From the NCBI RefSeq assembly GCF_002893625.1, contig NZ_PKMZ01000005.1, forward strand, positions 186,001-250,000: DNA of 64,000 bases, read 5' to 3'. The position numbers and the translations under genes are program-made. Under the pieces are notes generated by a model. That model searched no databases. It was not told the DNA's origin and saw only the letters and a program-made list of their open reading frames with translations. The stretch is from Mangrovicella endophytica (GTDB lineage: Bacteria > Pseudomonadota > Alphaproteobacteria > Rhizobiales > Rhizobiaceae). Positions 1 through 64,000 of the stretch are shown piece by piece (positions within the stretch are counted from its first letter, which is position 1; each line of letters starts with the position of its first letter).

Positions 1-189
1 ACCTGGCGGCCGATCGAATGCCCGCCGACGCCGCGCAATGCCGATCGCTTCGTCATCGCGCTGCTCTCCGGCATCAATGGCGAGCCGAGCTTCCGCCATG
101 CGAGCGAGGTGCAGAAGCTCCTCGACCTCTGCTTCGTCTCCGATGCCGAGAGGCGGATGCTGCCGGTCGGGACGCTCAGCGGCGGGTGA
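1..189 (+). CDS. C-terminal end of a probable Gfo/Idh/MocA-family oxidoreductase (5' truncated)
   Basis: The frame is open from base 1 and stops with TGA at 187-189, giving the last 62 residues of a protein whose start lies outside the window. The tail reads like the end of Gfo/Idh/MocA NAD(P)-dependent sugar or inositol dehydrogenases: NADRFVIALLSG, then PSFRHASEVQKLLD, then a final short strand. In that family the C-terminal part carries a '...ALLSG...PSF.DG...Q.LLDA...S...R...V' pattern. The family call rests on this short piece only, so the substrate cannot be named. It is followed by a 249-bp gap (190-438) in which I see no gene. Confidence 0.5.
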   Translation, partial: TWRPIECPPTPRNADRFVIALLSGINGEPSFRHASEVQKLLDLCFVSDAERRMLPVGTLSGG

Positions 190-438
190 GTCCGTTGACT
201 CGCGGCAGCACAGCGCTGATGGGCCAGCTGTATCGCGGCCGATCTGTTTCGGCAGATGCGGGGCCACGCCGTGAGAGGCGGGCCATATCGCCGTGATGAT
301 CGCGATGAGAGGGCTTGACCAAGCCGAGGAGAGGCACTGAAGCTGCCGCCAGGAGAGTGCGCTTGCGAAAACCCATTTTGCACCGCACACTTCAGTATTC
401 GAGGCTGCCGAAATGGCGGTCCGGGCAAGGGGGGAGCC

Positions 439-3400
439 TTGGGATTGCCGATACGAAAGATACTCGTCGCAAACCGTTCCGAGATCGCCATCCGCGTCTT
501 CCGCGCCGCCAACGAGCTGGGGCTGCGGACCGTCGCGATCTGGGCGGAGGAGGACAAGCTCGCGCTGCACCGCTTCAAGGCCGACGAGAGCTATCAGGTT
601 GGCCGCGGGCCGCATCTGACCCGTGATCTCGGCCCGATCGAAAGCTATCTCTCGATCGACGAAGTGATGCGCGTGGCGCGCCTCGCCGGCGCCGATGCCA
701 TCCATCCCGGCTATGGGCTCCTGTCGGAAAGCCCGGAATTCGCCGAAGCCTGCGCGGAGAACGGCATTACCTTCATCGGCCCGTCGCCGGACACGATGCG
801 CCGGCTCGGCAACAAGGTCGCCGCGCGCAACCTCGCCATCGAGATCGGCGTACCCGTCGTGCCGGCCACCGAGCCGCTGCCAGACGACTTCGCCGAGGTG
901 CGCCGCATGGCGGCGGAGATCGGCTATCCCGTGATGCTGAAGGCGTCCTGGGGTGGCGGCGGGCGCGGCATGCGCGCCATCCGCGCGGAAGCCGACCTCG
1001 AGCGCGAGGTGACCGAGGCCAAGCGCGAAGCGAAGGCGGCGTTCGGCAAGGACGAGGTCTATCTCGAAAAGCTCGTCGAGCGCGCCAGGCATGTCGAAGT
1101 GCAGATCCTGGGCGACACGCACGGCACCGTGGTCGACCTCTTCGAGCGCGACTGCTCCATCCAGCGCCGCAACCAGAAGGTCGTGGAGCGGGCGCCGGCG
1201 CCCTATCTCGACGATGCGCAGCGGCGCGAGCTCGCGGCCTATGCCCGCAAGATCGCCAAGGCGACAGCCTATGTCGGCGCCGGCACGGTCGAGTTCTTGA
1301 TGGATGCCGATACGGGCAAGTTCTATTTCATCGAGGTCAATCCGCGCATCCAGGTCGAGCATACCGTCACCGAGCAGGTGACCGGCATCGACATCGTCAA
1401 GGCGCAGATCCACATCCTCGACGGCCATGCGATCGGGACGCCCGCATCCGGTGTGCCGCGCCAGGAAGACATCCGCTTGCATGGCCACGCCCTGCAGTGC
1501 CGCATCACCACCGAGGATCCCGAGCAGAACTTCATCCCGGACTACGGCCGCATCACCGCCTATCGCGGCGCAACCGGCTTCGGCATCCGGCTCGACGGCG
1601 GCACTGCCTATTCCGGCGCGGTGATCACGCGGTTCTACGACCCGCTGCTGGAGAAGGTGACCGCCTGGGCGCCGTCGCCCGAGGAGGCGATCGCCCGCAT
1701 GGACCGGGCGCTGCGCGAGTTTCGGATCCGCGGCGTCGCGACCAACCTGACCTTCCTCGAAGCCATCATCGGCCACCCGAAGTTCCGCGACAACAGCTAC
1801 ACGACGCGGTTCATCGACGAGACGCCGGAGCTGTTCCAGCAGGTCAAGCGGCGCGACCGCGCGACCAAGCTCCTGACCTATCTTGCCGACGTCACCGTCA
1901 ACGGCCATCCGGAAACCAAGAACCGGCCGAAGCCGTCGGCGGACCACGCGCGCCCGGTGCCGCCCGTCTTCAATCTGCCTGTGCAGGACGGCACGCGGCA
2001 GGTGCTCGATGCGCTGGGGCCGGACGGCTTCGCCCAGTGGATGCGCGACCAGCGGCGCGTTCTCGTCACCGACACGACGATGCGCGATGGCCACCAGTCG
2101 CTGCTGGCGACGCGCATGCGCACGCACGACATCGTCGCCATTGCGGACGCCTATGCGCGGGCGCTGCCGAACCTCTTCAGCCTGGAGTGCTGGGGCGGCG
2201 CGACTTTCGACGTCGCGATGCGCTTCCTGACCGAGGACCCGTGGGAGCGCCTGGCGCTGATCCGCGAGCGGGCGCCGAACATCCTCCTGCAGATGCTGCT
2301 CAGAGGCTCCAACGGCGTCGGCTACACCAACTATCCCGACAATGTCGTGAAGTGCTTCGTGTCCGAAGCGGCAAAGGGCGGCGTCGATCTCTTCCGCGTC
2401 TTCGACTGCCTGAACTGGGTGGAGAACATGCGCGTCTCCATGGATGCGGTGCGGGAGGCGGGCAAGCTCTGCGAGGGGGCGATCTGCTACACGGCGGACC
2501 TCTTCGATTCCGCGCGGCCGAAATACGATCTCAAATACTATGTGGCGCTTGCCAAGGAGATGGAGGCGGCCGGCGCCCACATCCTCGGCGTCAAGGACAT
2601 GGCCGGGCTCCTGAAGCCTGCAGCGGCGCGGGTCCTGTTCAAGGCGCTGAAGGAGGAGGTCGGTCTGCCGATCCACTTCCACACGCACGACACCTCCGGC
2701 ATCTCGGCGGCGACCGTGCTGGCGGCGGTGGAAGCCGGCGTCGACGCAATCGACGCGGCGGTGGACGCCTTCTCCGGCAACACGGCGCAGCCCTGCCTCG
2801 GCTCGATCGTCGAGGCGCTGGCGGGCTCGGAGCGTGATCCTGGCCTCTCGTCCGACGCGATCCGGCGGATCTCCTTCTACTGGGAGGCGGTGCGCAACCA
2901 GTATGCCGCTTTCGAAAGCGACCTAAAGGGACCGGCCTCGGAGGTTTACCTCCACGAGATGCCGGGTGGGCAGTTCACCAACCTGAAGGAGCAGGCGCGC
3001 TCACTCGGACTCGAAACGCGCTGGCACCAGGTGGCGCAGACCTATGCCGACGTGAACCGGATGTTCGGCGACATCGTCAAGGTGACGCCGTCGTCCAAGG
3101 TCGTCGGCGACATGGCGCTGATGATGGTGAGCCAGGATCTCACCGTCGCCGATGTCGAGAACCCGGAGAAGGACCTCGCCTTCCCCGAGTCGGTGGTCTC
3201 GATGCTCAAGGGCGATCTCGGGCAGCCGCCCGGCGGCTGGCCTGAGGCGCTGCAGAAGAAGGTACTGAAGGGCGAAAAGCCGATCACGGTCCGGCCGGGA
3301 TCGCTGATCCCCGATGCCGACCTTGCCGCCAAGCGGGCCGAGGTCGAGGGCAAGCTGGAGCGCAAGGTCAGCGACCAGGAATTTGCCTCCTATCTGATGT

Positions 3401-3909
3401 ATCCGAAGGTCTTCACCGACTTCGCCGCCGCGCAGGAGCTCTACGGACCCGTCTCGACGCTTCCGACGCCGAACTACTTCTACGGTATCGACGTTGGCAC
3501 CGAGGTGCTGGCGGAGATCGAGCGCGGCAAGACGCTGGTGGTGCGCTGCCTCGGCTTCGGTGAAACAGACCAGAAGGGCATGCGCACGGTCTTCTTCGAG
3601 CTGAACGGCCAGCCGAGACGCGTGAAGGTGCCGGATCGCACGCAAGGAGCGTCCGGTAGCGCTGCGCGCGCCAAGGCCGAGCCGGGCAACGCCGCCCATG
3701 TCGGCGCCCCCATGCCGGGCGTTGTCTCGACTGTCGCGGTCGCGGCAGGCCAGAGCGTCAAGGCGGGGGACGTGCTCCTCTCCATCGAAGCGATGAAGAT
3801 GGAGACGGCGCTGCATGCCGAGCGCGACGGCACAATCGAGAGCGTCACCGTCAAGGCTGGCGACCAGATCGACGCGAAGGATCTGCTGGTGGTCTTCGCA
3901 GCCGCCTGA
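439..3909 (+). CDS. pyc: Pyruvate carboxylase (biotin-dependent, single-chain)
   Basis: The 1156-aa protein makes oxaloacetate from pyruvate, bicarbonate and ATP, refilling the TCA cycle. The order is the usual one for the single-chain enzyme. An N-terminal biotin carboxylase domain (about 1-460) begins with IRKILVANRSEIAIRVFRA and contains the ATP-grasp glycine loop KASWGGGGRGMRA. A carboxyltransferase TIM barrel (about 535-800) has TTMRDGHQSLLATRMRT and FHTHDTSG. A PYC_OADA domain follows, then a C-terminal biotinyl domain with EAMKMETA, whose biotinylated lysine is about residue 1120. The start is an unusual TTG at 439, chosen because GGGGGAG lies just upstream and homologues begin at this point; the only upstream ATG in the area is out of frame. 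A strong terminator follows, so the gene is probably monocistronic. Confidence 0.97.
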   Translation: MGLPIRKILVANRSEIAIRVFRAANELGLRTVAIWAEEDKLALHRFKADESYQVGRGPHLTRDLGPIESYLSIDEVMRVARLAGADAIHPGYGLLSESPEFAEACAENGITFIGPSPDTMRRLGNKVAARNLAIEIGVPVVPATEPLPDDFAEVRRMAAEIGYPVMLKASWGGGGRGMRAIRAEADLEREVTEAKREAKAAFGKDEVYLEKLVERARHVEVQILGDTHGTVVDLFERDCSIQRRNQKVVERAPAPYLDDAQRRELAAYARKIAKATAYVGAGTVEFLMDADTGKFYFIEVNPRIQVEHTVTEQVTGIDIVKAQIHILDGHAIGTPASGVPRQEDIRLHGHALQCRITTEDPEQNFIPDYGRITAYRGATGFGIRLDGGTAYSGAVITRFYDPLLEKVTAWAPSPEEAIARMDRALREFRIRGVATNLTFLEAIIGHPKFRDNSYTTRFIDETPELFQQVKRRDRATKLLTYLADVTVNGHPETKNRPKPSADHARPVPPVFNLPVQDGTRQVLDALGPDGFAQWMRDQRRVLVTDTTMRDGHQSLLATRMRTHDIVAIADAYARALPNLFSLECWGGATFDVAMRFLTEDPWERLALIRERAPNILLQMLLRGSNGVGYTNYPDNVVKCFVSEAAKGGVDLFRVFDCLNWVENMRVSMDAVREAGKLCEGAICYTADLFDSARPKYDLKYYVALAKEMEAAGAHILGVKDMAGLLKPAAARVLFKALKEEVGLPIHFHTHDTSGISAATVLAAVEAGVDAIDAAVDAFSGNTAQPCLGSIVEALAGSERDPGLSSDAIRRISFYWEAVRNQYAAFESDLKGPASEVYLHEMPGGQFTNLKEQARSLGLETRWHQVAQTYADVNRMFGDIVKVTPSSKVVGDMALMMVSQDLTVADVENPEKDLAFPESVVSMLKGDLGQPPGGWPEALQKKVLKGEKPITVRPGSLIPDADLAAKRAEVEGKLERKVSDQEFASYLMYPKVFTDFAAAQELYGPVSTLPTPNYFYGIDVGTEVLAEIERGKTLVVRCLGFGETDQKGMRTVFFELNGQPRRVKVPDRTQGASGSAARAKAEPGNAAHVGAPMPGVVSTVAVAAGQSVKAGDVLLSIEAMKMETALHAERDGTIESVTVKAGDQIDAKDLLVVFAAA

Positions 3910-3932
3910 ACATCGAGACCGTGCTGAATGAC

Positions 3933-3966
3933 AAAAGGCCGCCGGCTCTTCCGGCGGCCTTTTTGT
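3933..3966 (+). terminator. Rho-independent terminator of pyc
   Basis: The sequence AAAAGGCCGCCGG, a 5-nt loop, then CCGGCGGCCTTTT followed by TTGTTT forms a GC-rich stem of more than 10 bp with a T tract, 23 bp after the pyc stop codon. Confidence 0.9.
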
Positions 3967-4022
3967 TTGTGGCGTATCCAGTTCGGCTGCCGCTCCCCGT
4001 CCTCTTGAACCTTGCACCCAAT

Positions 4023-4052
4023 CGTGCATAAACGTGCATGAACGTGAATCAG
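4023..4052 (+). promoter_or_regulatory. Three 10-bp direct repeats upstream of the DeoR gene, probable operator
   Basis: CGTGCATAAA (4023), CGTGCATGAA (4033) and CGTGAATCAG (4043) repeat with an exact 10-bp period, one helical turn, and end 21 bp before the DeoR start codon. Several DeoR-family repressors bind in-phase direct repeats, so autoregulation is the simplest reading. This is an inference from position and spacing. Confidence 0.45.
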
Positions 4053-4073
4053 TAGGGATCGCGGTAACGGCGC

Positions 4074-4859
4074 ATGTCGCAGCTTCTGACCCGGGAACGC
4101 CAGGCTCTGATCAGAGACCGTCTTCAGGACGAGGGCCGTGTGCTGGCGGGCGAACTCGCGAAGTTCTTCTCCGTCTCGGAGGATACGATACGCCGCGACC
4201 TGCGCGAGATGGCAGCAGCCGGCCTCTGCGAGCGCGTCTATGGGGGAGCGCTGCGCGCCGCGCCGCAGCATGGTTCGCTCAGCCACCGCCAGTCTGTCGC
4301 GGCGGACGAAAAGGCCATGCTCGCAGGAGCCGCGGCCCCGCTTCTGAAGCGTGGCGCGACGGTGGTGATCGATGCCGGCTCGACCAATCTCGCCATCGCC
4401 GCGAGAATCTCGCAGGGCCATAGGCTGACGATCGTCACCAACGCACCGGCCATCGCCACTGCGGCCGGGGACCGTGGCGCCGATACCATCCTGCTCGGCG
4501 GCCGCTACGATGCCGCGACCGGCGGCTGCCTCGGTGCCCGCACCGCGGCCGAGGCCGCGCAGCTCAGGCCGGATCTGTATGTCCTTGGCGCCTGTGGTGT
4601 CGACCCGGCTGCCGGCGTCACGGCCTTCAGCCAGGAAGAGGCGGAGCTGAAGCGCCTCCTTGTGGGACGGAGCCGCGCCGTTCTCGTCGCGGCCACGGCC
4701 GACAAGCTCGGCACGGCAGCATCCTTCGGCGTTGCCGACTGCGATCGCCTTACCCACCTCGTCGTCGGTGCCGACTGTCCGGCCGAACTGGCACAGGCGT
4801 TCTCCTCACGAGGCGTTGCGGTAACGCAGGCCGGCCCGCAGCGCCGCGGCGCAAGCTGA
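4074..4859 (+). CDS. DeoR/GlpR-family transcriptional repressor
   Basis: This 261-aa protein has the length and layout of DeoR-type sugar-phosphate-responsive repressors. An N-terminal winged helix (about 1-60) contains TRERQALIRDRLQDEGRV and the recognition helix region SVSEDTIRRDLREM. A DeoR-C effector domain follows, with IDAGSTNLAIAARI and TNAPAIATA, the loops that bind a phosphorylated ligand in the family. It lies 61 bp upstream of an MFS transporter on the same strand, so it may control uptake of that transporter's substrate. Three in-phase direct repeats sit just before it. The ligand cannot be told from sequence. Confidence 0.9.
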   Translation: MSQLLTRERQALIRDRLQDEGRVLAGELAKFFSVSEDTIRRDLREMAAAGLCERVYGGALRAAPQHGSLSHRQSVAADEKAMLAGAAAPLLKRGATVVIDAGSTNLAIAARISQGHRLTIVTNAPAIATAAGDRGADTILLGGRYDAATGGCLGARTAAEAAQLRPDLYVLGACGVDPAAGVTAFSQEEAELKRLLVGRSRAVLVAATADKLGTAASFGVADCDRLTHLVVGADCPAELAQAFSSRGVAVTQAGPQRRGAS

Positions 4860-4920
4860 CGCCCACGATGACGCTTCTTCCTCAAGGATGCCGCTGCGCT
4901 GCGGCCGATGGATTGCTTCC

Positions 4921-6135
4921 ATGACCGAAACGACCATTTCCGTCCGCTCGCGGGCACCTGCCGGGTTTCCGCCCATGCGCCTCGCCGTCGGAGCGGCCTT
5001 CCTGGCCAATGGCTTCGTCGTAGGGAGCTGGGCGCCGCAGATCCCCGTGATGGCGCAGCGCCTTGGTCTGTCCAGCACCGCGGTCGGCCTGATGGTGTTC
5101 GGCCTCGGCGTCGGTTCGATCATCGCCATGCCGCTCGTGGGTGCCGCGATCATGCGTGTCGGCTCGCGTCGCCCGACGATGATCCTCCAGACGCTGATCA
5201 CGATCGTCCTTGCGCTGGTTGCGCTGGCGCCGAACATCGTGACCGCCGCCATCGCTGTCGCTATCTTCGGCTTCGTCGTGGGCGGCATGGATGTCGCGAT
5301 GAATGCCAATGCCGTCAGCGTGGAACGGCGCATGCCGACGGCGATCATGTCGTCCTGCCATGGCTTCTGGAGCATCGGCGGGCTGCTCGGCGCGGGCCTC
5401 GGCGGGCCGATCATCGCGGCCGTCGGGGCGCCTCTGCATGCCTTGATCGTCGGCGTTGCCATGACGATCCTGACGATCGTCAGCGTTCCCTTCCTCCAGG
5501 AGGACCGAACCGACCATGGGGACTCAGGGTCGGATACGCCAGAGGGCGCGACCGGCGCCGGCACCTCGTTTGCGCCGCTCCTGACGGCGTTCGGCGTCGG
5601 CATTCTGGCGCTGTTCGCGATGATTCCGGAAGGAGCGGCGATCGACTGGAGCGCGCTCTATCTCCGGCGCGAGCTGGGCGCCAGCACGTTTGCCTCAGGC
5701 TTTGCCTTCGCGGCCTGTGCCTCCTCGATGGCAATCCTGCGCTTTGTCGGCGACAAGGTGCGCGACCGGTTTGGCGCGGTGCGCACGGCCAGGTTCGCCA
5801 GCGTCATCGCGGCGGTCGGGCTGGGGATCATCGGCATGGCGCCGCATTACGGTGTGGCGATCGCGGGCTTCGCCGTAATGGGCATCGGCCTGTCGAATCT
5901 GGTCCCGATCGCCTTTTCCGCCGCTGGCAATGTCGCGGGGTTGAAGCCGGGCATCGGCCTCAGCATCGTGTCGGCCTTCGCCTATAGCGGGATCCTGCTG
6001 GCGCCGTCCGCCATCGGATTTGCCGCCGAGCATGTGAGCTTTGCGGCCATCTACTCGACGCTGGCCGGGCTCCTGGTGATCGTGTTCGCGGGGGCCGGCC
6101 TGCTGCGCGATGCCGACCGGCGCACCCGGCTATAA
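4921..6135 (+). CDS. MFS transporter, YbjJ/fucose-permease-like
   Basis: This is a hydrophobic 404-aa protein with about 12 predicted membrane segments. The N-terminal half contains FLANGFVVGSWAPQIPVMAQ and the motif GLSSTAVGLMVFGLGVGSII, typical of the MFS subgroup that includes E. coli YbjJ and sugar permease-like proteins. A hydrophilic loop after TM6 (EDRTDHGDSGSDT) separates the two halves. I chose ATG 4921 over the upstream in-frame ATG 4888 because the extra 11 residues are not membrane-like and homologues begin shortly before FPPMRLAVGAAF. It shares the strand with the DeoR gene and may be regulated by it. The substrate is unknown. Confidence 0.85.
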   Translation: MTETTISVRSRAPAGFPPMRLAVGAAFLANGFVVGSWAPQIPVMAQRLGLSSTAVGLMVFGLGVGSIIAMPLVGAAIMRVGSRRPTMILQTLITIVLALVALAPNIVTAAIAVAIFGFVVGGMDVAMNANAVSVERRMPTAIMSSCHGFWSIGGLLGAGLGGPIIAAVGAPLHALIVGVAMTILTIVSVPFLQEDRTDHGDSGSDTPEGATGAGTSFAPLLTAFGVGILALFAMIPEGAAIDWSALYLRRELGASTFASGFAFAACASSMAILRFVGDKVRDRFGAVRTARFASVIAAVGLGIIGMAPHYGVAIAGFAVMGIGLSNLVPIAFSAAGNVAGLKPGIGLSIVSAFAYSGILLAPSAIGFAAEHVSFAAIYSTLAGLLVIVFAGAGLLRDADRRTRL

Positions 6136-6139
6136 AGAA

Positions 6140-6169
6140 GGCGGGCGGCGCCCTTCGACGCCGCCCGCC
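6140..6169. terminator. Hairpin between convergent MFS and DUF3309 genes
   Basis: GGCGGGCGGCG (6140-6150) and CGCCGCCCGCC (6159-6169) pair perfectly around an 8-nt loop, between two convergent stop codons. There is no clear T tract on either side, so the terminator call is based mainly on position. Confidence 0.6.
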
Positions 6170-6191
6170 CCAAGCGGTGCAGTGATGTTCG

Positions 6192-6344
6192 TCAGATCCT
6201 ACCCATCAGGAACAGGATCAGAACGACGATGAGGATGAGGCCGAGAATGCCGGACGGGCCATAACCCCAACCGCGCGAATACGGCCAAGCCGGCACGGCG
6301 CCGATCAGGACGATGATCAGGATGACGAGAAGGATCGTGCTCAT
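6192..6344 (-). CDS. DUF3309 family small membrane protein
   Basis: This 50-aa protein is missed by length cut-offs. It begins MSTILLVILIIVLIGAVPAW, has a central WPYSRGWGYGPSGILG, and ends in a second hydrophobic stretch and MGRI. The aromatic, glycine-rich turn between two hydrophobic segments is the DUF3309 signature. No biochemical function is known to me. The family is common in alphaproteobacteria, and here it has a near-consensus EcfG stress promoter 42 bp upstream. A GGGA Shine-Dalgarno-like stretch precedes the ATG. It is convergent with the MFS gene. Confidence 0.85.
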   Translation of the reverse strand: MSTILLVILIIVLIGAVPAWPYSRGWGYGPSGILGLILIVVLILFLMGRI

Positions 6345-6385
6345 GGGAATGTCCCGTGCTCCGTTCAGGAATTGTCGAATTCAAA

Positions 6386-6411
6386 AACGGTTGAATGTGG
6401 GAGTAAGTTCC
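6386..6411 (-). promoter_or_regulatory. EcfG (general stress sigma factor) promoter for the DUF3309 gene
   Basis: Read on the minus strand, GGAAC (6411-6407) is followed after 17 nt by CGTT (6389-6386), which matches the GGAAC-N16/17-CGTT consensus of alphaproteobacterial EcfG promoters. The -10 element ends 41 bp upstream of the DUF3309 ATG, a normal leader length. Confidence 0.7.
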
Positions 6412-6582
6412 AGAGCCTGCGCCGCGGCGACGGAAACGCGGTAAATGGAGGATGACGGGCAGGGCCCCTACCGCATGTAGAGCTTGGCGAGCTGTCATCA
6501 TTGCGACACCGCACAGTGATGATTTGACAAGGCCGCCGGAAAACGCCACCTCCGGCTTATATTCACCTGCCGAGCCGTCATC

Positions 6583-7863
6583 ATGAACGTCATGGATCGC
6601 GAGACTGCGTTCGAGCCCGTCGATGCCGATCCAATGCCGCGGCGGCCGACCGTCGGCGTCGATGTCGGCGGCGTCGTCGTCGGCGGCGGCGCCCCGATCG
6701 TCGTCCAGTCGATGACGAACACCGATACGGCGGATGCGGACGCAACGGTCGCGCAGGTCGCGGCGCTCGCCCGCGCCGGTTCCGAGATCGTCCGCATCAC
6801 GGTGGACCGCGACGAGTCCGCTGCGGCCGTGCCGCGCATCCGCGAGCGGCTGGAGCGCCTCGGCATCAACGTGCCGCTCGTCGGCGACTTCCATTACATC
6901 GGTCACAAGCTCCTGGCCGATCATCCGGCCTGCGCCGAGGCCCTCGCGAAGTACCGCATCAATCCCGGCAATGTCGGCTTCAAGGACAAGCGGGACCGGC
7001 AGTTCACCGACATTGTCGAGATCGCTGCCCGCTACGGCAAGCCGGTGCGCATCGGCGTCAACTGGGGCTCGCTCGACCAGGAGCTGCTGACCCGACTGAT
7101 GGACGAGAACACCGTTTCGCCGCAGCCGCGCTCGGCCCGTGCGGTGACGCGCGAGGCGATCATCCAGTCGGCGCTCCATTCGGCACGGCTGGCGGAAGAG
7201 GTCGGCCTGCCGCGCGAGAAGATCATCCTGTCGGCCAAGGTCAGCCAGGTGCAGGACCTCATCGCCGTCTATCGCGACCTGTCGCGGCGCACGGACCATG
7301 CACTGCATCTGGGCCTCACCGAAGCCGGCATGGGCACAAAGGGCATCGTCGCCTCCTCGGCCGCGATGGGCATCCTCCTTCAGGAGGGGATCGGCGACAC
7401 GATCCGCGTCTCGCTGACGCCGGAGCCCGGCGGCGACCGCACGCGCGAGGTGCAGGTTGCGCAGGAGCTCCTGCAGGTCATGGGCTTCCGGCAGTTCCTG
7501 CCGATCGTCGCGGCCTGTCCGGGCTGCGGGCGCACGACCTCGACCGTCTTCCAGGAGCTGGCGGAGTCGATCCAGAACGACCTTCGCACCAATATGCCGG
7601 TCTGGCGCGAGAAGTACCCCGGCGTCGAAGCCCTCAACGTTGCGGTGATGGGCTGCATCGTCAACGGACCAGGCGAATCCAAGCACGCCGACATCGGCAT
7701 CTCGCTTCCCGGCACCGGCGAAACGCCGGCCGCGCCCGTCTTCATCGACGGCCGCAAGGCGGTGACACTGCGCGGACCGCGCATCGCCGAAGAGTTCCAG
7801 GCGATGGTCGCCGACTATATCGAGCGCCGGTTCGGAGCGAAGGACGCGGCGGCAGCCGAGTGA
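6583..7863 (+). CDS. ispG: 4-hydroxy-3-methylbut-2-en-1-yl diphosphate synthase
   Basis: IspG (GcpE) catalyses the penultimate step of the MEP isoprenoid pathway, reducing MEcPP to HMBPP with a [4Fe-4S] cluster. The protein is 426 aa. The N-terminal TIM barrel shows [18 protein letters not shown] and [15 protein letters not shown], and the C-terminal cluster domain shows [11 protein letters not shown] and [12 protein letters not shown], with cysteines and a glutamate as cluster ligands. ATG 6583 is used; an in-frame ATG lies three codons later. The stop overlaps the next gene by 4 bp (GTGA), so translation of the transglycosylase is probably coupled. The prenyl synthase ispA lies just beyond, on the opposite strand. 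Confidence 0.97.
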
Positions 7864-8828
7864 GGCGTTTACGGCCGGTCGCCGGGCACCGGCAGGCAAG
7901 GGGCCGTCGCAGGCTCGGTCTTGCCGTCGCTCTCCTGATCCTATTTGTCGGCGGTGCACCGGCTCTCGCAGCGGACGGATCCGTGCTGCCGGAGCTCGCC
8001 TATCCCACCAAGCCGCCGCCCGAACTGACGGCTGCGGAGCCGGGCAAGCCGACGACAGCCGGCAGCAATGTCGGCACCATCTGCGACCTCATCCAGTTCC
8101 ATGCCGATCTCAACGGCATGCCGCGCGACTTCTTCGCTCGGCTGATCTGGAAGGAAAGCCGCTTCGATGCCAGTGCGGTCTCGCCGGTCGGCGCCAGCGG
8201 CATCGCGCAGTTCATGCCCTATACCGCGCGCGAGCGGGGCCTGGCCGATCCATTCGACCTGACCGAGGCGATCCGCCATTCGGCTCTCTACCTCAGGGAC
8301 CTGCGCGCCGACCTTGGCAACTGGGGCCTTGCCGCGGCGGCCTATAATGGCGGCCCCAACCGGGTGCGCGGCTGGCTCGCCAATGGCGGGCTGCTGCCGC
8401 TGGAGACGGAGGACTATGTCCGCTCCATCACCGCCCGCGAGGCCGACTGGTTTCGCGACGCCGGCCGCGAGGTCGAGCCGCGGCCGCTGGCGAAGGGCCT
8501 GTCCTTCGCCGAGGGCTGCCGCAAGCTGCCGGTCATGGCGACACGCTCGAGCCCGGCCGCGCCGGCCAGCGCGCCGATGAAGCCATGGGGCGTGCAGGTC
8601 GCCGGCAATTTCCGCCAGAGCGCGGCGCTGGCGAGCTATCGCCGGCTGCAGGGACGATTCCCCGCCATCCTCGGCGGACGCGATCCGATCGTCATGCGCG
8701 ACCGCAACGGTATTGGACGGCGGTCGATCTGGGCGGTGCGGATCGGCGCCGATAGCCGCAGTGAGGCCGACACGCTGTGCGCGCGCCTGCGCGGCGCCGG
8801 CGGCGCCTGCATCGTCTTCCGGAACTGA
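7860..8828 (+). CDS. Lytic transglycosylase with C-terminal SPOR-like domain
   Basis: The 322-aa protein is predicted to be exported: an arginine-rich N-terminus is followed by [14 protein letters not shown] and a likely cleavage after APALA. The SLT domain (about 75-200) has [15 protein letters not shown], where E is the catalytic acid, then [13 protein letters not shown] and [16 protein letters not shown], as in soluble lytic transglycosylases that cut glycan strands to 1,6-anhydroMurNAc ends. The last 80 residues ([20 protein letters not shown] to the end) look like a SPOR domain, which binds denuded glycans at division sites. The GTG start overlaps the ispG stop by 4 bp. The gene ends 20 bp from the convergent ispA. 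Confidence 0.88.
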
Positions 8829-8848
8829 GAGCTTCGATCCGCGCAGCT

Positions 8849-9748
8849 TTACCTTGTGCGCGTTGCGGCGAAGCGGGCTGCCTGCGCCAGCAGGCTGCCG
8901 CGCTCGCCGAAGGGCTGCAGCAGCTCCTCGGCCTCGTCGACGAGATCGCCGAGCTTGTCGCGCGTCCAGCCATGGCCGTGCAGGGCGGGAAGAGTCTTCT
9001 TGCCCTTGCCGCGATCCTTGCCGGCGGCCTTGCCGAGCGTCGCGGCGTTCGCCGTCTCGTCGAGCAGGTCGTCGGCCAGCTGGAAGGCGAGACCGACGAC
9101 GTCGCCGAAGCGGCGCATATGCGCCCGCTCTTCGGTGGATACCGTGCCGAGAACGGCACCGGCCTCGCAGGCAAACGAGATCAGCGCGCCCGTCTTCATC
9201 GCCTGCATGCGGGCGATCTCCAGCTCGGACAGGCTCTCCGTTTCCGCCGCGAGGTCGAGGATCTGGCCGCCGACCATGCCGGGTGATCCGGCGCGCCGGG
9301 CGAGCAGCGCGACGAGGGCCACACGCTTGTCGGCGGTCGCCGTCTCGATCTCGGCCAGGAGCCCGAAGGCGAGCGTCAGCAGCGCGTCACCGGCCAGGAT
9401 CGCGGTTGCCTCGTCATAGGCCTTGTGGACCGTCGGCTGGCCGCGGCGCAGATCGTCGTCATCCATGGCCGGCAGGTCGTCATGGACCAGCGAGTAGGAA
9501 TGGACGCATTCGAGTGCCACGGCCGCCATCAGCGCGCCGGCGCGATCCCCACCGAACAGCTTGGCGCTCTCCAGCAGCAGGAAGGGCCGCAGCCGCTTGC
9601 CGCCGTTCAGGACGCCGTGGCGCATCGCACCGAGAAGCCGGTGCGGCGTGCCGCTGACGAGTTTGTGAGAACCCAGAATGTCGTCGAGGGCCATTTCTAC
9701 GGCCTTGGCCGTTTCGGCGAGCTTGGCCTCGAATGCCTGAACCTGCAT
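8849..9748 (-). CDS. ispA: Farnesyl diphosphate synthase (polyprenyl synthetase)
   Basis: This 299-aa all-alpha prenyltransferase condenses DMAPP or GPP with IPP, giving FPP for undecaprenyl phosphate, quinones and hopanoids. It contains GGKRLRPFLLLESAKL, the first Asp-rich motif in VHDDLPAMDDDDLRRG, and the second in FQLADDLLDE. Together with the short chain this is typical of IspA. The ATG at 9748 gives MQVQAFEAKLAETA, like homologues; the open frame extends further upstream, but those residues are proline- and arginine-rich and unlike the family. No exonuclease VII small subunit gene, a common neighbour of ispA, is visible here. Confidence 0.93.
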   Translation of the reverse strand: MQVQAFEAKLAETAKAVEMALDDILGSHKLVSGTPHRLLGAMRHGVLNGGKRLRPFLLLESAKLFGGDRAGALMAAVALECVHSYSLVHDDLPAMDDDDLRRGQPTVHKAYDEATAILAGDALLTLAFGLLAEIETATADKRVALVALLARRAGSPGMVGGQILDLAAETESLSELEIARMQAMKTGALISFACEAGAVLGTVSTEERAHMRRFGDVVGLAFQLADDLLDETANAATLGKAAGKDRGKGKKTLPALHGHGWTRDKLGDLVDEAEELLQPFGERGSLLAQAARFAATRTR

Positions 9749-9916
9749 GTGCCGTTTCCATCCCTGCCGGGCGCTGATGCCCGCTGACCACCATGCTCGC
9801 CGCAGGTGGTCCGTCCCGGCCCCGCGTCGCCATTGCGCTCCATCTTTAGCGCCGATAAGTAAAAGCTTGATCCTCCGTCCGCTCCGCCGGTGCTGCGAAA
9901 GCCTTCCCATTTCGAG

Positions 9917-10594
9917 ATGCTGCGACGATCCTTAAGCATTGCCGCCCTCGTCGTGGTCGCTCTCATTTCGCTCCCGATCGTCCTGGTGCTGGTCTACGCC
10001 ATCCCCGGCGTGCATCCCGTGTCCACGCTGATGCTGGCGGATCATTTCACCTTCCAGAAAGTGGAACGGGACTGGGTCGCGCTCGACGATATTTCGCCGG
10101 TGCTGATCCATTCCGTGATGATGTCCGAGGATGGGCAGTACTGCTTCCATGGCGGCATCGACTGGACGCAGATGCGGGCCGTCGTGGACGATGCCATGGA
10201 GGGCGAATCGACCAGGGGCGCTTCGACCATCCCGATGCAGACGGTGAAGAACCTCTTCCTCTGGTCTGGCCGCTCCTATCTGCGCAAGGCGCTGGAGGCG
10301 CCTCTGGCGCTCTATGCCGACTTCATCTGGACGAAACGCCGCCTGATGGAGATCTATCTCAACGTCGCCGAGTGGGGCGACGGCATTTATGGCGTCGAGG
10401 CGGCGAGCTGGCATTACTTCAATAAGCCGGCCTTTGCGCTGACGGCGCGGGAAGCCGCCTTGCTCGCCGTGACGCTGCCATCTCCGGCGACGCGCAATCC
10501 CGCCAAACCCTCGCGCGGTCTCAAGCGCCTGTCCGGCGTGATCGAAAAGCGCGCGCGGGGTTCGGGCGACTACGTCGGCTGCGTGAAGAGCTGA
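9917..10594 (+). CDS. mtgA: Monofunctional biosynthetic peptidoglycan transglycosylase
   Basis: The 225-aa protein polymerises lipid II into glycan strands without a transpeptidase domain. One N-terminal membrane anchor ([20 protein letters not shown]) leads into a GT51 domain. Visible GT51 motifs are [16 protein letters not shown] with the catalytic glutamate, [16 protein letters not shown], and [19 protein letters not shown]. The start is either ATG 9917, which gives [11 protein letters not shown], or an in-frame GTG at 9890; I prefer the ATG because a basic residue pair directly precedes the anchor. The gene is divergent from ispA. Confidence 0.93.
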
Positions 10595-10862
10595 GGCGAG
10601 GCAGGCGGCTGGCGCTGGCGCCCAAGCGTCGGGCGGTGCCGCCGAGTCATTTGTCGCGGCAGCCTTCCCATCGGCCTTCGCATTTGCTATGGGCTGCCGC
10701 GAATTCCCGTCACGACGAGGTCTGGACGCTTTCGGGCGACCACCGGTCTATGGACGCGAATGCAGCCGGACCTCCGCTTCGCCGCGGCCTCCAGGCTGCG
10801 GAACCCCATCATGCGCACATCCGGCCGCCGCCGGTTCGGGCGCGACCGAACGGAGCAGGACA

Positions 10863-11048
10863 ATGGCCGTACCTAAGCGAAAGACATCGCCCTCCAAGCG
10901 CGGCATGCGCCGCTCGGCCGACGCCCTCAAGGCGCCGACCTATATCGAGGACAAGAACTCGGGCGAGCTGCGCCGTCCGCACCATATCGACCTGAAGACC
11001 GGCATGTATCGCGGCAAGCAGGTCCTGGCGGTCAAGGACAACGGCTGA
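10863..11048 (+). CDS. rpmF: 50S ribosomal protein L32
   Basis: This 61-aa protein begins [20 protein letters not shown] and ends [16 protein letters not shown], the standard L32 pattern of alphaproteobacteria; like other alphaproteobacterial L32 it lacks the zinc-binding cysteines. GGAGCAGGACA upstream supplies the ribosome binding site for ATG 10863. A Rho-independent terminator follows 28 bp later. The 268 bp before it (10595-10862) holds no gene I can support. Confidence 0.97.
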
Positions 11049-11076
11049 GGGCTCTTGCGCCTTTCGTCGAGCATTG

Positions 11077-11106
11077 GAAAAGCCGCGCGGTTCGCGCGGC
11101 TTTTTT
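11077..11106 (+). terminator. Rho-independent terminator of rpmF
   Basis: AAAAGCCGCGCG, a short loop, then CGCGCGGCTTTTTTATTT forms a stem of about 10 bp with a T6 tract, directly downstream of rpmF. Confidence 0.92.
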
Positions 11107-11155
11107 ATTTTGAGGGGACGAAGCGTTCTGGTTCGGCACCGCGCTTTCGATGGGC

Positions 11156-11476
11156 TCACCCCGTCGATGAGAGCTTCATCAGAACCAGCCCGGACAGGAT
11201 CAGCGCGGCGGCAAGCAGGCGCGCGGGCGTCGCCGCTTCGCCGAGAATGACGATGCCGACGACAAAGGCGCCGACGGCGCCGATGCCGGTCCAGATCGTA
11301 TAGGCCGTACCCAGCGGCAGCATCCGCATCGCCAGCGACAGGAGAGCGAAGCTGCCGATCATGGCGGCCGCCATGACCGTGGTCGGGACGGCGCGCGTGA
11401 AGCCGTCCGACTGCTTCATCGCATAGGACCAGACGATTTCGAGAATGCCAGCGGCAACGAGGTAGATCCAGGCCAT
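11156..11476 (-). CDS. SMR-family exporter, Gdx/SugE-like (guanidinium exporter)
   Basis: This 106-aa protein has four predicted membrane helices. MAWIYLVAAGILEIVWSYAM carries the essential membrane glutamate, and the sequence continues with LPLGTAYTIWTGIGAVGAFV, GIVILGEAATPARL and a final LILSGLVLMKLSS. The spacing, the sequence around the GTAY/WTGIGAVG motif and the downstream GES/GEA box match the SugE/Gdx branch (guanidinium/H+ antiport) better than the EmrE multidrug branch. The Shine-Dalgarno CGGAGG lies 6 nt before the ATG, and a hairpin resembling half of a guanidine-II riboswitch lies just upstream of it. The gene ends 49 bp from the rpmF terminator. Confidence 0.85.
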   Translation of the reverse strand: MAWIYLVAAGILEIVWSYAMKQSDGFTRAVPTTVMAAAMIGSFALLSLAMRMLPLGTAYTIWTGIGAVGAFVVGIVILGEAATPARLLAAALILSGLVLMKLSSTG

Positions 11477-11496
11477 CGAGCCCTCCGAGAGAAGGG

Positions 11497-11510
11497 CCGG
11501 GCCGTCCCGG
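11497..11510 (-). promoter_or_regulatory. ACGG-tetraloop hairpin upstream of the SMR gene; possible guanidine-II (mini-ykkC) element
   Basis: On the minus strand CCGGG-ACGG-CCCGG forms a 5-bp stem closed by an ACGG loop, 20 nt upstream of the start codon and just before the Shine-Dalgarno. The guanidine-II riboswitch consists of two such ACGR-loop hairpins before the ribosome binding site of sugE-type genes. I can see only one good hairpin. A weaker GAGG/CCTC stem with a CCACGT loop lies about 33 nt further upstream and does not fit the consensus. Confidence 0.35.
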
Positions 11511-11607
11511 ACTTCAGCTCCGCCGCGGCGGAGGGAGGACGTGGCCTCGCTCGGATGATCTGGGTCGGGTCAGGCGCTGCTTCAATCCCGCGGCGCTCTG
11601 CCGGACG

Positions 11608-12216
11608 CTATGGCGTCTTCTTGGCGTCCATGGCTTCGAGGCGCCGCTGCATGTCGGCGAGCTGCTGGCGCATGGCCGCGAGCTCATCCGGATCGGCCGT
11701 CCCGCTGGCCGAGGTTGGCGCCGCCCCTCCGTTCGCCTCGCCGGACTCGCGGGTAGCGGGCGTGGCGAGGAACGGATTGAACATCGCCATGGCCTGGCGG
11801 AACATCTCCGTGTTGCGCCGCACCTGCGCTTCCATCAGCTTCATCGGCGATTGCGCCATCGCGCCGTTCACCTCCTTGCGGAAGTTCTCCTGTTCGTTGG
11901 CGAAGGCGGACATGGAATGTTCGAGATAGCCGGGGATGACCATCTGCATCTGATCGCCATAGAAGCGGATCAGCTGCCGCAGGAAGGTGATTGGCATCAG
12001 GTTCTGGCCGCCCTTGTTCTCCTGCTCGAAGATGATCTGCGTCAGAACGGAGTGGGTGATATCCTCGCCGGTCTTGGCGTCCTGAACGACGAAGTCCTCG
12101 TTGCCCTTGACCATCGCGGCAAGGTTCTCGAGCGTCACGTAGGTGCTCGTGCCGGTATTGTAGAGACGCCGGTTGGCGTACTTCTTGATGACCGTCGTTT
12201 CCGCGTTCTTGGCCAT
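11608..12216 (-). CDS. phaR: Polyhydroxyalkanoate synthesis repressor
   Basis: This is a 202-aa regulator. The N-terminal DNA-binding domain (about 8-70) reads TVIKKYANRRLYNTGTSTYV then VTLENLAAMVKGNEDFVVQD, and the PHB_acc region follows with HSVLTQIIFEQENKGG and LMPITFLRQLIRFYG. These are the PhaR signatures. PhaR senses PHB granules and represses phasin and PHB genes. The C-terminus is low in complexity with a final coiled-coil stretch (DELAAMRQQLADMQRRLEAM). It is transcribed away from phaAB, with 294 bp between them, so it can control that pair directly. Confidence 0.95.
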   Translation of the reverse strand: MAKNAETTVIKKYANRRLYNTGTSTYVTLENLAAMVKGNEDFVVQDAKTGEDITHSVLTQIIFEQENKGGQNLMPITFLRQLIRFYGDQMQMVIPGYLEHSMSAFANEQENFRKEVNGAMAQSPMKLMEAQVRRNTEMFRQAMAMFNPFLATPATRESGEANGGAAPTSASGTADPDELAAMRQQLADMQRRLEAMDAKKTP

Positions 12217-12510
12217 GCCTCACCCTCAGGACCGTGCGCATTCGCAGGTGCGACCGCTCTTCTTGCCGAGGCCTCTGTGCACCGCAGTAATGATTGGCAC
12301 AAAAGCCCCGCCGGGCCAAATGTTTCGCTATGTTGAGGGTAACGCGGCCGCATACGACGGTCGTTGAGGGCGCCGTGCGGGCATCGCACCGCGGCATCGC
12401 GGCTCGCCACCGTCGCGTTTGACGCGATCAAAGGCCTCTGCAACAACATGGGTAAGACAGGTCCGCCGGTGCCGCATGAACGGCGCCGCCGCCTCGGAGG
12501 AGAACGCGGC

Positions 12511-13689
12511 ATGACCCCATCCATCGTCATCGCAGGCGCTGCACGCACGCCGGTCGGCTCGTTCAACGGGGCCTTTGCCGACGTTCCCGCCCACCAGCTC
12601 GGTGCTGCCGTGATCAAGGAATCGCTCGCGCGCGCCGGCGTTGAGGCCGCCGAGGTGGACGAGGTCATCATGGGCCAGATCCTGACGGCGGGCGAGGGGC
12701 AGAACCCGGCCCGTCAGGCGGCGATGCTGGCCGGTTGTCCGAAGGAGACGACCGCCTGGGGGCTGAACCAGCTCTGCGGCTCGGGCCTGCGCGCCGTCGC
12801 GCTCGGCATGCAGCAGATCGCCACGGGCGATGCCCGCGTGATCGTCGCGGGCGGCCAGGAGTCCATGTCGATGGCCCCGCATGCGGCGCATCTGCGCCAG
12901 GGGCAGAAGATGGGCGACCTGAAGATGGTCGACACCATGCTGAAGGACGGTCTGATCGACGCCTTCAACGGCTATCACATGGGCATTACGGCTGAGAACG
13001 TGTCGCGCCAGTGGCAGATCACCCGCGACCAGCAGGACGAATTCGCGGTGGCCTCGCAGACCAAGGCCGAGGCGGCCCAGAAGGATGGGCGGTTCAAGGA
13101 CGAGATCGTCGCCTTCACCGTCAAGGGCCGCAAGGGCGACACGGTTGTCGAGGCCGACGAGTACATCAAGCCCGGCACCACGCTGGAAAAGGTCCAGAAG
13201 CTGCGGCCCGCTTTCGATAAGGAAGGCACGGTCACGGCGGCGAACGCCTCCGGCATCAATGACGGCGCGGCGGCTGCGGTGCTGATGAGCGAGGAGGAGG
13301 CCAACCGCCGCGGCGTGACGCCCCTGGTGCGCATTGTGTCCTGGGCCACCGCCGGCGTCGATCCGGCGGTGATGGGCACCGGCCCGATTCCCGCCTCCCG
13401 CCGCGCGCTGGAAAAGGCGGGCTGGAGCATTGGTGATCTCGATCTCGTCGAAGCGAACGAAGCCTTTGCCGCCCAGGCCTGCGCGGTGAACAAGGATCTC
13501 GGCTGGGACCCGTCCATCGTCAACGTCAATGGCGGCGCCATCGCCATCGGGCATCCCGTCGGTGCATCCGGTGCCCGCATCCTGAACACGCTGATCTTTG
13601 AAATGCAGCGGCGCAGTGCCCGCAAGGGTCTGGCGACGCTCTGCATCGGTGGTGGCATGGGCATCGCCATGTGCCTCGAACGCCTGTAG
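12511..13689 (+). CDS. phaA: Acetyl-CoA C-acetyltransferase (beta-ketothiolase)
   Basis: This 392-aa biosynthetic thiolase condenses two acetyl-CoA to acetoacetyl-CoA, the first step of PHB synthesis. Key sites are [12 protein letters not shown] (nucleophilic Cys near residue 89), [18 protein letters not shown] (His near 348) and [10 protein letters not shown] (second Cys near 378). I set the start at ATG 12511, giving [16 protein letters not shown] with GGAGGAG as ribosome binding site; the open frame runs 49 codons further upstream but that part is not thiolase-like. phaB follows 61 bp later, and the repressor gene phaR is divergent. No PHB synthase (phaC) is in the window. Confidence 0.96.
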
Positions 13690-13750
13690 CGCAGACCGGC
13701 AAGAGGCGGCGAACAAGCCGCCCGCCGTATCAGAGTCGGGAGGAGCATCC

Positions 13751-14476
13751 ATGGGCAGGGTTGCGATCGTGACCGGCGGAACCCGGGGCATCGGCGGCGC
13801 CGTATCGAAAGCGCTCCAGGCGGCCGGCTACACCGTCGCCGCGAACTTCGCCGGCAACGCGGCAGCGGCCGAAGCCTTTCGAGACGAGACCGGTATCGCC
13901 ATCTATCGCTGGGACGTGTCGAGCTACGAGGCATGCCGGGACGGAATAGAGCGCGTGGCCGCCGATCTTGGCCCGGTCGACATTCTCGTCAACAATGCCG
14001 GCATCACCCGGGACGCGATGTTCCACAAGATGACGCCGGACGATTGGAGCGCCGTCATCGGCACCAATCTCAACGGCCTCTTCAACATGACGCACCCGCT
14101 CTGGCCCGGCATGCGCGAGCGCCGCTTTGGCCGCATCGTCAACATCTCCTCGATCAACGGCCAGAAGGGCCAGGCGGGCCAGGTGAACTACTCCGCCTCT
14201 AAGGCCGGCGACCTCGGCTTCACCCGGGCTCTGGCGCTGGAAGGCGCGCGCAGCGGCATCACGGTGAACGCCATCTGCCCCGGCTATGTCGCAACCGAGA
14301 TGGTGAGAGCCATCGACCCGCAGGTGCTGAAGGATCGCATCCTGCCGCAGATTCCGGCCGGCCGGCTGGGCGAGCCGGAGGAGATCGCGCGCTGCGTACT
14401 CTTCCTCGTGGCGGACGACGCGTCCTTCATCACCGGCGCAACCCTTACCGCCAATGGCGGCCAGTACATGCTCTGA
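13751..14476 (+). CDS. phaB: Acetoacetyl-CoA reductase
   Basis: This 241-aa short-chain dehydrogenase reduces acetoacetyl-CoA to (R)-3-hydroxybutyryl-CoA with NADPH. The nucleotide-binding TGGTRGIGGAVS lies at the N-terminus, followed by LVNNAGITRDAMFHKM, the catalytic Ser region VNISSINGQKGQAGQ, and YSASKAG with catalytic Tyr and Lys. The sequence ends GATLTANGGQYML. GGAGGAG stands just before ATG 13751. It is cotranscribed with phaA. Confidence 0.96.
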   Translation: MGRVAIVTGGTRGIGGAVSKALQAAGYTVAANFAGNAAAAEAFRDETGIAIYRWDVSSYEACRDGIERVAADLGPVDILVNNAGITRDAMFHKMTPDDWSAVIGTNLNGLFNMTHPLWPGMRERRFGRIVNISSINGQKGQAGQVNYSASKAGDLGFTRALALEGARSGITVNAICPGYVATEMVRAIDPQVLKDRILPQIPAGRLGEPEEIARCVLFLVADDASFITGATLTANGGQYML

Positions 14477-14560
14477 GGCACCGATCGTCCCAGACGCATC
14501 GATCCTCCTCAGCCGTTAACTGCTCTGCCGATCATCAACGACGATGCGGTTTGAGCGGAG

Positions 14561-14585
14561 GGAACCTTTCGGCACCGAACCGGTT
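14561..14585 (+). promoter_or_regulatory. Possible EcfG promoter for the PepSY protein
   Basis: GGAAC (14561-14565) is followed by 16 nt and GGTT (14582-14585). This differs from the EcfG consensus GGAAC-N16/17-CGTT by one base in the -10 element. It ends 52 bp before the start codon. The match is weaker than the two other sites reported here. Confidence 0.45.
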
Positions 14586-14637
14586 CTGGCGTCCAAGATG
14601 CGCCCGAGAATCGGAAACCGCAGAAAGGAATAACCCC

Positions 14638-14994
14638 ATGATCCGCAAGTCCCTGACGATCGCCATCCTGACAGTCGCGACGCTCGCCTCCGCCGCGCCG
14701 TCCATGGCGCAGTCGCTCGAGATCGGCCGCGACGGCGTCCGGCTGGTGGATCCGCGCGAGCGCGCCCGTGAGGAGCGTCGCGAAGAACGGCGCGAGGATC
14801 GCCGTGATCGCCGTGCGCTGCGCGAGCTGCGGGAGCGCGATGCCGTGCGCATCGCTCGCGGCGAAGGTGTGCGCGAGGTCGACGATGTCGTTCGCACGCG
14901 CAACACGTACCGCGTGCTTGGCGCCGACCGCCGTGGTCGCGACATCCGTGTCGATATCGACCGCTACACGGGCCGCGTTCTCGCCGTTCGCTGA
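14638..14994 (+). CDS. Small exported protein with C-terminal PepSY-like domain
   Basis: The 118-aa protein has a clear Sec signal (MIRKSLTIAILTVATLAS, cleavage likely after SMA). It then has a highly charged Arg/Glu helix (about 43-75, REERREERREDRRDRRALRE) and ends with NTYRVLGADRRGRDIRVDID plus a YTGRVLAV end, which has the shape of a PepSY repeat. The ATG at 14638 follows an AGAAAGGAA ribosome binding site. PepSY proteins are often periplasmic and bind peptides or inhibit proteases, but the role here is not known. A terminator follows, and a possible EcfG promoter suggests stress induction. Confidence 0.75.
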   Translation: MIRKSLTIAILTVATLASAAPSMAQSLEIGRDGVRLVDPRERAREERREERREDRRDRRALRELRERDAVRIARGEGVREVDDVVRTRNTYRVLGADRRGRDIRVDIDRYTGRVLAVR

Positions 14995-15017
14995 CGCTCG
15001 CATTCCAGACCGATCGG

Positions 15018-15044
15018 AAGGCCCGTCGCCCTGCGGCGGGCCTT
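15018..15044 (+). terminator. Hairpin after the PepSY gene
   Basis: AAGGCCCG and CGGGCCTT pair around an inner GC-rich loop, ending in TTTG, 23 bp after the stop codon. Confidence 0.7.
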
Positions 15045-15092
15045 TGCCGTTCTGCGACGCATTGACGCTCGCAACGACAGCGAAAGCTGTGC

Positions 15093-18000
15093 ATGAACGA
15101 AGCGGCTGGTGTTGTCGCCGCTTTGTCCCATCTATGTCGAGAGATGATGGACGTGCGCCACGACCTTTTGCCTGCCGCGCAGGCTGCCCGGCTCCCAGAT
15201 GGCCGTGGCGTCACAGCGGTGCTGGGTCCCACCAACACCGGCAAGACCTTCTTCGCCATCGAGCGGATGATCGCCCACTCGTCCGGCGTCATCGGGCTGC
15301 CGCTGCGTCTCCTGGCGCGCGAGGTCTATCAGAAGGTCTGCGACCGGGTCGGACCCGGCGCCGTCGCGCTGATCACCGGCGAGGAGAAGATCAAGCCGCC
15401 GAACGCGCGCTACTCCGTCTGTACCGTGGAAGCGATGCCCCGCGACCCGAACGTCGCCTTCGTGGCGATCGACGAGGTGCAACTCGCCGCCGATCTCGAG
15501 CGGGGCCACGTCTTCACCGACCGCATCCTCCATACGCGCGGACGTGACGAGACGCTCCTGCTCGGCGCCGGCACGATGCGCGGTGTCATCGAGCGGCTGC
15601 TGAAGGGCGTGACTGTGGTCACGCGGCCCCGCCTGTCGAACCTCATCTATGCCGGGTCGAACAAGATCACCCGATTGCCGCGCCGCTCGGCGATCGTCGC
15701 CTTCTCGGCCGACGAGGTCTATGCCATCGCCGAGGTGATCCGGCGCCAGCGGGGCGGGGCGGCGGTGGTGCTCGGTGCGCTGAGTCCGCGCACGCGCAAC
15801 GCGCAGGTCGAGCTCTATCAGTCGGGCGAGGTCGACTTTCTGGTCGCAACCGATGCGATCGGCATGGGCCTCAATCTCGATGTCGACCATGTCGCCTTCG
15901 CGCAGGACTGGAAGTTCGACGGGTTCCAGTACCGCCAGCTGACGCCGGCCGAATATGGCCAGATCGCCGGTCGCGCCGGACGGCATCTGCGCGACGGCAG
16001 CTTCGGCGTCACCGGAAAGGTCGACCCGCTGCCGCAGGAGCTGGTCGAGGCGCTGGAGGCGCATTCCTTCGCACCGGTGCGGGTGCTGCAGTGGCGCAGC
16101 CGCGACTTCGACTTCGCCTCCGTCGCCGCGCTGAAGCAGAGTCTGGAGCGCCTGCCGCCGGCCGACGAGCTGGCGCGCTGCCTGCCGGCCGTCGACCAAC
16201 GGGCCCTGGAGTTTCTGTCGCGCGACCCGGATGTCACCGCACGGGCGACTTCGCCAAAGCGTGTGGAGCTCCTGTGGGAGGCCTGCAAGCTCCCGGATTA
16301 CCGCCGCATCGCACCGGCGCAGCACGCGGAAATCATCGCGACCATCTATCACGACCTTGTCGACCGCGGCCACGTGGCCGAAGATTACATGGCCGCGCAG
16401 GTCAAGCGCGCCGACCGGATGGAAGGCGACATCGACACGCTGTCGCAGCGAATCGCCGAAATCCGTACCTGGACCTACATTTCGCACGCGCCGGGATGGC
16501 TTGCCGATCCGACACACTGGCAGGAAAAGACACGCGACATCGAAGACCGCCTTTCAGACGCTCTTCACGAACGGTTGACGAAACGCTTCGTAGATCGCAG
16601 GACAAGCGTCCTGATGAAGCGGCTGAGAGAGAACGCATATATGGAAGCTGAGATCGGCGGCGACGGCACGGTTCTCGTTGAAGGGCACCATGTGGGCGAG
16701 CTGCAGGGCTTCCGGTTCACGCCCGACACCAAAGCCGAGGGTCCGGACGCCAAGGCGGTTCGCGCGGCTGCGCAGAAGGCGCTCGCCGGCGAGTTCGAGA
16801 AGCGCGCCGAACGCTTCGCCAATGCGCCGAACGGCGACCTCGCGCTCGGCTCCGATGGCCTCCTGCGCTGGCTCGGCGCACCGGTCGCCGCGCTCGCGGG
16901 GACCGAGGATGCGCTGAAGCCGCGTGTCGTCCTCTTCGCCGACGAGCAACTCACCGGTCCGGCGCGCGACAAGGTCGCCGCGCGGGCCGACCGCTTCGTG
17001 ACCTACCAGGTCTCCACCATCTTGAAGCCGCTGGCCGACCTCAAGGCCGCCGAGACGCTGGAAGGCGCGGCGCGCGGTATCGCCTACCGTCTCTATGAGA
17101 ACTACGGACTGATCCACCGGCGCGAGATCGCCGAGGAGGTCCGCTCGCTGGATCAGGAAGCGCGCGCGGCGCTGCGCCGCTGCGGCGTGCGCTTTGGCGC
17201 CTACCACATCTTCGTTCCCGCGCTGGTGAAGCCGGCGCCCGCCAATCTCCTGACCGTCCTCTGGGGCATTCAGCATGACGGCCGCTACCGGCCCGGCTTC
17301 GGCGACGTCACGCAGCTCCTGGCGACCGGTCGCACCTCGGCCGTCGCCGATACGAGCTATGATCCGATCTTCTACCAGCTGGCGGGGTACCGTCTGCTCG
17401 GCCGGCGCGCCGTGCGCGTCGACATCCTGGAGCGGCTGGCGGACCTGATCCGTCCGGCCCTCGCCTGGAAGCCCGGCAGCGGCAAGCGGCCGGAGGGCGC
17501 ATTCGACGGGTCGCAGTTCGTCGTCACGCCAGCCATGATGTCGATCCTCGGCGCCACCGCCGACGACATGGACGAGATCCTGAAGGGTCTCGGCTACCGT
17601 GCCCAGCCGATCGAGGCCACGGCCTTCGAGGCGAAGATCGCCAGCCAGGACGAGGCTGCCCGCACTGCCGAGGCGGCCAAGGCTGCGGAGGCTGCCGCTG
17701 CTGCGACTTCGGCGAGCGAGAGCGGCAGTGACGCGGCGGCGGCTGCATCCGGTGAGGATGCCGCCACGACATCCGGTGAGGATGCTGCTGTCGCTCCCGG
17801 CGATGAACAGACCGCAGGCTTCGATGACGCGGCGGCTTCGCTGGAGCAGTCCGTCGAGCCGGCAGAGGCGTCAGAGCCGATTGCCGCTGCAGATGAGGCG
17901 CAGGCTCCCGAAGCCGATGCGGCTGCTACCGAGGTGGTGGCCGAGAGCGTCCCGGCGAACGAGCCGGCATCCGGCTCGGACGTGCCGGGTGAAGCTTCGG

Positions 18001-18668
18001 ACGCAGAGGCTTCCGATGGCGGCGCCGACATTTCGGCAGCGACGTCCTCCGACGCGGCCGCTTCGGTCGAGGCGTCTTCCGCGGCTGCGGACGCGCCGGC
18101 GGAGACCGTGACGGCAGGAGTGCAGGCCGATGCCACGGCCTCGGCAGAGCCGAAGCTGGTGCAGCTCTGGCGCCCGCAGCGTTTCGAAGGTCGCGGCAAT
18201 CGCGGCGAGCGCTTCGGCAACCGCAATGCCGGTCGCGGCCGTGGACGCAGCGATGCGTCCGGCGCGCCTGGCGCACCCGGCGCTCAGGCCGGCGAAGCCC
18301 GTGAGGGCGAGCGGCGCGGTCGCGGCGGCCCCGGCCGGGGTGAAGGCGGCGGCAAGCGCCCGTGGCAGGGCGGCGGACGCAATGATGCGGCCGAGCGTCA
18401 GGCCGGTGCCGGCGGCGCAGGCGGCGAAGGCGGACGGGCGGACGCGCGTCCGGACAATCGCGAAGGCGGCCGCGGGGCCGAGCGCAACAATCGCCGCTTC
18501 GACAAGGGCGGACCGAAGGGCAATCGTCCCGACGGCGACAAGGGCAAGCGCACCGACTGGTCGAAGGCCGCCGAGGCTGGCCAGCGTCGTTTCGAAAAGC
18601 CGCGCGCGATCGATCCGGACTCGCCCTTCGCCAAGCTCGCCGCTCTCAAGGACAAGCTCGGCAAGTGA
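15093..18668 (+). CDS. SUV3-like DEAD/DEAH-box RNA helicase with long low-complexity tail
   Basis: The 1191-aa protein begins with a SUV3-type helicase core. It shows Walker A GPTNTGKT (45-52), GLPLRLLAREVYQKV, Walker B AIDEVQ, an ATDAIGMGLNLD motif and motif VI QIAGRAGRH. Bacterial relatives are present in most alphaproteobacteria and are presumed to act in RNA turnover like mitochondrial SUV3. The core and its all-alpha C-terminal part run to about residue 845. After that comes about 170 residues rich in Ala, Glu, Asp and Ser, then about 120 residues rich in Gly, Arg and Asn resembling an RGG tail, ending AIDPDSPFAKLAALKDKLGK. ATG 15093 is used; ATG 15144 is a possible alternative. It heads a row of genes (S4 protein, fdxA, carD). 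Confidence 0.88.
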   Translation: MNEAAGVVAALSHLCREMMDVRHDLLPAAQAARLPDGRGVTAVLGPTNTGKTFFAIERMIAHSSGVIGLPLRLLAREVYQKVCDRVGPGAVALITGEEKIKPPNARYSVCTVEAMPRDPNVAFVAIDEVQLAADLERGHVFTDRILHTRGRDETLLLGAGTMRGVIERLLKGVTVVTRPRLSNLIYAGSNKITRLPRRSAIVAFSADEVYAIAEVIRRQRGGAAVVLGALSPRTRNAQVELYQSGEVDFLVATDAIGMGLNLDVDHVAFAQDWKFDGFQYRQLTPAEYGQIAGRAGRHLRDGSFGVTGKVDPLPQELVEALEAHSFAPVRVLQWRSRDFDFASVAALKQSLERLPPADELARCLPAVDQRALEFLSRDPDVTARATSPKRVELLWEACKLPDYRRIAPAQHAEIIATIYHDLVDRGHVAEDYMAAQVKRADRMEGDIDTLSQRIAEIRTWTYISHAPGWLADPTHWQEKTRDIEDRLSDALHERLTKRFVDRRTSVLMKRLRENAYMEAEIGGDGTVLVEGHHVGELQGFRFTPDTKAEGPDAKAVRAAAQKALAGEFEKRAERFANAPNGDLALGSDGLLRWLGAPVAALAGTEDALKPRVVLFADEQLTGPARDKVAARADRFVTYQVSTILKPLADLKAAETLEGAARGIAYRLYENYGLIHRREIAEEVRSLDQEARAALRRCGVRFGAYHIFVPALVKPAPANLLTVLWGIQHDGRYRPGFGDVTQLLATGRTSAVADTSYDPIFYQLAGYRLLGRRAVRVDILERLADLIRPALAWKPGSGKRPEGAFDGSQFVVTPAMMSILGATADDMDEILKGLGYRAQPIEATAFEAKIASQDEAARTAEAAKAAEAAAAATSASESGSDAAAAASGEDAATTSGEDAAVAPGDEQTAGFDDAAASLEQSVEPAEASEPIAAADEAQAPEADAAATEVVAESVPANEPASGSDVPGEASDAEASDGGADISAATSSDAAASVEASSAAADAPAETVTAGVQADATASAEPKLVQLWRPQRFEGRGNRGERFGNRNAGRGRGRSDASGAPGAPGAQAGEAREGERRGRGGPGRGEGGGKRPWQGGGRNDAAERQAGAGGAGGEGGRADARPDNREGGRGAERNNRRFDKGGPKGNRPDGDKGKRTDWSKAAEAGQRRFEKPRAIDPDSPFAKLAALKDKLGK

Positions 18669-18843
18669 TCGGGGGCGGGCTTGATCCGCATGGCGCTGCC
18701 GCAAGGTTGCGGCCGGTCGTCGGATCGAGCCGCGTCAGCGCCCGGCCGTCGAGCGCCGAGGCCCTCAGCATCCTGGAGCCGCAGGAGCCCAGCAGTTTGA
18801 CGTCTTCATCGCTTCGGCGCCTGCCCCAGGCACGGTCGAGCTG

Positions 18844-19236
18844 ATGGCGGAGGGCGGGCAGCGCGTCGACAAATGGCTGTTCTTCACGAGAGCGATTAAA
18901 TCGCGCAGCCTGGCCCAGAAGCTGGTCCAATCCGGAGCCGTGCGGATCAACCGCGACAAGATCGACAATCCGGCGCGGCAGGTGCGGCCGGGCGATGTCC
19001 TGACGCTGTCACTGCATGGCACGGTGCGTGTGCTGAAAGTCGTTGACGGCGGCGCGAGGCGAGGGCCGGCGGTCGAGGCGGCGACGCTTTACGAGGACCT
19101 GTCACCGCCCCGTCCGCCAGGCGCAACGAAGACGGACGAGGGAACGCCCGTTCCGGGCTACGAGCCAAGCGCTCGCCCGCCGACGAAGCAGGAGCGCCGG
19201 GCGCTGTCGCGGCTTCGCGACGACCTCATGGACTGA
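18844..19236 (+). CDS. S4-domain RNA-binding protein (Hsp15-like)
   Basis: This 130-aa protein opens with [20 protein letters not shown] and continues [13 protein letters not shown] with [14 protein letters not shown], a full S4 fold like that of heat-shock protein 15 (HslR), which binds stalled 50S-nascent chain complexes. The C-terminal 55 residues are basic and proline-rich ([19 protein letters not shown]). It lies 175 bp after the helicase and 218 bp before fdxA on the same strand. Confidence 0.88.
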
Positions 19237-19454
19237 CGGGCCGGCGAGGGCCCCAGCGAGCGCGGTTATGCAGGAATAGCTTTGCGTGGGGCGCATCGAT
19301 TGCAAGATGCTTTGCTCTTGCCAGCCCCCGCGCGGCGGTCTACCTCCGGCCCCTGTGCGGCCCGGCCTCTGACTGTCTCCGACAAGCCGCAACCTCCTTT
19401 CCGAGACGCCCGCATGCGCTTGGTTGCGCGGCGTCGAACGCCGAAGGTCTGGCA

Positions 19455-19793
19455 ATGACTTATGTCGTCACCGACAACTGCATCCGTTGCAAGTACATGG
19501 ACTGCGTCGAGGTCTGTCCGGTGGACTGCTTCTACGAGGGCGAGAACATGCTCGTCATTCATCCGGACGAGTGCATCGACTGCGGCGTCTGCGAGCCGGA
19601 GTGTCCTGCCGAGGCGATCAAGCCGGACACCGAGCCGAACCTCGACAAGTGGCTTCAGCTGAATGCCGAATATGCCGACAAGTGGCCGAACATCACGGTG
19701 AAGCGCGAGGCTCCGGCCGATGCCAAGGAGCGTGACGGCGAGACCGGCAAGTTCGAGAAGTACTTCTCCGCCGAGGCTGGCGAAGGCGACTGA
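19455..19793 (+). CDS. fdxA: 7Fe ferredoxin FdxA
   Basis: The 112-aa protein has two cluster motifs: [17 protein letters not shown] near the N-terminus and [12 protein letters not shown] at about 40-51. This is the FdxA pattern for one [3Fe-4S] and one [4Fe-4S] cluster. The C-terminal extension ([20 protein letters not shown]) is standard for proteobacterial FdxA. It is a soluble electron carrier. A perfect hairpin follows the stop codon. Confidence 0.95.
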
Positions 19794-19800
19794 CACTGAC

Positions 19801-19828
19801 ATGCGGCGTCTTTCAGGAGACGCCGCAT
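19801..19828 (+). terminator. Terminator-like hairpin after fdxA
   Basis: ATGCGGCGTCT and AGACGCCGCAT form a perfect 11-bp stem with a 6-nt loop, 7 bp after the fdxA stop. The T tract is weak (CATCATCC). Confidence 0.7.
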
Positions 19829-19888
19829 CATCCGGTTCGAGGGTGCGGCGCGCTAGCGCGGAAACCGGAAGTAAACCATCCTAAATTC

Positions 19889-19917
19889 TTGAATTTTGCG
19901 TCCGATTGCTGTATTGT
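19889..19917 (+). promoter_or_regulatory. Putative sigma-70 promoter of carD
   Basis: TTGAAT (19889-19894), a 17-nt spacer and TATTGT (19912-19917) lie in an AT-rich stretch of the otherwise gene-free 387-bp interval between fdxA and carD. The leader would be about 255 nt. I see no clear gene or riboswitch in the leader. Confidence 0.4.
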
Positions 19918-20180
19918 GCAGAAGACAGTCGGGCGCTGCGGCATTTTTGCCACTCGGCATAGCGCTCCAGGCACCCCGAAAGGATGCTCTTCCAACAGGT
20001 CTTCGGTCTTACGTCGGAGCCATCCCGGCTCCGGTGACCATCACCTGTGGCAGCAGCGTCGTTCGGACTTCCCGATTGTCAGTCCGTCCTGCGGACTGCG
20101 TAGTCATCGGCGTCGCCCGCGTCGCCACCCGTGTCTAGCGGCTGTCATGGCCCGGCACAACAGGGAGTTTGGAACAGCGT

Positions 20181-20762
20181 ATGAGCAGTCAGAAGAAGAC
20201 CTCCCAGCGTCAGGGTTTCAAGACCGGCGAAAGCATCGTTTATCCGGCTCACGGTGTCGGCCAGATCGTCGCGATCGAAGAGCAGGAAGTGGCGGGCATG
20301 AAGCTCGAACTCTTCGTCATCGATTTCGAGAAGGACAAGATGCGGCTGAAGGTGCCGGTGGCGAAGGCCGACGCGGTCGGCATGCGCAAGCTGTCCGAGA
20401 CCGACTTCGTCGAGCGTTCGCTGAAGGTCGTGCAGGGCCGTGCCCGCATCAAGAAGACGATGTGGAGCCGCCGTGCGCAGGAGTATGACGCGAAGATCAA
20501 TTCTGGCGACCTGATCCAGATCGCCGAGGTGGTGCGCGACCTCTATCGCGCCGACAGCCAGCCGGAGCAGTCCTATTCCGAGCGGCAGCTGTATGAGGCT
20601 GCGCTCAGCCGCATGGCGCGCGAGCTCGCGGCCGTGAATGAGGTGTCGGAAACCGAGGCCGTACGGCTGATCGAGCTGAACCTCAACAAGGGTCCGAAGC
20701 GCGGTCCGAAGGCTGCCGAGAACGATGTCGGCGAAGAAGCCGATCAGGAAGAGGCCGCCTGA
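20181..20762 (+). CDS. carD: CarD-family transcription regulator
   Basis: The 193-aa protein starts MSSQKKTSQRQGFKTGESIV and continues YPAHGVGQIVAIEEQEVAG, the Tudor-like RNA-polymerase-interacting domain of CarD/CdnL. It is followed by LRVP-type strands and a helical DNA-binding C-terminal domain ending in an acidic tail. CarD proteins bind RNAP beta and stabilise open complexes at housekeeping promoters. I prefer ATG 20181, where homologues begin, over the in-frame TTG at 20169. A hairpin terminator and then the heat-shock sigma gene follow. Confidence 0.93.
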   Translation: MSSQKKTSQRQGFKTGESIVYPAHGVGQIVAIEEQEVAGMKLELFVIDFEKDKMRLKVPVAKADAVGMRKLSETDFVERSLKVVQGRARIKKTMWSRRAQEYDAKINSGDLIQIAEVVRDLYRADSQPEQSYSERQLYEAALSRMARELAAVNEVSETEAVRLIELNLNKGPKRGPKAAENDVGEEADQEEAA

Positions 20763-20818
20763 GGCCATCATTCTGCTGGCGGGCGGTCGATTGGAACTGC
20801 TCTCCCTGAAAAGAACAT

Positions 20819-20850
20819 GGCCGGCGCACGATCTCGTGCGTCGGCCTTTT
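20819..20850 (+). terminator. Rho-independent terminator of carD
   Basis: GGCCGGCGCACG (20819-20830), loop ATCT, then CGTGCGTCGGCC (20835-20846) and TTTT form a 12-bp stem with one G-T pair. Confidence 0.85.
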
Positions 20851-20962
20851 CATGTCGGACAACGGCTGATAGCGTTCCAGCTGCGCCGCTTGTGCGATTC
20901 TGATCCAAGCCTTGCCGCGCTTCTTTTTCCTCCTATTTCGCTGCAAAAAGTTTGACCCTGCG

Positions 20963-20987
20963 GGAACGTTTCCGCGGACGCCGCGTT
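20963..20987 (+). promoter_or_regulatory. EcfG promoter of the rpoH gene
   Basis: GGAAC (20963-20967), a 16-nt spacer and CGTT (20984-20987) match the alphaproteobacterial general stress promoter exactly, 84 bp upstream of the sigma factor start codon. In Sinorhizobium meliloti rpoH2 is known to be driven by the EcfG-type factor RpoE2, and the arrangement here fits that. Confidence 0.72.
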
Positions 20988-21071
20988 GCAACATGACCCG
21001 GCGCAGGAGTGTCATGCCCTCCTCGACGCCTCTCGGCAGCAACGCCAGAACGTTCATCGGAGGGTTTGACT

Positions 21072-21938
21072 ATGAAGTCTCAGTCCGCAGGCCGTGTCAT
21101 GATCCGAGCCGCCATGGCGGCTCCCTATCTCCAGCGCGAGGAGGAGTACGAACTCGCCGTTCGCTGGAAGGAGAACCAGGACCAGGCGGCGCTTCATAAG
21201 ATCACCTCCGCCCATATGCGCCTCGTCATCTCCATGGCCTCGAAGTTCCGTCACTTCGGTCTCGCCATGAACGACCTTATCCAGGAAGGCCATGTCGGCC
21301 TCCTCGAAGCTGCAGCCCGGTTCGAGCCGGAGCGCGAAGTGCGCTTCTCGACCTACGCGACCTGGTGGATCCGCGCCTCGATTCAGGACTACATCTTGCG
21401 CAACTGGTCGATCGTGCGTGGCGGCACGTCCTCGGCGCAGAAGGCGCTGTTCTTCAACCTCCGCCGGCTGCGGGCCCGCCTCAGCCAAGGGTCGGAGAGC
21501 CTGTCCGGCACGGCCATGTATCGCGAGATCGCGACCGCCCTGAAGGTGTCCGAAGGCGATGTGGCGCTGATGGATTCGCGCCTGTCGGGTCCGGACTCCT
21601 CGCTGAACGCGCCGCTGATCGACGATGAGTCCGGCAGCGCGGACCGTCAGGATTTCCTCGTCGCCTCCGATCCGCTGCCGGATGAGATGGTGTCCAGCTC
21701 CATCGATGACGAGCGTCGCGTCACCTGGCTGAACAGCGCGCTCGACGTCCTCAGCGAACGCGAGCTGAAGATCATCCGCGAGCGCCGCCTTCAGGAAGAG
21801 GGCGCCACGCTGGAGGCGCTGGGCTCCAAGCTCGGCATCTCCAAGGAGCGCGTTCGCCAGATCGAGACGCGCGCGCTCGAGAAGCTGCGCGCGGCGCTGC
21901 TCCAGACCAATGCCGATCAGGCGGCCTATGTGAGCTGA
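21072..21938 (+). CDS. rpoH: RNA polymerase sigma-32 type factor (RpoH2-like)
   Basis: The 288-aa sigma-70-family protein has region 2 (HMRLVISMASKFRHFGLAMN, then DLIQEGHVGLLEAA and FSTYATWWIRASIQDYILRN), the RpoH-box-like segment SSAQKALFFNLRRLRARL, and region 4 (LSERELKIIRERRL, SKERVRQIETRALEKL). The combination of WWIRASIQDYILRNWS and KALFFNLRRLRA identifies the heat-shock group. The start is ATG 21072 behind GGAGGG. The EcfG promoter suggests it is the stress-linked paralogue (RpoH2) rather than the principal heat-shock factor; the second paralogue is not in this window. Confidence 0.9.
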   Translation: MKSQSAGRVMIRAAMAAPYLQREEEYELAVRWKENQDQAALHKITSAHMRLVISMASKFRHFGLAMNDLIQEGHVGLLEAAARFEPEREVRFSTYATWWIRASIQDYILRNWSIVRGGTSSAQKALFFNLRRLRARLSQGSESLSGTAMYREIATALKVSEGDVALMDSRLSGPDSSLNAPLIDDESGSADRQDFLVASDPLPDEMVSSSIDDERRVTWLNSALDVLSERELKIIRERRLQEEGATLEALGSKLGISKERVRQIETRALEKLRAALLQTNADQAAYVS

Positions 21939-22153
21939 CAATCGTGCGGCGCTCGGCGCCGACCGACTGACTAACCGCCATCGCCATGGCCTTCGCCGAA
22001 ATTTCGTCGACGGAGGCCATTTGTTTGTGCAGCATGAGCTTCAGGCGCGATGCCGGCGACAGACGGCGTGAGCGCACCGCTGTCAGGCAGCGGATCGCCA
22101 CGAGACGCCTTGCTCGTTGCAGCGGCGCAGGCTCGAAGGGCGCGAGCCCTTCG

Positions 22154-23737
22154 TTACTCCGCGACGATCTTGTACTTGGCGCCCGGCTTGATCACGGCAC
22201 CGGTCCCGAGCGCGTTGAGAAGCTTGAACATCTCGGCCTTCCGATCGATGCCGACCATACGGTTCGACAGGGTCTGGATCGTGTCGCCGGCCGACGCCGT
22301 GACGATCCGGATTCGCAGCGGCTTCAACGCCGCCGTTTCCGCCTCGGTGAGGCGGCGGAACGAACCGGCGACGCGATTGGCGACGGAGACCGGGGAGGTC
22401 GCGAGGCTCAACGGCAGGGCTGTCAGAAAGCGGTAGACCTGCCCGCCAACCCTGATCACCGTCACGTCGAAGGCATATTCGCCGCCACGCGCGCGAGCCG
22501 ACACGGCATCGAGATTGCCGATCTTCTCGCGCCGGATGCTCGTCGGGTCGAGGCCGCCGATCCAGCCGCTGTTGACGTAGTCGATCAGGCTGGTCGTCGC
22601 CGGCAGGGCGACGCCGTCGAAGCGGATGGCCATGTCACCGGGTCCGGTCGCAAGCACGGCCTCCGCCGTGTTGTCGATCACGAACCCGTCCGGCACCTCG
22701 AAGGTGATGCCAAGGCCGGGATGGTAGAAGCGCCGGCCGCGGACATAGCCCTCGACCGCCGAGTCGCCGAACAGCATGCCGTCGATGCCGGCGAGATAAC
22801 GGTCGCGATCGGCTTCGCCGACGCCGGGTGCGCCGAAATTGCGCGCATGCTGGCGCGCCAGCTCGATGCGCTGCGGGGCGGCCGGGTGGGAGGCGAGGAA
22901 ATCGAGGCTCGCATCCTGCGCCTGGAAGGCATTGCGGATATGCGAGTAGTCCTCCATCGCCTCCAGGAAGCGGGCGGCGGCGTAAGGGTCATAGCCGGCG
23001 CGGCCGATGTGGCGGATGCCGAGGACGTCGGCCTGCAGCTCCTGTTGGCGCGAGAAGCTGGCGAGGCTGAGGCGACCGCGCGCCAGCGCCGCCTGACCGG
23101 CGGCGTCGCTCGCCAGCACTTCGCTGACGACGCGGCCGGCGATCTCCGCCGCTTCCTCGCGCTTCTGCCGCTCGATGCCGTGATTGGCCGTGACGTGGCC
23201 CATCTCGTGGCCGATCACCGCGGCGACCTCGGCCGAGTCGTTGGCGAGCGCCAGAAGACCACGCGTGATGTAGAGATACCCGCCCGGCAGCGCGAAGGCG
23301 TTGACGTTCGGCGAGTTCAGGATGGTGATCCGGTAGGCGCGGGCCGGATCGTCGCTGACGGTGGCGAGCTTCCCGACGATTCCCGCCAGCGCCTGCTCCA
23401 GCTTCGGGTCCGAATAGGCGCCGCCATAGGCCGCCAGGATCTTCGGATGCTGCGAACGGGCGATCGAGGACTGAGGATCGGCAGCCTGGATGTTCTCGAA
23501 GGTCACCGGCTGGCGCGACGGGCCGGGCAGATAGCCGGTGCGCACCTCGCTGCCTGCATTCGGCGTCAGGTCGTCGAGGCTCTTCTCGATGCTGGTGCAG
23601 CCGGCAGCGCTGAGCGCAAGGAGGCTCGCAGCGGCGCGCAGCATAGGCCGCTGCCACCGCTTCAAAGCGCTGCCGCCGCCGGCGTCGAGCCGTGCACTTG
23701 CCGCCCCTCTGATCACGCCTGCAATTCCCCTCGTCAT
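22154..23737 (-). CDS. M48-family metalloprotease lipoprotein with C-terminal LysM-like domain
   Basis: The protein has a lipoprotein signal MLRAAASLLALSAAGC with a lipobox cysteine, so it is probably anchored in the outer or inner membrane facing the periplasm. The M48 protease domain contains GYLYITRGLLAL, VIGHEMGHVTANHG (HExxH zinc site) and a third ligand in RQQELQADVLGI, similar to BepA/LoiP-type quality-control proteases. The last 60 residues (RIVTASAGDTIQTLSNRMVG to KPGAKYKIVAE) look like a LysM-like peptidoglycan-binding unit. The start is uncertain: ATG 23737 (527 aa) is given, but ATG 23644 would place the lipoprotein signal exactly at the N-terminus. It is convergent with rpoH. Confidence 0.87.
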   Translation of the reverse strand: MTRGIAGVIRGAASARLDAGGGSALKRWQRPMLRAAASLLALSAAGCTSIEKSLDDLTPNAGSEVRTGYLPGPSRQPVTFENIQAADPQSSIARSQHPKILAAYGGAYSDPKLEQALAGIVGKLATVSDDPARAYRITILNSPNVNAFALPGGYLYITRGLLALANDSAEVAAVIGHEMGHVTANHGIERQKREEAAEIAGRVVSEVLASDAAGQAALARGRLSLASFSRQQELQADVLGIRHIGRAGYDPYAAARFLEAMEDYSHIRNAFQAQDASLDFLASHPAAPQRIELARQHARNFGAPGVGEADRDRYLAGIDGMLFGDSAVEGYVRGRRFYHPGLGITFEVPDGFVIDNTAEAVLATGPGDMAIRFDGVALPATTSLIDYVNSGWIGGLDPTSIRREKIGNLDAVSARARGGEYAFDVTVIRVGGQVYRFLTALPLSLATSPVSVANRVAGSFRRLTEAETAALKPLRIRIVTASAGDTIQTLSNRMVGIDRKAEMFKLLNALGTGAVIKPGAKYKIVAE

Positions 23738-23860
23738 GCCGTCACGCCTGTCTAGCCGACACGGCCTCAGGCCAGAAGTGGCGATCCGACACACTGATCG
23801 CAAATAGCGCCGAGTTCCATAATCGATAGAGGACTAAACGGGCATTCGGCCCGAAATGCG

Positions 23861-24604
23861 TCAGAGGTGCCGCGAACCCTCGGCAGATTGGCCGAGATAG
23901 GCGTCGATATGCGGATCGCGCCCCGGCGACAGCACGGCATCGGTCGGACCGATCGCGATCAGTTGACCGTTCTCGACGAAGGCGACCCGGTCGGCAAAGC
24001 CGCGCGCATCCTCCGGATGGTGCGTGACCATGAGGATGGTCGCAGGACCGCCCGTCCGCTCGGCCCGCAATCGTTTGAGCAGCTGCAGCATCTCCTGCCG
24101 GAGCGCCGGCCCCAGCGCGGCGAAAGGCTCGTCGAGAAGGAGCAGCGGACGCTCGCGCAGGAAGGCGCGGGCGAGGGCCACGCGCTGGCGCTCGCCGCCG
24201 GAGAGCTCGGCCGGCCGCCGTCTGTCAAAGCCCGACAGGCCCACGGCTGCAAGCGCCGCATCCACGGCCCGCTTCTGATCCGCCGACAGGCGCAGCGATG
24301 GCGACAGGCCGAGCGCGACATTCTCGGCAGCGGTAAGATGGGCGAAGAGGTTGTTCTCCTGGAAGACGAAGCTGACCGGGCGTTCGGCAGGCGGTGCTGT
24401 CGTCCGGTCAATGCCGCCGATGACGATGCGGCCGCTGTCCGGATGGAGAAAGCCGGCGACGATGTCGAGCAGGGTTGATTTGCCGGCGCCGCTCGGGCCG
24501 ATCACCGCCAGCCATTCCCCCGCGGCGACGGCGAAGTCGAAGCGCATGTCGAGTTCGTCGTAGCGGAAGCGCACGGCGTCGAGATGCAGGAAGGGACGGT
24601 TCAT
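23861..24604 (-). CDS. thiQ: Thiamine ABC transporter ATP-binding protein
   Basis: The 247-aa ABC ATPase has Walker A GPSGAGKST, Q-loop FVFQENNLFAHLTAAENVAL, signature LSGGERQRVALARA, Walker B LLLLDEPFAALGP and a switch histidine in MVTHHPEDA. It is the last gene of thiBPQ; its ATG overlaps the thiP stop (ATGA). ATG 24604 begins MNRPFLHLDAVRF; the longer upstream frame lies inside thiP. The substrate assignment comes from the operon and its TPP riboswitch. Confidence 0.93.
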   Translation of the reverse strand: MNRPFLHLDAVRFRYDELDMRFDFAVAAGEWLAVIGPSGAGKSTLLDIVAGFLHPDSGRIVIGGIDRTTAPPAERPVSFVFQENNLFAHLTAAENVALGLSPSLRLSADQKRAVDAALAAVGLSGFDRRRPAELSGGERQRVALARAFLRERPLLLLDEPFAALGPALRQEMLQLLKRLRAERTGGPATILMVTHHPEDARGFADRVAFVENGQLIAIGPTDAVLSPGRDPHIDAYLGQSAEGSRHL

Positions 24605-26238
24605 CGGGATGGCTCCGGCCGGCGTAGGCCGCGCTCGGCAAGTACCATCAGAGCGAGGCAAATCAGCCCGAGAATGAGGGCCAGGCCAGCCGCGTCGCGG
24701 GTGCGATAGCTGCCCATGCGCTCATACAGGAGGAAGGGCAGGGTGATGAAGTCCTGACTGCCGAAGAGCGCGATGGCGCCGAGATCGCCGAGCGACAGGG
24801 CCATGGCAAAGGCGAAGCCGAGACCGACCGGGCTGCGGATCTCCGGCCATTCCACGTGGCGCAGGCGCGCGAAGCCGGTGAGGCCAAGGCTGCGGGCAAG
24901 ACGGTCGTTGCGGCGGTCGGCAGCCGCCAAGGGCGGCCCGACGATATGCAGAAGAAATGGCAGCGCCATCACCGCATTGGTGGCGACCACAAGGAGCGGT
25001 GCGATGGCGAAGACGTCCGCCACCCCGCGCAGCGCCAGGAACCAGCCGGCGCCGACGACGATCGGCGGCACCACGAGGACGAGCCCGGCCGCGATGTCGC
25101 CCGCCGAGGCGAGGAGGCGCCTGATTCTCTTGGCCGCGCTCCGACGCCGGCTCGATGGCCGCCGCAGCCGTGTCGTCGCCATCAGGATGGAAAGGGCGAG
25201 GACAAGCGAGAGCGTCGCCGCGGCGAGGCCGACGGCCAGGCTGGTCAGCGCGGCTCTGCCCAGCACGGGATCGACGGCAAGGCGCATCAGATCGGCACGA
25301 AGCCCATCGATCAGGATGGCCGCGAAGGGCGAGAGAATGAAGAGAAGCGCGAGGAGGAGCACGCCGCCATCGAGAAGCCGGGACAGGCCCGTGCCGCGGT
25401 CGTAGCGTCGCGCCTGCGCGCCGAGGGTGAAACCGCCCGTCGGCGCTCCGCCGAGCATCAGCGAGATCGCGAGCACCGCTGCGGTGAGGCCGATCTGTGC
25501 CAGTGCCAGCGCGATCGCCCGCGGAGGATCGAAGTCGAAATGGAGGGCCTGGTAGATCTCCACCTCCAGCGTCGTCGCGCCGGGACCGCCGCCGAGAACG
25601 AGCACCAGCGTGAAACTGGTGACGCAGAGCATGAAGACGAGGCTGACTGCGGCCGGAATGGCGAGGCGCAGCGCCGGCCATTCAACGATGCGAAACAGCG
25701 AGAGGGGCGGGAGCCCAAGCTGTGCCGCCAGCTTCCAGCTCTCCGCGGGTACCTCATCGAGGCGCGCCGTCATCAGCCTTGCGGCCAGCGGCAGGTTGAA
25801 GAAGACATGGGCGATGAGGATGCCCGGCAAACCATAGAGGTCGAGCCGCGGCAGACCCGTCGCCGCAAGGATATCGGAGACGATGCCGTTGCGCCCCCAG
25901 ACCGTGACGATGGCGAGCGCGCCCACGAGGACGGGCAGAGCCTGCGGCAGCAGGAAGATCCGCAGGACGAGGAAGCGGCCGGGGAAGCGCGTGCGATGAA
26001 GCGCCAGCGCCAGCGGCACAGCGCCGGCAACAGACAGGAGCGCCGAGAGGCTCGCCTGCAGCAGCGTAAAGCCGACGACGCCGCGCAGATACGGATCGGA
26101 GGCGAGAGCCCGCAATGGTGGCGCCTCGCCGCCGACGCCGAGGAGGGTCGCAAAGGCGCCGCCGAGGAAGCCGGTTACCAGCAGCAGGGCTAAACCGCCC
26201 GCTGCCAGCCGCATCTGGCGGTCAGCCGCTTCGGTCAT
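24601..26238 (-). CDS. thiP: Thiamine ABC transporter permease
   Basis: The 545-aa inner membrane protein contains two tandem BPD_transp_1 permease halves. The first EAA-type loop lies near ESWKLAAQLGLPPLSLFRIV and the second near LARSLGLTGFARLRHVEWP. About 12 membrane segments are expected. The fused double permease is typical of ThiP. ATG 26238 (MTEAADRQMRLAAGGLALLL) is chosen; the open frame upstream overlaps thiB. The stop overlaps thiQ and the start lies 19 bp after the thiB stop. Confidence 0.93.
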   Translation of the reverse strand: MTEAADRQMRLAAGGLALLLVTGFLGGAFATLLGVGGEAPPLRALASDPYLRGVVGFTLLQASLSALLSVAGAVPLALALHRTRFPGRFLVLRIFLLPQALPVLVGALAIVTVWGRNGIVSDILAATGLPRLDLYGLPGILIAHVFFNLPLAARLMTARLDEVPAESWKLAAQLGLPPLSLFRIVEWPALRLAIPAAVSLVFMLCVTSFTLVLVLGGGPGATTLEVEIYQALHFDFDPPRAIALALAQIGLTAAVLAISLMLGGAPTGGFTLGAQARRYDRGTGLSRLLDGGVLLLALLFILSPFAAILIDGLRADLMRLAVDPVLGRAALTSLAVGLAAATLSLVLALSILMATTRLRRPSSRRRSAAKRIRRLLASAGDIAAGLVLVVPPIVVGAGWFLALRGVADVFAIAPLLVVATNAVMALPFLLHIVGPPLAAADRRNDRLARSLGLTGFARLRHVEWPEIRSPVGLGFAFAMALSLGDLGAIALFGSQDFITLPFLLYERMGSYRTRDAAGLALILGLICLALMVLAERGLRRPEPSR

Positions 26239-26257
26239 CGTCTGTCGCGCCGACGGC

Positions 26258-27277
26258 TCACTTGCCGACCGCGGTGAGCCATTCCTGCGTCCAGGCGCGG
26301 CGGTTCCTGGCGACGGTCTCCGGATCAATCGACAGCGGCGTCTCGACCTTCACCAGCTTGCTGAAGGCTTCCGGCAGGGATGACGCCGTCCGGGCGGCCG
26401 GCAGCGACCAGTTCGTGGTCGGGATGACGTCCTGCGCCTGCGGCGTCAGCATGAACTGGAGAAAGCGCTGCGCCAGCGCCGGATGGTCGGCGCTGTTCAG
26501 CCGGCCTGCCACCTCGATCTGCAGGTAGTGTCCCTCGGTGAAGGCGGCCGCCTGATAGCGCTCCGTCTTTTCCTCAATCATATGGTAGGCGGGCGAGGTC
26601 GTGTAGCTGAGGACGATCGGCACCTCGCCCTTGGTAAAGAGCCCATAGGCCTCGCTCCAGCCGGGCGTCACCGTCAGGATGCGGCGCGACAGACGCTCCC
26701 ACTTCTCGTCCGCCTCGTCGCCATAGACCGACTTCATCCAGAGCAGCAGGCCGAGGCCGGGGGTTGAGGTGCGGGCATCCTCGATGGCGATCTTCTCGTT
26801 CGGATCGCCCTCGACGAGATCATCGAGGCTCCTCGGCGGGTTCTTCACGGTCTCCGTGTCATAGACAAAGGCGAGATAGCTGTAGTCGTAGGGCACGAAG
26901 ACCGGATCGGCATAGCCGCCGGGGATGGTCAAAGGCTTGAGGTCGACGCCGCTGTCGGCGAAGAAGCCGGTGGCCTTCGCCTCGGGCACCAGATCGGTCG
27001 TGAGGCCGAGCACGACGTCGGCCTTGGTCGATGCGCCTTCGAGCTTCAGGCGATTGAGAATAGCGACACCGTCCTCCAGCCCGACGAACTGCAGGTCGCA
27101 GCCGCACTCGGCCTCGAAGGCCGTCTCGATCTTCGGCCCGGGACCCCATTCGGGCACGAAGCTCTCATAGGTGTAGACGGTGAGGACCGGCTTGCTGCCT
27201 TCGGCCGCTGTGGCCGGGCCGGCAAGGGCGAGAGCTGCACCCGCGAGGGCGAAGCGGACGAGGGGAGCGATGCGCAT
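26258..27277 (-). CDS. thiB: Thiamine/TPP-binding periplasmic protein
   Basis: The 339-aa protein has a Sec signal (VRFALAGAALALAGPATAAE) and the ThiB core: VLTVYTYESFVPEWGPGPKI near the N-terminus, FVGLEDGVAILNRLKLEG, then YDYSYLAFVYD and a C-terminal lobe with QDVIPTTNWSLPAA. It captures thiamine and its phosphates for ThiP/ThiQ. It is the first gene after the TPP riboswitch. Confidence 0.95.
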   Translation of the reverse strand: MRIAPLVRFALAGAALALAGPATAAEGSKPVLTVYTYESFVPEWGPGPKIETAFEAECGCDLQFVGLEDGVAILNRLKLEGASTKADVVLGLTTDLVPEAKATGFFADSGVDLKPLTIPGGYADPVFVPYDYSYLAFVYDTETVKNPPRSLDDLVEGDPNEKIAIEDARTSTPGLGLLLWMKSVYGDEADEKWERLSRRILTVTPGWSEAYGLFTKGEVPIVLSYTTSPAYHMIEEKTERYQAAAFTEGHYLQIEVAGRLNSADHPALAQRFLQFMLTPQAQDVIPTTNWSLPAARTASSLPEAFSKLVKVETPLSIDPETVARNRRAWTQEWLTAVGK

Positions 27278-27337
27278 CGATGGACCTCCGCGGTAAAGGA
27301 GGTCAGGCGGCGCGGTCGCGACAGGCGACGGCTCGCA

Positions 27338-27416
27338 ATCCCTCCGCCGGTACGAGCCGGATCAGGTTCAGCGGGTTGGCGTCGGCCGCCTCTCAGCCCG
27401 GATGGGCACCCCGTGT
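27338..27416 (-). promoter_or_regulatory. TPP riboswitch (thi box) upstream of thiBPQ
   Basis: On the minus strand the conserved blocks appear in order: ACGGGGTGCC, GGGCTGAGAGG, then CGCTGAACCTGATCCGG and a closing TACCGGCGGAGGGA. These are the pyrimidine-binding CUGAGA and the ACCUGAUC pyrophosphate-helix motifs of the TPP riboswitch. It sits about 60 nt before the thiB start, so TPP binding should switch off the transporter operon. Confidence 0.95.
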
Positions 27417-27768
27417 GAGCAGGCGAAGACCTATGCTACTGCCGGCCCGGCGGCAAGCGGCGTCTTCTGGTTGGCGACGCCGCTCGGCGCTGCTTGCGCC
27501 GGACAGGCTCGATCGCGGACCGATGCTTACAAGGTGGAGAGCGGCAGACACCCAGGCAGCTACGCAACTGGGTTGGCGCAGTCGGCCGTTGCCCGGGCGA
27601 GGGTGGCATGCGACGCAGCGGGCGCCGACCGGTCGCGCTGCCCGAAAAGCGATGCGCCGAACGGCGCGCTGACAAGGTGCCGATCGCCAGCCGCGCCATC
27701 GGCTGGTGCGGCCGTATCGCAGCGGCGGCCTTCGAGGCGGAGCGGCGGCAAATGAAGAGGACAGGCCG
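27417..27768. other. Intergenic region between the thi riboswitch and the diphosphokinase gene, no feature recognised
   Basis: This 352-bp stretch must hold the promoter for the leftward thi operon and that of the rightward diphosphokinase gene. I find no convincing promoter boxes, repeats or gene. Several GC-rich open frames cross it in different phases, which is expected at this base composition. Confidence 0.5.
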
Positions 27769-28413
27769 ATGAGCCATTTCGCCGTGCTGCTGGCCGGGCC
27801 GATCACGGCGACGACCGCCCTGCGCGCCACACTGACCGGCGCCCGGGTGATCGCCGCCGATGCCGGCATCCGCCATGCCGCGACCCTTGGTCTGACACCG
27901 GAACTCTGGGTCGGCGACTTTGACTCGGCGGGTGATGATCCCGAATATGCCGGCTTCGCCGGCGTCCCGCGCCAGACCTTTCCGCGCGACAAGGACCAGA
28001 CGGACGGGGAGCTTGCGATCGACATCGCGCGCGAACGCGGCGCCAGCCGGCTGACCCTCGTCGGCGCGAGCGGCGGGCCGCGCAGCGACCATGCCTTCTC
28101 CCATCTGGTGCTGGCCCTGCGCCATGCCGAAGCGGGCATCAGCGTGGAGCTCTTCGACGGGCGCGAACACGCCTGGCCGCTGCTGCCAGGCCGCCAGAGA
28201 TTTCCTATGGACGCCGGGTCCCAGTTCTCGATCCTGAAATTCACCGACCTGGCGGGCCTGTCGATCCGCGGCGCGCGCTTTCCGCTGGAGGACGCCGCGA
28301 TCCCCTTTTCCTCCATCCTCACCCAGTCCAACGAGGCGACCGGACCGGTGGAGGTGACCCTCCGCTCCGGCCGCGCCATCCTCCTGGCGCAGGCCGACTC
28401 AGCGGTGCGGTGA
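27769..28413 (+). CDS. Thiamine diphosphokinase
   Basis: The 214-aa enzyme makes TPP from thiamine and ATP. The N-terminal catalytic part shows VIAADAGIRHAATLGLTPEL, WVGDFDSAGDD and PRDKDQTDGELAID, the Asp-rich signature of TPK, followed by LVGASGGPRSDHAFSHL. The C-terminal lobe has FTDLAGLSIRGARFPLEDA and ILTQSNEATGPVEVTL, which binds thiamine. It is divergent from thiBPQ, so uptake and activation of thiamine sit side by side, but only the transporter carries the riboswitch. ATG 27769 follows an AGGACAGG ribosome binding site. Confidence 0.93.
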   Translation: MSHFAVLLAGPITATTALRATLTGARVIAADAGIRHAATLGLTPELWVGDFDSAGDDPEYAGFAGVPRQTFPRDKDQTDGELAIDIARERGASRLTLVGASGGPRSDHAFSHLVLALRHAEAGISVELFDGREHAWPLLPGRQRFPMDAGSQFSILKFTDLAGLSIRGARFPLEDAAIPFSSILTQSNEATGPVEVTLRSGRAILLAQADSAVR

Positions 28414-28622
28414 GACGGCAAAGGGTTCGTCTCGGCAGTCCGACTGCGGCAGCGTGGCCTCAATAGTCTGATGCGACTCTGCAGGCTGTGGCAGGCTAGG
28501 GCTCTATTGCCTCATCGGTTAGACCCGTCGCCTCGGGCGCGACGTCCGAGGCATGAACCCACCGGTGCCTGCCCATCCCGCTTGGCGGCCCGGTGCAATT
28601 CCGCTAGGACTACGGCCCAGGC

Positions 28623-28699
28623 GGTCCCGTAGCTCAGCAGGATAGAGCATCAGATTCCTAATCTGAGGGTCGCGCGTTCGAATCGCGCCGGGATCACCA
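28623..28699 (+). tRNA. tRNA-Arg (anticodon CCT)
   Basis: The 77-nt cloverleaf folds as acceptor GGTCCCG/CGGGATC, D arm GCTC...GAGC, anticodon stem TCAGA/TCTGA with loop TTCCTAA (anticodon CCT), T arm GCGCG-TTCGAAT-CGCGC, and an encoded CCA. Its 3' 46 bp (28654-28699) are the attachment site of the downstream mobile element, which restores rather than breaks the gene. Confidence 0.97.
28654..28699 (+). repeat. attL core, 46-bp direct repeat (3' end of tRNA-Arg)
   Basis: These 46 bases, from ATTCCTAATCTG to GGGATCACCA, are identical to 46740-46785. They cover the anticodon loop to the CCA end of the tRNA gene, the usual crossover region for tyrosine integrases. Confidence 0.97.
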
Positions 28700-28735
28700 A
28701 TCTTTTCAATGGCTTAGATGCTGATTGCGATATGA

Positions 28736-28827
28736 TCATGTCGCATTGGTGTTGCATCCAGTTCCCTTGATTTCCAGACGATTCCCGATAGCCTCGGCAG
28801 CTCCATGCGACATGGAGTGCGACATGG
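28736..28827. promoter_or_regulatory. Left-arm integrase binding sites (TGCGACATGG repeats)
   Basis: TGCGACATGG occurs at 28806-28815 and 28818-28827 (12-bp period). A reverse-oriented TGCGACATGA lies at 28736-28745, with a related reversed GTTGCAT just after it. The same decamer occurs twice inside the right end of the element, as expected for arm-type sites of its integrase. Confidence 0.6.
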
Positions 28828-28842
28828 ATCAAGGGCTCTCAT

Positions 28843-30129
28843 TTGGCGAAGAAGCTAGAAGAAATTAGCGGAGCTCTGGCCCGCCTGCGTGATGCGGTTA
28901 AGGAAACTGTATCTCACGATCAGACGATGCTTAGCGCTACCGGGGTCTGGAAAGCGCCGGCAGTCGATCGCAATGACCTGCGAATAATGGCGGATCGCGT
29001 CAAGGATGTGATTGATGCAGTCGATGAAGATCTTCTGCCAGATGAGCCGCCTATTAAGGTGTTCGTTGATGCTATTGATCAAGTGCAGGCGCAGGTGATC
29101 ACGCAACTCTGGAACTCGCAGACTGCAGCTCCCGCCTATGTGGCATACAGAGCTGTTTTAGACGCAGTCAGAGACTATTTTTCCTACTATGTGAACTCTA
29201 CGCCTGATTGGGAAGTGCTCTCTGACGCTGGCAAGCTTCCTAAGGAACTTACTAAGAGATTGCGATCTATAAAAAGTAGTATCAAAGAGCTTGAAGAAGA
29301 TTATGGCGACCTGAAAATGAAGGTCGGCGATATCAATCAAGCTCACGAAGCCGCCCTAGCTTTACCGACCGACATGGATACTCTGCGTGAAGCTGTTGCG
29401 CGCATATCTCACAGGCGGGAGATAGCCGAAAAAGAGAGTGTCATAGTCACAGCGTCTCTGGAGCATGTGAATAAACTGCTCAAATCTATTCAGGAAAAAG
29501 AGGCAGAAGCCAAGCAGCTTGTAAACAACACCCATGACGCCTATAGCGCAGCTACAACAAAAGGGCTTGGGGAAGCCTTTCAGTCGAGGGGAGACGAATT
29601 AGCCAGGTCGGTGTGGGTTTGGGTAGTGTTGCTTGTCATAGCGTTAGGTGCCGGCGCAGTCATAGGATATTACAGATTTTTGGCATTGCACGACTTGGTT
29701 GTGGAGAGAGTCTCTTCTGATCTTCTCTGGTTGAACGTGGTTATGGCGGCATTATCATTAGCCGCTCCGGTTTGGTTTGCTTGGATTGCCACCAAACAAA
29801 TCGGCCACCGATTCCGCTTAGCTGAGGACTACTCGTTCAAGGCGTCCGTCGCGAAGGCTTACGAGGGCTACCGGAGGGAAGCTGCGAAGCTTGATCCGGC
29901 ATTCGCGAAAAGGCTCTTCGGGTCCGCTCTAGACCGAATTGATGAAGCGCCGATCCGATTCGTTGAGAGTGAAACATACGGTTCACCTTGGCATGAGTGG
30001 ATTGGAAGAAAGTCCACCCGGGCAAGGGGTTCGCATAAAATCGGTAGCCATAAACCAGCTGAGCCGGTGATATCCGAAGAACAAGAGATGCCAGGAAGAG
30101 AGATCGAGGCGAGAAGGGACGAAGTCTAA
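28843..30129 (+). CDS. Coiled-coil membrane protein of unknown function, element cargo gene
   Basis: I do not recognise a named family. The 428-aa protein has a helical cytoplasmic N-terminal half (about 1-245) with coiled-coil stretches (LTKRLRSIKSSIKELEEDYG and LEHVNKLLKSIQEKEAEAKQ). Two membrane segments follow at about 256-277 and 294-318, then a compact C-terminal domain (320-388) with RLAEDYSFKASVAKAYEGYR and SETYGSPWHEWI, and a charged tail. It starts at TTG 28843 with AGGG upstream. It runs against the late operon, lies next to attL, and is clearly richer in A+T than its neighbours, all signs of a separately acquired gene. Such positions often hold superinfection-exclusion or defence genes; that role is only an inference. 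Confidence 0.85.
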   Translation: MAKKLEEISGALARLRDAVKETVSHDQTMLSATGVWKAPAVDRNDLRIMADRVKDVIDAVDEDLLPDEPPIKVFVDAIDQVQAQVITQLWNSQTAAPAYVAYRAVLDAVRDYFSYYVNSTPDWEVLSDAGKLPKELTKRLRSIKSSIKELEEDYGDLKMKVGDINQAHEAALALPTDMDTLREAVARISHRREIAEKESVIVTASLEHVNKLLKSIQEKEAEAKQLVNNTHDAYSAATTKGLGEAFQSRGDELARSVWVWVVLLVIALGAGAVIGYYRFLALHDLVVERVSSDLLWLNVVMAALSLAAPVWFAWIATKQIGHRFRLAEDYSFKASVAKAYEGYRREAAKLDPAFAKRLFGSALDRIDEAPIRFVESETYGSPWHEWIGRKSTRARGSHKIGSHKPAEPVISEEQEMPGREIEARRDEV

Positions 30130-30137
30130 GCTTTCGG

Positions 30138-31196
30138 CTAAGCTGCCTCTCTCCACTCCGTCGTGATTCGGGCGCCTTCGCACCGCATTAGGTAATCGAA
30201 CGCCGGCGCCGCGATCCGCTTGAGGCGCCCTGTCTGCACCCGGTAGGCCGAGCGGAAGCACGCAGCGTCGCAGTACTCAGCATGTGCGCTCGTAGTCATG
30301 AAGAGGCTGCCGCAATAGCGGCATTCGGCCTGCCGCTCGTCCCGCGTCGAATTCGAGCAGACCTTGGAGCAGAAGAAGTTGCTCGCCTGTCTCGGCGTAA
30401 AGGTCGTTCCGCAACACTGGCACGGCCTCGGCTGGTGGATGCGAGCTGCCGCGCCCTGGCACTGCTTGCTACAGAACCGTGCGTCGGATCGACCGAGCGA
30501 AGGCCGAAACATCGTCGAGCACTGCTCGCAAGCCCGTTCCGGGATCTCCACGCGCTGGCTGGCGGCCGAACAGCGCATCGAGCAGAACCGTGCCTCTGAT
30601 TTCTCGTGCGACGGCTTGAAGCTCTTTTTGCAGTTTTCGCAGCTGCGCGACACATGCCGATGCCGATAGACCGCCCTGTACGCCTCTCGCTGCATGGCGT
30701 CGCCAGCGAGTGCGTTCCGGAAATCCCACTCGATGTAAGCCAGCCGGGCATGCTCATCGCAGCAGAACAGGCGGTTGCGGCTGCCGGATAGATCGTCTTC
30801 GTCGATCGGCCCATAGCACCAGCGGCAATTCTCCCGCGGCTCTACGAAATACCGTTGGCCTTCCTCTTCCGTCGGCCGCGTTTCCCTTCCTCGGCCGAGC
30901 TGGATAAAGGCGCGGCGCACCACGTCAGCCGCCGCATCGTCCGCGCGATACCAGCCGTGCCCGCTATAGATCAGGCCGACGCGGAGGCCATGACGAACGG
31001 AAGCCTCGCCTTCCCATCGGCTATCCCGCCAGTCGCGGAGGAGATCGGCGGCAGTCTGGACGACGCGATCTCGCTCGGCGGCATTGAGGGCCGGCTTTGA
31101 TCCCGCCAGGCTGACGGGCTTGGCGGTTCCATATCGGTACTCGGTGAATGCGAAGCCGCCATGCTTGCGCCGCGCGCTCTTTCCCTTCTTCGCCAT
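30138..31196 (-). CDS. Protein with tandem zinc-ribbon-like repeats, function unknown
   Basis: The 352-aa protein has a basic N-terminus (MAKKGKSARRKHGGFAFTEY). Its C-terminal two thirds contains repeated treble-clef-like pairs: CRWCYGP...FCCDEH, CENCKKSF...FCSMRC, CEQCSTMF...FCSKQC, CQCCGTTF...FCSKVC and CRYCGSLF...YCDAAC. Five modules of C-x2-C(-F) followed by (F)C-S-x2-C at about 12-16 residue spacing are visible. It is the last gene of the leftward operon and its ATG overlaps the preceding stop (TGATG). It ends 8 bp from the convergent cargo gene. Nucleic-acid or protein binding by the zinc modules is likely, but the role is unknown. Confidence 0.8.
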   Translation of the reverse strand: MAKKGKSARRKHGGFAFTEYRYGTAKPVSLAGSKPALNAAERDRVVQTAADLLRDWRDSRWEGEASVRHGLRVGLIYSGHGWYRADDAAADVVRRAFIQLGRGRETRPTEEEGQRYFVEPRENCRWCYGPIDEDDLSGSRNRLFCCDEHARLAYIEWDFRNALAGDAMQREAYRAVYRHRHVSRSCENCKKSFKPSHEKSEARFCSMRCSAASQRVEIPERACEQCSTMFRPSLGRSDARFCSKQCQGAAARIHQPRPCQCCGTTFTPRQASNFFCSKVCSNSTRDERQAECRYCGSLFMTTSAHAEYCDAACFRSAYRVQTGRLKRIAAPAFDYLMRCEGARITTEWREAA

Positions 31197-31555
31197 CAGA
31201 ACACCGCGTCGAAGAGGTCGGCGCTGATGGCGTGCGTCGACGCCGGCGGCAGCGTCTTCACGCCGTCCTCGGCCGAGCGGTTCGCGAGGCTGTCGCGGGC
31301 ATGATCAAGCCAGGCATCATCCATGGCGCGGAGCAGCTGCGCATGGTGAGGCTGAAGCGGCAGCCTCTCGACGCGAGCGAAGGCCTCCATCTCGGCATGG
31401 GAGATCGGCTGCGGCCCGGTCATGCCAAAGCTACGGCGCCGGTGCAGCGCGCCGAACCACTGCCAGACGAGACGTCCAGCCTCCGGCACCTGCGGCCGAT
31501 CACTGACGACGGCCGCGACGAGCTGCCGCTCAAGGCGGTCCGTTGCTCGCGTCAT
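31196..31555 (-). CDS. Small phage protein, possibly a tail-assembly-type factor
   Basis: The 119-aa protein contains PEAGRLVWQWFGALHRRRSF followed by ISHAEMEAFARVERLPLQPH and LLRAMDDAWLDHARDSLA. This layout, a compact helical domain built around WxWFxxLHxxR and a final aMDxAxL helix, occurs in small proteins encoded near tail genes of several alphaproteobacterial phages, some resembling the C-terminal part of tail assembly chaperones. I can support only 'phage structural-module protein'. It overlaps both neighbours by a single base (TGATG). Confidence 0.6.
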   Translation of the reverse strand: MTRATDRLERQLVAAVVSDRPQVPEAGRLVWQWFGALHRRRSFGMTGPQPISHAEMEAFARVERLPLQPHHAQLLRAMDDAWLDHARDSLANRSAEDGVKTLPPASTHAISADLFDAVF

Positions 31556-32178
31556 CACAGGCGACTTTCCACGAGCTGGAACGAAGCCGGGCAGACATAG
31601 CCGGGAGTTTCCGGCTTGAAGGAGTTCCAGATAGGCCGCATCAGGATCTCCGCTCGATCGAAGTAGACGGTTGCAGCGTCGATATTAGCGCCGATCGAGA
31701 GCGGCGGTTCGAAGGTGATCGTCCGCGAAGTGCCGGAGCCGTTCACCTTGTCGACCTGGACGAGGTAGCGTCGCCCCGCCGGCGTCAGGAACGAAACGAA
31801 ATCGCCCTGCGTCAGGATTAGTGCGGCATGCACGCCAATGACGGAGACGACGTTTGCAGAGGTGACGGCCGAGACAGTGCCAGCCTGTTTCGCCGGCTCC
31901 AGGTTGCCGGCATGGGCCGCCGGCACATAGCGCGGCAAGCGGAAGATGACCGGCCGGATGCCGCCACGCATCGAGTTGAACCAGGTCTGCACGCGCCTGT
32001 AATCGGCGTTGTAGAGCGGCAGCGTCTTCATGGTTGCGATCCACACGGGGTCGGCAAACTCAATGACGTTCGTCAGCCGACCACCCGAGCGCGACTGCGA
32101 CACGCTGAGAGATAGCTCGAGCGTGCTCTGCGCATCGAAGCCGACGGCGGGAAGCACCAGCGGTGCAAGGTCACTCAT
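31555..32178 (-). CDS. Phage tail-associated protein, possibly distal tail-like
   Basis: The 207-aa protein follows the tape measure gene and overlaps it by 4 bp (ATGA). It is mostly beta-strand-like, with LSVSQSRSGGRLTNVIEFAD, RVQTWFNSMRGGIRPVIFRL and IWNSFKPETPGYVCPASFQL. In siphoviruses the gene after the tape measure normally encodes the distal tail protein, and this length and beta content fit. I do not recognise a specific family, so the call rests on position. Confidence 0.6.
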   Translation of the reverse strand: MSDLAPLVLPAVGFDAQSTLELSLSVSQSRSGGRLTNVIEFADPVWIATMKTLPLYNADYRRVQTWFNSMRGGIRPVIFRLPRYVPAAHAGNLEPAKQAGTVSAVTSANVVSVIGVHAALILTQGDFVSFLTPAGRRYLVQVDKVNGSGTSRTITFEPPLSIGANIDAATVYFDRAEILMRPIWNSFKPETPGYVCPASFQLVESRL

Positions 32179-34325
32179 CGTGCCATTCCCGTGCGACGTT
32201 GCGTTTCGTGGAGGTTCTTGCGGAAGCGGCCATAGGACCCCTTGTCGTAGGCCGTCAGCCCGGACTGCATGACGTTACCGGCAACGTCCTGGACGAACGC
32301 CTGCAAGTTGCCTTCACCGTCGATCCCGACGCCGACAGACACATGGACGTTCTGCTGTTGCGGAGCGGCCGCCGGTGCGGCTGGCGGCATGCCGATCGGC
32401 TCCTGCCTGGTCGGCAGCGCATGGTTCGGAAGCACCGTGCCGGAGCGGCCGGGCGCAAACAGCTCCGGCCCCTTCTCGCCGACCAGGTAGAACTTGCTGG
32501 GATCGACATCGCCGCCGGTCGCACGGCCGCCGCCGAACAGGCTGCCCAGCGCCTTGAAGGCCGCGTCGAGCCATCCGCCGCCGCCAGCTCCACCGCCGCC
32601 ACCCATGCCGCCGAAGGCGTTCTCGACGAGATTGTTGATTGCCATGTCGATCAGCTTGGATGCGAGATCGTCGAGGACATTGCCGAGGATTTCGCCGGCG
32701 CTGGCGCCGTCACGAATGCCGTCGGCGATCGTGTGGAGCGCGTCCGAGGCGACGTTCTTCATCGCCTCCTGCGCATCCTTCAGCCGCTCTTGTGCCTGCG
32801 TCTGCTCGTCGATGGCGGTCACGAGCTGGCGGATCTTCTCCTTCTGCTCGTCGGTGGCCGAGGCTCCCGCCTGGCGAAGCGCATTGCTGATCTCGCGCTC
32901 GACATCGCTGGCGCCGATCAGCCCCTTTTCGCGCTCCAGCTCTGCAATGAGGTCGCGGACTGACTCGGCCTCGCGTTCGGCCTGAGCTGCCGCGCGGTCC
33001 CGACTGGCACCGCCACTAAGGTCGCCGCGCCCGCCCGATCCGCCGGTGTCAGCTGGCGGCGCATAATCGTCGAGGGAAATGGGCTTGAACGGGGCAGCCG
33101 CCGGAGGCTTGAGCCGCCCCGACTTACCGGCATTCGGGTAGCGCTTCTTGATGAGGGCATCGAGTGCCGGATCACTGCCGTAGCTGTCTGCCCGAAGCCG
33201 ATCCTGAATGGTCACCGGGTTCTTTATGTCGAGCGCTTGGCCGAGCTGAGTGCTCGCGATGTACTCCCCGATCTTGTTCAAGCCGGTCATCCGGCTGAGG
33301 TTCAGGGCGAAGTCGTCTGTGGCGTTCAGGGCGCGGTTGATGATGTCGATGTAGCCCTGCACCTCGGTGATGAGGCTGTCGAAGCTGACATGCTCGATGA
33401 ACCTGGCGAGGTTGTCGATCGCCGCGCCGAAGGTATTCGCCGCCTTGGTCGAGCTGTTGAACTCCCCGGCGGCATCCTTCAGCGAGTTGAACAGGGTCGT
33501 GAAGCTGTCGGAGATCGTCCGCTGCGATCCCTCCAGCCGCTCGGCAATCATCGGTGCACCGGCCTGGATGCCGCGGAAGAAGGCTTCCGAGGAGATCTTG
33601 CCGTCCAGCATCAGCTTGCGTAGCTCGGCGACTGATCCGCCCGCCTGCTTGATGCCGGTCGCCGCTGCCTGCGCGATGACGGGTGCGCCTTCCAGGATCG
33701 AGTTGAACTCCTCGGCACGAACGACGCCGCCGCCGAGCGCCTGGCTGAGCTGCATCAGCGCGCCGGATGCTTCCTGCGCCGACGTGCCGCCGGCGCGAAG
33801 CGCCATCGCCACGGTATCGGAGAAGGTCACCAGCTCGCCAGAGTTGGTGTTGAGTTCATTCATGTTGAGGGCGACGCGGCTATAGAGCTGCGCCAGGCTC
33901 TCGATCGGGGTCGAGTTGCGCTGCGCCGAGGCGTAGAGGCCTTCATAGACCTCCGACAGCGCCTTCCCCTCCAGGCCGGTTGCCTTCAGAGCATTGGTGA
34001 TGCGGATGGAGCTGTCGATGAAGCCCTGCGCGCCCTTCAGGACGAGCGCGCCGGCGAAGACGCTGCCGAGCGTGCGGCCAACGGCAACCATGCTCTGACC
34101 ATAGGCGCCGATCCGCGTAGAGCTGGCCGCGAGCGCCTGGTTGATCCGGCTCGTTGAGCGGATCATGTCGCGTTCCATCGCGGCCGTCGCGCTCTTGCTG
34201 CTGCGCCGCATGCTCCCGAACTCGCGCCCGGCGGTCGCGCTCGCCTTCGCCATGTTGCGTTCGAGATCGCGGATGCGAGCCTCGACGAGCACGATCAGCC
34301 GTTCGTCACCAGTCACGTTCGACAT
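32175..34325 (-). CDS. Phage tail tape measure protein
   Basis: The 716-aa protein has an N-terminal coiled region, then the tape-measure N-terminal domain with LEGKALSEVYEGLYASAQRN, NMNELNTNSGELVTFSDTVA, ASGALMQLSQALGGGVVRAE and EFNSILEGAPVIAQAAATGI. Hydrophobic Ala/Gly-rich segments, a long helical stretch (AQAEREAESVRDLIAELERE) and a Gly-rich region before the C-terminus follow. Tape measure length sets tail length; by the usual 1.5 angstrom per residue, 716 aa would give a tail of about 100 nm. The ATG at 34325 overlaps the terminase stop (TGATG). Confidence 0.92.
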   Translation of the reverse strand: MSNVTGDERLIVLVEARIRDLERNMAKASATAGREFGSMRRSSKSATAAMERDMIRSTSRINQALAASSTRIGAYGQSMVAVGRTLGSVFAGALVLKGAQGFIDSSIRITNALKATGLEGKALSEVYEGLYASAQRNSTPIESLAQLYSRVALNMNELNTNSGELVTFSDTVAMALRAGGTSAQEASGALMQLSQALGGGVVRAEEFNSILEGAPVIAQAAATGIKQAGGSVAELRKLMLDGKISSEAFFRGIQAGAPMIAERLEGSQRTISDSFTTLFNSLKDAAGEFNSSTKAANTFGAAIDNLARFIEHVSFDSLITEVQGYIDIINRALNATDDFALNLSRMTGLNKIGEYIASTQLGQALDIKNPVTIQDRLRADSYGSDPALDALIKKRYPNAGKSGRLKPPAAAPFKPISLDDYAPPADTGGSGGRGDLSGGASRDRAAAQAEREAESVRDLIAELEREKGLIGASDVEREISNALRQAGASATDEQKEKIRQLVTAIDEQTQAQERLKDAQEAMKNVASDALHTIADGIRDGASAGEILGNVLDDLASKLIDMAINNLVENAFGGMGGGGGAGGGGWLDAAFKALGSLFGGGRATGGDVDPSKFYLVGEKGPELFAPGRSGTVLPNHALPTRQEPIGMPPAAPAAAPQQQNVHVSVGVGIDGEGNLQAFVQDVAGNVMQSGLTAYDKGSYGRFRKNLHETQRRTGMAR

Positions 34326-35941
34326 CACGCATAACCCCACTCTTCGACGGGACCGATGTCGCCGTCATAGCTTGAACGGTTGCTGTCGCCGGCGGCAGCA
34401 CGCGCCACGGCCATGGCCGCAGCAACGGCGCCGTCGATGCGGTCGCGGCTCTTTCCCTTGTGGAACATGCGGTTGCCGGCGCTGTCGGTCTGGATCTCGA
34501 TGTTCTCGACGTTCCAGCGCAGCACGGGGTGCCCGCCATGGCGGAAGCGGCGCCCGATGATGGCGCGCTCCAGCTCCTTCACCGCCGGCGCCATGGTGAC
34601 CCAGCCCTGCCTCATCTCGACGACGGGCAAGCCGTCTTCCGTGAGGTTCGCCATCATCACGCGGCCGAGATGCGGATCGAAGGCGACTTCCTGCACGTAG
34701 AAACGGGCGCAGAGTTCGCGGATGTGATCCTCGACCTTGCGGAAGTCGACGACGTTGCCGGGCGTCGGAATGATCATCCCGTCATCCGCCCAGGCGGGAT
34801 AAGGCACCTGGTCCCGCTCGCCGCGCTCGCGCAGCCGATCCTCCGGACAGAAGAACCACGGCCACACCTGGTAGCCGTCGCCGTCGCGCCAGGCTGCGAC
34901 GACGCAAGTCAGGTCGGAATTGCTCGACAAGTCGACGCCGAGCCAGCACGGTTCCTGCGATGTCTCCAGGTCGTCGAGATCGACCTCGCCTCCGCCTTCG
35001 TCATAGACCGACATCTCGACGAAGGGGTCGGTGGCGTGGTCGAGCCAGATATTGAGGTTGAGCTGCCGGAAGGCCTCTCGATCGCCGACGCGCCGGGTGC
35101 CCTCAAGCGCCATCTGCCGCAGGCCCTCGATGTCGGGATAGCCATGCGCGAGGCCGGGGTTCACCCGGCGCCATACTTCTTCATCCGTCCAATCGTCATC
35201 CTTGGTGGCTTCGAACAGCACCGGCAGGATGGACGGATCATCGACCTCGCCCCGCGCGATCTTGCGGGCATCGTTGACGATGTCCCAGGCAATGTTCTCC
35301 TGGCCGCGTCCGGCGGTGGTGGCGACGACGAGGAGGCTGCCGGGCGTCTTGACGAGACCAGAGCGGAGCACATCCCACAGGTCGCGCTTCTTATGCGCGT
35401 GCAGCTCGTCGGCGAGCACGAAGACGGGCGTGCGGCCGTGCTGCGTGCCGGCGTCGGCGCTGATCGCCTCCATGAAGCTGCCGACCTTCGGGAAAACCAG
35501 CTTATTGCGGTAGTCGAGGGTGCGGATGTTCGCGGCGATCTTCGGATGCGCGAGGCAGAGGGCCTTGGCCTCATTGTAGCCGATGCTCGCCTGCTTGCGA
35601 TCCGACGCGGCCATGATGACCTCGCCGCCCGGCACGCGCTCCGGCCCGATCATGTGCAGCAGACCCAGCGCCGCCGCGAGGCTGGTCTTGCGGTTGCCAC
35701 GCGGCAGCAGCAGCACGACGGTTCGCACAATGCGGCTGCCATCCTCCTTTCGCGGCCCGTAGATCCGGCGAACGGTGCGCTCCTGCCACGGATCGAGCTG
35801 GAACGCCTTGCCGCTCTTCGGGTGCTTCAGCGATCGCAGGAACCGTACGGCACGCTCGCCGCAACCGAGTGGGTCGGGGATCGGCGAGCCGTCATAGATC
35901 CAGTCAGGATATGTCGAGCGGGTCATCTTCACCGTCGTCAA
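34325..35941 (-). CDS. Phage terminase large subunit
   Basis: The 538-aa packaging motor has an N-terminal ATPase with a Walker A-like LLLPRGNRKTSLAAAL, Walker B VFVLADELHAHKKRDLWDVL and coupling motif VVATTAGRGQEN. The C-terminal nuclease domain has WLGVDLSSNSDLTCVVAAW and later acidic sites (AFDPHLGR, KSRDRIDGAVAAAMA). This matches the HK97-type Terminase_1 family. It comes after the head genes in the operon, which is the reverse of most HK97-like phages. Its N-terminus overlaps the small subunit gene by 38 bp; an alternative ATG is six codons in. Confidence 0.95.
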   Translation of the reverse strand: MTTVKMTRSTYPDWIYDGSPIPDPLGCGERAVRFLRSLKHPKSGKAFQLDPWQERTVRRIYGPRKEDGSRIVRTVVLLLPRGNRKTSLAAALGLLHMIGPERVPGGEVIMAASDRKQASIGYNEAKALCLAHPKIAANIRTLDYRNKLVFPKVGSFMEAISADAGTQHGRTPVFVLADELHAHKKRDLWDVLRSGLVKTPGSLLVVATTAGRGQENIAWDIVNDARKIARGEVDDPSILPVLFEATKDDDWTDEEVWRRVNPGLAHGYPDIEGLRQMALEGTRRVGDREAFRQLNLNIWLDHATDPFVEMSVYDEGGGEVDLDDLETSQEPCWLGVDLSSNSDLTCVVAAWRDGDGYQVWPWFFCPEDRLRERGERDQVPYPAWADDGMIIPTPGNVVDFRKVEDHIRELCARFYVQEVAFDPHLGRVMMANLTEDGLPVVEMRQGWVTMAPAVKELERAIIGRRFRHGGHPVLRWNVENIEIQTDSAGNRMFHKGKSRDRIDGAVAAAMAVARAAAGDSNRSSYDGDIGPVEEWGYA

Positions 35942-36290
35942 AGAGGCTGCGTTGCATCGGGCGCGAGCGCGCCATCGGCGTCAGTCCGAGTTCGGCTGCG
36001 AGCTGCCGCGCCGTCGCCATTGCCTGGTTTTGCATGCGCCAGAGCTTGGCTTTGACGTTCAGGTCGGTGAGGCCGGACATTTCCGCCTCACACTCGCGGA
36101 TACGGCCCTGCGCTACGCAGTAGTTTTCGAGGTTGGAGAGATCGATATCGGTGAGGATCTTCCGCTCCTCGAGGTAGGGCTGCATCCGTCTCCACTCGCG
36201 CTTAGCGGCTTCCGACAGCCACTCCGGCGGCGGCGGGAACGCGCCGGCAGTGCCGTTGATGAGGACGAGGTGCGGCTTCGTGCCCCTCAT
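35904..36290 (-). CDS. Phage terminase small subunit, P27 family
   Basis: This 128-aa protein has PPPPEWLSEAAKREWRRMQP, LTDIDLSNLENYCVAQGRIR and a final AELGLTPMARSRP before an acidic tail, the typical P27 small-terminase pattern. It recognises the packaging site and loads the large subunit, encoded immediately downstream with overlap. Confidence 0.92.
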   Translation of the reverse strand: MRGTKPHLVLINGTAGAFPPPPEWLSEAAKREWRRMQPYLEERKILTDIDLSNLENYCVAQGRIRECEAEMSGLTDLNVKAKLWRMQNQAMATARQLAAELGLTPMARSRPMQRSLFDDGEDDPLDIS

Positions 36291-36607
36291 TTGCCGGTCT
36301 CCTCGCAGCGCAGCTCCAAGCCCTGACGGCGACCGAGTTCCTTCACCTCTTTGATGTTGAAGCGGCGGCCGTCATAGGTGACGCGGCTCGACGTCTGGAT
36401 GCCTTCGACGAAGCGGGTGCGGAACACGATCGCGGTCTCGCTGCTCTCGCCATAGGAGCGCAGGAATTCCTCCGTCGAAAGCGTGATGATCTGCGCCCGC
36501 AAGGTCGCGATCGGCGTCCAGCTCGGGATGCTGCCGCCGCCGCCATCCGGCACGCCCGGACCATAGGCGTCGATGGTGATGAGACGGTCGAGCTTGCCGG
36601 CGCGCAT
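36287..36607 (-). CDS. Head-tail adaptor / head closure protein
   Basis: The 106-aa protein reads MRAGKLDRLITIDAYGPGVP, then SWTPIATLRAQIITLSTEEF and TRFVEGIQTSSRVTYDGRRF with NIKEVKELGRRQGLELRCEE. This is the small SH3-like fold of Phage_H_T_join proteins (SPP1 gp16 / HK97 gp7 type), which closes the head after packaging. It overlaps both neighbours by 1 to 4 bp. Confidence 0.9.
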   Translation of the reverse strand: MRAGKLDRLITIDAYGPGVPDGGGGSIPSWTPIATLRAQIITLSTEEFLRSYGESSETAIVFRTRFVEGIQTSSRVTYDGRRFNIKEVKELGRRQGLELRCEETGK

Positions 36608-37014
36608 CAGTCGACCTCGCCGGCAAGCGTCTCGATCGTCACGACGGCATGCGCCGTTTCGCCATCGGGATCGCGGAGGAACCGGATTGAGGAGACGCGG
36701 CAGTCCGCGAAGTGCCAGCCATCCATCGGCGGGAGCGCCGCACGCATGGCGGTGCGGATCGCACCGCTGATCGCCTTCACGCCAGCAAGGCCGGTCTCGC
36801 GCTTCCACACATGGAGAGTGGAGACGACGCGGATGGTCCGACGTGCGATGTCGCCCTCGTCGATCTCCTGGTCCTCGCCAAGGATGATGGAGGGATCGGG
36901 CGCCGGTCGGCTGTTGCGGTCGAGGATGCTGTCGGCCGGGACGAGCGCCAGCACGGCGGCTGTGTCGATCAGGCGGCCACGGATCGCCTTCTGCACGGCA
37001 TAGGCGGCGCTCAT
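36607..37014 (-). CDS. Phage tail completion protein, DUF3168-like
   Basis: The 135-aa protein shows AVQKAIRGRLIDTAAVLALV, IILGEDQEIDEGDIARRTIR and VISTLHVW-type strands (here VVSTLHVWKRETG), ending in a C-terminal beta strand VVTIETLAGEVD. This is the layout of DUF3168 tail terminator proteins that cap the tail tube at the head side. It overlaps the upstream gene by 4 bp. Confidence 0.85.
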   Translation of the reverse strand: MSAAYAVQKAIRGRLIDTAAVLALVPADSILDRNSRPAPDPSIILGEDQEIDEGDIARRTIRVVSTLHVWKRETGLAGVKAISGAIRTAMRAALPPMDGWHFADCRVSSIRFLRDPDGETAHAVVTIETLAGEVD

Positions 37015-37424
37015 GACGCGCCCCGCTTCCTGATGGCGCGGCGGATCGCGCCCTTGATCGCGGTCTTCGCCTTCTTGTTGTGGAGGCGCACGGAAGGCCA
37101 GAAGAACGGCTGTGCGTTTGCTTCCGCCGTCCCGTACTCGACGAGGTGAGGATAGCGGACATCGGAATTGCCGACTGTCACGGCCGCAGCGTTCGACGGT
37201 ACGGCCATCGATCCGCCCGGCTGCGAATAGGCGGGCGTCGTGTGGCCGCCGGCGGTGACCTCGATGCTACGCTTCAGGTCGCCGGTGTCCTCCGGCGCCA
37301 GGCGCCGCATGGTCGCGGCCATGGCCTCAGCCTGCCTGACGACGGCGGGCTGCACGGCGGCCGTGACGTCGCGCGGTATCGCGGCAAGACGGCGCTGGAG
37401 CTTGGACAGGCCGCCGTCATCCAT
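37011..37424 (-). CDS. HK97 gp10-like tail component
   Basis: The 137-aa protein has LSKLQRRLAAIPRDVTAAVQ, MRRLAPEDTGDLKRSIEV and VGNSDVRYPHLVEYGTAEAN, then AQPFFWPSVRLHNKKAKTAI. The combination APxDTGxLxxS...HxVEyGT..xPaxPF is the signature of the HK97-gp10 family, which acts at the neck or in tail completion. ATG 37424 is used, inside the end of the connector gene. Confidence 0.9.
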   Translation of the reverse strand: MDDGGLSKLQRRLAAIPRDVTAAVQPAVVRQAEAMAATMRRLAPEDTGDLKRSIEVTAGGHTTPAYSQPGGSMAVPSNAAAVTVGNSDVRYPHLVEYGTAEANAQPFFWPSVRLHNKKAKTAIKGAIRRAIRKRGAS

Positions 37425-37719
37425 AGGTGTAGCGCCGATGGTTCGCGAGAATGGCGAGCGCGCCGAGCGGCAGCTCCTGCGCCACGACGCCGACAAGCGT
37501 CGCCTCGCGGTTCTCGTAATAGTGCGCTGCCACCATCAGCACCGCCTGCTCAACGTCCGCTGGCGTGCCTGTCGGGAACTCGGCTGCATCGTCGAGGGCA
37601 AAGCCGAGCTGTGCCTCGACGTGCTTGCCGGCGGCGAGCAGGCAGCGCGCCAGCACTGCGTCGTCATCCGTGCCGATGACGTTGCAATGCAGCTTCACAT
37701 CGTCGAGGGCGAGCGCCAT
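37417..37719 (-). CDS. Head-tail connector protein (gp6-like)
   Basis: The 100-aa helical protein begins LALDDVKLHCNVIGTDDDAV and continues LLAAGKHVEAQLGF, then PADVEQAVLMVAAHYYENRE and a short LPLGALAILANHRRY. This is the Phage_connect_1 (HK97 gp6) pattern; it forms a ring under the portal. Confidence 0.92.
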   Translation of the reverse strand: MALALDDVKLHCNVIGTDDDAVLARCLLAAGKHVEAQLGFALDDAAEFPTGTPADVEQAVLMVAAHYYENREATLVGVVAQELPLGALAILANHRRYTYG

Positions 37720-37727
37720 GGCCGTTG

Positions 37728-38216
37728 TCAGCTCGCGCTCGCGACGGTGCGGACGATGTTGCTGTTGATCGCGATGGAGATGTTGAGCTTCATCGCGTTG
37801 TTGGCCTGGTCGAGCGCTTCGGCCGCCGACATGACCTTGCCGATCATCATGCGCGTCGAAGGCTTCGGCGAGGAGCCAGTCGCAGGCGCATCGTTGAACT
37901 GGATCTTGATGGCAAAGTCAGCCGGGCTCTTCTCGGCCGCGATGGCAGCAAGCTGCCCGGCGTCCGCATAGTTGATGTCCGCCACCAGCTCGATCGTGCC
38001 GGCGTTGCGGGTGCCCTTGATCGTCTTCGTGCGGTTCTCGCCGATCTGGTCGGACGTGATGGCGTTCGACGTGTCGCCGAAGGTGCCGATCTGCGTCAGG
38101 CCCTTGATCTCAACCCACGCCTGCGACGTGAAGTCGGCCGCGACATAGTCCGCGCTCTTATCGTCGAGCGCACCGCCGATGAAGACCTTGGAGCCCGCGG
38201 TTGCGAAGAACGGCAT
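37728..38216 (-). CDS. Phage tail tube protein
   Basis: The 162-aa beta-rich protein has MPFFATAGSKVFIGGALDDK, FTSQAWVEIKGLTQIGTFGD and TIELVADINYADAGQLAAIA. It matches the lambda gpV-like tail tube group of small siphoviral tail proteins. A long non-contractile tail is therefore encoded at least in part. It sits on the capsid side of the connector genes, whereas in most siphoviruses it follows them. Confidence 0.85.
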   Translation of the reverse strand: MPFFATAGSKVFIGGALDDKSADYVAADFTSQAWVEIKGLTQIGTFGDTSNAITSDQIGENRTKTIKGTRNAGTIELVADINYADAGQLAAIAAEKSPADFAIKIQFNDAPATGSSPKPSTRMMIGKVMSAAEALDQANNAMKLNISIAINSNIVRTVASAS

Positions 38217-38219
38217 GGG

Positions 38220-38573
38220 TCAATCCTTTCCGATGCGGCGCTCTTCGCTCTGCTTGGCGCCGGAGTGACAGGAGGTGCAGAGGGGCTGCCAGTTGCGGCG
38301 GTCCCAGAAGAGGGCTTTGTCGCCCTTGTGCGGGGTGATGTGGTCGACCGTGGTGGCCGGCTGGCCGCAGCGGCGGCAGGAGGAATAGACGGCGAGGTAA
38401 GCCGCCCTCTCGCGCTCCCATTCGGGCGTGTAGCCGCGGGAACGGGCGCTCGGCCGCTTCTTGTCAGAGACGGCCTTTCGCTCGTTGTGGCGCTCCTCGG
38501 CCTTCGGGCACCGGCTCCCATAGGCATGGGTGCCACCGCAGAGACCGCAGGCACGAGGAGCGCGAGACGGCAT
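38220..38573 (-). CDS. HNH endonuclease
   Basis: The 117-aa protein has an N-terminal CGLCGG...CPKAEER pair, then CRRCGQPATTVDHITPHKGD and RRNWQPLCTSCHSGAKQ, a complete HNH motif with structural zinc cysteines. HNH proteins next to terminases assist cos cleavage in HK97-like phages and are also conserved in capsid-forming satellites. The start overlaps the previous stop. Confidence 0.93.
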   Translation of the reverse strand: MPSRAPRACGLCGGTHAYGSRCPKAEERHNERKAVSDKKRPSARSRGYTPEWERERAAYLAVYSSCRRCGQPATTVDHITPHKGDKALFWDRRNWQPLCTSCHSGAKQSEERRIGKD

Positions 38574-38746
38574 CAGTCCGCCTCGCCTTCGTGCGGCTTC
38601 CACGTCTCGTTGAAGCGGTGGACGTCGCCGTCGCGGGTGCGCACGACGGTTTCGCCATCCTCCTCGGTGACGGTGACGCCACCCTTGGTCTTGCGAAGCT
38701 CCTCGACGAAGGCTTCGACCGTCTTAGCCTGGCTCTTCCCGGCCAT
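38573..38746 (-). CDS. Small acidic phage protein, unknown function
   Basis: This 57-aa frame (MAGKSQAKTVEAFVEELRKT ... DGDVHRFNETWKPHEGEAD) is too short for common length cut-offs. It fits exactly between the capsid stop (TGATG overlap) and the HNH start (again overlapping), so it is very likely translated. I do not recognise a family. Confidence 0.75.
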   Translation of the reverse strand: MAGKSQAKTVEAFVEELRKTKGGVTVTEEDGETVVRTRDGDVHRFNETWKPHEGEAD

Positions 38747-39894
38747 CACGCGATCCCCTTCAGGACGGCAATGGCTTCCGGCATGACGGTGGCGCCGCCG
38801 ACACGGCGACGAGCGCGGATCTTCACGATGCCGTTGTCGGCGCCGGTGTAGTCGTCTCGCATGGTCTGGATGCCGATGCGGTCGACGATCTGATAGCCGG
38901 TGTCGAAGTCGCCGAAGGCCACCGGATAGGCACCTGCGGCAAGGTCCGGCATGTCGACCATCTCGTAGATCGGTCGGCCGAGGAGCGAAGCGGGCGCACC
39001 TTCGGTAAGGCCAGGCTGCCAGATGAAAGCGCCGTTGCCATCCTTCAGAAGGCGGATGGTCGCCAGCGTTTTGCGGTTCATCGTCCAGACGGCGCGACGC
39101 GCATACTCGGTCGGCAGGCTGTAGTAGAGCGCCATCAAGCCGTCGACGAGCTTGGAGCCGTCCGCCTTCGTATCGATCTTCAGGTAATCGGCCGCATCGG
39201 CAAGGAAGCCTTTCGGCTTGCCGTTGCCGTCGCCGTTGACGAAGGCCGCCGCCTCTTGCTTGGCCATTTCGCGAGCGACGTGGTTGCGGACGAACGCCTC
39301 CAGGTCGATTAGCGCGTCCTCCAGCAGCTGCTGCGAGATCGGCACGATGACGGCCTGTTCGTGGACCTTGATCGACTGCTGATCGAAGGAAGGTTCGGAC
39401 ACAGGGCGCGGGCCAATCTCCGTCACCCAGCCGGGTTGGACGTTGCCGACTAGCTTCGGCAGCAGGATCTCGTTCGTGCCAATCGACATGACGTTGGCGA
39501 TCGTGCGCATGGGCGACTGCTCGGAAATGCCCTGCAGCACGCGGGTCGAGAACTCCGGCGCGACCACATAGCCGCCTGCGGAGGCGGTGCCTTCCACAAG
39601 CGTCTTCTTCTCGACGTCGTCGAGGCTCTGGAGGCCGTTGCGGACGTAGCCGTTGAAGGCCTTCTTCTCGATGTCCTCCGGCTTCTCCTCCTTGCCGTCA
39701 CCGGCGGGGCGGTTGGCCTTCGTCTCCAGCTTCTTCAGCCGCTCGTCGAGCTTCGACGTGTCGGCCTTCGTCTCCATTGCCTTGAAGCGATCATCGATCG
39801 AGGTCTGAAGCGTTTCGAGGCTCTTGGTCACAACCTCGACGGCATCGTCGCCGTCGTCGCCCTTGAACTCGACCGGGGGCATGTGGCGGGTCAT
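38746..39894 (-). CDS. Phage major capsid protein, HK97 family
   Basis: The 382-aa protein has an N-terminal coiled-coil delta domain (LETLQTSIDDRFKAMETKAD, LDERLKKLETKA) of about 100 residues, normally removed by the prohead protease, followed by the HK97 fold: VLQGISEQSPMRTIANVMSI, VHEQAVIVPISQQLLEDALI, DLEAFVRNHVAREMAKQEAA and NGDGNGKPKGFL. The C-terminal end DFDTGYQIVDRIGIQTMRDD is also typical. It overlaps the protease gene by 1 bp. Confidence 0.95.
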   Translation of the reverse strand: MTRHMPPVEFKGDDGDDAVEVVTKSLETLQTSIDDRFKAMETKADTSKLDERLKKLETKANRPAGDGKEEKPEDIEKKAFNGYVRNGLQSLDDVEKKTLVEGTASAGGYVVAPEFSTRVLQGISEQSPMRTIANVMSIGTNEILLPKLVGNVQPGWVTEIGPRPVSEPSFDQQSIKVHEQAVIVPISQQLLEDALIDLEAFVRNHVAREMAKQEAAAFVNGDGNGKPKGFLADAADYLKIDTKADGSKLVDGLMALYYSLPTEYARRAVWTMNRKTLATIRLLKDGNGAFIWQPGLTEGAPASLLGRPIYEMVDMPDLAAGAYPVAFGDFDTGYQIVDRIGIQTMRDDYTGADNGIVKIRARRRVGGATVMPEAIAVLKGIA

Positions 39895-40397
39895 CAGCGG
39901 TTTCCTTTCATCGCCGTGGCGGCGCGGTTGATGGCCTCGGCGATGCTCCGGGCCGCGTCGAAGGATTTCGAGTGGGTGATCCTCGCGTCGGGATGCGAGG
40001 GCTCGCGGACGATCGAGACCTCGACAAGCTCGATCGCGGAGAGGATGCGGTTGCGCCCATGGCGCTTGCTGCCGCGGTCGCGGAAACCGATGGAGAGGCC
40101 GTTGAGCCGCCCTGTGAGGATCTGTGAGCGCACGCCCCGCGCCTGCATCGACTTCAGGTCGAGCCGGCCTTTGACGTGGAGCCCGTCATCGCGCTCCTCG
40201 ATCGACGTCCAGAGGCCGATCAGCGCGTCCGTGTCGTGGTTACGGAGCATGGGAAGCTCCGTCACCGGCAGACGCAGCGCGCCTTTCTTGATGATGTCGC
40301 CTGCACGGTCGGGCGTGGCATACGGCCAGGCGATGCCCTCAACCGTGCCATCCTCATCGACGGCGAGCTGCTTGGTTTGAACATCGAGGCGATCCAT
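39894..40397 (-). CDS. HK97-family prohead protease
   Basis: The 167-aa protein has VEGIAWPYATPDRAGDIIKK, LPMLRNHDTDALIGLWTSIE with the catalytic His, and LTGRLNGLSIGFRDRGSK with the catalytic Ser, ending in ELVEVSIVREPSHPDARI. These are the landmarks of U35-type prohead proteases, which mature the capsid encoded next to it. Confidence 0.94.
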   Translation of the reverse strand: MDRLDVQTKQLAVDEDGTVEGIAWPYATPDRAGDIIKKGALRLPVTELPMLRNHDTDALIGLWTSIEERDDGLHVKGRLDLKSMQARGVRSQILTGRLNGLSIGFRDRGSKRHGRNRILSAIELVEVSIVREPSHPDARITHSKSFDAARSIAEAINRAATAMKGNR

Positions 40398-40783
40398 CAG
40401 GCGCGCCCTCGATGCGCGGCACGATCACTGGCGAAGCCGTCGACCTGTTGCCGTACCCAATTCACACGGAGGAGCCGGAGGAGGTTCTGCGTCGTGAACG
40501 GCACCGGCTCGCCGGCCTCGCTGATTTCCCAGCGCAGGACGTGCCGAGCGAGGGAGTTGAGGTTCGCCTTCTCGCGGTTCTCGGCACCGACGCGGCCGTC
40601 TGCGTCAGCAACCTCGGCAAGTTCATCATAGAGGGCGATGCGCGACCGCGTGGCGGTGTCGCTGTCGGGGCCGACGATCCAGAGCTTGATGCCGGTCGGC
40701 TGCCCCGTCACGGGGTCGACCAGCTCGAACTCACGGCCGCGATCCTGATCGGCGATGTTCGCCAGCACCTCATCAAGCGTCAT
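40397..40783 (-). CDS. Phage protein, tail-assembly-chaperone-like
   Basis: The 128-aa protein contains FELVDPVTGQPTGIKLWIVG followed by PDSDTATRSRIALYDEL and, near the end, LRWEISEAGEPVPFTTQNLL. The LxDPxTGxPTGxxxxVxGxDS pattern occurs in some phage tail assembly chaperone proteins. Its place between portal and protease is unusual for that role, so the call is tentative. It starts inside the portal gene (11-bp overlap) and its stop overlaps the protease start. Confidence 0.6.
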   Translation of the reverse strand: MTLDEVLANIADQDRGREFELVDPVTGQPTGIKLWIVGPDSDTATRSRIALYDELAEVADADGRVGAENREKANLNSLARHVLRWEISEAGEPVPFTTQNLLRLLRVNWVRQQVDGFASDRAAHRGRA

Positions 40784-41993
40784 TGCTCGGCTCCTGCGGC
40801 GGGTTCTGCGGCGCGGCGGCGCCCGCCTGGCTCGCGCCGGTGTGAGGGTTGGCGAACTCGGCGCCGCCTTCGCGCGGCCCCATGCCAAGCCAGTCTCGGC
40901 CCTCATTGGGGTTCAGGACGCGAGACGAGATCAGCGATGAGATCGCGGTGGCGCGCGCCGTGAGATCGACGGCGGTGAAGTCGTCGCGGTCGAAGCGGAT
41001 GCGGTAGTCAGCGCCCTCCTCGGCGGTGAAGAGCGCCCGGCGCATGGCGCCCTCCAGCGGGCGAAGCCAGAACTCCAGACCGGCAAGCCATTCCTTTTGC
41101 GCCGACTCCATGTTCGACCAGGTCTGACGCGAGAAGTCGTAGAGGGCGCCGGGCGGCACGCGGAAGTGGCGGCCGATTTCGAGAATGGCGTGCTGCCACG
41201 TTTCGAGCAGCTGCGCGTCGACGGCCGTCATGGTCATCTGCGCCCAGGTCGCGCCGTCCCACAGGATCGCGGTCCGCCCTGCCTTGCCAGCGCCTTCGTG
41301 CGCGGCCTTCCAGCCCTTCAGCATGCGCTTGACGCCCTCGTCGCCGAGCTGCTTGGGGCTGGTGATGACACCGCCGGGACGCGCCGCTTGGCTGAAGAAG
41401 CTGCCGACGTGTCGCTCCAGCTTGTGCACCACGCCGATCGCGCCGGAGGCGAGCGACAGCGGGCAGCGGTCAAAGGGGCCGCGCAAGTGGATGACGTCGC
41501 CGTTGCCGACGGGGCGATTGCCGATGCGGTAGGAGGGTTCGCGGCGCCCGTCCGAGGAGTAGTCGGCGGTGAACGACCCTTGCGCGTAGTGGACGATCTC
41601 GACCGGCTCGCCGTCGCGGCGGTTCACCCAGGCGAGCCCGCCCTCGTTGCAGGTGAGCGCGGCCACGACGAGGTCGCGGATTAGCGTGTAGGTGTCGCTC
41701 CAGTCGTTCGGCGCATCTTCAAGGAGGCGGGCGACGGGATGCTCCGGGGCGGCCGTCCAAGTGGTGCCGTCGCGCTTCTCGACGAGGATGCCGAGCGAGG
41801 CGATCGAGCCGGAGATCAGCGAGATGGCGGAGGAAACCGCCGGGACCTCAAGGGCCTGCCGTCCGGTGACGGCGTAGTCGGCGACAGCGCCGCCGCCGAA
41901 CAACTCAAACATCCAGTCCGCCGGCACCGCAGTGCCCGACGCGGTGTGCTTCGTCTCAATCGGTTCGGAGCGGGTGAAGGGCCATAGGCGCAT
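40773..41993 (-). CDS. Phage portal protein, HK97 family
   Basis: The 406-aa protein has VPAVSSAISLISGSIASLGI, YTLIRDLVVAALTCNEGGLA and WVNRRDGEPVEIVHYAQ, then HFRVPPGALYDFSRQTWSNM and ESAQKEWLAGLEFWLRPLEG with EEGADYRIRFDRDDF. This is the standard order for the HK97-type dodecameric portal. It is the first gene of the leftward structural operon. The ribosome binding site is weak. Confidence 0.95.
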   Translation of the reverse strand: MRLWPFTRSEPIETKHTASGTAVPADWMFELFGGGAVADYAVTGRQALEVPAVSSAISLISGSIASLGILVEKRDGTTWTAAPEHPVARLLEDAPNDWSDTYTLIRDLVVAALTCNEGGLAWVNRRDGEPVEIVHYAQGSFTADYSSDGRREPSYRIGNRPVGNGDVIHLRGPFDRCPLSLASGAIGVVHKLERHVGSFFSQAARPGGVITSPKQLGDEGVKRMLKGWKAAHEGAGKAGRTAILWDGATWAQMTMTAVDAQLLETWQHAILEIGRHFRVPPGALYDFSRQTWSNMESAQKEWLAGLEFWLRPLEGAMRRALFTAEEGADYRIRFDRDDFTAVDLTARATAISSLISSRVLNPNEGRDWLGMGPREGGAEFANPHTGASQAGAAAPQNPPQEPSNDA

Positions 41994-42030
41994 TCCGATT
42001 TTATGCCGGAAGCAGCCCTTGCGCCGCTAT

Positions 42031-42070
42031 CGGTTTGAGAGGGGATCAGGCGGTTTGAGAAGGTTTCAGG
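42031..42070. repeat. Two tandem 20-bp repeats upstream of the portal gene
   Basis: CGGTTTGAGAGGGGATCAGG (42031-42050) is followed directly by CGGTTTGAGAAGGTTTCAGG (42051-42070) and then the start of a third copy (CGGTTG). They lie 38 bp before the portal start and include the 3' end of the upstream small gene. This could be an operator or activator site for the late operon. Confidence 0.6.
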
Positions 42071-42300
42071 CGGTTGCTACGCATGAAGCTCATCAGATCG
42101 TCCTCGAAGCAGTAGAACCGGCCGCCCAGCTCGCGGATCGGGGTTCCCTCCGCAGTCGCCACGGTGTCGCGAACGAAATCGGCGCCGACGCCGATCCGGC
42201 GGGCGATTGCCGGCAGCGTCCAGATGATCCGCGCCGGATTTTTCGGATCGACAACGGCCATGCGGTCGAATTCAGCAGGGGTGATATCTCTTCTAACCAT
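42046..42300 (-). CDS. Small helix-turn-helix protein of the element
   Basis: The 84-aa protein has WTLPAIARRIGVGADFVRDT, an HTH, followed by TPIRELGGRFYCFEDDLMSF, a wing-like strand pair as in AlpA or MerR-type excisionase-like regulators. It precedes the structural operon and could control it. The family is not certain. Confidence 0.75.
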   Translation of the reverse strand: MVRRDITPAEFDRMAVVDPKNPARIIWTLPAIARRIGVGADFVRDTVATAEGTPIRELGGRFYCFEDDLMSFMRSNRLKPSQTA

Positions 42301-42766
42301 CTATCAAACCTCAGAAATTTCCAATTCGGACAAATCTCACGCGAGGCTACCCGCGCCGGTCCCTGCCAAGGGTCGAAAGTTCAAGACCACCCCCGGGCCT
42401 GTGCCTCGGCCCGGCTCTGCCGCCTCGCCGCGCCGGCCTCGACCGCCGCAGCTCCAGCATTCTCAGGGGTTTGGGAGGCAGGGGAGCCAGCGCTGCCCTT
42501 AGACTTGCCTGCCTCCCAAAATCTCACCGCCATAAGTCTCTGATAGGTTTGAGCTATCTCTTATGATGGGACGCTAGGGAGCCTAGGGAGGATAGATCTC
42601 AGGTGACACATGGAAGGGTTTGAGATGGGGTAACCCATACCCCGATAATCACGTGCACACGCGCACCCGCCGGCTTGCCTCCCCAGGCTCCCCAGCGTCC
42701 AAAGCCATTGAAATGGCTTGGCTATTGTGCAGGGAGGGAAGCCGTGCAGGTAAGGCGCCTGCCTCC
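42301..42766. other. Gene-free 466-bp stretch with paired GGGAG(G/C) repeats
   Basis: No convincing gene is seen. Four tandem pairs of GGGAG(G/C) with an exact 9-bp period occur in alternating orientation: 42473/42482 (plus), 42577/42586 (plus), 42678/42687 (minus) and 42762/42771 (minus; the last runs into the BRO gene end), plus single copies at 42512 (minus) and 42732 (plus). A 13-bp inverted repeat TTTGGGAGGCAGG (42470-42482) / CCTGCCTCCCAAA (42508-42520) uses two of them. A short GGGGTA/TACCCC palindrome lies at 42627-42643. This could be a replication origin, a packaging site or a regulator array. Confidence 0.65.
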
Positions 42767-43555
42767 CTAGCCTCCCTCTTTCGGTACGATGAAGGGTAGC
42801 GGCTGCGTCCGCATGCCCTCTGCGAAGGGGCTGCGGTCAGGCCCGCGTGCATCCGCACGCAACTGGAGCCCGAGATAGAATATGCAGCTGGCTTGCACCT
42901 TCAGGTGTCCCGCTCGCCGCATAAGGCGTCCAAACATGGTGATCGTCAAGGCGGGGGCGTGTTCGTCCGCAGCCCACCGCTGATAGGCCTCATGCAGCAC
43001 CGTCGCCTGCACACGTGCGAACGGCCGTGCATCCGTGCACTCGGCAATGAAGGCCTGCACGGCGCTCAGGAACGCGCCTGGATCGGCACCCTCCTCAACG
43101 GGGATAGGGTCGGGCACCTCCGGCAGGCCGAGGTCGGCCCATACGGATCGGGCAGCCTCCACGCCATGCACGCGCCGAGCCTCGCGAACCACGGCAAGGG
43201 CAGCGCCAAGCTCCACGGGGTCAAGCCGGCGCCGGCTGTAGCTCCCGGTGCGGCGGATTGCCGGCAGCACGTCATGGAAGACCCAGCGCTTGAACCGCTC
43301 GGCCTCCGGCTTGCGGCTTTCGAAGATCAGGCGGTAGAGGCCTGACTCGTACAGCCAGACCATAGCCTGCTCGCCGCCAAGGGTGTGCGTACTACGCACC
43401 CCCTTTTCCTCATCAGGGATGCGATCGAACGCTCGCTGTGGCGTTTCCAGTCCCAGGCAACGGCAAACGTCGCGGCCGTTGAACAACGGCTCGCCGTCTT
43501 CGGTCATTGTCCGCACGGCGTCGCCGTCGAAGTCGAATGTCACAAGCGAATTCAT
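42767..43555 (-). CDS. BRO-N domain protein (phage antirepressor-like)
   Basis: The 262-aa protein starts MNSLVTFDFDGDAVRTMTED. It continues with FNGRDVCRCLGLETPQRAFD, GGEQAMVWLYESGLYRLIFE and SRKPEAERFKRWVFHDVLPA with IRRTGSY, an intact BRO-N (Bro/KilA-type) DNA-binding domain. The C-terminal half (PVELGAALAVVREARRVHG onwards) is helical, with AYQRWAADEHAPALTITMFG near its end. BRO-N proteins in phages are often antirepressors or early regulators. GGGAGG repeat clusters lie on both sides of the gene. ATG 43555 is preferred because the residues before it are not conserved-looking. Confidence 0.85.
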   Translation of the reverse strand: MNSLVTFDFDGDAVRTMTEDGEPLFNGRDVCRCLGLETPQRAFDRIPDEEKGVRSTHTLGGEQAMVWLYESGLYRLIFESRKPEAERFKRWVFHDVLPAIRRTGSYSRRRLDPVELGAALAVVREARRVHGVEAARSVWADLGLPEVPDPIPVEEGADPGAFLSAVQAFIAECTDARPFARVQATVLHEAYQRWAADEHAPALTITMFGRLMRRAGHLKVQASCIFYLGLQLRADARGPDRSPFAEGMRTQPLPFIVPKEGG

Positions 43556-43961
43556 GGTGATGATCTCCGGCCTGTTGAAGGGTGCAGAAGGTGCAAACTG
43601 CGATCCTCCCGCCATTTTGGCCTATGCTCCCGCAAGCTCCCGAGCCGCCGTCTCGCTTTGCGCAATGATTTCAGGGCCTAGACCCTAAGATTGGGAGGAT
43701 GGGAGGTTTGGGAGCTTTATTCTTGTCGTCATTCATGCGCGCCCAAGCGCATGCGCGCGCATCATGGGAGGCCGGAAACAAGGTCCCGATCCTCCCGCAC
43801 CCTCCCAATCCCTTGCTGCGCAAAGGCTCCCGATATAGCCGATCCTCCCATCTGCCTCCCGAAACTGGGAGGATGGTGGCCTGTGGGGTGGTTCTTCGGC
43901 ATCCACAGCAAGGGGGTCCGGGGCGCGCGAAGCTGGTGGAGCGGAGTGCGGGACGCCGTCA
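43556..43961. other. Gene-free 406-bp stretch with a second GGGAG(G/C) cluster
   Basis: Between the BRO gene and the next gene there is no gene I can support. GGGAG(G/C) motifs lie at 43693, 43701, 43710 and 43766 (plus), 43791, 43801, 43826, 43844 and 43855 (minus) and 43867 (plus), spaced 8 to 11 bp within groups. This is the promoter side of the BRO gene. Confidence 0.65.
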
Positions 43962-44504
43962 TTACGCTTCCGCCTCCTCAAGCTCGGCCTCGGCCGCCAG
44001 CCAGGCAAGACGAAGGTCGACCGGAAGCCACGGGTCCAGGTGGCCGTTGTCGAAGCGACGGTCGATCAGGTCCGCCAGTGACGTCGCGCAGTACTCCTCG
44101 ACGACATGAAGGATTGAGTAGATCATCCGGATGCTTGCCCTGTAGGCGCAGCCGGATGACTGTTCGTCGCCCACCTCCGCAACCTGCTCAAGGCGGATCA
44201 GCAGCTCCACCAGCTGCATCGCGGCGCCTTCCATAGAGGCCGCCCGCGTCGCCGCGATGTAGTCGCGGATCACGCTCTCCTCTTCGCGTGAGTGGCGAAC
44301 GGCGTTCTCCAAGTAGTTGATGGGATAGCCGCCCCTCAGCGGAACAGGCGTTTCCGATACCCTTCGGTCGAGGGCGTAGGAGACGGCCCGCACTTCACGA
44401 AGTCGCCCCGCCATCTTCGCGATCGGGCAGATCGCGGCGCGCTCAACCGGTTCAGGCGCCGGCATCCGGGCAGTCTTCGGCTTTGAAGCTTTGCGCCGGC
44501 TCAT
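43962..44504 (-). CDS. Hypothetical protein of the element's early region
   Basis: I do not recognise this 180-aa protein. It has a basic N-terminus (MSRRKASKPKTARMPAPEPV) and is otherwise helical, with EEESVIRDYIAATRAASMEG, AAMQLVELLIRLEQVAEVGD and LAWLAAEAELEEAEA. It overlaps the upstream gene by 4 bp, so it is probably translated in the early operon with the AlpA-like gene. Confidence 0.7.
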   Translation of the reverse strand: MSRRKASKPKTARMPAPEPVERAAICPIAKMAGRLREVRAVSYALDRRVSETPVPLRGGYPINYLENAVRHSREEESVIRDYIAATRAASMEGAAMQLVELLIRLEQVAEVGDEQSSGCAYRASIRMIYSILHVVEEYCATSLADLIDRRFDNGHLDPWLPVDLRLAWLAAEAELEEAEA

Positions 44505-44884
44505 GACAGGATACCCGCCGCCATCAGGCGGTTCACCTTGTTCTGGAACCGCACGTTCAGGGCTTGAGCCTGCTCGTCCAGGTGGCGCACGGCGAAAGCC
44601 ACCATCTGAGCGTCGTCGCGATGGAATGGCAGGCGGAAATAGTCGGCGCCGGTCTGCTCGCCCCGATCCAAGTCGATGAACGTCACGACGAGGTGCTTGA
44701 CGATCGCGGCGAACTGCACCAGGTCGGTGACCGGGTCGCTCAACTCGTCTTCCAGACTTGCGAACTCCATCCGCAGGGTGTTAATATCCGGGCTGTTCAT
44801 TGCCTTGTCCTTTGGGGGATTGGTTGAACCAGGGCTCGGAGAGGTTGCCGCCTCTGCCGGGCCTTTTTGTTTCCTGCTGATCAT
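44501..44884 (-). CDS. Hypothetical protein of the element's early region
   Basis: The open frame is 127 aa from ATG 44884, which overlaps the AlpA-like stop (ATGA). An internal ATG at 44800 behind AAAGGACAAGG gives a 99-aa version beginning MNSPDINTLRMEFASLEDEL. The body is helical (VTDLVQFAAIVKHLVVTFID, MVAFAVRHLDEQAQALNVRF). It resembles small phage proteins of unknown function; no family is recognised. The internal start may be the real one because the first 28 residues are Pro/Ser-rich. Confidence 0.7.
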   Translation of the reverse strand: MISRKQKGPAEAATSPSPGSTNPPKDKAMNSPDINTLRMEFASLEDELSDPVTDLVQFAAIVKHLVVTFIDLDRGEQTGADYFRLPFHRDDAQMVAFAVRHLDEQAQALNVRFQNKVNRLMAAGILS

Positions 44885-45072
44885 GCCGCTGGCTCCGCGA
44901 AGAAGCGGGCGAGCGCGCTGCGCTCCGCAACCCAGCGCTGGCCGACGCGTCGCGCCGGCAGCTGGCCTGCATCACACATGCCGTATGTCTGCCGCTCGGT
45001 CCTGCCGATCAGCTTGGCGATGCTCTTGATCCCCCAAACGAGATCGAGGGGCTTCTCTGCCTGCTCGTCCAT
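44881..45072 (-). CDS. AlpA/excisionase-like small DNA-binding protein
   Basis: The 63-aa protein reads VWGIKSIAKLIGRTERQTYG, then MCDAGQLPARRVGQRWVAER and SALARFFAEPAA: an HTH with a wing typical of AlpA/Xis proteins (MerR-like HTH_17). It begins the leftward early operon, is preceded by AAAGGAGGTTA, and is divergent from the Arc-like gene across a palindromic operator. In satellites and prophages such proteins activate int or direct excision. Confidence 0.85.
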   Translation of the reverse strand: MDEQAEKPLDLVWGIKSIAKLIGRTERQTYGMCDAGQLPARRVGQRWVAERSALARFFAEPAA

Positions 45073-45098
45073 TTCCGTTAACCTCCTTTTATATCAGT

Positions 45099-45144
45099 GA
45101 CACCATAATGATGTCGCACCATTACGGTGTCAAGACATGGTGTC
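45099..45144. promoter_or_regulatory. Palindromic operator between AlpA-like and Arc-like genes
   Basis: GACACCATAATG (45099-45110) and CATTACGGTGTC (45120-45131) are inverted copies with one mismatch, 9 bp apart. A further GGTGTC half-site lies at 45139-45144. They occupy the 114-bp divergent intergenic region, the expected place for the switch controlled by the Arc-like ribbon-helix-helix protein. Confidence 0.65.
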
Positions 45145-45186
45145 GCTCTGGTGCTATGGCTGGCGCCTTCTAAGGAGGTTAGTTCA

Positions 45187-45483
45187 ATGGCAGAGCCCGA
45201 GACTCGCATGACACTTCGGTTGCGCACTGCTTTGCGCGACGAAATTGCGGAAGTGGCCGCGTTGAACAGCAGATCCCTCAACGGCGAAATCGTGCACCGT
45301 CTTGAGCATTCCTTCAGTAGACAAGTCGAGATATTTCCGGACCTCGGCACAGTAAGCCCGATGTGGCCGCGAAAACATCACCATTCTGCCCTATCGGACC
45401 GGGATCTATTAGAGTCGATCGACAAGTACTCGCAATATATACAAGACTGTATTGAGTTGCTGCGAGATAGGAACAAGGGCTGA
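45187..45483 (+). CDS. Arc-like ribbon-helix-helix repressor
   Basis: The 98-aa protein begins MAEPETRMTLRLRTALRDEI and continues EVAALNSRSLNGEIVHRLEH, the beta strand and two helices of the Arc/RHH family; residues MTLRLR would form the DNA-contacting strand. The C-terminal half has an extra helix (LLESIDKYSQYIQDCIELL). A strong TAAGGAGGTTA ribosome binding site precedes ATG 45187. The integrase starts 4 bp after its stop, so the two are cotranscribed. Confidence 0.88.
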   Translation: MAEPETRMTLRLRTALRDEIAEVAALNSRSLNGEIVHRLEHSFSRQVEIFPDLGTVSPMWPRKHHHSALSDRDLLESIDKYSQYIQDCIELLRDRNKG

Positions 45484-45487
45484 CCGA

Positions 45488-46681
45488 ATGTCCGTCCGCA
45501 AGCGCTCTTGGACCACTGCCACCGGCGCCGAGAAAACGGCATGGGTCGTCGATTACGCGGACGCCAAGGGCAAGCGCCGGCTAAAGACGTTCCAGCGGAA
45601 GAAGGAAGCTGACGCCTTCGCGGCGACGGCCAACGTCGAGGTGCGAGAGGGCGTGCATGTTGCCGACAGTGCCAGCGCTACCGTCGCCCAGGCCGGCGAC
45701 TTCTGGATTTTGACCGGCGAAGCGGCCGGGCTGGAGCGTACGACGATCGCGAACTACCGCTCGCATGTCGACCAGCACATCAAGCCCTTTATCGGCGAGC
45801 TGAAGCTCACGGCGTTGAGCATTCCCGTCGTTCGCTCATACGAGGACCAGCTGCGGGCCGCCGGTCGCTCGCAGGTAACGATCAAGAAGGTGATGGTGAG
45901 CCTCGGCTCGCTGTTGGCGGATGCGCAGGAGAGGGGCCTCGTCGGTCGCAATGTCGTCAGGGACATGCGCGGCCGTCGGAAGGGCGACAGGCGACAGGAA
46001 CAGCGCCACAAGGGCCGGCTGAAGGTCGGCGTCGACATACCCACACGCGAGGAGCTGAAGGCTATCGTCGCGGCGCTCCACGGCCGGTGGCGTCCGCTAC
46101 TCCTCACAGCGATCTTCACCGGCCTGCGTGCGTCCGAGCTGCGCGGCCTGCGATGGAAGGACGTCGACCTCGACAAGCGCGAGATCCGCGTCCATCAGCG
46201 CGCTGATCGCTTCAACGCCATCGGGAAGCCGAAGTCGATCTCCGGCGAGCGTGCCGTGCCGGCACCGCCGATCGTCGTCAATGCGCTTCGCGAATGGAAA
46301 CTCGTTTGCCCGAAGGGTGATCTCGGCTTGGTGTTCCCGAATGGCTCCGGCAAGGTCGAGGGCCTGAACAACATCGTTCGCCGAGGCTTGCAACCGATCC
46401 AGCTCAAGGCGGGCGTGACGATTGCCACCGGCGAGGTGGACGCCGAAGGCAAGCCGATCCTTGCGGCAAAGTATCCGGGGCTTCATGCCCTGCGGCACTT
46501 CTATGCCTCCTGGTGCATCAACCGGAAGGAAGACGGCGGCCTCGGCCTCCCGGCGAAGGCCGTACAGGAGCGGCTCGGCCATTCATCGATCGTCATGACG
46601 ATGGACGTCTACGGCCACCTGTTTCCGAGAGGTGACGACGCCGACGAGCTGGCCGCTGCAGAGAATGCACTGCTGGCCTGA
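45488..46681 (+). CDS. Tyrosine-type site-specific integrase
   Basis: The 397-aa protein integrates and excises the element at tRNA-Arg. An N-terminal arm-binding domain (AWVVDYADAKGKRRLKTFQR) and a SAM-like core-binding domain (TIANYRSHVDQHIKPFIGEL) lead to the catalytic domain with Arg 214 (TGLRASELRGL), His 333 and Arg 336 (LHALRHF), His 365 (LGHSS) and Tyr 375 (DVYGHLF). ATG 45488 is used; the longer frame overlaps the repressor gene. It lies 58 bp from attR. Confidence 0.96.
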   Translation: MSVRKRSWTTATGAEKTAWVVDYADAKGKRRLKTFQRKKEADAFAATANVEVREGVHVADSASATVAQAGDFWILTGEAAGLERTTIANYRSHVDQHIKPFIGELKLTALSIPVVRSYEDQLRAAGRSQVTIKKVMVSLGSLLADAQERGLVGRNVVRDMRGRRKGDRRQEQRHKGRLKVGVDIPTREELKAIVAALHGRWRPLLLTAIFTGLRASELRGLRWKDVDLDKREIRVHQRADRFNAIGKPKSISGERAVPAPPIVVNALREWKLVCPKGDLGLVFPNGSGKVEGLNNIVRRGLQPIQLKAGVTIATGEVDAEGKPILAAKYPGLHALRHFYASWCINRKEDGGLGLPAKAVQERLGHSSIVMTMDVYGHLFPRGDDADELAAAENALLA

Positions 46682-46702
46682 TGCAACATGGCTGCGACAT
46701 GG
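46682..46702 (+). promoter_or_regulatory. Right-arm integrase binding sites
   Basis: TGCAACATGG (46682-46691) and TGCGACATGG (46693-46702) repeat with an 11-bp period just inside attR and match the decamers inside attL. Confidence 0.6.
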
Positions 46703-46739
46703 CGGCAGAAAGCCGTTCTAAAACAATGGCCGCAGTAAC

Positions 46740-46785
46740 ATTCCTAATCTGAGGGTCGCGCGTTCGAATCGCGCCGGGATCACCA
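46740..46785 (+). repeat. attR core, 46-bp direct repeat
   Basis: These bases are identical to 28654-28699. This copy lacks the 5' half of the tRNA, so it marks the distal end of the integrated element. Confidence 0.97.
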
Positions 46786-46809
46786 TTCACGGACCACGTC
46801 CGCTTCCCC

Positions 46810-47820
46810 TTACACGCTGGCGCGGCGGACGATGGAGAAGCCGAGATCGACGAAGGACGGGCCCTGCCGCTCGTCGATCCGGTCGCGGATCATCGCCACC
46901 GTCTGCCGGCCGATCTCATGCGCCTTCGCATCCACGGTCGTCAGCTGCGGCGTGATCTCGGAAGCGATCTCGAAATCGCCCCAGCCGGTGACGGCGATCC
47001 GCTCCGGCACCGGCCAGTCGCGACGCCCGCATTCGAACAGGACGCCGGCGGCGACGATGTCGGTCGGGCAGAGGATCGCGTCCAGCGCGGCATCGCGCTG
47101 GTGCAGCGCGTTCAGCGCAGCCGGCCCGGCGCTGAAGCCATCGGCCTCGTCGACGAGATGGATCAGGCTGCTGTCGAGGCCGGCCTCGGCCATGTAGTCG
47201 CGGAAGGCCGGCAGGCGCTCGCTGTAGCGCTGTGACGCATCGCCGGCAAAGCCGACGAAACCGACGCGGCGGAATCCACGATCGAGGACGATGCGCAGCA
47301 GCGACTGCATCGCCTTCCGCACGCTGTAGCCGATCCCCATGTCGACAGGCGGCGAGGTCGCCCAGGCCTCTACCACCGGCAAAGGCGTCTTGCGCAGGAG
47401 ATCGACCGTGGCGCGCTCATGATCGCTGCCGACGAGGATCAGCCCGGCGACTCTCAATCCCAGGAAGGTTTGGACGGCGGCGAGCTCCTGCTCCGGCGTT
47501 TCGGCCAGAGAGATGACCAGCTCGTAGCCGCATTCGGACGCGGCCTCGCTGATGCCTCTGATGAACATGTAGAAGCTGGAGTTCTTCAGCGACGGAACGA
47601 CCGCGCCGACGACGCGGCTTTGCCCGGAGGCGAGGTCGCCGGCCGCGCGGTTGGGCACGTAGCCGAGCTCGGCCGCAATATCCAGCACACGGCGGCGCGT
47701 CGCCTCCTGGACGCGATCGGGATAGCGGAAGGTGTTGGAGACGGTCATCGGCGAGACGCCGGCCGCGCGCGCCACCGTCTGCATCGTGATCCGGACAGGG
47801 CCTCTGAGTTCGACCGTCAT
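46810..47820 (-). CDS. LacI-family transcriptional regulator
   Basis: The 336-aa protein has a LacI HTH (ITMQTVARAAGVSPMTVSNT) with the hinge helix region YVPNRAAGDLASGQSRVVGA, then a periplasmic-binding-protein-like effector domain (FRRVGFVGFAGDASQRYSER, AILCPTDIVAAGVLFECGRR, VTGWGDFEIASEITPQLTTV). ATG 47820 is chosen; the extra upstream residues in the open frame are not family-like. It is divergent from the ABC/hydantoinase operon across a perfect palindrome and is almost certainly its local repressor. The effector is unknown. Confidence 0.92.
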   Translation of the reverse strand: MTVELRGPVRITMQTVARAAGVSPMTVSNTFRYPDRVQEATRRRVLDIAAELGYVPNRAAGDLASGQSRVVGAVVPSLKNSSFYMFIRGISEAASECGYELVISLAETPEQELAAVQTFLGLRVAGLILVGSDHERATVDLLRKTPLPVVEAWATSPPVDMGIGYSVRKAMQSLLRIVLDRGFRRVGFVGFAGDASQRYSERLPAFRDYMAEAGLDSSLIHLVDEADGFSAGPAALNALHQRDAALDAILCPTDIVAAGVLFECGRRDWPVPERIAVTGWGDFEIASEITPQLTTVDAKAHEIGRQTVAMIRDRIDERQGPSFVDLGFSIVRRASV

Positions 47821-47900
47821 CTGTCCTCGCGGCTCGGAACCATGGGCGAGACTACATCCTATGCATCGCGGCCTGTTGACCAGAAAGCAGGCGCTGTCGC

Positions 47901-47942
47901 TTGACATTTCGGTTCGGTATTTTGATTGTAGCGCTACAATCA
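47901..47942 (+). promoter_or_regulatory. Promoter with overlapping LacI-type operator
   Basis: TTGACA (47901-47906) forms a -35 box. About 16 bp later the -10 region falls in a perfect 20-bp palindrome (47923-47942), whose half is TGATTGTAGC with a central GC step as in LacI-family operators. Binding there would block RNA polymerase at the rightward operon. Confidence 0.75.
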
Positions 47943-47967
47943 GCCGAAACGGAAGCTGCATTCGCGC

Positions 47968-49110
47968 ATGATCTCAACAACCGCTCACAATGGCGTCGAC
48001 GCTCCGAGACCCGCCCGAGCCGGGCCTGCGTCCGACCTCGTGCTGAGCGGCGTCAGCAAGTCCTACGGCTCCAGCGTGGCCGTGCGACACCTCGACCTGT
48101 CGATCGAGGCAGGCCATCTGGTGGCGCTGCTCGGGCCCTCGGGCTGCGGCAAGACGACGACGCTGCGCATCGTTGCCGGCTTCGAGACGCCGGATACGGG
48201 CGAGGTGCGGATCGGCGGCGTCGACGTCATCGATCTGCCGCCGCATCGCCGCAGCCTCGGCATGGTGTTCCAGAACTACAGCCTATTTCCCCACCGCACG
48301 GTCGCCGAGAATATCGGCTTCGGCCTGCGCATGGCCGGCGTCGGCCGCGCCGAACGGGATGCTCGTATTCAGTCCATGCTCGACCTGATCAAGCTGGAAG
48401 GGCGCGGCGACACCTATCCGAGCCAGCTGTCCGGCGGCCAGCAGCAGCGCGTGGCGCTGGCCCGCTCGCTGGTGGTCAACCCGAAGGTGCTGCTGCTCGA
48501 CGAGCCGCTGGGCGCGCTCGACCGCTCGCTGCGCGAAAGCATGCAGTTCGAGATCCGCGCCATGCAGCAGCGGCTCGGCATCACGACCCTTCTCGTCACA
48601 CACGACCAGGAGGAGGCGCTGTCGATGGCCGACCGCGTCGCGGTGATGAATGCCGGCCGCATACTGCAGGTGGGCGCGCCGTCGGAGATCTACGACCGGC
48701 CGCAGACGCGCTTCGTCGCGGAGTTCCTCGGCACGTCCAACATCCTCGAAGGCCGCGCCTCCAGCGATGGTCGTGCGCTGGTGGTGCCCGCCGCGGCCGG
48801 CGGCGAGATTGTCGTGCCCCTCGGCGAGCCGAGAACGCCCGGCGAGGCGCTGACGATCTCGGTGCGCCCTGAGCGCATTGCCCTCGGCACCGAGCGCCAA
48901 CCGTCCGTTGTCAACATCGAGGGCCGCGTCACCGGCGCGATCTTCCGCGGCACCTATGCGGCCTATCAGGTCGAGGCGCCGGGGCTTGGGCGGGAACTGT
49001 TCGTTTACCGGCAGGCCGACGGGCCTCTCGGCTCCGTCGCGTTCCGGCTCGGCGAAAGCGTCGTCCTCAGCTGGACGCCGCAGGACGTCGTGGTTGTGGC
49101 CAGCGAGTAG
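47968..49110 (+). CDS. ABC transporter ATP-binding protein, PotA-like
   Basis: The 380-aa ATPase has Walker A LLGPSGCGKTTTLRIVAGFE, Q-loop MVFQNYSLFPHRTVAENIGF, signature LSGGQQQRVALARSL, Walker B LLLDEPLGALDRSLRE and a switch histidine in LVTHDQEEALSMA. A C-terminal TOBE-type domain follows (about 285-370). It belongs to the spermidine/putrescine-iron type importers. Its partners, a periplasmic protein and two permeases, are encoded four to six genes downstream, after the hydantoinase genes. Confidence 0.92.
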   Translation: MISTTAHNGVDAPRPARAGPASDLVLSGVSKSYGSSVAVRHLDLSIEAGHLVALLGPSGCGKTTTLRIVAGFETPDTGEVRIGGVDVIDLPPHRRSLGMVFQNYSLFPHRTVAENIGFGLRMAGVGRAERDARIQSMLDLIKLEGRGDTYPSQLSGGQQQRVALARSLVVNPKVLLLDEPLGALDRSLRESMQFEIRAMQQRLGITTLLVTHDQEEALSMADRVAVMNAGRILQVGAPSEIYDRPQTRFVAEFLGTSNILEGRASSDGRALVVPAAAGGEIVVPLGEPRTPGEALTISVRPERIALGTERQPSVVNIEGRVTGAIFRGTYAAYQVEAPGLGRELFVYRQADGPLGSVAFRLGESVVLSWTPQDVVVVASE

Positions 49111-49124
49111 GAAGTAGCATCGTC

Positions 49125-51182
49125 ATGAAAGAAAGCGGCGCCCGGATCGGCATCGACGTCGGCGGTACCTTCACCGACTTCGTGCTGTCGGATCCCCGAG
49201 ATGGCAGCCTCGTCTACTACAAGGAGCCGTCGACCCCGGATGAGCCGTCGCGCGCCCTGATCGAGGGGCTGCGTGCGCTGTTGGCGAAGGCGGACCTCAA
49301 GGCCAGCGACGTCGGCGCGCTGATGCACGGCACGACGATCGGCCTCAACGCCATCATTCAGCGTCGCGGCGCCACCATTGCGCTCGTCGTCAGCGAAGGC
49401 TTCCGGGACATCCTGGAGATCGCCCGCAGCCGGATGCCGTCCTCATTCGACTTCCATGCCGCCAAGGAGGAGCCGCTCGTCCCGCGCTTTCGCGTCGTAG
49501 AGATCGCGGCGCGTTTCGCCTCGAACGGATCGGCGACATCGACGCCGGACGCCGGCGAGATCGAGCGCGTCGCAGCCGAACTGAAGGCGATGGGCGTCGA
49601 TGCGGCGGCGCTGGTGCTGCTCAATGGCTATGCGGCGCCAGAGACCGAAATATCCATCGCGGAAAAGCTGTCGGCAGCATCGGGCGGCCTGTCGATCACC
49701 TCGGCCGCGGCGATCTGGCCGGAGATCCGGGAGTATGAGCGGGCGCTGGTCGCCTGCCTCAACGCCTATATCCAGCCGCTGATGCATCGCTACTTCGCCG
49801 AGCTCGATCGCGGGCTGAAGGCGGACGGCGTCACAGCGCCGATCCTCGTCACCGCGTCGAACGGCGGCTCGCTCAGCCTTGCCTCGGCCGCCGAACGCCC
49901 TGTCGACACGATCCTGTCCGGGCCGGCCTCCGGCGTCATGGCGGCGGCGCGGCTGGCCGCCGGTGCCGGTGTCGGCGGCATCATCACCTTCGACATGGGC
50001 GGCACCTCGTCCGACATCGCGGTCGCCAGTTCCGGCAAACCCGAGCTTGCAACCCGCACGGATATCGGCGGTCTGCCGCTGGTGTTGCCGGTCGTTGACG
50101 TCTCAGCGATCGGGGCCGGCGGCGGCTCCATCGTCTGGGTCGACGACCACGGCGTCCTGAAGGTCGGGCCGCAGAGCGCCGGCGCCTCACCGGGCCCCGT
50201 CTCCTATGGGCGCGGCGGCACAGAGCCGGCCGTGACCGACTGCTATCTTGCGCTCGGCTTCATCGATCCGGCCGGCTTCCTCGGTGGCCGGATGAAGCTC
50301 GATGCGGCCGCAGCCTCGCAGGCACTCGGCGCCATTGGTGCGCGCATCGGCATCACCGGTGTGGATATCGCGGCAAAGGCTGCGGAAGGGGCTCTGGCGG
50401 TGACCACCGCCGGCATGGCCACTGAGCTCTACAAGTCGCTGGCCTCACGCGGCCTCGACCCCGCCAGCTTCGCGCTGGTGCCGTTCGGCGGAGCCGGGCC
50501 GACGCAGGCCAATCTCCTGGCGGAAGAGGCCGGCATCGGCCGCGTCGTCATCCCGCCGGCCGCCGGCACCTTCTGTGCGCTTGGCGCCGCCGCCGCAGAT
50601 CTGAGGCGCGACTTCGTGCGCAGCATCCGTCGGCCGCTGAGTGCAGAGACGATCGGTGCGCTGGGCACGATCTTCGCGGCGCTTTCCGCCGAGGGCAGCC
50701 AGTGGCTCGACGCCGAGGGCGAGATGAGCGAGGCGCGCCGCCAGGAGCGCGCGGCCGACATGCGCTATGCCGGCCAGGCCTACGAGCTGCGGGTCGTGCT
50801 CGACGACGGCGAGCTCGCCATGGAACGCGTCGCCGAGGCGTTCCACCGGGAGCACGAGCGCATTTACGGTTTCCGTGATCCGGATGCCGAGATCGAGATC
50901 GGCACGGTGCGCCTCGCCGTCATCGGCGTCACGGCGGATCTGGCGCAATCCGATATCCCGGTCGGGCAGGGGGTGCCGCAGCAGAAGTCCAAGCGGCCGC
51001 TGTTTCGCGGTGGCGCCTGGCTCGATGCCGCCGTCTACGATCGCACCGCGCTCGGCGCCGGCGACCGCCTGAGCGGCCCTGCAATCATCGAGCAGGAGGA
51101 CACGACGACCATCGTCCTGCCGGGCTGGTCGGCGCATGTCGACCGCACCGGCAACCTGCATCTGGAACGAGGCGCGGCATGA
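49125..51182 (+). CDS. hyuA: Hydantoinase/oxoprolinase-family subunit A
   Basis: The 685-aa protein has the actin-like ATP-binding fold of HyuA/OplA: N-terminal IGIDVGGTFTDFVLSDP, MHGTTIGLNAIIQRRGATIA, TILSGPASGVMAAARLAAGA and FDMGGTSSDIAVASSGKPEL, then IGAGGGSIVWVD. HyuA and HyuB together open cyclic amides (N-methylhydantoin, 5-oxoproline, related lactams) with ATP. It overlaps hyuB by 4 bp (ATGA), as expected for the two subunits. The specific lactam is not evident. Confidence 0.93.
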   Translation: MKESGARIGIDVGGTFTDFVLSDPRDGSLVYYKEPSTPDEPSRALIEGLRALLAKADLKASDVGALMHGTTIGLNAIIQRRGATIALVVSEGFRDILEIARSRMPSSFDFHAAKEEPLVPRFRVVEIAARFASNGSATSTPDAGEIERVAAELKAMGVDAAALVLLNGYAAPETEISIAEKLSAASGGLSITSAAAIWPEIREYERALVACLNAYIQPLMHRYFAELDRGLKADGVTAPILVTASNGGSLSLASAAERPVDTILSGPASGVMAAARLAAGAGVGGIITFDMGGTSSDIAVASSGKPELATRTDIGGLPLVLPVVDVSAIGAGGGSIVWVDDHGVLKVGPQSAGASPGPVSYGRGGTEPAVTDCYLALGFIDPAGFLGGRMKLDAAAASQALGAIGARIGITGVDIAAKAAEGALAVTTAGMATELYKSLASRGLDPASFALVPFGGAGPTQANLLAEEAGIGRVVIPPAAGTFCALGAAAADLRRDFVRSIRRPLSAETIGALGTIFAALSAEGSQWLDAEGEMSEARRQERAADMRYAGQAYELRVVLDDGELAMERVAEAFHREHERIYGFRDPDAEIEIGTVRLAVIGVTADLAQSDIPVGQGVPQQKSKRPLFRGGAWLDAAVYDRTALGAGDRLSGPAIIEQEDTTTIVLPGWSAHVDRTGNLHLERGAA

Positions 51183-53158
51183 AGCTCGATCCCGTCACTC
51201 TCGCCATCCTCGGCAACAAGCTCGCCGCCATCAGCGAAGAGATGTGCCTGACGCTGCAGCGCACCGGGCGCACGCTCTACGTCAAGGAAACGGCCGACTT
51301 CGCCTGCGCGCTCGCCGGTCTCGACGGCCGCTTCTTCGCCTATCCGCGCTCGATCGGCGTTTCCGGCTTCGTCGGGCTCGAATGCGCGCCGGCCATCGCG
51401 GCGGTCGGCGAGCTCGAGCCGGGCGACGTGATCCTCACCAACGATCCCTACCGCTCTGAAGGGTTGGCGACGCATCTGCCCGACCTTCACATGATCGAGC
51501 CCTATTTTCATGAGGGCCGCATCGTCGCCTATGGCTGGTGCTTCGTGCACTGTTCCGACGTCGGCGGGCGCGTGCCCTCCAGCATCTCGCCGCTGAACAC
51601 CGAGATCTATCAGGAAGGCCTGCGCATCCCGCCGGTCAAGCTGATGAAGCGGGGCGAGATGTCGCCGGAGGTCCGGCTCTTCCTCGACGCCAACAGCCGC
51701 ACGCCGGACGCCAATATGGGCGACATCCGCGCCATGCTGGCGGCGCTGACGGCCGGCCGCCGGCGCCTGGAGCAGACGATCGCCCAGCACGGCAGCGATA
51801 CTGTCGTCACCGCGTCGGAAGATCTCGTCGCCTATGCAACGGCGAAGGCGCGGGACGTCATCGCCCGCGTGCCGAACGGCACCTACGCCTTCGACGACTA
51901 TCTTGACGACGATGCGGCGACGCGCCTGCCGGTACGGGTGGCGCTGGCGGCGACCTTCGAGGATGGCACGGTGCATCTCGATTTCACCGGCACTGACCCG
52001 CAGGTGGCGACCGCGATGAACGTGCCCTCGCGCGGCCGGCCGCATGCCTGGCTGACCCTGCGCGTGCTCGCCCTCGTCAGCACGCTGGACCCGACGGCGC
52101 CGCTCAATGTCGGGCTGCTCGGGCCGGTTCGCATCACCGCGCCGAAGGGCTCGCTGGTGAACCCGGAGGAGCCGGCGGCCACCGGCGTGCGCCATGCCGC
52201 CGCGATCCGCGTCAACGATGTCCTCAACGGTGCGTTCGGGCGGGCGCTGCCGCAGGTGATGCCGGCCGCCTCGTCGGGCACCGTCATTCCCGTCGTCATG
52301 GCCGAGCCGGACGGGCGCGGCGGACGGCGCGTCCAGGTGGTCGAGCCGATGATCGGCGGCACCGGCGCTCGCTCCGGGCGCGACGGCGTCGACGGCCGCG
52401 ACAGCGGCATCTCCAATCTTGCCAACAATCCGGTCGAGACCGTCGAGGCCGAGATGGGCGTCGAGATCCTGCGCTACGCCCTGCGCCCCGACTCCGGCGG
52501 CGCCGGCGAGTGGCGCGGCGGCTGCGGCATGGAACTGACCTTCCGCGTTCTCACCGACGGCACCAACGTCCTCGGCCGCGGCATGGAGCGGCTGCTCTTC
52601 CGCCCCTGGGGGTCGAACGGCGGCAAGCCGGGACGGCCGGCGGAGCTGATCGTCAATCGCGGCACGCCCGCCGAGCGGCGGCTCGGCAAGATCGACGTCC
52701 TCGAGGTCAATGCCGGCGACACCGTCACCTTCCTGACGCCGGGCGCCGGCGGCTGGGGTGACCCGACCCGGCGCGACCCGGAGGCGGTCGCACGCGACGT
52801 GAAGAACGGTTTCGTGACGGGCGAGGGCGCTGCCGCCGAATACGGCGTCGTGATCACGAATGGCACGGTGGATGTCCCCGCGACCGAACGCGCACGGCAG
52901 GCCATGGCCAGCAGCAACAGCGCGATCCAGTCGGGGCCGGAGCGGGAAGCCTGGGACAGCGTCTTCGCGCGCGACGGCATGGATCGCCTGAACCGCGCTC
53001 TCGTCACGCTTCCCACCTCGATCCGGCAGCGGCGCCGGCGCGAAATCTTCGCCAGCGTGCTCGATGATCTCCCGCCGGAGTTCCCGCGCGGGAGCCTCAG
53101 TGAGGACGCGCTTCAAGCAGCCCGCCGCCGTTTCGACACGGCGCTTGGGACACTCTGA
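51179..53158 (+). CDS. hyuB: Hydantoinase/oxoprolinase-family subunit B
   Basis: The 659-aa partner of HyuA begins LDPVTLAILGNKLAAISEEM and has DVILTNDPYRSEGLATHLPD followed by YGWCFVHCSDVGGRVPSSIS, LDFTGTDPQVATAMNVPSRG, MIGGTGARSGRDGVDGRDSG and VEILRYALRPDSGGAGEWRG with FLTPGAGGWGDP. These are the conserved blocks of the HyuB/OplB family, including metal-site histidine and aspartate residues. It is larger than many HyuB proteins because of a C-terminal extension of about 90 residues after GWGDPTRRDP. Confidence 0.93.
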   Translation: MKLDPVTLAILGNKLAAISEEMCLTLQRTGRTLYVKETADFACALAGLDGRFFAYPRSIGVSGFVGLECAPAIAAVGELEPGDVILTNDPYRSEGLATHLPDLHMIEPYFHEGRIVAYGWCFVHCSDVGGRVPSSISPLNTEIYQEGLRIPPVKLMKRGEMSPEVRLFLDANSRTPDANMGDIRAMLAALTAGRRRLEQTIAQHGSDTVVTASEDLVAYATAKARDVIARVPNGTYAFDDYLDDDAATRLPVRVALAATFEDGTVHLDFTGTDPQVATAMNVPSRGRPHAWLTLRVLALVSTLDPTAPLNVGLLGPVRITAPKGSLVNPEEPAATGVRHAAAIRVNDVLNGAFGRALPQVMPAASSGTVIPVVMAEPDGRGGRRVQVVEPMIGGTGARSGRDGVDGRDSGISNLANNPVETVEAEMGVEILRYALRPDSGGAGEWRGGCGMELTFRVLTDGTNVLGRGMERLLFRPWGSNGGKPGRPAELIVNRGTPAERRLGKIDVLEVNAGDTVTFLTPGAGGWGDPTRRDPEAVARDVKNGFVTGEGAAAEYGVVITNGTVDVPATERARQAMASSNSAIQSGPEREAWDSVFARDGMDRLNRALVTLPTSIRQRRRREIFASVLDDLPPEFPRGSLSEDALQAARRRFDTALGTL

Positions 53159-53200
53159 CTTCTCCAGCAGCCCACCTCAGTCCCTCAAGGAGACAGGCCG

Positions 53201-54250
53201 ATGCGAAATTTGACGAGACGTAGCATTCTGGGCGCCGGCACCGTGATGGGCGCCGGGCTTCTGACCGGCGGCTTCCCGCGCTTCGCCGGCGCCCAGGCCA
53301 AGGAAATCACCGTCACCGCTTTCGGCGGCGTCTGGGAGGAGGCGGTGCGCACCTGCTTCGTCGCGCCCTTTGAGCAGAAGACCGGCGCCAAGGCCAATGT
53401 CTCGCTCGGCGGCCCGCCGCAGTGGCTGGCGCAGGTCGAGGCCGATCCGCAGGACCCTCCGGTCGACGTGCTGATCATGACTCCGGATCTGGCGCTCTCG
53501 GCCGCGAAGGCCGATCTCGTCGACGATTTCACGGTCGCCAACCTGCCGAACCTTGCCAAGACGCCGCAGGAGCTGACGGACTCCGTTGCCGGCAAGGGCA
53601 CCATCTTCGACTACGGCGTCGGCGGCATCACGTTCAACAAGGAAACGGTTTCGCAGCCGCCGAAGTCCTTCCATGAGTTCGTCGACCGCGTGTCCAAGGG
53701 CGAGTTCGTCGCCTCTGTGCCGTCGATCAGCTACGCCGTGACCCCGATCATGCTGATCTGGGCGATGGCCAAGGCGCTTGGCGGTGGCGTCGACAATGTC
53801 GATCCGTTCTTCGAAGCCATGGCGAAGATGAAGGACAATCTCGTCTTCTGGGGCGCCCCGAACGACTTCTTCAATCAGATGAGCTCCGGTGAAGCCGACG
53901 TCGGCATCTATTTCGACGGCCGGACCTGGAATCACTACGACAGCGGCGCGACCTGGATCGACTTCCTCAATCCGGAAGAGGGCGGCTCGCTGAACGGCGT
54001 CGCGGTGCAGAAGCCGAAGAATGCCGACCCGCTGGCCTGGACCTACATCAACGAGATCCTGGATGCCCGCAACCAGGAGAAGTTTGCCGACATCATGAAC
54101 TACGGCGTGACCAACACGGACGTGAAGTACAGCGAGAAGCTGAACGGCCGCATCACGCCCTGGCAGAAGACGGCGTTCCCGCCCTACGAGGAGATCGCCA
54201 AGGTCCGCAACGACTGGGTCGATCGCTGGAACCGCGAGATCGGCCGCTAG
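53201..54250 (+). CDS. ABC transporter substrate-binding protein, PotD-like, Tat signal
   Basis: The 349-aa protein has a twin-arginine signal (NLTRRSILGAGTVMGAGLLT) with cleavage likely after FAGAQA. The mature part reads EITVTAFGGVWEEAVRTCFV and contains PPVDVLIMTPDLALSAAKAD and VGIYFDGRTWNHYDSGATW, as in the spermidine/putrescine-type (SBP_bac_8) group. It delivers the operon's substrate to the two permeases that follow. Confidence 0.9.
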   Translation: MRNLTRRSILGAGTVMGAGLLTGGFPRFAGAQAKEITVTAFGGVWEEAVRTCFVAPFEQKTGAKANVSLGGPPQWLAQVEADPQDPPVDVLIMTPDLALSAAKADLVDDFTVANLPNLAKTPQELTDSVAGKGTIFDYGVGGITFNKETVSQPPKSFHEFVDRVSKGEFVASVPSISYAVTPIMLIWAMAKALGGGVDNVDPFFEAMAKMKDNLVFWGAPNDFFNQMSSGEADVGIYFDGRTWNHYDSGATWIDFLNPEEGGSLNGVAVQKPKNADPLAWTYINEILDARNQEKFADIMNYGVTNTDVKYSEKLNGRITPWQKTAFPPYEEIAKVRNDWVDRWNREIGR

Positions 54251-54316
54251 GCCGATGACTCGGCGGCGGATGCCGAGAGGTGTCCGCCGCCTTCGATCCT
54301 CGACGGAGGCGCTGAC

Positions 54317-55186
54317 ATGACCGAGTTCACTCTCCCGATTGCGCCACGCCGGCGGGCGCGTCCGCTCGCCATGCGCTCCGTCTACCTGATCGCGCCGGCG
54401 GCACTGTTCCTTTTGTTCTTCTTCGTTCTGCCGCTCGCCGACAACGCGATGAGGAGCTTCGTCGACGAAGCGACGGGCGCCTTTACGCTGGCCCGCTACG
54501 CCGCCCTGCTCACCGATCCGTTCTACCTCAGGATCATGGGCGAGACGGTGCTCCTGTCGGCCGGCGTGACCGTGATCTCGCTGATCATCGGCTACCCCGT
54601 CGCCTATTTCCTGGTGCGCAAGGCCGGACGGTGGTCGGCCCTGGTGATCTTCCTCCTGATCGCGCCGCTGCTGACCTCGATCATCATGCGCACCTTCGGC
54701 TGGCAGGTCCTCTTCGCGCGCAAGGGGCTCGTCAACAACCTCCTGGTGAACCAGCTCGGCCTTCTCGAGCAGCCGCTTCGCCTCACCAACTCCGTCGAGA
54801 TCACCATCGCGGCGCTGGTGCACGTCCTGGTGCCGTTGATGGTGCTGTCGATCACCTCGGTTCTGCAGGGCATTGACCGGCGCCTGGAGGAGTCGGCCCA
54901 GATCCTCGGCGCGAACCGCCTGCGCACCTTCTGGGAGGTGACGCTGCCATTGTCGCTTGACGGCATCGGCACCGGCGCGATCCTCGTCTTCATGATTGCC
55001 AACGGCTCGTTCGTCACGCTGGTCCTGCTCGGCGGCGGCCTGCAGACGCTGCCCTTGATGATCTACCAGCAGTTCAACACGACGCGCGATTTCGGCATGG
55101 CCAGCGCGATGAGCATGATCCTACTCGTCATCGCCATCGCCTGCCTGTGGCTGCAGTTGCGCATCGTGCGCCGCAGGGGAGCCTGA
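54317..55186 (+). CDS. ABC transporter permease, PotB-like
   Basis: The 289-aa inner membrane protein has about six membrane segments and the EAA loop EESAQILGANRLRTFWEVTL. The first segment is VYLIAPAALFLLFFFVLPLA. It pairs with the next permease, whose start is 3 bp after this stop. Confidence 0.92.
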   Translation: MTEFTLPIAPRRRARPLAMRSVYLIAPAALFLLFFFVLPLADNAMRSFVDEATGAFTLARYAALLTDPFYLRIMGETVLLSAGVTVISLIIGYPVAYFLVRKAGRWSALVIFLLIAPLLTSIIMRTFGWQVLFARKGLVNNLLVNQLGLLEQPLRLTNSVEITIAALVHVLVPLMVLSITSVLQGIDRRLEESAQILGANRLRTFWEVTLPLSLDGIGTGAILVFMIANGSFVTLVLLGGGLQTLPLMIYQQFNTTRDFGMASAMSMILLVIAIACLWLQLRIVRRRGA

Positions 55187-55189
55187 GCC

Positions 55190-55996
55190 ATGCGCCGCAA
55201 CCAGTCGAGCCTGCCGGACGTGGCGCTCCTCGCCTTCGTCGTCCTGTTCTTCGTCTTCATGCTGGCGCCGATCCTCGTCGTGGTGGTCGTCTCCTTCACC
55301 TCCGCCGGCTTCGTCGCGTTCCCCATTCCGGGCTGGTCGACGAAGTGGTTTGCCCGCATCTTCGAGTACCGGCCGTTCATTGACGCCCTGATCGTCAGCA
55401 TCGAGGTGGCGATCGGCGCGACGCTGCTTTCCTGCCTGCTCGGCGTGCCGGCCTGCCTGTATTTGGCGCGCTCTCGCGCCAAATGGGCGAATGCGGTGAT
55501 GACCTTCCTCTTGTCGCCGCTCTCGATGCCGATGATCGTCATCGGTTTCGCCTCTTTGTTCTTCCTCTCGGCGATCGGCATCGGCGTCTCCTTCACCGCA
55601 CTGCTGATCGCCCATACGGTGGTCTGCCTGCCTTACGTCCTGCGCACCGTCGCGGGGGTCTATGCCGGCCTGCCGCGCTCCTATGAGGAGGCTGCGGCGA
55701 TCCTCGGCGCCAGCCCACTGGCGGTGTTCTGGCATGTGACGCTGCCGCTGATCCGGCCGGGCATCATGGCCGGCTCGCTGTTCTCCTTCCTGACCTCCTT
55801 CGACAACCTGCCGATCAGCTACTTCTTCGGCAGCGCCGACACGAACACGCTGCCGGTGGTGATGCTGAGCTATCTCGAGCATCAGTTCGACCCGTCGGTC
55901 GCGGCGCTGAGCACGCTGCAGCTTCTGCTCGCCGTCATCGCGCTGATCGTCGTCGACCGCATCTACGGCATCGACAGGATGACGGTCTCCTCGTGA
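55190..55996 (+). CDS. ABC transporter permease, PotC-like
   Basis: The 268-aa permease has segments VALLAFVVLFFVFMLAPILV and FLLSPLSMPMIVIGFASLFF, and the EAA loop EEAAAILGASPLAVFWHVTL. It is the second half of the importer channel. The stop overlaps the start of the glyoxalase-like gene. Confidence 0.92.
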   Translation: MRRNQSSLPDVALLAFVVLFFVFMLAPILVVVVVSFTSAGFVAFPIPGWSTKWFARIFEYRPFIDALIVSIEVAIGATLLSCLLGVPACLYLARSRAKWANAVMTFLLSPLSMPMIVIGFASLFFLSAIGIGVSFTALLIAHTVVCLPYVLRTVAGVYAGLPRSYEEAAAILGASPLAVFWHVTLPLIRPGIMAGSLFSFLTSFDNLPISYFFGSADTNTLPVVMLSYLEHQFDPSVAALSTLQLLLAVIALIVVDRIYGIDRMTVSS

Positions 55997-56646
55997 TGAT
56001 GCGCCTGGCGCTCGATCATGTGGTGCTGCTCGTCGCCGATCTGGGTGCCGCCGGTGCAGGTTTCGAAGCCGCCGGCTTCACCGTCACGCCGACGACGCAT
56101 CACAGTTCGGAAATGGGCACGGCCAATTGCTGCGTGATGCTGGAGGGCCGCTACATCGAGCTCCTCTCCGTCGTCGCGAACACGCCTGCCAATGCCGGCT
56201 GGCGCGCCTTGATGGCAGCCGGCGGTGGTCTGCGCGGCGTCGCCCTGCAGTCCGATGACCTCAATCAGACGTCCGCGGAACTCTCGCTGAAGGGTATCGC
56301 GGCGGAGACGCCGCGCAGCTTTTCGCGGGCGACCGGCGAGGGCGAGCTGAGATTCTCCGTGATGCGAGTGGACCGGATGGAAACGCCGGGCCTGCAGGTG
56401 CTCTATTGCCATCATCATACGTCGGAGCTCGTCTGGCGCCCGCAATGGTGTCGCCATGCCAATGGCGCTCAAAGCCTCGAAGCCGTCGAGACAGCGGCTG
56501 CGCCGGCGCTGCAGCGCTTCGCGGGCGGCGAGGGGATCGGCCTGACAGCCGGGACGGTGGACCGGCTGCGGATCGTCGGCAATCAGAACACCTGCCACGA
56601 CCTGCGGGCGAGCTGCGGCGTCATGGTGGATCTGGTGGCGCCATGA
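55993..56646 (+). CDS. Glyoxalase-like (VOC superfamily) protein
   Basis: The 217-aa protein begins LALDHVVLLVADLGAAGAGF with EAAGFTVTPTTHHSSEMGTA, NCCVMLEGRYIELLSVVANT and CHHHTSELVWRPQW, the first-module layout of Glyoxalase_3-type VOC proteins. The His in LDHVVL and the Glu in YIELLS are the usual metal ligands. Start GTG 55993 or ATG 55996, both overlapping the permease stop. It may act on a ring-opened or keto intermediate of the pathway; nothing more specific can be said. Confidence 0.8.
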   Translation: MMMRLALDHVVLLVADLGAAGAGFEAAGFTVTPTTHHSSEMGTANCCVMLEGRYIELLSVVANTPANAGWRALMAAGGGLRGVALQSDDLNQTSAELSLKGIAAETPRSFSRATGEGELRFSVMRVDRMETPGLQVLYCHHHTSELVWRPQWCRHANGAQSLEAVETAAAPALQRFAGGEGIGLTAGTVDRLRIVGNQNTCHDLRASCGVMVDLVAP

Positions 56647-57932
56647 CCAGCTGGCCGTCCGATGCACCGTCCAGCCTGTGGCGGCAGCTGTCAGCTGAGA
56701 GCTTCGATGCCGAGCCGCTGACGCGCGAGATCGCCTGCGATGTCGCCGTCGTCGGCGGGGGCATCTCAGGCCTTGCCACGGCGATCGAGCTGGCGCGGCG
56801 GGGCAAGTCCGTCGCGCTTCTGGAAGCGGCCCGGATCGGCGCCGGCGCCTCCGGCCGCGCCAACGGACAGGTCATCCCGGCGCTGACGCGGCATGGCCCG
56901 AACGCCATTCGCGCCCTGTGGCCGGGCGAATCCGGCGAGCGCTTCCTGCGCATGGTTGCCGGCGGTGCCGACGTCCTGTTCGGTCTCGTCGAGCGCTACG
57001 GCATCGACTGCGATGCACGGCGGACCGGCTGGCTGCAGCCGGCCCATACCCCGGGGCGCGCGAAACGCGTAGCTGCTCTCGCGAGCCAATGGGCGGCGGT
57101 CGGAGCGCCGACCAGCGCGCTCTCCGCCGCTGAAATGCGGCAGCACACGGGTGCCGAGGGTTACCAAGGCGGCTGGCGCCATGCCGGCGGCGGCCACATC
57201 AATCCGTATGCCTTCACGCTGGGCCTTGCCCGCGGCGCGTCGGATGAGGGGGTTGCCGTCTTCGAGCACAGCCCGGCTCTGTCGCTGCGACGCGATACCT
57301 TCGGATGGCGGGTGCAAACACCATCCGGCACGGTGCGGGCCGCCCATGTCGTTCTCGCGACCGCCGCCCATACCGGCACCCTTTGGCCGGAGCTGCGGCG
57401 CAGCATCGTGCCGGTCACCTCCTATCAGGCGGCAACGGAACCGCTGGGTGCGGCAGCCGAAGCCATCCTGCCTTTCGACGAGGCGCTGTCCGACACGCGG
57501 ATGGACCTGCGGTACCTGCGCAAGGATCGGGACGGGCGCATCGTCTCCGGCGGCGCGCTGACCATCCAGGCCGGAGCCGAACGTCGCCTGCCTCAGCTGG
57601 TCCAAAGCCGGCTGCAGGCGATGTTCCCGGCGCTGCCGAGTGGTCCGATGCCGCATGTCTGGGGCGGGCGTATCGCCATGACGGTGGACCGCCTGCCGCG
57701 CCTCCATCGCCGCCCGGACGGGCTGTCGGCCTGGATCGGCTGCAACGGCCGGGGTCTGGCGCTGTGCTGCGCCATGGCCGCGGTGATGGCGGATGCCGTG
57801 GAAGGACGCCCCGATGCCGAGCTGGCGCTTCCGCCGAGCGCGCCTCGGGCCGTGCCGCTTCACCCGCTGGCCGTCCGCAGCGCCCGGCTGATCCTGCCCT
57901 GGTACCGGCTGAAGGACCGCCGCGAGATCTAG
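56643..57932 (+). CDS. FAD-dependent oxidoreductase, DAO family (PuuB/sarcosine oxidase-like)
   Basis: The 429-aa flavoprotein has a dinucleotide-binding motif DVAVVGGGISGLATAIELAR, ending at Glu in LLEAARIGAGASGRANGQVI, and a C-terminal FAD-contact region MTVDRLPRLHRRPDGLSAWI with GCNGRGLALCCAMAA. This resembles gamma-glutamylputrescine oxidase (PuuB) and sarcosine/glycine oxidase types, which oxidise secondary or primary amines. It would suit an N-methyl amino acid released from a hydantoin. It overlaps the VOC gene by 4 bp (ATGA). Confidence 0.87.
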   Translation: MTSWPSDAPSSLWRQLSAESFDAEPLTREIACDVAVVGGGISGLATAIELARRGKSVALLEAARIGAGASGRANGQVIPALTRHGPNAIRALWPGESGERFLRMVAGGADVLFGLVERYGIDCDARRTGWLQPAHTPGRAKRVAALASQWAAVGAPTSALSAAEMRQHTGAEGYQGGWRHAGGGHINPYAFTLGLARGASDEGVAVFEHSPALSLRRDTFGWRVQTPSGTVRAAHVVLATAAHTGTLWPELRRSIVPVTSYQAATEPLGAAAEAILPFDEALSDTRMDLRYLRKDRDGRIVSGGALTIQAGAERRLPQLVQSRLQAMFPALPSGPMPHVWGGRIAMTVDRLPRLHRRPDGLSAWIGCNGRGLALCCAMAAVMADAVEGRPDAELALPPSAPRAVPLHPLAVRSARLILPWYRLKDRREI

Positions 57933-57970
57933 GACGAACGTCCTTTCCGAACGACCACAGGAGTATCCCC

Positions 57971-58648
57971 GTGACCTTTTCCATCGCCGCTCTCGATCGC
58001 GCGTCCGGCATGTTTGGCATTGCCGTGGCAAGCTCCAGCATCGCGGTCGGCAATCGCTGCTCCTGGGCGCGTGCCGGCGTCGGCGCGGTGGCGACGCAGC
58101 ACCGCACCGACATCCGGTCCGGGCCGCTCGGGCTCGACCTCCTGGCGCAGGGCTTCAGCGCTGGCGAGGTCGTCGACATCCTCGTCGCCGGCAGCGAGCA
58201 TCCGGACCTTCGCCAGTTCGCGGTGGTGGATCGCGACGGCCGGACCGCCTTCTTCAACGGGCCGAAGATCGAGTCGATCAACACGACCTTCGAGGGTGAT
58301 GCCTGTGTCGCCTGCGGCAATTTCCTGGCAAACGAAGGCGTGCCCGAGGCAATGGTCCGCGGCTACGCGGGCTCCAGTGCCACGATCTTCGCCGAGCGCC
58401 TCCTCGACGGCCTCGACGCCGGCGTTGCGGCCGGCGGCGAGACGCAGATCGCCATGGCCGCGGCACTTCTGATCGTCGATCGGCAGGCTTGGCCGCTCGT
58501 CGACCTGCGCGTCGATTTCGAGCGCGATCCGGAGATCAAGCTGCGCGCCCTGTGGGGCTCCTACAAGCCGCTCGTCGAGCGCTTCGTGACGCAGGTCCTG
58601 CGTCCGGCCGAGCTGAAGCCGCTGATCAACTCCGCCCTGACGGTCTGA
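57971..58648 (+). CDS. DUF1028 family protein (Ntn-hydrolase-like)
   Basis: The 225-aa protein starts at GTG 57971 behind AGGAG, giving MTFSIAALDRASGMFGIAVA, then SSSIAVGNRCSWARAGVGAV and ATQHRTDIRSGPLGLDLL, and ends with WPLVDLRVDFERDPEIKLRA before a helical tail. This is the DUF1028 pattern, placed in the Ntn-hydrolase-like superfamily. The reaction is not established to my knowledge; family members often sit beside amidohydrolases and peptide transporters, so cleavage of an amide or carbamoyl bond is a reasonable guess. It is the last gene of the operon. Confidence 0.85.
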   Translation: MTFSIAALDRASGMFGIAVASSSIAVGNRCSWARAGVGAVATQHRTDIRSGPLGLDLLAQGFSAGEVVDILVAGSEHPDLRQFAVVDRDGRTAFFNGPKIESINTTFEGDACVACGNFLANEGVPEAMVRGYAGSSATIFAERLLDGLDAGVAAGGETQIAMAAALLIVDRQAWPLVDLRVDFERDPEIKLRALWGSYKPLVERFVTQVLRPAELKPLINSALTV

Positions 58649-58763
58649 CTGCCTGACAGGGTGCGGATCGCGCGCTGCCCCGGCTAAGGCCACCGCCTTA
58701 CCCCCCGCGCGCAGTCCCGTCTGTCTGGGGATCTGCGCCCTTGATCGCGCCTGCGGCAATCGC

Positions 58764-58795
58764 AGGACAGGTTCGGCTTCTCCGGAACCTGTCCT
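58764..58795 (+). terminator. Terminator-like hairpin after the hydantoinase operon
   Basis: AGGACAGGTTC (58764-58774) and GAACCTGTCCT (58785-58795) form a perfect 11-bp stem with a 10-nt loop in the 204-bp gap after DUF1028. There is no T tract. Confidence 0.55.
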
Positions 58796-58808
58796 GTCAC
58801 CGCTATAT

Positions 58809-58828
58809 GAATTAGCATTGACTAATTC
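58809..58828. promoter_or_regulatory. Palindromic operator of the ArsR gene
   Basis: GAATTAG-CATTGA-CTAATTC is a perfect 7-bp inverted repeat with a 6-bp spacer, 25 bp before the ArsR start codon. ArsR-type dimers bind such imperfect or perfect 12-2-12-like palindromes at their own promoters. Confidence 0.6.
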
Positions 58829-58852
58829 ATCAGTGCAGACTAACGTTTCAGA

Positions 58853-59182
58853 ATGACGCAAGCTCACGTCCTCGACGCTGTCATGCGAACACTCGCCGAT
58901 CCCACCCGGCGGGCGGTATTCGAGCGGATCGTCCACACGGATGAGATCAGCGTCGCCGAGCTGACCAAGGGCAGCGGCGTGACGCAGTCGGCGGTCTCGC
59001 AGCATCTGCGGTCGCTGAAACAGGCGGGGCTGGTGTTGGATCGCTCGCAAGGTCGCAACGTCTTTTACCGCGCCGATCCGGCGGGCCTTGCGCCGCTGTT
59101 CGACTGGATGAGCCATTACGACGTGTTCTGGCGCTCCCGCCTCACTGACCTCCGCGCGCTCCTGAAGGACATCGATCCATGA
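58853..59182 (+). CDS. ArsR-family transcriptional regulator (metal-independent type)
   Basis: The 109-aa protein has a winged helix: ADPTRRAVFERIVHTDEISV, then GVTQSAVSQHLRSLKQAGLV and RSQGRNVFYRADPAGLAPLF, ending in DVFWRSRLTDLRALLKDIDP. It lacks the cysteine pair of metal sensors. The fixed partnership with a downstream SRPBCC gene, overlapping by 4 bp, is typical of the ArsR-AHSA1 pair. Confidence 0.9.
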   Translation: MTQAHVLDAVMRTLADPTRRAVFERIVHTDEISVAELTKGSGVTQSAVSQHLRSLKQAGLVLDRSQGRNVFYRADPAGLAPLFDWMSHYDVFWRSRLTDLRALLKDIDP

Positions 59183-59646
59183 CGCCGATCGCGACTGCCG
59201 CTGATACAAACGACATCGTCCTCGACGAGATCGTGCCGCATCCGCCCGCGGTCGTCTGGCGAGCACTGACCACTGGGGATCTCATCGCCCGCTGGCTGAT
59301 GCCGCCGACTGGATTTGCACCGGTCGAAGGCTGCCGCTTCACCTTCCGCACCAATCCCGCCGGAGCCTGGGACGGCACGATCCGCTGCGAGGTTCTGGAG
59401 GTGGTTGAGAACCAGCGGTTCGCCTTCAGCTGGAAGGGTGGCGACGCCGGCAACATCGGCTACGGCTCGCGGCTCGATACAGTCGTCACATGGACCCTGA
59501 CGCCGAGCGAGGCTGGTACGCACCTCCGGCTCGTCCACTCCGGCTTTGCGCTGCCGGACAATGAAGTCGCGCTGAAGAACATGGGAGAAGGCTGGAGAAG
59601 GGTCGTGCCGCGGCTGAAGTCGGTCGCCGACGAGGAGCCGTCGTAA
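59179..59646 (+). CDS. SRPBCC (AHSA1-like) domain protein
   Basis: The 155-aa START-like protein has ADTNDIVLDEIVPHPPAVVW, RALTTGDLIARWLMPPTGFA and TWTLTPSEAGTHLRLVHSGF with EGWRRVVPRLKSV. The AHSA1 group forms a hydrophobic pocket; the ligand is unknown. It is translated with the ArsR regulator. Confidence 0.9.
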   Translation: MTPIATAADTNDIVLDEIVPHPPAVVWRALTTGDLIARWLMPPTGFAPVEGCRFTFRTNPAGAWDGTIRCEVLEVVENQRFAFSWKGGDAGNIGYGSRLDTVVTWTLTPSEAGTHLRLVHSGFALPDNEVALKNMGEGWRRVVPRLKSVADEEPS

Positions 59647-59677
59647 TGTCTGCCGCTCCAGCCGAGGGATTGACGCC

Positions 59678-60091
59678 ATGAGCCGGCCATTCACCGGCGG
59701 CTGCGCCTGCGGCGCTGTTCGCTACACGGTTTCTGCCGAGCCCGTCGCCATGGGCCACTGCCAGTGTCGACAGTGTCAGCGCGACAGCGGCACCGGCCAC
59801 GCGTCGCATCTGACATTTGCGGGCGCTGCGGTCGCGGTCGAGGGACGCGCCAGCGAGTGGGAGGTTGCCGGCGACGGCGGCACGGTCAAGCGTGGCGCCT
59901 TCTGCCCGAACTGCGGATCGCCCCTCTACATCACGCTTCCAGCCATGCCGGATTATTTCATCCTCTATGCCGGCAGCCTCGATGAACCCGAGCGATATCG
60001 TCCGCAGATGGTGCTTTGGAGCATCGCGGCGCCAAGCTGGGATCGTGTCGATCGTGGCTTGCCGGCGTTTGACCGGATGCCGGCCGGTTGA
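59678..60091 (+). CDS. GFA-family (CENP-V/Gfa-type) zinc protein
   Basis: The 137-aa protein has GGCACGAVRYTVSAEPVAMG, HCQCRQCQRDSGTGHASHL and AFCPNCGSPLYIT. The cysteine pairs bind two zinc ions, as in glutathione-dependent formaldehyde-activating enzyme relatives. Most small GFA proteins have no proven reaction. It follows the SRPBCC gene by 31 bp and may share its transcript. Confidence 0.9.
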   Translation: MSRPFTGGCACGAVRYTVSAEPVAMGHCQCRQCQRDSGTGHASHLTFAGAAVAVEGRASEWEVAGDGGTVKRGAFCPNCGSPLYITLPAMPDYFILYAGSLDEPERYRPQMVLWSIAAPSWDRVDRGLPAFDRMPAG

Positions 60092-60322
60092 TCTCGGGGT
60101 ACCCGCTGGACAACAGTGGGTTAGCTTGTGAGCGAGTGCGCAAGCGGCCGGAAGAGGCGCCTGGTCTTGCCGCGATGCCAGCGCGTGACAGGCGCACGCT
60201 GGCACGCGGCCGACAATGCACTAGGAATGTTTGTGCCGAGGGTCAGACGAGCCTCTGCGACTAAACATAGATGAATTCCTGCCGTTGCTGCTTTGGCTAT
60301 CCCTCGTTCAACGGGAGGGCGG

Positions 60323-61102
60323 ATGGGACAGGCAAGCGATACCGGTGCAGCGTCTATGCTGATGCGGCACCTCGGCAATTTCATGGACGTGACGGAGCGC
60401 GAAAGCGAAGCGATCGCCGCAGCGCTGGCTGGTCCCGTACTGGCAGCAGGCGCCCGCACCGACCTGATGACGGAAGGCGAGGCTCCGCGGGCGGTTCTTC
60501 TGATCGTCTCCGGCTGGGCCTGCCGCTACAAGATGCTGGAGGACGGGCGGCGCCAGATCGTCGCGATCCTCCTCCCCGGCGACTTGTGTGATCTCAACAA
60601 CGGCGTCCTCGCGCAGATGGATCACTCCATCGGGACACTGACGCCGGTGCGTTATGTCGAAATCTCCAGCGAGGTGCTGCAGCGGCTCGCCGCAGATCAC
60701 CCCAAGATCGGGCAGGGGCTCTGGTGGCAGCTGTTGGTGAACGTTGCGATCCAGCGGGAATGGACGGTCAATGTCGGCCGGCGCAGCGCGGTGGAGCGGA
60801 TCGGCTGCCTGTTCTGCGAGCTTCTTCTGAGACTGCAGGCCGTCGGTCTCGCCGGGGAGGACGGCTATCCGTTTCCGCTGACGCAGACCGAGCTTGCCGA
60901 GGCGACCGGACTGACATCCGTCCATGTGAACCGCACGCTGCAGACGATGCGAAACTCGGGACTGATCCGTTTGGCTGACCGTACCCTGTCGATCCCAGAT
61001 CTCACCGCACTCCAGGATATCGCCCTGTTTTCTCCAGATTATCTGCATCTGAACGAGAAGGAGCGGCGTTCAGGTAAAGGTGTCACCAGATTAGGCACGT
61101 AG
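60323..61102 (+). CDS. Crp/Fnr-family transcriptional regulator
   Basis: The 259-aa protein has a cyclic-nucleotide-binding-like fold (LMTEGEAPRAVLLIVSGWAC, RRQIVAILLPGDLCDL) and a C-terminal HTH (PLTQTELAEATGLTSVHVNR, TLQTMRNSGLIRL). It lacks the N-terminal cysteines of Fnr. Many Hyphomicrobiales have such regulators that respond to unknown signals. ATG 60323 behind GGGAGGGCGG is preferred over TTG 60293. The next gene begins directly after its TAG. Confidence 0.9.
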   Translation: MGQASDTGAASMLMRHLGNFMDVTERESEAIAAALAGPVLAAGARTDLMTEGEAPRAVLLIVSGWACRYKMLEDGRRQIVAILLPGDLCDLNNGVLAQMDHSIGTLTPVRYVEISSEVLQRLAADHPKIGQGLWWQLLVNVAIQREWTVNVGRRSAVERIGCLFCELLLRLQAVGLAGEDGYPFPLTQTELAEATGLTSVHVNRTLQTMRNSGLIRLADRTLSIPDLTALQDIALFSPDYLHLNEKERRSGKGVTRLGT

Positions 61103-61843
61103 ATGGCCGACGATCATCATGAGATCGCAGCCCTGCAGCAGGCGCTTGCAGAGGCGGAGCGGCAACGAGACGCGGCCTTGGCCGAGATCGTCGCCCTACG
61201 GGAGAAGGAGAGGGTCGAGCGCCATGAGGAGCGGCATCGTCTGCGCAACATGCTCTCGGTTCTCCGCGCCGTTGCGCGACAGACCGGAGAGGATGTCCAG
61301 ACGATCGAGGAATATGGCGGTGTGCTGGACGGCCGCCTGTCCTCCTACCTGCGCGTGCAGGCCGCCGTCATGCCCGACTGGTCCAGGGGCATCGATCTCG
61401 CGATGCTCCTGTCCGACGAACTCCTCCGGTTCGGATTGAAGGAGGGGGATCAGGCTCGTCTCAGTGGGCCGGCCATCCGATTGACAAGCCGCGCCGCGGG
61501 CCTGCTGGCGCTTGCCTTCCACGAGCTTGCCTCCGCTGCGATCCTATCGAGTCACCTCGACATGGAAGGCGGTGGACTCGAGGTCCGGTGGGGTACGGAT
61601 TACGAGGAAGGGAATGAGGCCCTTGTAATTGAATGGGTCGAGACAAATCCTGCCGGCGGCGATGTCACTGCATCGCAGTCGCGCTGGGCCGCCTGGATAG
61701 AGGAAGCCATCGCGCATCAGCTCTCAGGACGGATGGCAAGGAGCGTCACCCCGTCAAGCTGCTTGGCGCGCTTGATCCTGCCGGCCGCCGTCATGATCAC
61801 GAACGGCCATCTTGAGCTTGCTCAGGCAGAACAGGAGCCGTAG
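61103..61843 (+). CDS. Degenerate HWE/HisKA_2-type histidine kinase-like protein
   Basis: The 246-aa soluble protein has an N-terminal coiled coil (1-40), then a DHp-like segment ERHRLRNMLSVLRAVARQTG with His 45 at the phosphorylation position, and a weak catalytic domain. The N box of HWE kinases, normally HELATNA, reads HELASAA (140-146), so the Mg-ATP-binding Asn is replaced by Ala 145, and no glycine-rich G1 or G2 box is visible. It is therefore likely to be a pseudokinase or phosphotransfer partner. No sensor domain is present. It starts immediately after the Crp/Fnr stop and is convergent with the hybrid kinase gene 13 bp away. Confidence 0.75.
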   Translation: MADDHHEIAALQQALAEAERQRDAALAEIVALREKERVERHEERHRLRNMLSVLRAVARQTGEDVQTIEEYGGVLDGRLSSYLRVQAAVMPDWSRGIDLAMLLSDELLRFGLKEGDQARLSGPAIRLTSRAAGLLALAFHELASAAILSSHLDMEGGGLEVRWGTDYEEGNEALVIEWVETNPAGGDVTASQSRWAAWIEEAIAHQLSGRMARSVTPSSCLARLILPAAVMITNGHLELAQAEQEP

Positions 61844-61855
61844 AGCCCCTCCGCC

Positions 61856-64000
61856 TCAGGCGGAGCGCGCCATCTGGCCCTCCTGCATCAGCCGGTCGAT
61901 ACCCTCGATAGTGAGTTGGAAGATGCGGTCCATATGGATGCGGAGGGCCTGCAACTCCTTGGTCTGTGCCGCGCCGTCCGTGCGGGCGCGCTTCTCGAAG
62001 TCCTCTGCCAAGCTGGCAAGACCCATCGCGCCGAGGATGCGGCTGGAGCTCTTGATCGTGTGAGCCGGCATCACCGCTTCGTCGATGCGGTCGAATTCGA
62101 GGGCCTCCCGGATGAGCCGGAGATACTCGGCCGTATCCGTCCTGTAGAGCGACACCAGCGTGTCGAACCGGGTCATCGCCGCCCGTGTCTGCTTGAAGGC
62201 GATCACGTCGATCAACGGGATCTTCGGACGCTCCGTGGCCGGCGGGACGAGGTTTGCCTGCAGCGGGACCGCCGCAGCCTGAGGGATGGCCGCGGCCGGC
62301 TGCGTCACCGGCAGGCTGATGGAAGGCAAGGCGGAAGGAGGAGTACTCATCGTGGTTGACCTCTGCTGATCATTGTTGGCGGCACGGCGCGGTGCCCGCT
62401 TGGGTGCGGCCACCGCCGGCGCCTTGAGAAGGGAGACGAGAACCTCTTCGAGATGGCTGACGCTCATCGGCTTGGTGACGAAGGCATCCATACCGGCTTC
62501 CAGGCACTTCTCGCGGTCGCCTTTCAGGGCATTGGCCGTGACGGCGATGATGGGTACGCGCCGCACGATCTTGTCTTCCATCAGCCGGCGGATCGCCCCC
62601 GTAGCCTGGTAGCCGTCCATGATCGGCATCTGGCAGTCCATGAAGATGACGTCGTAATCGCCATCCTGCGCTGCATCGACTGCCTTGGCGCCGTTCGTCG
62701 CCGTCGAAACGGTGAAGCCGAGGCCCTGCAGCACCTCTTCGCCAAACAGGAGGTTGACGTTGTTGTCGTCGACGAGAAGAGCCTTCATCCCGTTGTAGGG
62801 CAAGAGATCCGGCGCCTCCGCGCCAATGCTCTCGTCCGCCATGGCATTGCTGTCCCGCGATCCGACGAGACGACGGATGCTGTCGGCAAGAACCCGGCTA
62901 TCGAACGGCTTCACCACCGCCTGATCGAACTCGTTGTAGCGCATGTTGACCTGCTGGCTGCCGAGAATGATGGTCGGCAGGCCGGCCAGGCCCGGGCGGG
63001 CATGCACGAGGCACTGCACAGCGAGTGCTGCGTTGATGTGCTTGCCCTGGTCGGTCACCAGCAGGTCGAACGGGCCCGAGGCGGCCTGCGCCTTCTCGAT
63101 CGCTTCGGCGAAGTTGCCGGTCGGACGGAATGTCACGCAGTGGATCTGGCGAGCGCCCAGACCGCGGTCGAGGATCTCGGCCAGCGACGACGAGCAGGTG
63201 ACGAGCGCCACGTGCAGTGGCGCCAGCGGCGTCTCGGACGCTGGTTCGACGACCTTCATGGCCAGGCTGAAGGAGAAGGTCGAGCCCTTACCCTCCTCGC
63301 TGGAAACCCTGATCTCGCCGCCCATCAGCTCGCAGATCTCCTTGCAGATCGCGAGTCCGAGTCCGGTGCCGCCATAGAGACGGGTGGTGCTTTCCTCGGC
63401 CTGGCTGAAGCGCGAGAAGAGCTTGGCGATGTTCTGCGCCGCGATGCCGATGCCGGTGTCCTTGACCGCAAAGTCGACGACGCAGTGCTGCGTCTCCTCG
63501 TCGAAGGCGAGCACCTTAACGGTCACCGTCACCTCGCCGTCGCGCGTGAACTTCAGCGCGTTGCCGAGAAGATTGCCGATGATCTGCCGCAGCCGGGTGG
63601 GATCGACCTCGACCTGCTCGGGTAGCGTCGGATCGACGTCGAGCAGAAGCTCGATACCTTTGTTCTGCGCCCCTGCCGAGTAGAACGAGACGATGTCCCC
63701 GATCAGCGACGGCAGACGCGTCCGGACGGGATCGATGGCCAGCTGCCGGCTCTCGATCTTGGAGATGTCGAGGATGTCGTTGAGGATGGCGAGCAGCATG
63801 CTGCCGGAGGACTTGATCTGATCGGCGTAGCGCCGCTGCGCCTCTGTCAGCTCGGTGCGGCCGAGAAGCTCGGCCATGCCGAGGACGCCGTTCAGCGGCG
63901 TACGGATCTCATGGCTCATATTGGCGAGGAAGATCGACTTCGCCTCGCTACTCCGACGCGAGTCGGCAAGAGCCGCGATAAGCTCTGCCTCGGATCGATG
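61856..64000 (-). CDS. Hybrid sensor histidine kinase, C-terminal part (5' truncated by the window)
   Basis: The frame is open to base 64000, so 714 residues are visible and the N-terminal sensor is missing. In order: HisKA with NMSHEIRTPLNGVLGMAEL (phospho-His), HATPase_c with N box RQIIGNLLGNALKFT, DTGIGIA and GGTGLGLAI; a first receiver-like domain lacking the usual acidic start pair; a canonical receiver (ALLVDDNNVNLLFGEEVLQG, phospho-Asp in IFMDCQMPIMDGY, Lys in VTKPMSVSHLEEVL); a proline- and alanine-rich linker; and a C-terminal HPt domain (VMPAHTIKSSSRILGAMGLA). This is a BarA/ArcB-like phosphorelay kinase. The partner response regulator is not in the window. Confidence 0.93.
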   Translation of the reverse strand, partial: HRSEAELIAALADSRRSSEAKSIFLANMSHEIRTPLNGVLGMAELLGRTELTEAQRRYADQIKSSGSMLLAILNDILDISKIESRQLAIDPVRTRLPSLIGDIVSFYSAGAQNKGIELLLDVDPTLPEQVEVDPTRLRQIIGNLLGNALKFTRDGEVTVTVKVLAFDEETQHCVVDFAVKDTGIGIAAQNIAKLFSRFSQAEESTTRLYGGTGLGLAICKEICELMGGEIRVSSEEGKGSTFSFSLAMKVVEPASETPLAPLHVALVTCSSSLAEILDRGLGARQIHCVTFRPTGNFAEAIEKAQAASGPFDLLVTDQGKHINAALAVQCLVHARPGLAGLPTIILGSQQVNMRYNEFDQAVVKPFDSRVLADSIRRLVGSRDSNAMADESIGAEAPDLLPYNGMKALLVDDNNVNLLFGEEVLQGLGFTVSTATNGAKAVDAAQDGDYDVIFMDCQMPIMDGYQATGAIRRLMEDKIVRRVPIIAVTANALKGDREKCLEAGMDAFVTKPMSVSHLEEVLVSLLKAPAVAAPKRAPRRAANNDQQRSTTMSTPPSALPSISLPVTQPAAAIPQAAAVPLQANLVPPATERPKIPLIDVIAFKQTRAAMTRFDTLVSLYRTDTAEYLRLIREALEFDRIDEAVMPAHTIKSSSRILGAMGLASLAEDFEKRARTDGAAQTKELQALRIHMDRIFQLTIEGIDRLMQEGQMARSA

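Follow-up and report, generated by a model that had tools for sequence, protein, structure and literature searches.

Capsid-forming phage-inducible islands (cf-PICIs), which average 14 kb according to one account (PMC10803314), are among the described systems closest to the element considered here, which lies in a window of 64,000 nucleotides of Mangrovicella endophytica DNA (the whole stretch that was analysed). Islands such as EcCIEDL933 are of similar size and likewise carry an integrase, an AlpA-like gene, HNH, TerS, TerL, portal, protease, capsid and adaptors. They differ in taking whole tails from a helper, whereas the elements described below have their own tube, terminator, ruler and chaperones, and sometimes a distal tail protein (Dit); this distinction is drawn from described gene content, and the TerL tree compared 18 phage TerLs only. 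The integrated island in the window has its own capsid, portal, protease, adaptors, HNH, TerS and TerL, as a cf-PICI would, but also a tube, terminator, ruler, Dit and two chaperones, where a cf-PICI has no tail genes. These six tail genes bear out the original prediction that a tail tube and tape measure speak against a standard capsid-forming island. An alpA regulator and a Pri-Rep replication gene are also given as cf-PICI features (PMC10448857). The element has an AlpA-like HTH protein and, in place of a recognised primase, a BRO-N protein, while primase-helicases occur in other members of its family.

The Streptomyces satellites MulchRoom and MiniFlayer (14.8 and 17.4 kb) depend on helpers and resemble the element in their small genomes with their own terminase, portal and capsid. 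MiniFlayer is described with a fibre of its own on a short, podovirus-like tail, and MulchRoom with long tails and a listed head-to-tail adapter, though neither a tube nor a ruler is named for it; for neither satellite is a tube of its own said to be joined to a borrowed tip (PMC10690885). RepA_N satellites of E. coli share capsid genes, putative tape measures and one predicted baseplate component, but are presented as being without terminase, protease, alpA and adaptor genes (PMC10448857). No satellite with its own head and tail tube and a helper-borrowed tip was found in the papers searched.

On the phage side, the element resembles siphophages with RcGTA-like tails. Its ruler N-terminus matches those of Mesorhizobium phage vB_MseS-P1 (39%) and Labrenzia phage vB_LagS-V1 (46%), its tube is 38.5% identical to that of Rhizobium phage RHph_TM3_3_9, and the rulers of all three are 724-736 aa by annotation against 721 aa in the element. 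These are, however, phages of 39-68 kb; vB_MseS-P1 has an annotated Dit, hub, peptidase, megatron, fibres and lysozymes, and the genes after the ruler in the other two, mostly annotated as hypothetical, are alike in size and order. A gene transfer agent (GTA) of the RcGTA type is a vertically kept cluster without integrase or att sites, with a short ruler and a megatron. The element differs in having an integrase, att sites, a 721-aa tape measure and no megatron, and the GTA-like cluster of the host lies elsewhere.

Boundaries and gene content

The element is bounded by att repeats that are exact over 46 bp (28654-28699 and 46740-46785, plus strand) and 98% identical over 49 bp, and the unit measures 18,086 bp. 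As had been claimed, one copy, the left, completes a tRNA-Arg(CCT) gene (28623-28699), of which it is the 3' part. GC content is about 0.56 at 28-31 kb and 0.61-0.68 in the rest of the element. A near-DNA search against phages gave no match; among plasmids 13 records matched, those listed aligning with roughly 1% of the query, in two segments at the element's ends that are tRNA and att copies. In the host genome no second prophage of the PF05065 type was found, only the GTA-like cluster.

Next to the right repeat lie a tyrosine integrase (45452-46681, plus strand, 409-aa frame; PF00589, E 2.8e-16) and an Arc-family DNA-binding protein (45127-45483, plus strand; PF03869, E 4.9e-8), followed on the minus strand, as are all genes from here to 30138, by a small AlpA-like HTH protein (44881-45072; HTH_17, E 1.1e-6; phrog_66, E 0.005) whose profile matches 35 ORFs in 31 surveyed loci. 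Of the predicted AlpA/Arc switch, the Arc half thus holds, and the AlpA half is weaker, being HTH_17 with a weak phrog_66 match. Proteins of 127 aa (44501-44884) and 180 aa (43962-44504) have no family match and each occurs in four surveyed loci. The BRO-N antirepressor-like protein (42767-43615; PF02498, E 1.6e-22; phrog_130) has a C-terminus that weakly matches primase C-termini (phrog_1156, E 1.2e-6), and a small excisionase/regulator-like protein (42046-42300; phrog_66, E 0.0018), found in 49 loci, precedes the portal gene.

The head and packaging genes comprise the portal (40773-41993; PF04860, E 2.9e-67), an S78 prohead protease (39894-40397; PF04586, E 1.8e-18), an HK97-type major capsid protein (38746-39894; PF05065, E 1.9e-78), an HNH endonuclease (38220-38603; PF01844, E 4.5e-8; phrog_144), the head-tail adaptor Ad1, a gp6-like connector (37417-37719; PF05135, E 4.3e-14), a Neck1 or HK97-gp10-like tail completion protein (37011-37424; PF04883, E 1.7e-7; phrog_5), the head closure protein Hc1 (36287-36631, true start probably slightly inside; Phage_HCP, PF05521, E 1.8e-22), TerS of the Terminase_4 type (35904-36290; PF05119, E 4.2e-18) and TerL (34325-35941; PF20441, E 6e-32; PF03354, E 3.8e-14). 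Interspersed with or following these are tail assembly chaperone 1, between portal and protease (40397-40786; phrog_313, E 1.6e-10; 42 loci), the tail tube (37728-38216; phrog_158, E 8e-21), a gp17-type tail terminator (36607-37014; PF11367, E 5.8e-26; phrog_176), the 721-aa tape measure protein (32175-34340; TMP_3, PF20155, E 4.4e-48), Dit (31555-32178; phrog_1302, E 8.5e-14; AlphaFold model pLDDT 80, TM about 0.7 to T5 pb9) and the chaperone TAC_18 (31196-31558; PF23812, E 3.3e-11). Dit is the last tip-ward protein recognised.

Profile matches were obtained for every integrase, portal, protease, capsid, connector, terminase and tape measure call made originally. The tube call stands by phrog_158, its Pfam match (PF08813) staying under the cut-off, and the short tail module described at first, correct in its tube and tape measure, had overlooked Dit, the terminator and both chaperones. 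The 25 translated frames contain no stop, in line with the reported lack of visible pseudogenes. Likewise, profile searches did not recognise any gene for lysis, a hub, a cell-wall peptidase, a megatron, a fibre, a primase or a helicase, whereas a temperate phage has a complete tail, lysis and host recognition. Since Dit and TAC_18 are present, the stretch 30138-32178 is occupied and is not an empty deletion scar.

A family of compact elements in Alphaproteobacteria

Relatives of the element's TerL occur in dozens of alphaproteobacterial genera, and in the one sample examined strong matches were confined to Alphaproteobacteria. The family is not uncommon: a sample of 385 alphaproteobacterial genomes yielded a close member in 8, including the genome that holds the window, so phage databases may be counting such elements wrongly as defective or small prophages. 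In 25 of 30 hand-chosen genome regions a tRNA gene carries a direct repeat of 16 bp or more, and the 16 regions with repeats of 37-60 bp, at many different tRNAs, span 15,951-19,390 bp (mean 17,598, SD 800). Scaffold NZ_KK088654.1 of Limimaricola hongkongensis has an exact 1,476-bp terminal overlap, as expected of a 17,566-bp circle or concatemer, and a 17,649-bp Aureimonas contig has at its ends a 48-bp repeat that looks, by eye, like the 3' end of a tRNA. Further family genes in family order surround 72 of the best 80 tube-protein relatives, and a single branch of the TerL tree (SH-aLRT 99) splits 160 family rows from 18 phage rows. Three loci (L212-L214) considered as family members of permuted order were rejected as ordinary phages.

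Four larger contigs with a family TerL came from the tube-protein search. Three hold, respectively, a satellite inside a 73-kb prophage, two family members, and a second phage-like element alongside; the fourth (G799, 42 kb) has near-copies of 18.5-19.1 kb, and its first 24 kb gave partial methyltransferase and partial Wolbachia phage WO protein matches and otherwise nothing. A 31-kb contig (L040) has a tRNA-Ser at 16.1 kb with an adjoining integrase and, at 22.9 kb, a second protease-like match; neither a hub nor a megatron was matched on it. The compact element conserved at tRNA sites across species, which the original prediction had proposed to look for, is therefore found, with tRNA boundaries in many species. 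By sequence comparison, the element is not a one-off deletion and belongs to a widespread alphaproteobacterial family of mobile elements.

Tails mostly without recognised tips

Among 81 distinct tailed loci, 47 have the tape-measure gene directly against the TAC_18 gene, without a tip gene in between, and 27 have a single Dit-sized gene between the two (the 81 are 86 tailed loci, 52 of them abutting, minus copies with the same ruler; the gap assumes a 120-aa chaperone). Profiles for hub, peptidase and megatron, which recover 18-22 of the 22 phages used to build them, were applied to 219 loci and, besides phages and the flanks of L275 and L276, found a satellite hub in L243 only; GTA-type tip genes are thus nearly absent from relatives, with the proviso that tip proteins of unknown families would escape the profiles and that many loci are truncated. 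Lysozyme accounts for 1 of 147 non-core proteins of 17 elements among the families listed (the first 25 of 37 Pfam and of 117 PHROG); many of these ORFs are long frames picked mechanically, and they come from 17 of the 19 regions with window-type tails, leaving out G408 and G418 (without an att estimate) and other-type regions and including G419, whose repeat is without a tRNA.

The tail genes of relatives are mostly under purifying selection, with tube dN/dS mostly 0-0.23. In pairs with TerL at 85-99.5%, ruler and TAC_18 are, among the genes compared, those least conserved (0.55 and 0.56 versus 0.69-0.77, over all 21 pairs including one duplicate, L215/L269 being L002/L003). Fast divergence of rulers is common in phages. 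On the TerL tree the window-type tail requires at least 15 forced changes, a count inflated by truncated contigs labelled otherwise.

As the family is mostly without host-binding tip or lysis genes, it probably borrows both from a helper phage. The element is probably an integrated satellite that builds its own head and tail tube and borrows the helper's tip and lysis; the original suggestion that a satellite keeps its head and some of its tail is the best-supported reading, and the conserved tRNA-bounded family speaks for it. On helper infection or induction, we infer, its integrase and AlpA-like excisionase would excise it, its own genes would form a small HK97-type capsid, and its HNH, TerS and TerL would package the genome of about 18 kb. 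Neck, tail terminator, tube and ruler would likewise be the element's own, assembled with chaperones that it also encodes. A helper siphophage would provide the tip complex that caps the tube, docking at the satellite's Dit in the case of the window's element, and would lyse the cell.

An autonomous mini-siphophage, with tip, replication and lysis genes of unknown families, is unlikely, as it would have to accommodate the many tailed loci with no gene between ruler and TAC_18, the single lysozyme, and Dits that some members have in common with tip-bearing phages. It would fit the members with primase/helicase or O-like initiators, where the window's element has BRO-N instead, and contig G799 makes it slightly more likely. 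Fibre genes in L111 and L117, together with a lysozyme in L117 that has a homologue in L111, fit it as well, so some family members may be autonomous.

Rather improbable, too, is the proposal that the tail-like genes hinder helper tail assembly, whole helper tails then being joined to satellite heads. It has a precedent in cf-PICIs, which are reported to steal whole tails (PMC13230959). It also agrees with three Ancylobacter relatives (L063, L071, L081) that share the backbone, whose post-terminase genes look like cargo (kinase, helicase, HTH-M78, AAA ATPase) and whose scanned ORFs (3, 2 and 2) gave no tail match. Yet a tube, terminator, ruler and two chaperones, mostly under purifying selection, are more genes than interference needs. 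L132 and L065, also considered as tail-less, were rejected, for they encode other-type tape measures (1,124 and 648 aa).

Loss of the tail-tip, lysis and replication end from a full prophage by deletion, the main alternative raised originally, is very unlikely and was rejected on family evidence. The head and tail genes are indeed of ordinary siphophage type, and in alphaproteobacterial siphophages these tail genes precede those of the tip and, where annotation exists, of lysis. However, no 35-45 kb phage, the kind of close relative that was to speak for deletion, is among the 41 IMG/VR contigs (counting the window's element) whose TerL reaches 48% identity or more; the longest of these has 31 kb and the second longest 21.6 kb. 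The fixed size class with att sites across many genera, the recurrence of the tip-less order and the low tube dN/dS also argue against it. A domesticated GTA, or a satellite taking the tip of the host's GTA, is hardly credible, and the GTA was rejected as tip supplier: GTA_TIM occurs in 5 of the 8 genomes with a close family member versus 37 of 385 overall, and the host does have a GTA-like cluster, but the count is confounded by lineage, 3 of the 8 are without GTA_TIM, the host's GTA ruler candidate has about 191 aa versus 721, integrase and att sites mark a mobile element, and such a supplier is not needed.

Dit sharing with tip-bearing phages

Two of four satellite Dits searched have relatives in phages with hub-peptidase-megatron tips (42-75% identity). 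The Dit of the satellite in G798 is 54-67% identical to those of 11 other contigs (at least two of them identical), all with hub-peptidase-megatron, and 65% identical to that of the surrounding prophage; the two ruler C-termini share 43%, and their tubes gave no BLAST alignment. This satellite splits the megatron gene of the prophage, and of five phages tried, L324 alone passed a filter for a 900-aa open frame that spans the point of insertion. The L095 Dit is 75% identical to that of one tip-bearing phage (two contigs of the same sequence), with tubes at only 29%. Searches with the Dit and the ruler C-terminus of the window's element gave no close relative in phages, and relatives of the L019 Dit were found in satellites only, so Dit sharing stands at two of the four tested.

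Perhaps, and this is put forward tentatively, the helper-satellite junction slides along the virion in this group. Members range from no recognised tail through tube and ruler only, to added Dit, hub and even fibre and lysozyme, and one packaging backbone of 16-19 kb could exchange distal parts with helpers. At least one satellite, apparently by site-specific insertion, sits inside a prophage megatron (tail-tip) gene, breaking until excision a part that it is expected to need.

While cf-PICIs make heads and borrow tails, the family, if it does consist of satellites, would shift what is pirated to the tip of the tail, with host recognition, penetration and lysis as the helper's main contribution. 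It would then be a natural system in which to study how a tip is selected by tape measure and Dit, and in which to follow the conversion of satellites into phages or of phages into satellites.

Accessory genes at the left end

Beyond TAC_18 lies a 352-aa cysteine-rich HNH-like family protein (30138-31196, minus strand; phrog_1271, E 3.7e-12), present in 32 loci and without a match among 50,697 phage records. The gene nearest the left repeat encodes a coiled-coil, probably membrane protein (28843-30129, plus strand; phrog_34659, E 4.4e-66), regarded as accessory cargo, for which PADLOC gives weak SMC-like matches only and which among surveyed loci occurs only in L002, a copy of the window's own element.

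Gene content and boundaries of the integrated element

The element is integrated as a unit of 18,086 bp, bounded by exact 46-bp att repeats. The left repeat, 28654-28699, forms the 3' part of tRNA-Arg(CCT); the right one, 46740-46785, is adjoined by genes for an integrase, an Arc-type protein and an AlpA-like protein, after which the minus strand carries, mostly overlapping or tightly spaced, genes for BRO-N, a small excisionase-like protein, portal, tail assembly chaperone, protease, capsid, HNH, tail tube, adaptor, neck, terminator, head closure, TerS, TerL and the tape measure protein (ruler). Dit (distal tail protein), TAC_18 (tail assembly chaperone) and a cysteine-rich HNH-like protein follow on the same strand, and the last gene, on the plus strand, encodes a coiled-coil protein. 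The gene list of the original prediction was correct as far as it went, but it overlooked Dit, this chaperone and the HNH-like protein, which occupy the very space where a deletion had been suspected. The structure model of Dit (pLDDT 80) matches T5 pb9 and further tail-tip chains in the PDB. Near the left end of the element lies a TPP riboswitch (27321-27423, minus strand; Rfam RF00059, 66.6 bits).

A conserved family of compact elements

In IMG/VR, 41 contigs, the window element counted among them, carry a TerL at least 48% identical; 26 are at least 12 kb long (median 17,386 bp) and just one, of 31 kb, exceeds 22 kb. Gene order within the family is identical wherever it is readable. In genomes, TerL matches number at least 587; the best 80 of them share 51-81% identity and have titles including Rhodobacterales, Hyphomicrobiales, Sphingobium, Zavarzinia and others, and one record is titled as a Cytophagaceae MAG. 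Matches at 4e-150 or better occurred in 8 of 385 sampled alphaproteobacterial genomes, including the window's own, and across 398 genomes of the phylum (the number outside the class not being given) all matches better than 1e-100 fell within the window's class.

The check set out with the original prediction, whether a compact tRNA-sited element recurs in related genomes, came out in favour of a satellite. Among 30 chosen genome regions of 27-40 kb each, 25 have their family genes enclosed by direct repeats, 16 bp or longer, at a tRNA gene; in 16 of these the repeats measure 37-60 bp and delimit elements of 15,951-19,390 bp (mean 17,598). The nine short-repeat regions are weak, as repeats of 16-19 bp also arise there by chance away from tRNAs, and no tRNA repeat was found in five regions (G397, G399, G408, G418, G419). 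The tube protein also indicates a conserved family, since further family genes accompany 72 of the best 80 of its 295 relatives; the other eight, on contigs of 4-110 kb, show none.

Full-size relatives would be indicated by contigs of more than 35 kb that carry a TerL of the family, and the tube protein search led to four such contigs. The largest (G798, IMGVR_UViG_2891339218_000001; 72.9 kb) holds a satellite within a prophage. In G800 (36.6 kb) a satellite is adjoined by a second phage-like element with a different TerL, and G801 (IMGVR_UViG_3300048586_000896; 35.7 kb) contains two different family members approximately 21.5 kb apart (loci L308-L309), an arrangement that could be mistaken for a single full-size phage. 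For G799 (IMGVR_UViG_2841536245_000004; 42.1 kb), near-copies of 18.5 and 19.1 kb exist (L277, L274). Its first 24 kb (1-24 kb; L316, L317), which adjoin the family member, gave no match to hub, peptidase or megatron; further searches did not identify this part, although proteins of Wolbachia phage WO matched it partially.

Where the tail module ends

Of 81 distinct tailed loci, 47 have the ruler and TAC_18 genes directly abutting (52 of 86 before removal of copies), and 27 have a single gene of about 200 aa between the two, recognised as Dit in 21. The gap is about 340 bp in three loci and exceeds 900 bp in four (L243, L255, L111, L117). L243 carries Dit and a hub homologue. L111 and L117 (positions ~13.3-19 kb) carry a gene pair, phrog_11633 and the fibre phrog_11439, that is also present in a 110-kb phage contig; L117, which measures about 18.7 kb between att repeats, also encodes a lysozyme, of which L111 has a homologue. 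As both are nested in the window-type tailed group on the TerL tree, beside L106, which has Dit, and L083, which has no tip gene, their fibre and lysozyme look regained. The two are possibly satellites turned self-sufficient mini-phages.

Profiles of hub, peptidase and megatron, built from 22 phages and run on 219 loci, many of them truncated, matched no satellite besides the hub of L243; those at L275 and L276 fall in the flanks. At 0.5-1.8 kb of L275, a megatron fragment stands on the opposite strand immediately beside a satellite capsid gene and may reflect recombination or misassembly. The 147 non-core proteins of 17 elements include integrases, primase-helicases and initiators, regulators, scattered accessory domains and one lysozyme, counted over the first 25 families of each table, so that rare families may be hidden. 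Three Ancylobacter loci (L063, L071, L081) keep the packaging backbone; no tail genes were recognised in their scanned ORFs, and the tail space is taken up by genes for kinase, helicase, HTH-M78 and AbiEii-like ATPase proteins, which may be defence cargo.

Links to tip-bearing phages and a possible mechanism

Rulers of alphaproteobacterial siphophages (724-736 aa) are near the window ruler in length and are followed by a tip set, annotated in vB_MseS-P1 as Dit, hub, peptidase and megatron; satellite ruler frames are more variable (612-1,093 aa). In siphophage tails, Dit and the tip-ward end of the ruler face the tip complex. The most informative case is the satellite in G798 (~13.9-32.5 kb, L312-L315), which lies within a prophage of this Dit-hub-peptidase-megatron kind, with which it shares 65% identity in Dit and 43% in the ruler C-terminus, whereas BLAST gave no alignment of the tubes or ruler N-termini. 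It splits the prophage megatron gene, and both of its ends are marked by a 10-bp exact repeat inside a longer imperfect one, as judged by eye. The two megatron parts are adjacent in 11 relatives (at least two identical; residue-level check in one), and the insertion is apparently site-specific. In a second satellite, L095, Dit shares 75% identity with its counterpart in a tip-bearing phage, but the tube just 29%; the remaining relatives of this Dit share 42-51%. Searches for phage relatives of the window Dit and the L019 Dit found none. Across 21 close-relative pairs (one duplicate), ruler (0.55) and TAC_18 (0.56) are the least conserved of the genes compared in all pairs, against 0.69-0.77 for the others and 0.93 for TerL. 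The host genome itself holds an RcGTA-like cluster (contig C1, ~267-280 kb; L297, L298) in which a frame of about 1,296 aa matches GTA_TIM.

The simplest interpretation of this gene set is that the element would excise from the chromosome, build a head from its own genes, package DNA with its own machinery and encode its own neck and tube, while tail tip and lysis function would be obtained from a helper phage; the steps from induction onward are those we infer. The closest known systems are capsid-forming phage-inducible islands (cf-PICIs), Streptomyces satellites and RepA_N satellites of E. coli. As absence of tail genes defines cf-PICIs, the tailed window element is not classed among them, and the family would rather be a variant of capsid-forming satellites whose own tube and ruler are new relative to the literature searched. 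In the portions of the open-licence literature covered (PMC10690885, PMC10448857, PMC11389934, PMC10803314 and PMC13230959, with PMC12597102 consulted as well; the original cf-PICI and SatelliteFinder papers fall outside this scope), neither a satellite with its own tube and ruler but a borrowed tip nor one of such type in Alphaproteobacteria was found.

Mobility and selection

The two ends of a 19,042-bp scaffold from Limimaricola hongkongensis, which has no host flanks, are identical over 1,476 bp, so that the sequence represents a unit of 17,566 bp, either circular or repeated head to tail; alternatively, it may derive from tandem integrated copies. An Aureimonas contig of 17,649 bp consists of exactly one element bounded by two 48-bp repeats, which by eye resemble a tRNA 3' end, a place where ARAGORN called no tRNA; here an assembly effect may be the alternative. 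Among the 28 closest pairs listed, most dN/dS values of the tube lie between 0 and 0.23; the outliers are 0.37 and, in two pairs that have hardly changed, 0.64. Values for the ruler span 0.07-0.50, a range similar to those of portal (0-0.48) and capsid (0.06-0.58).
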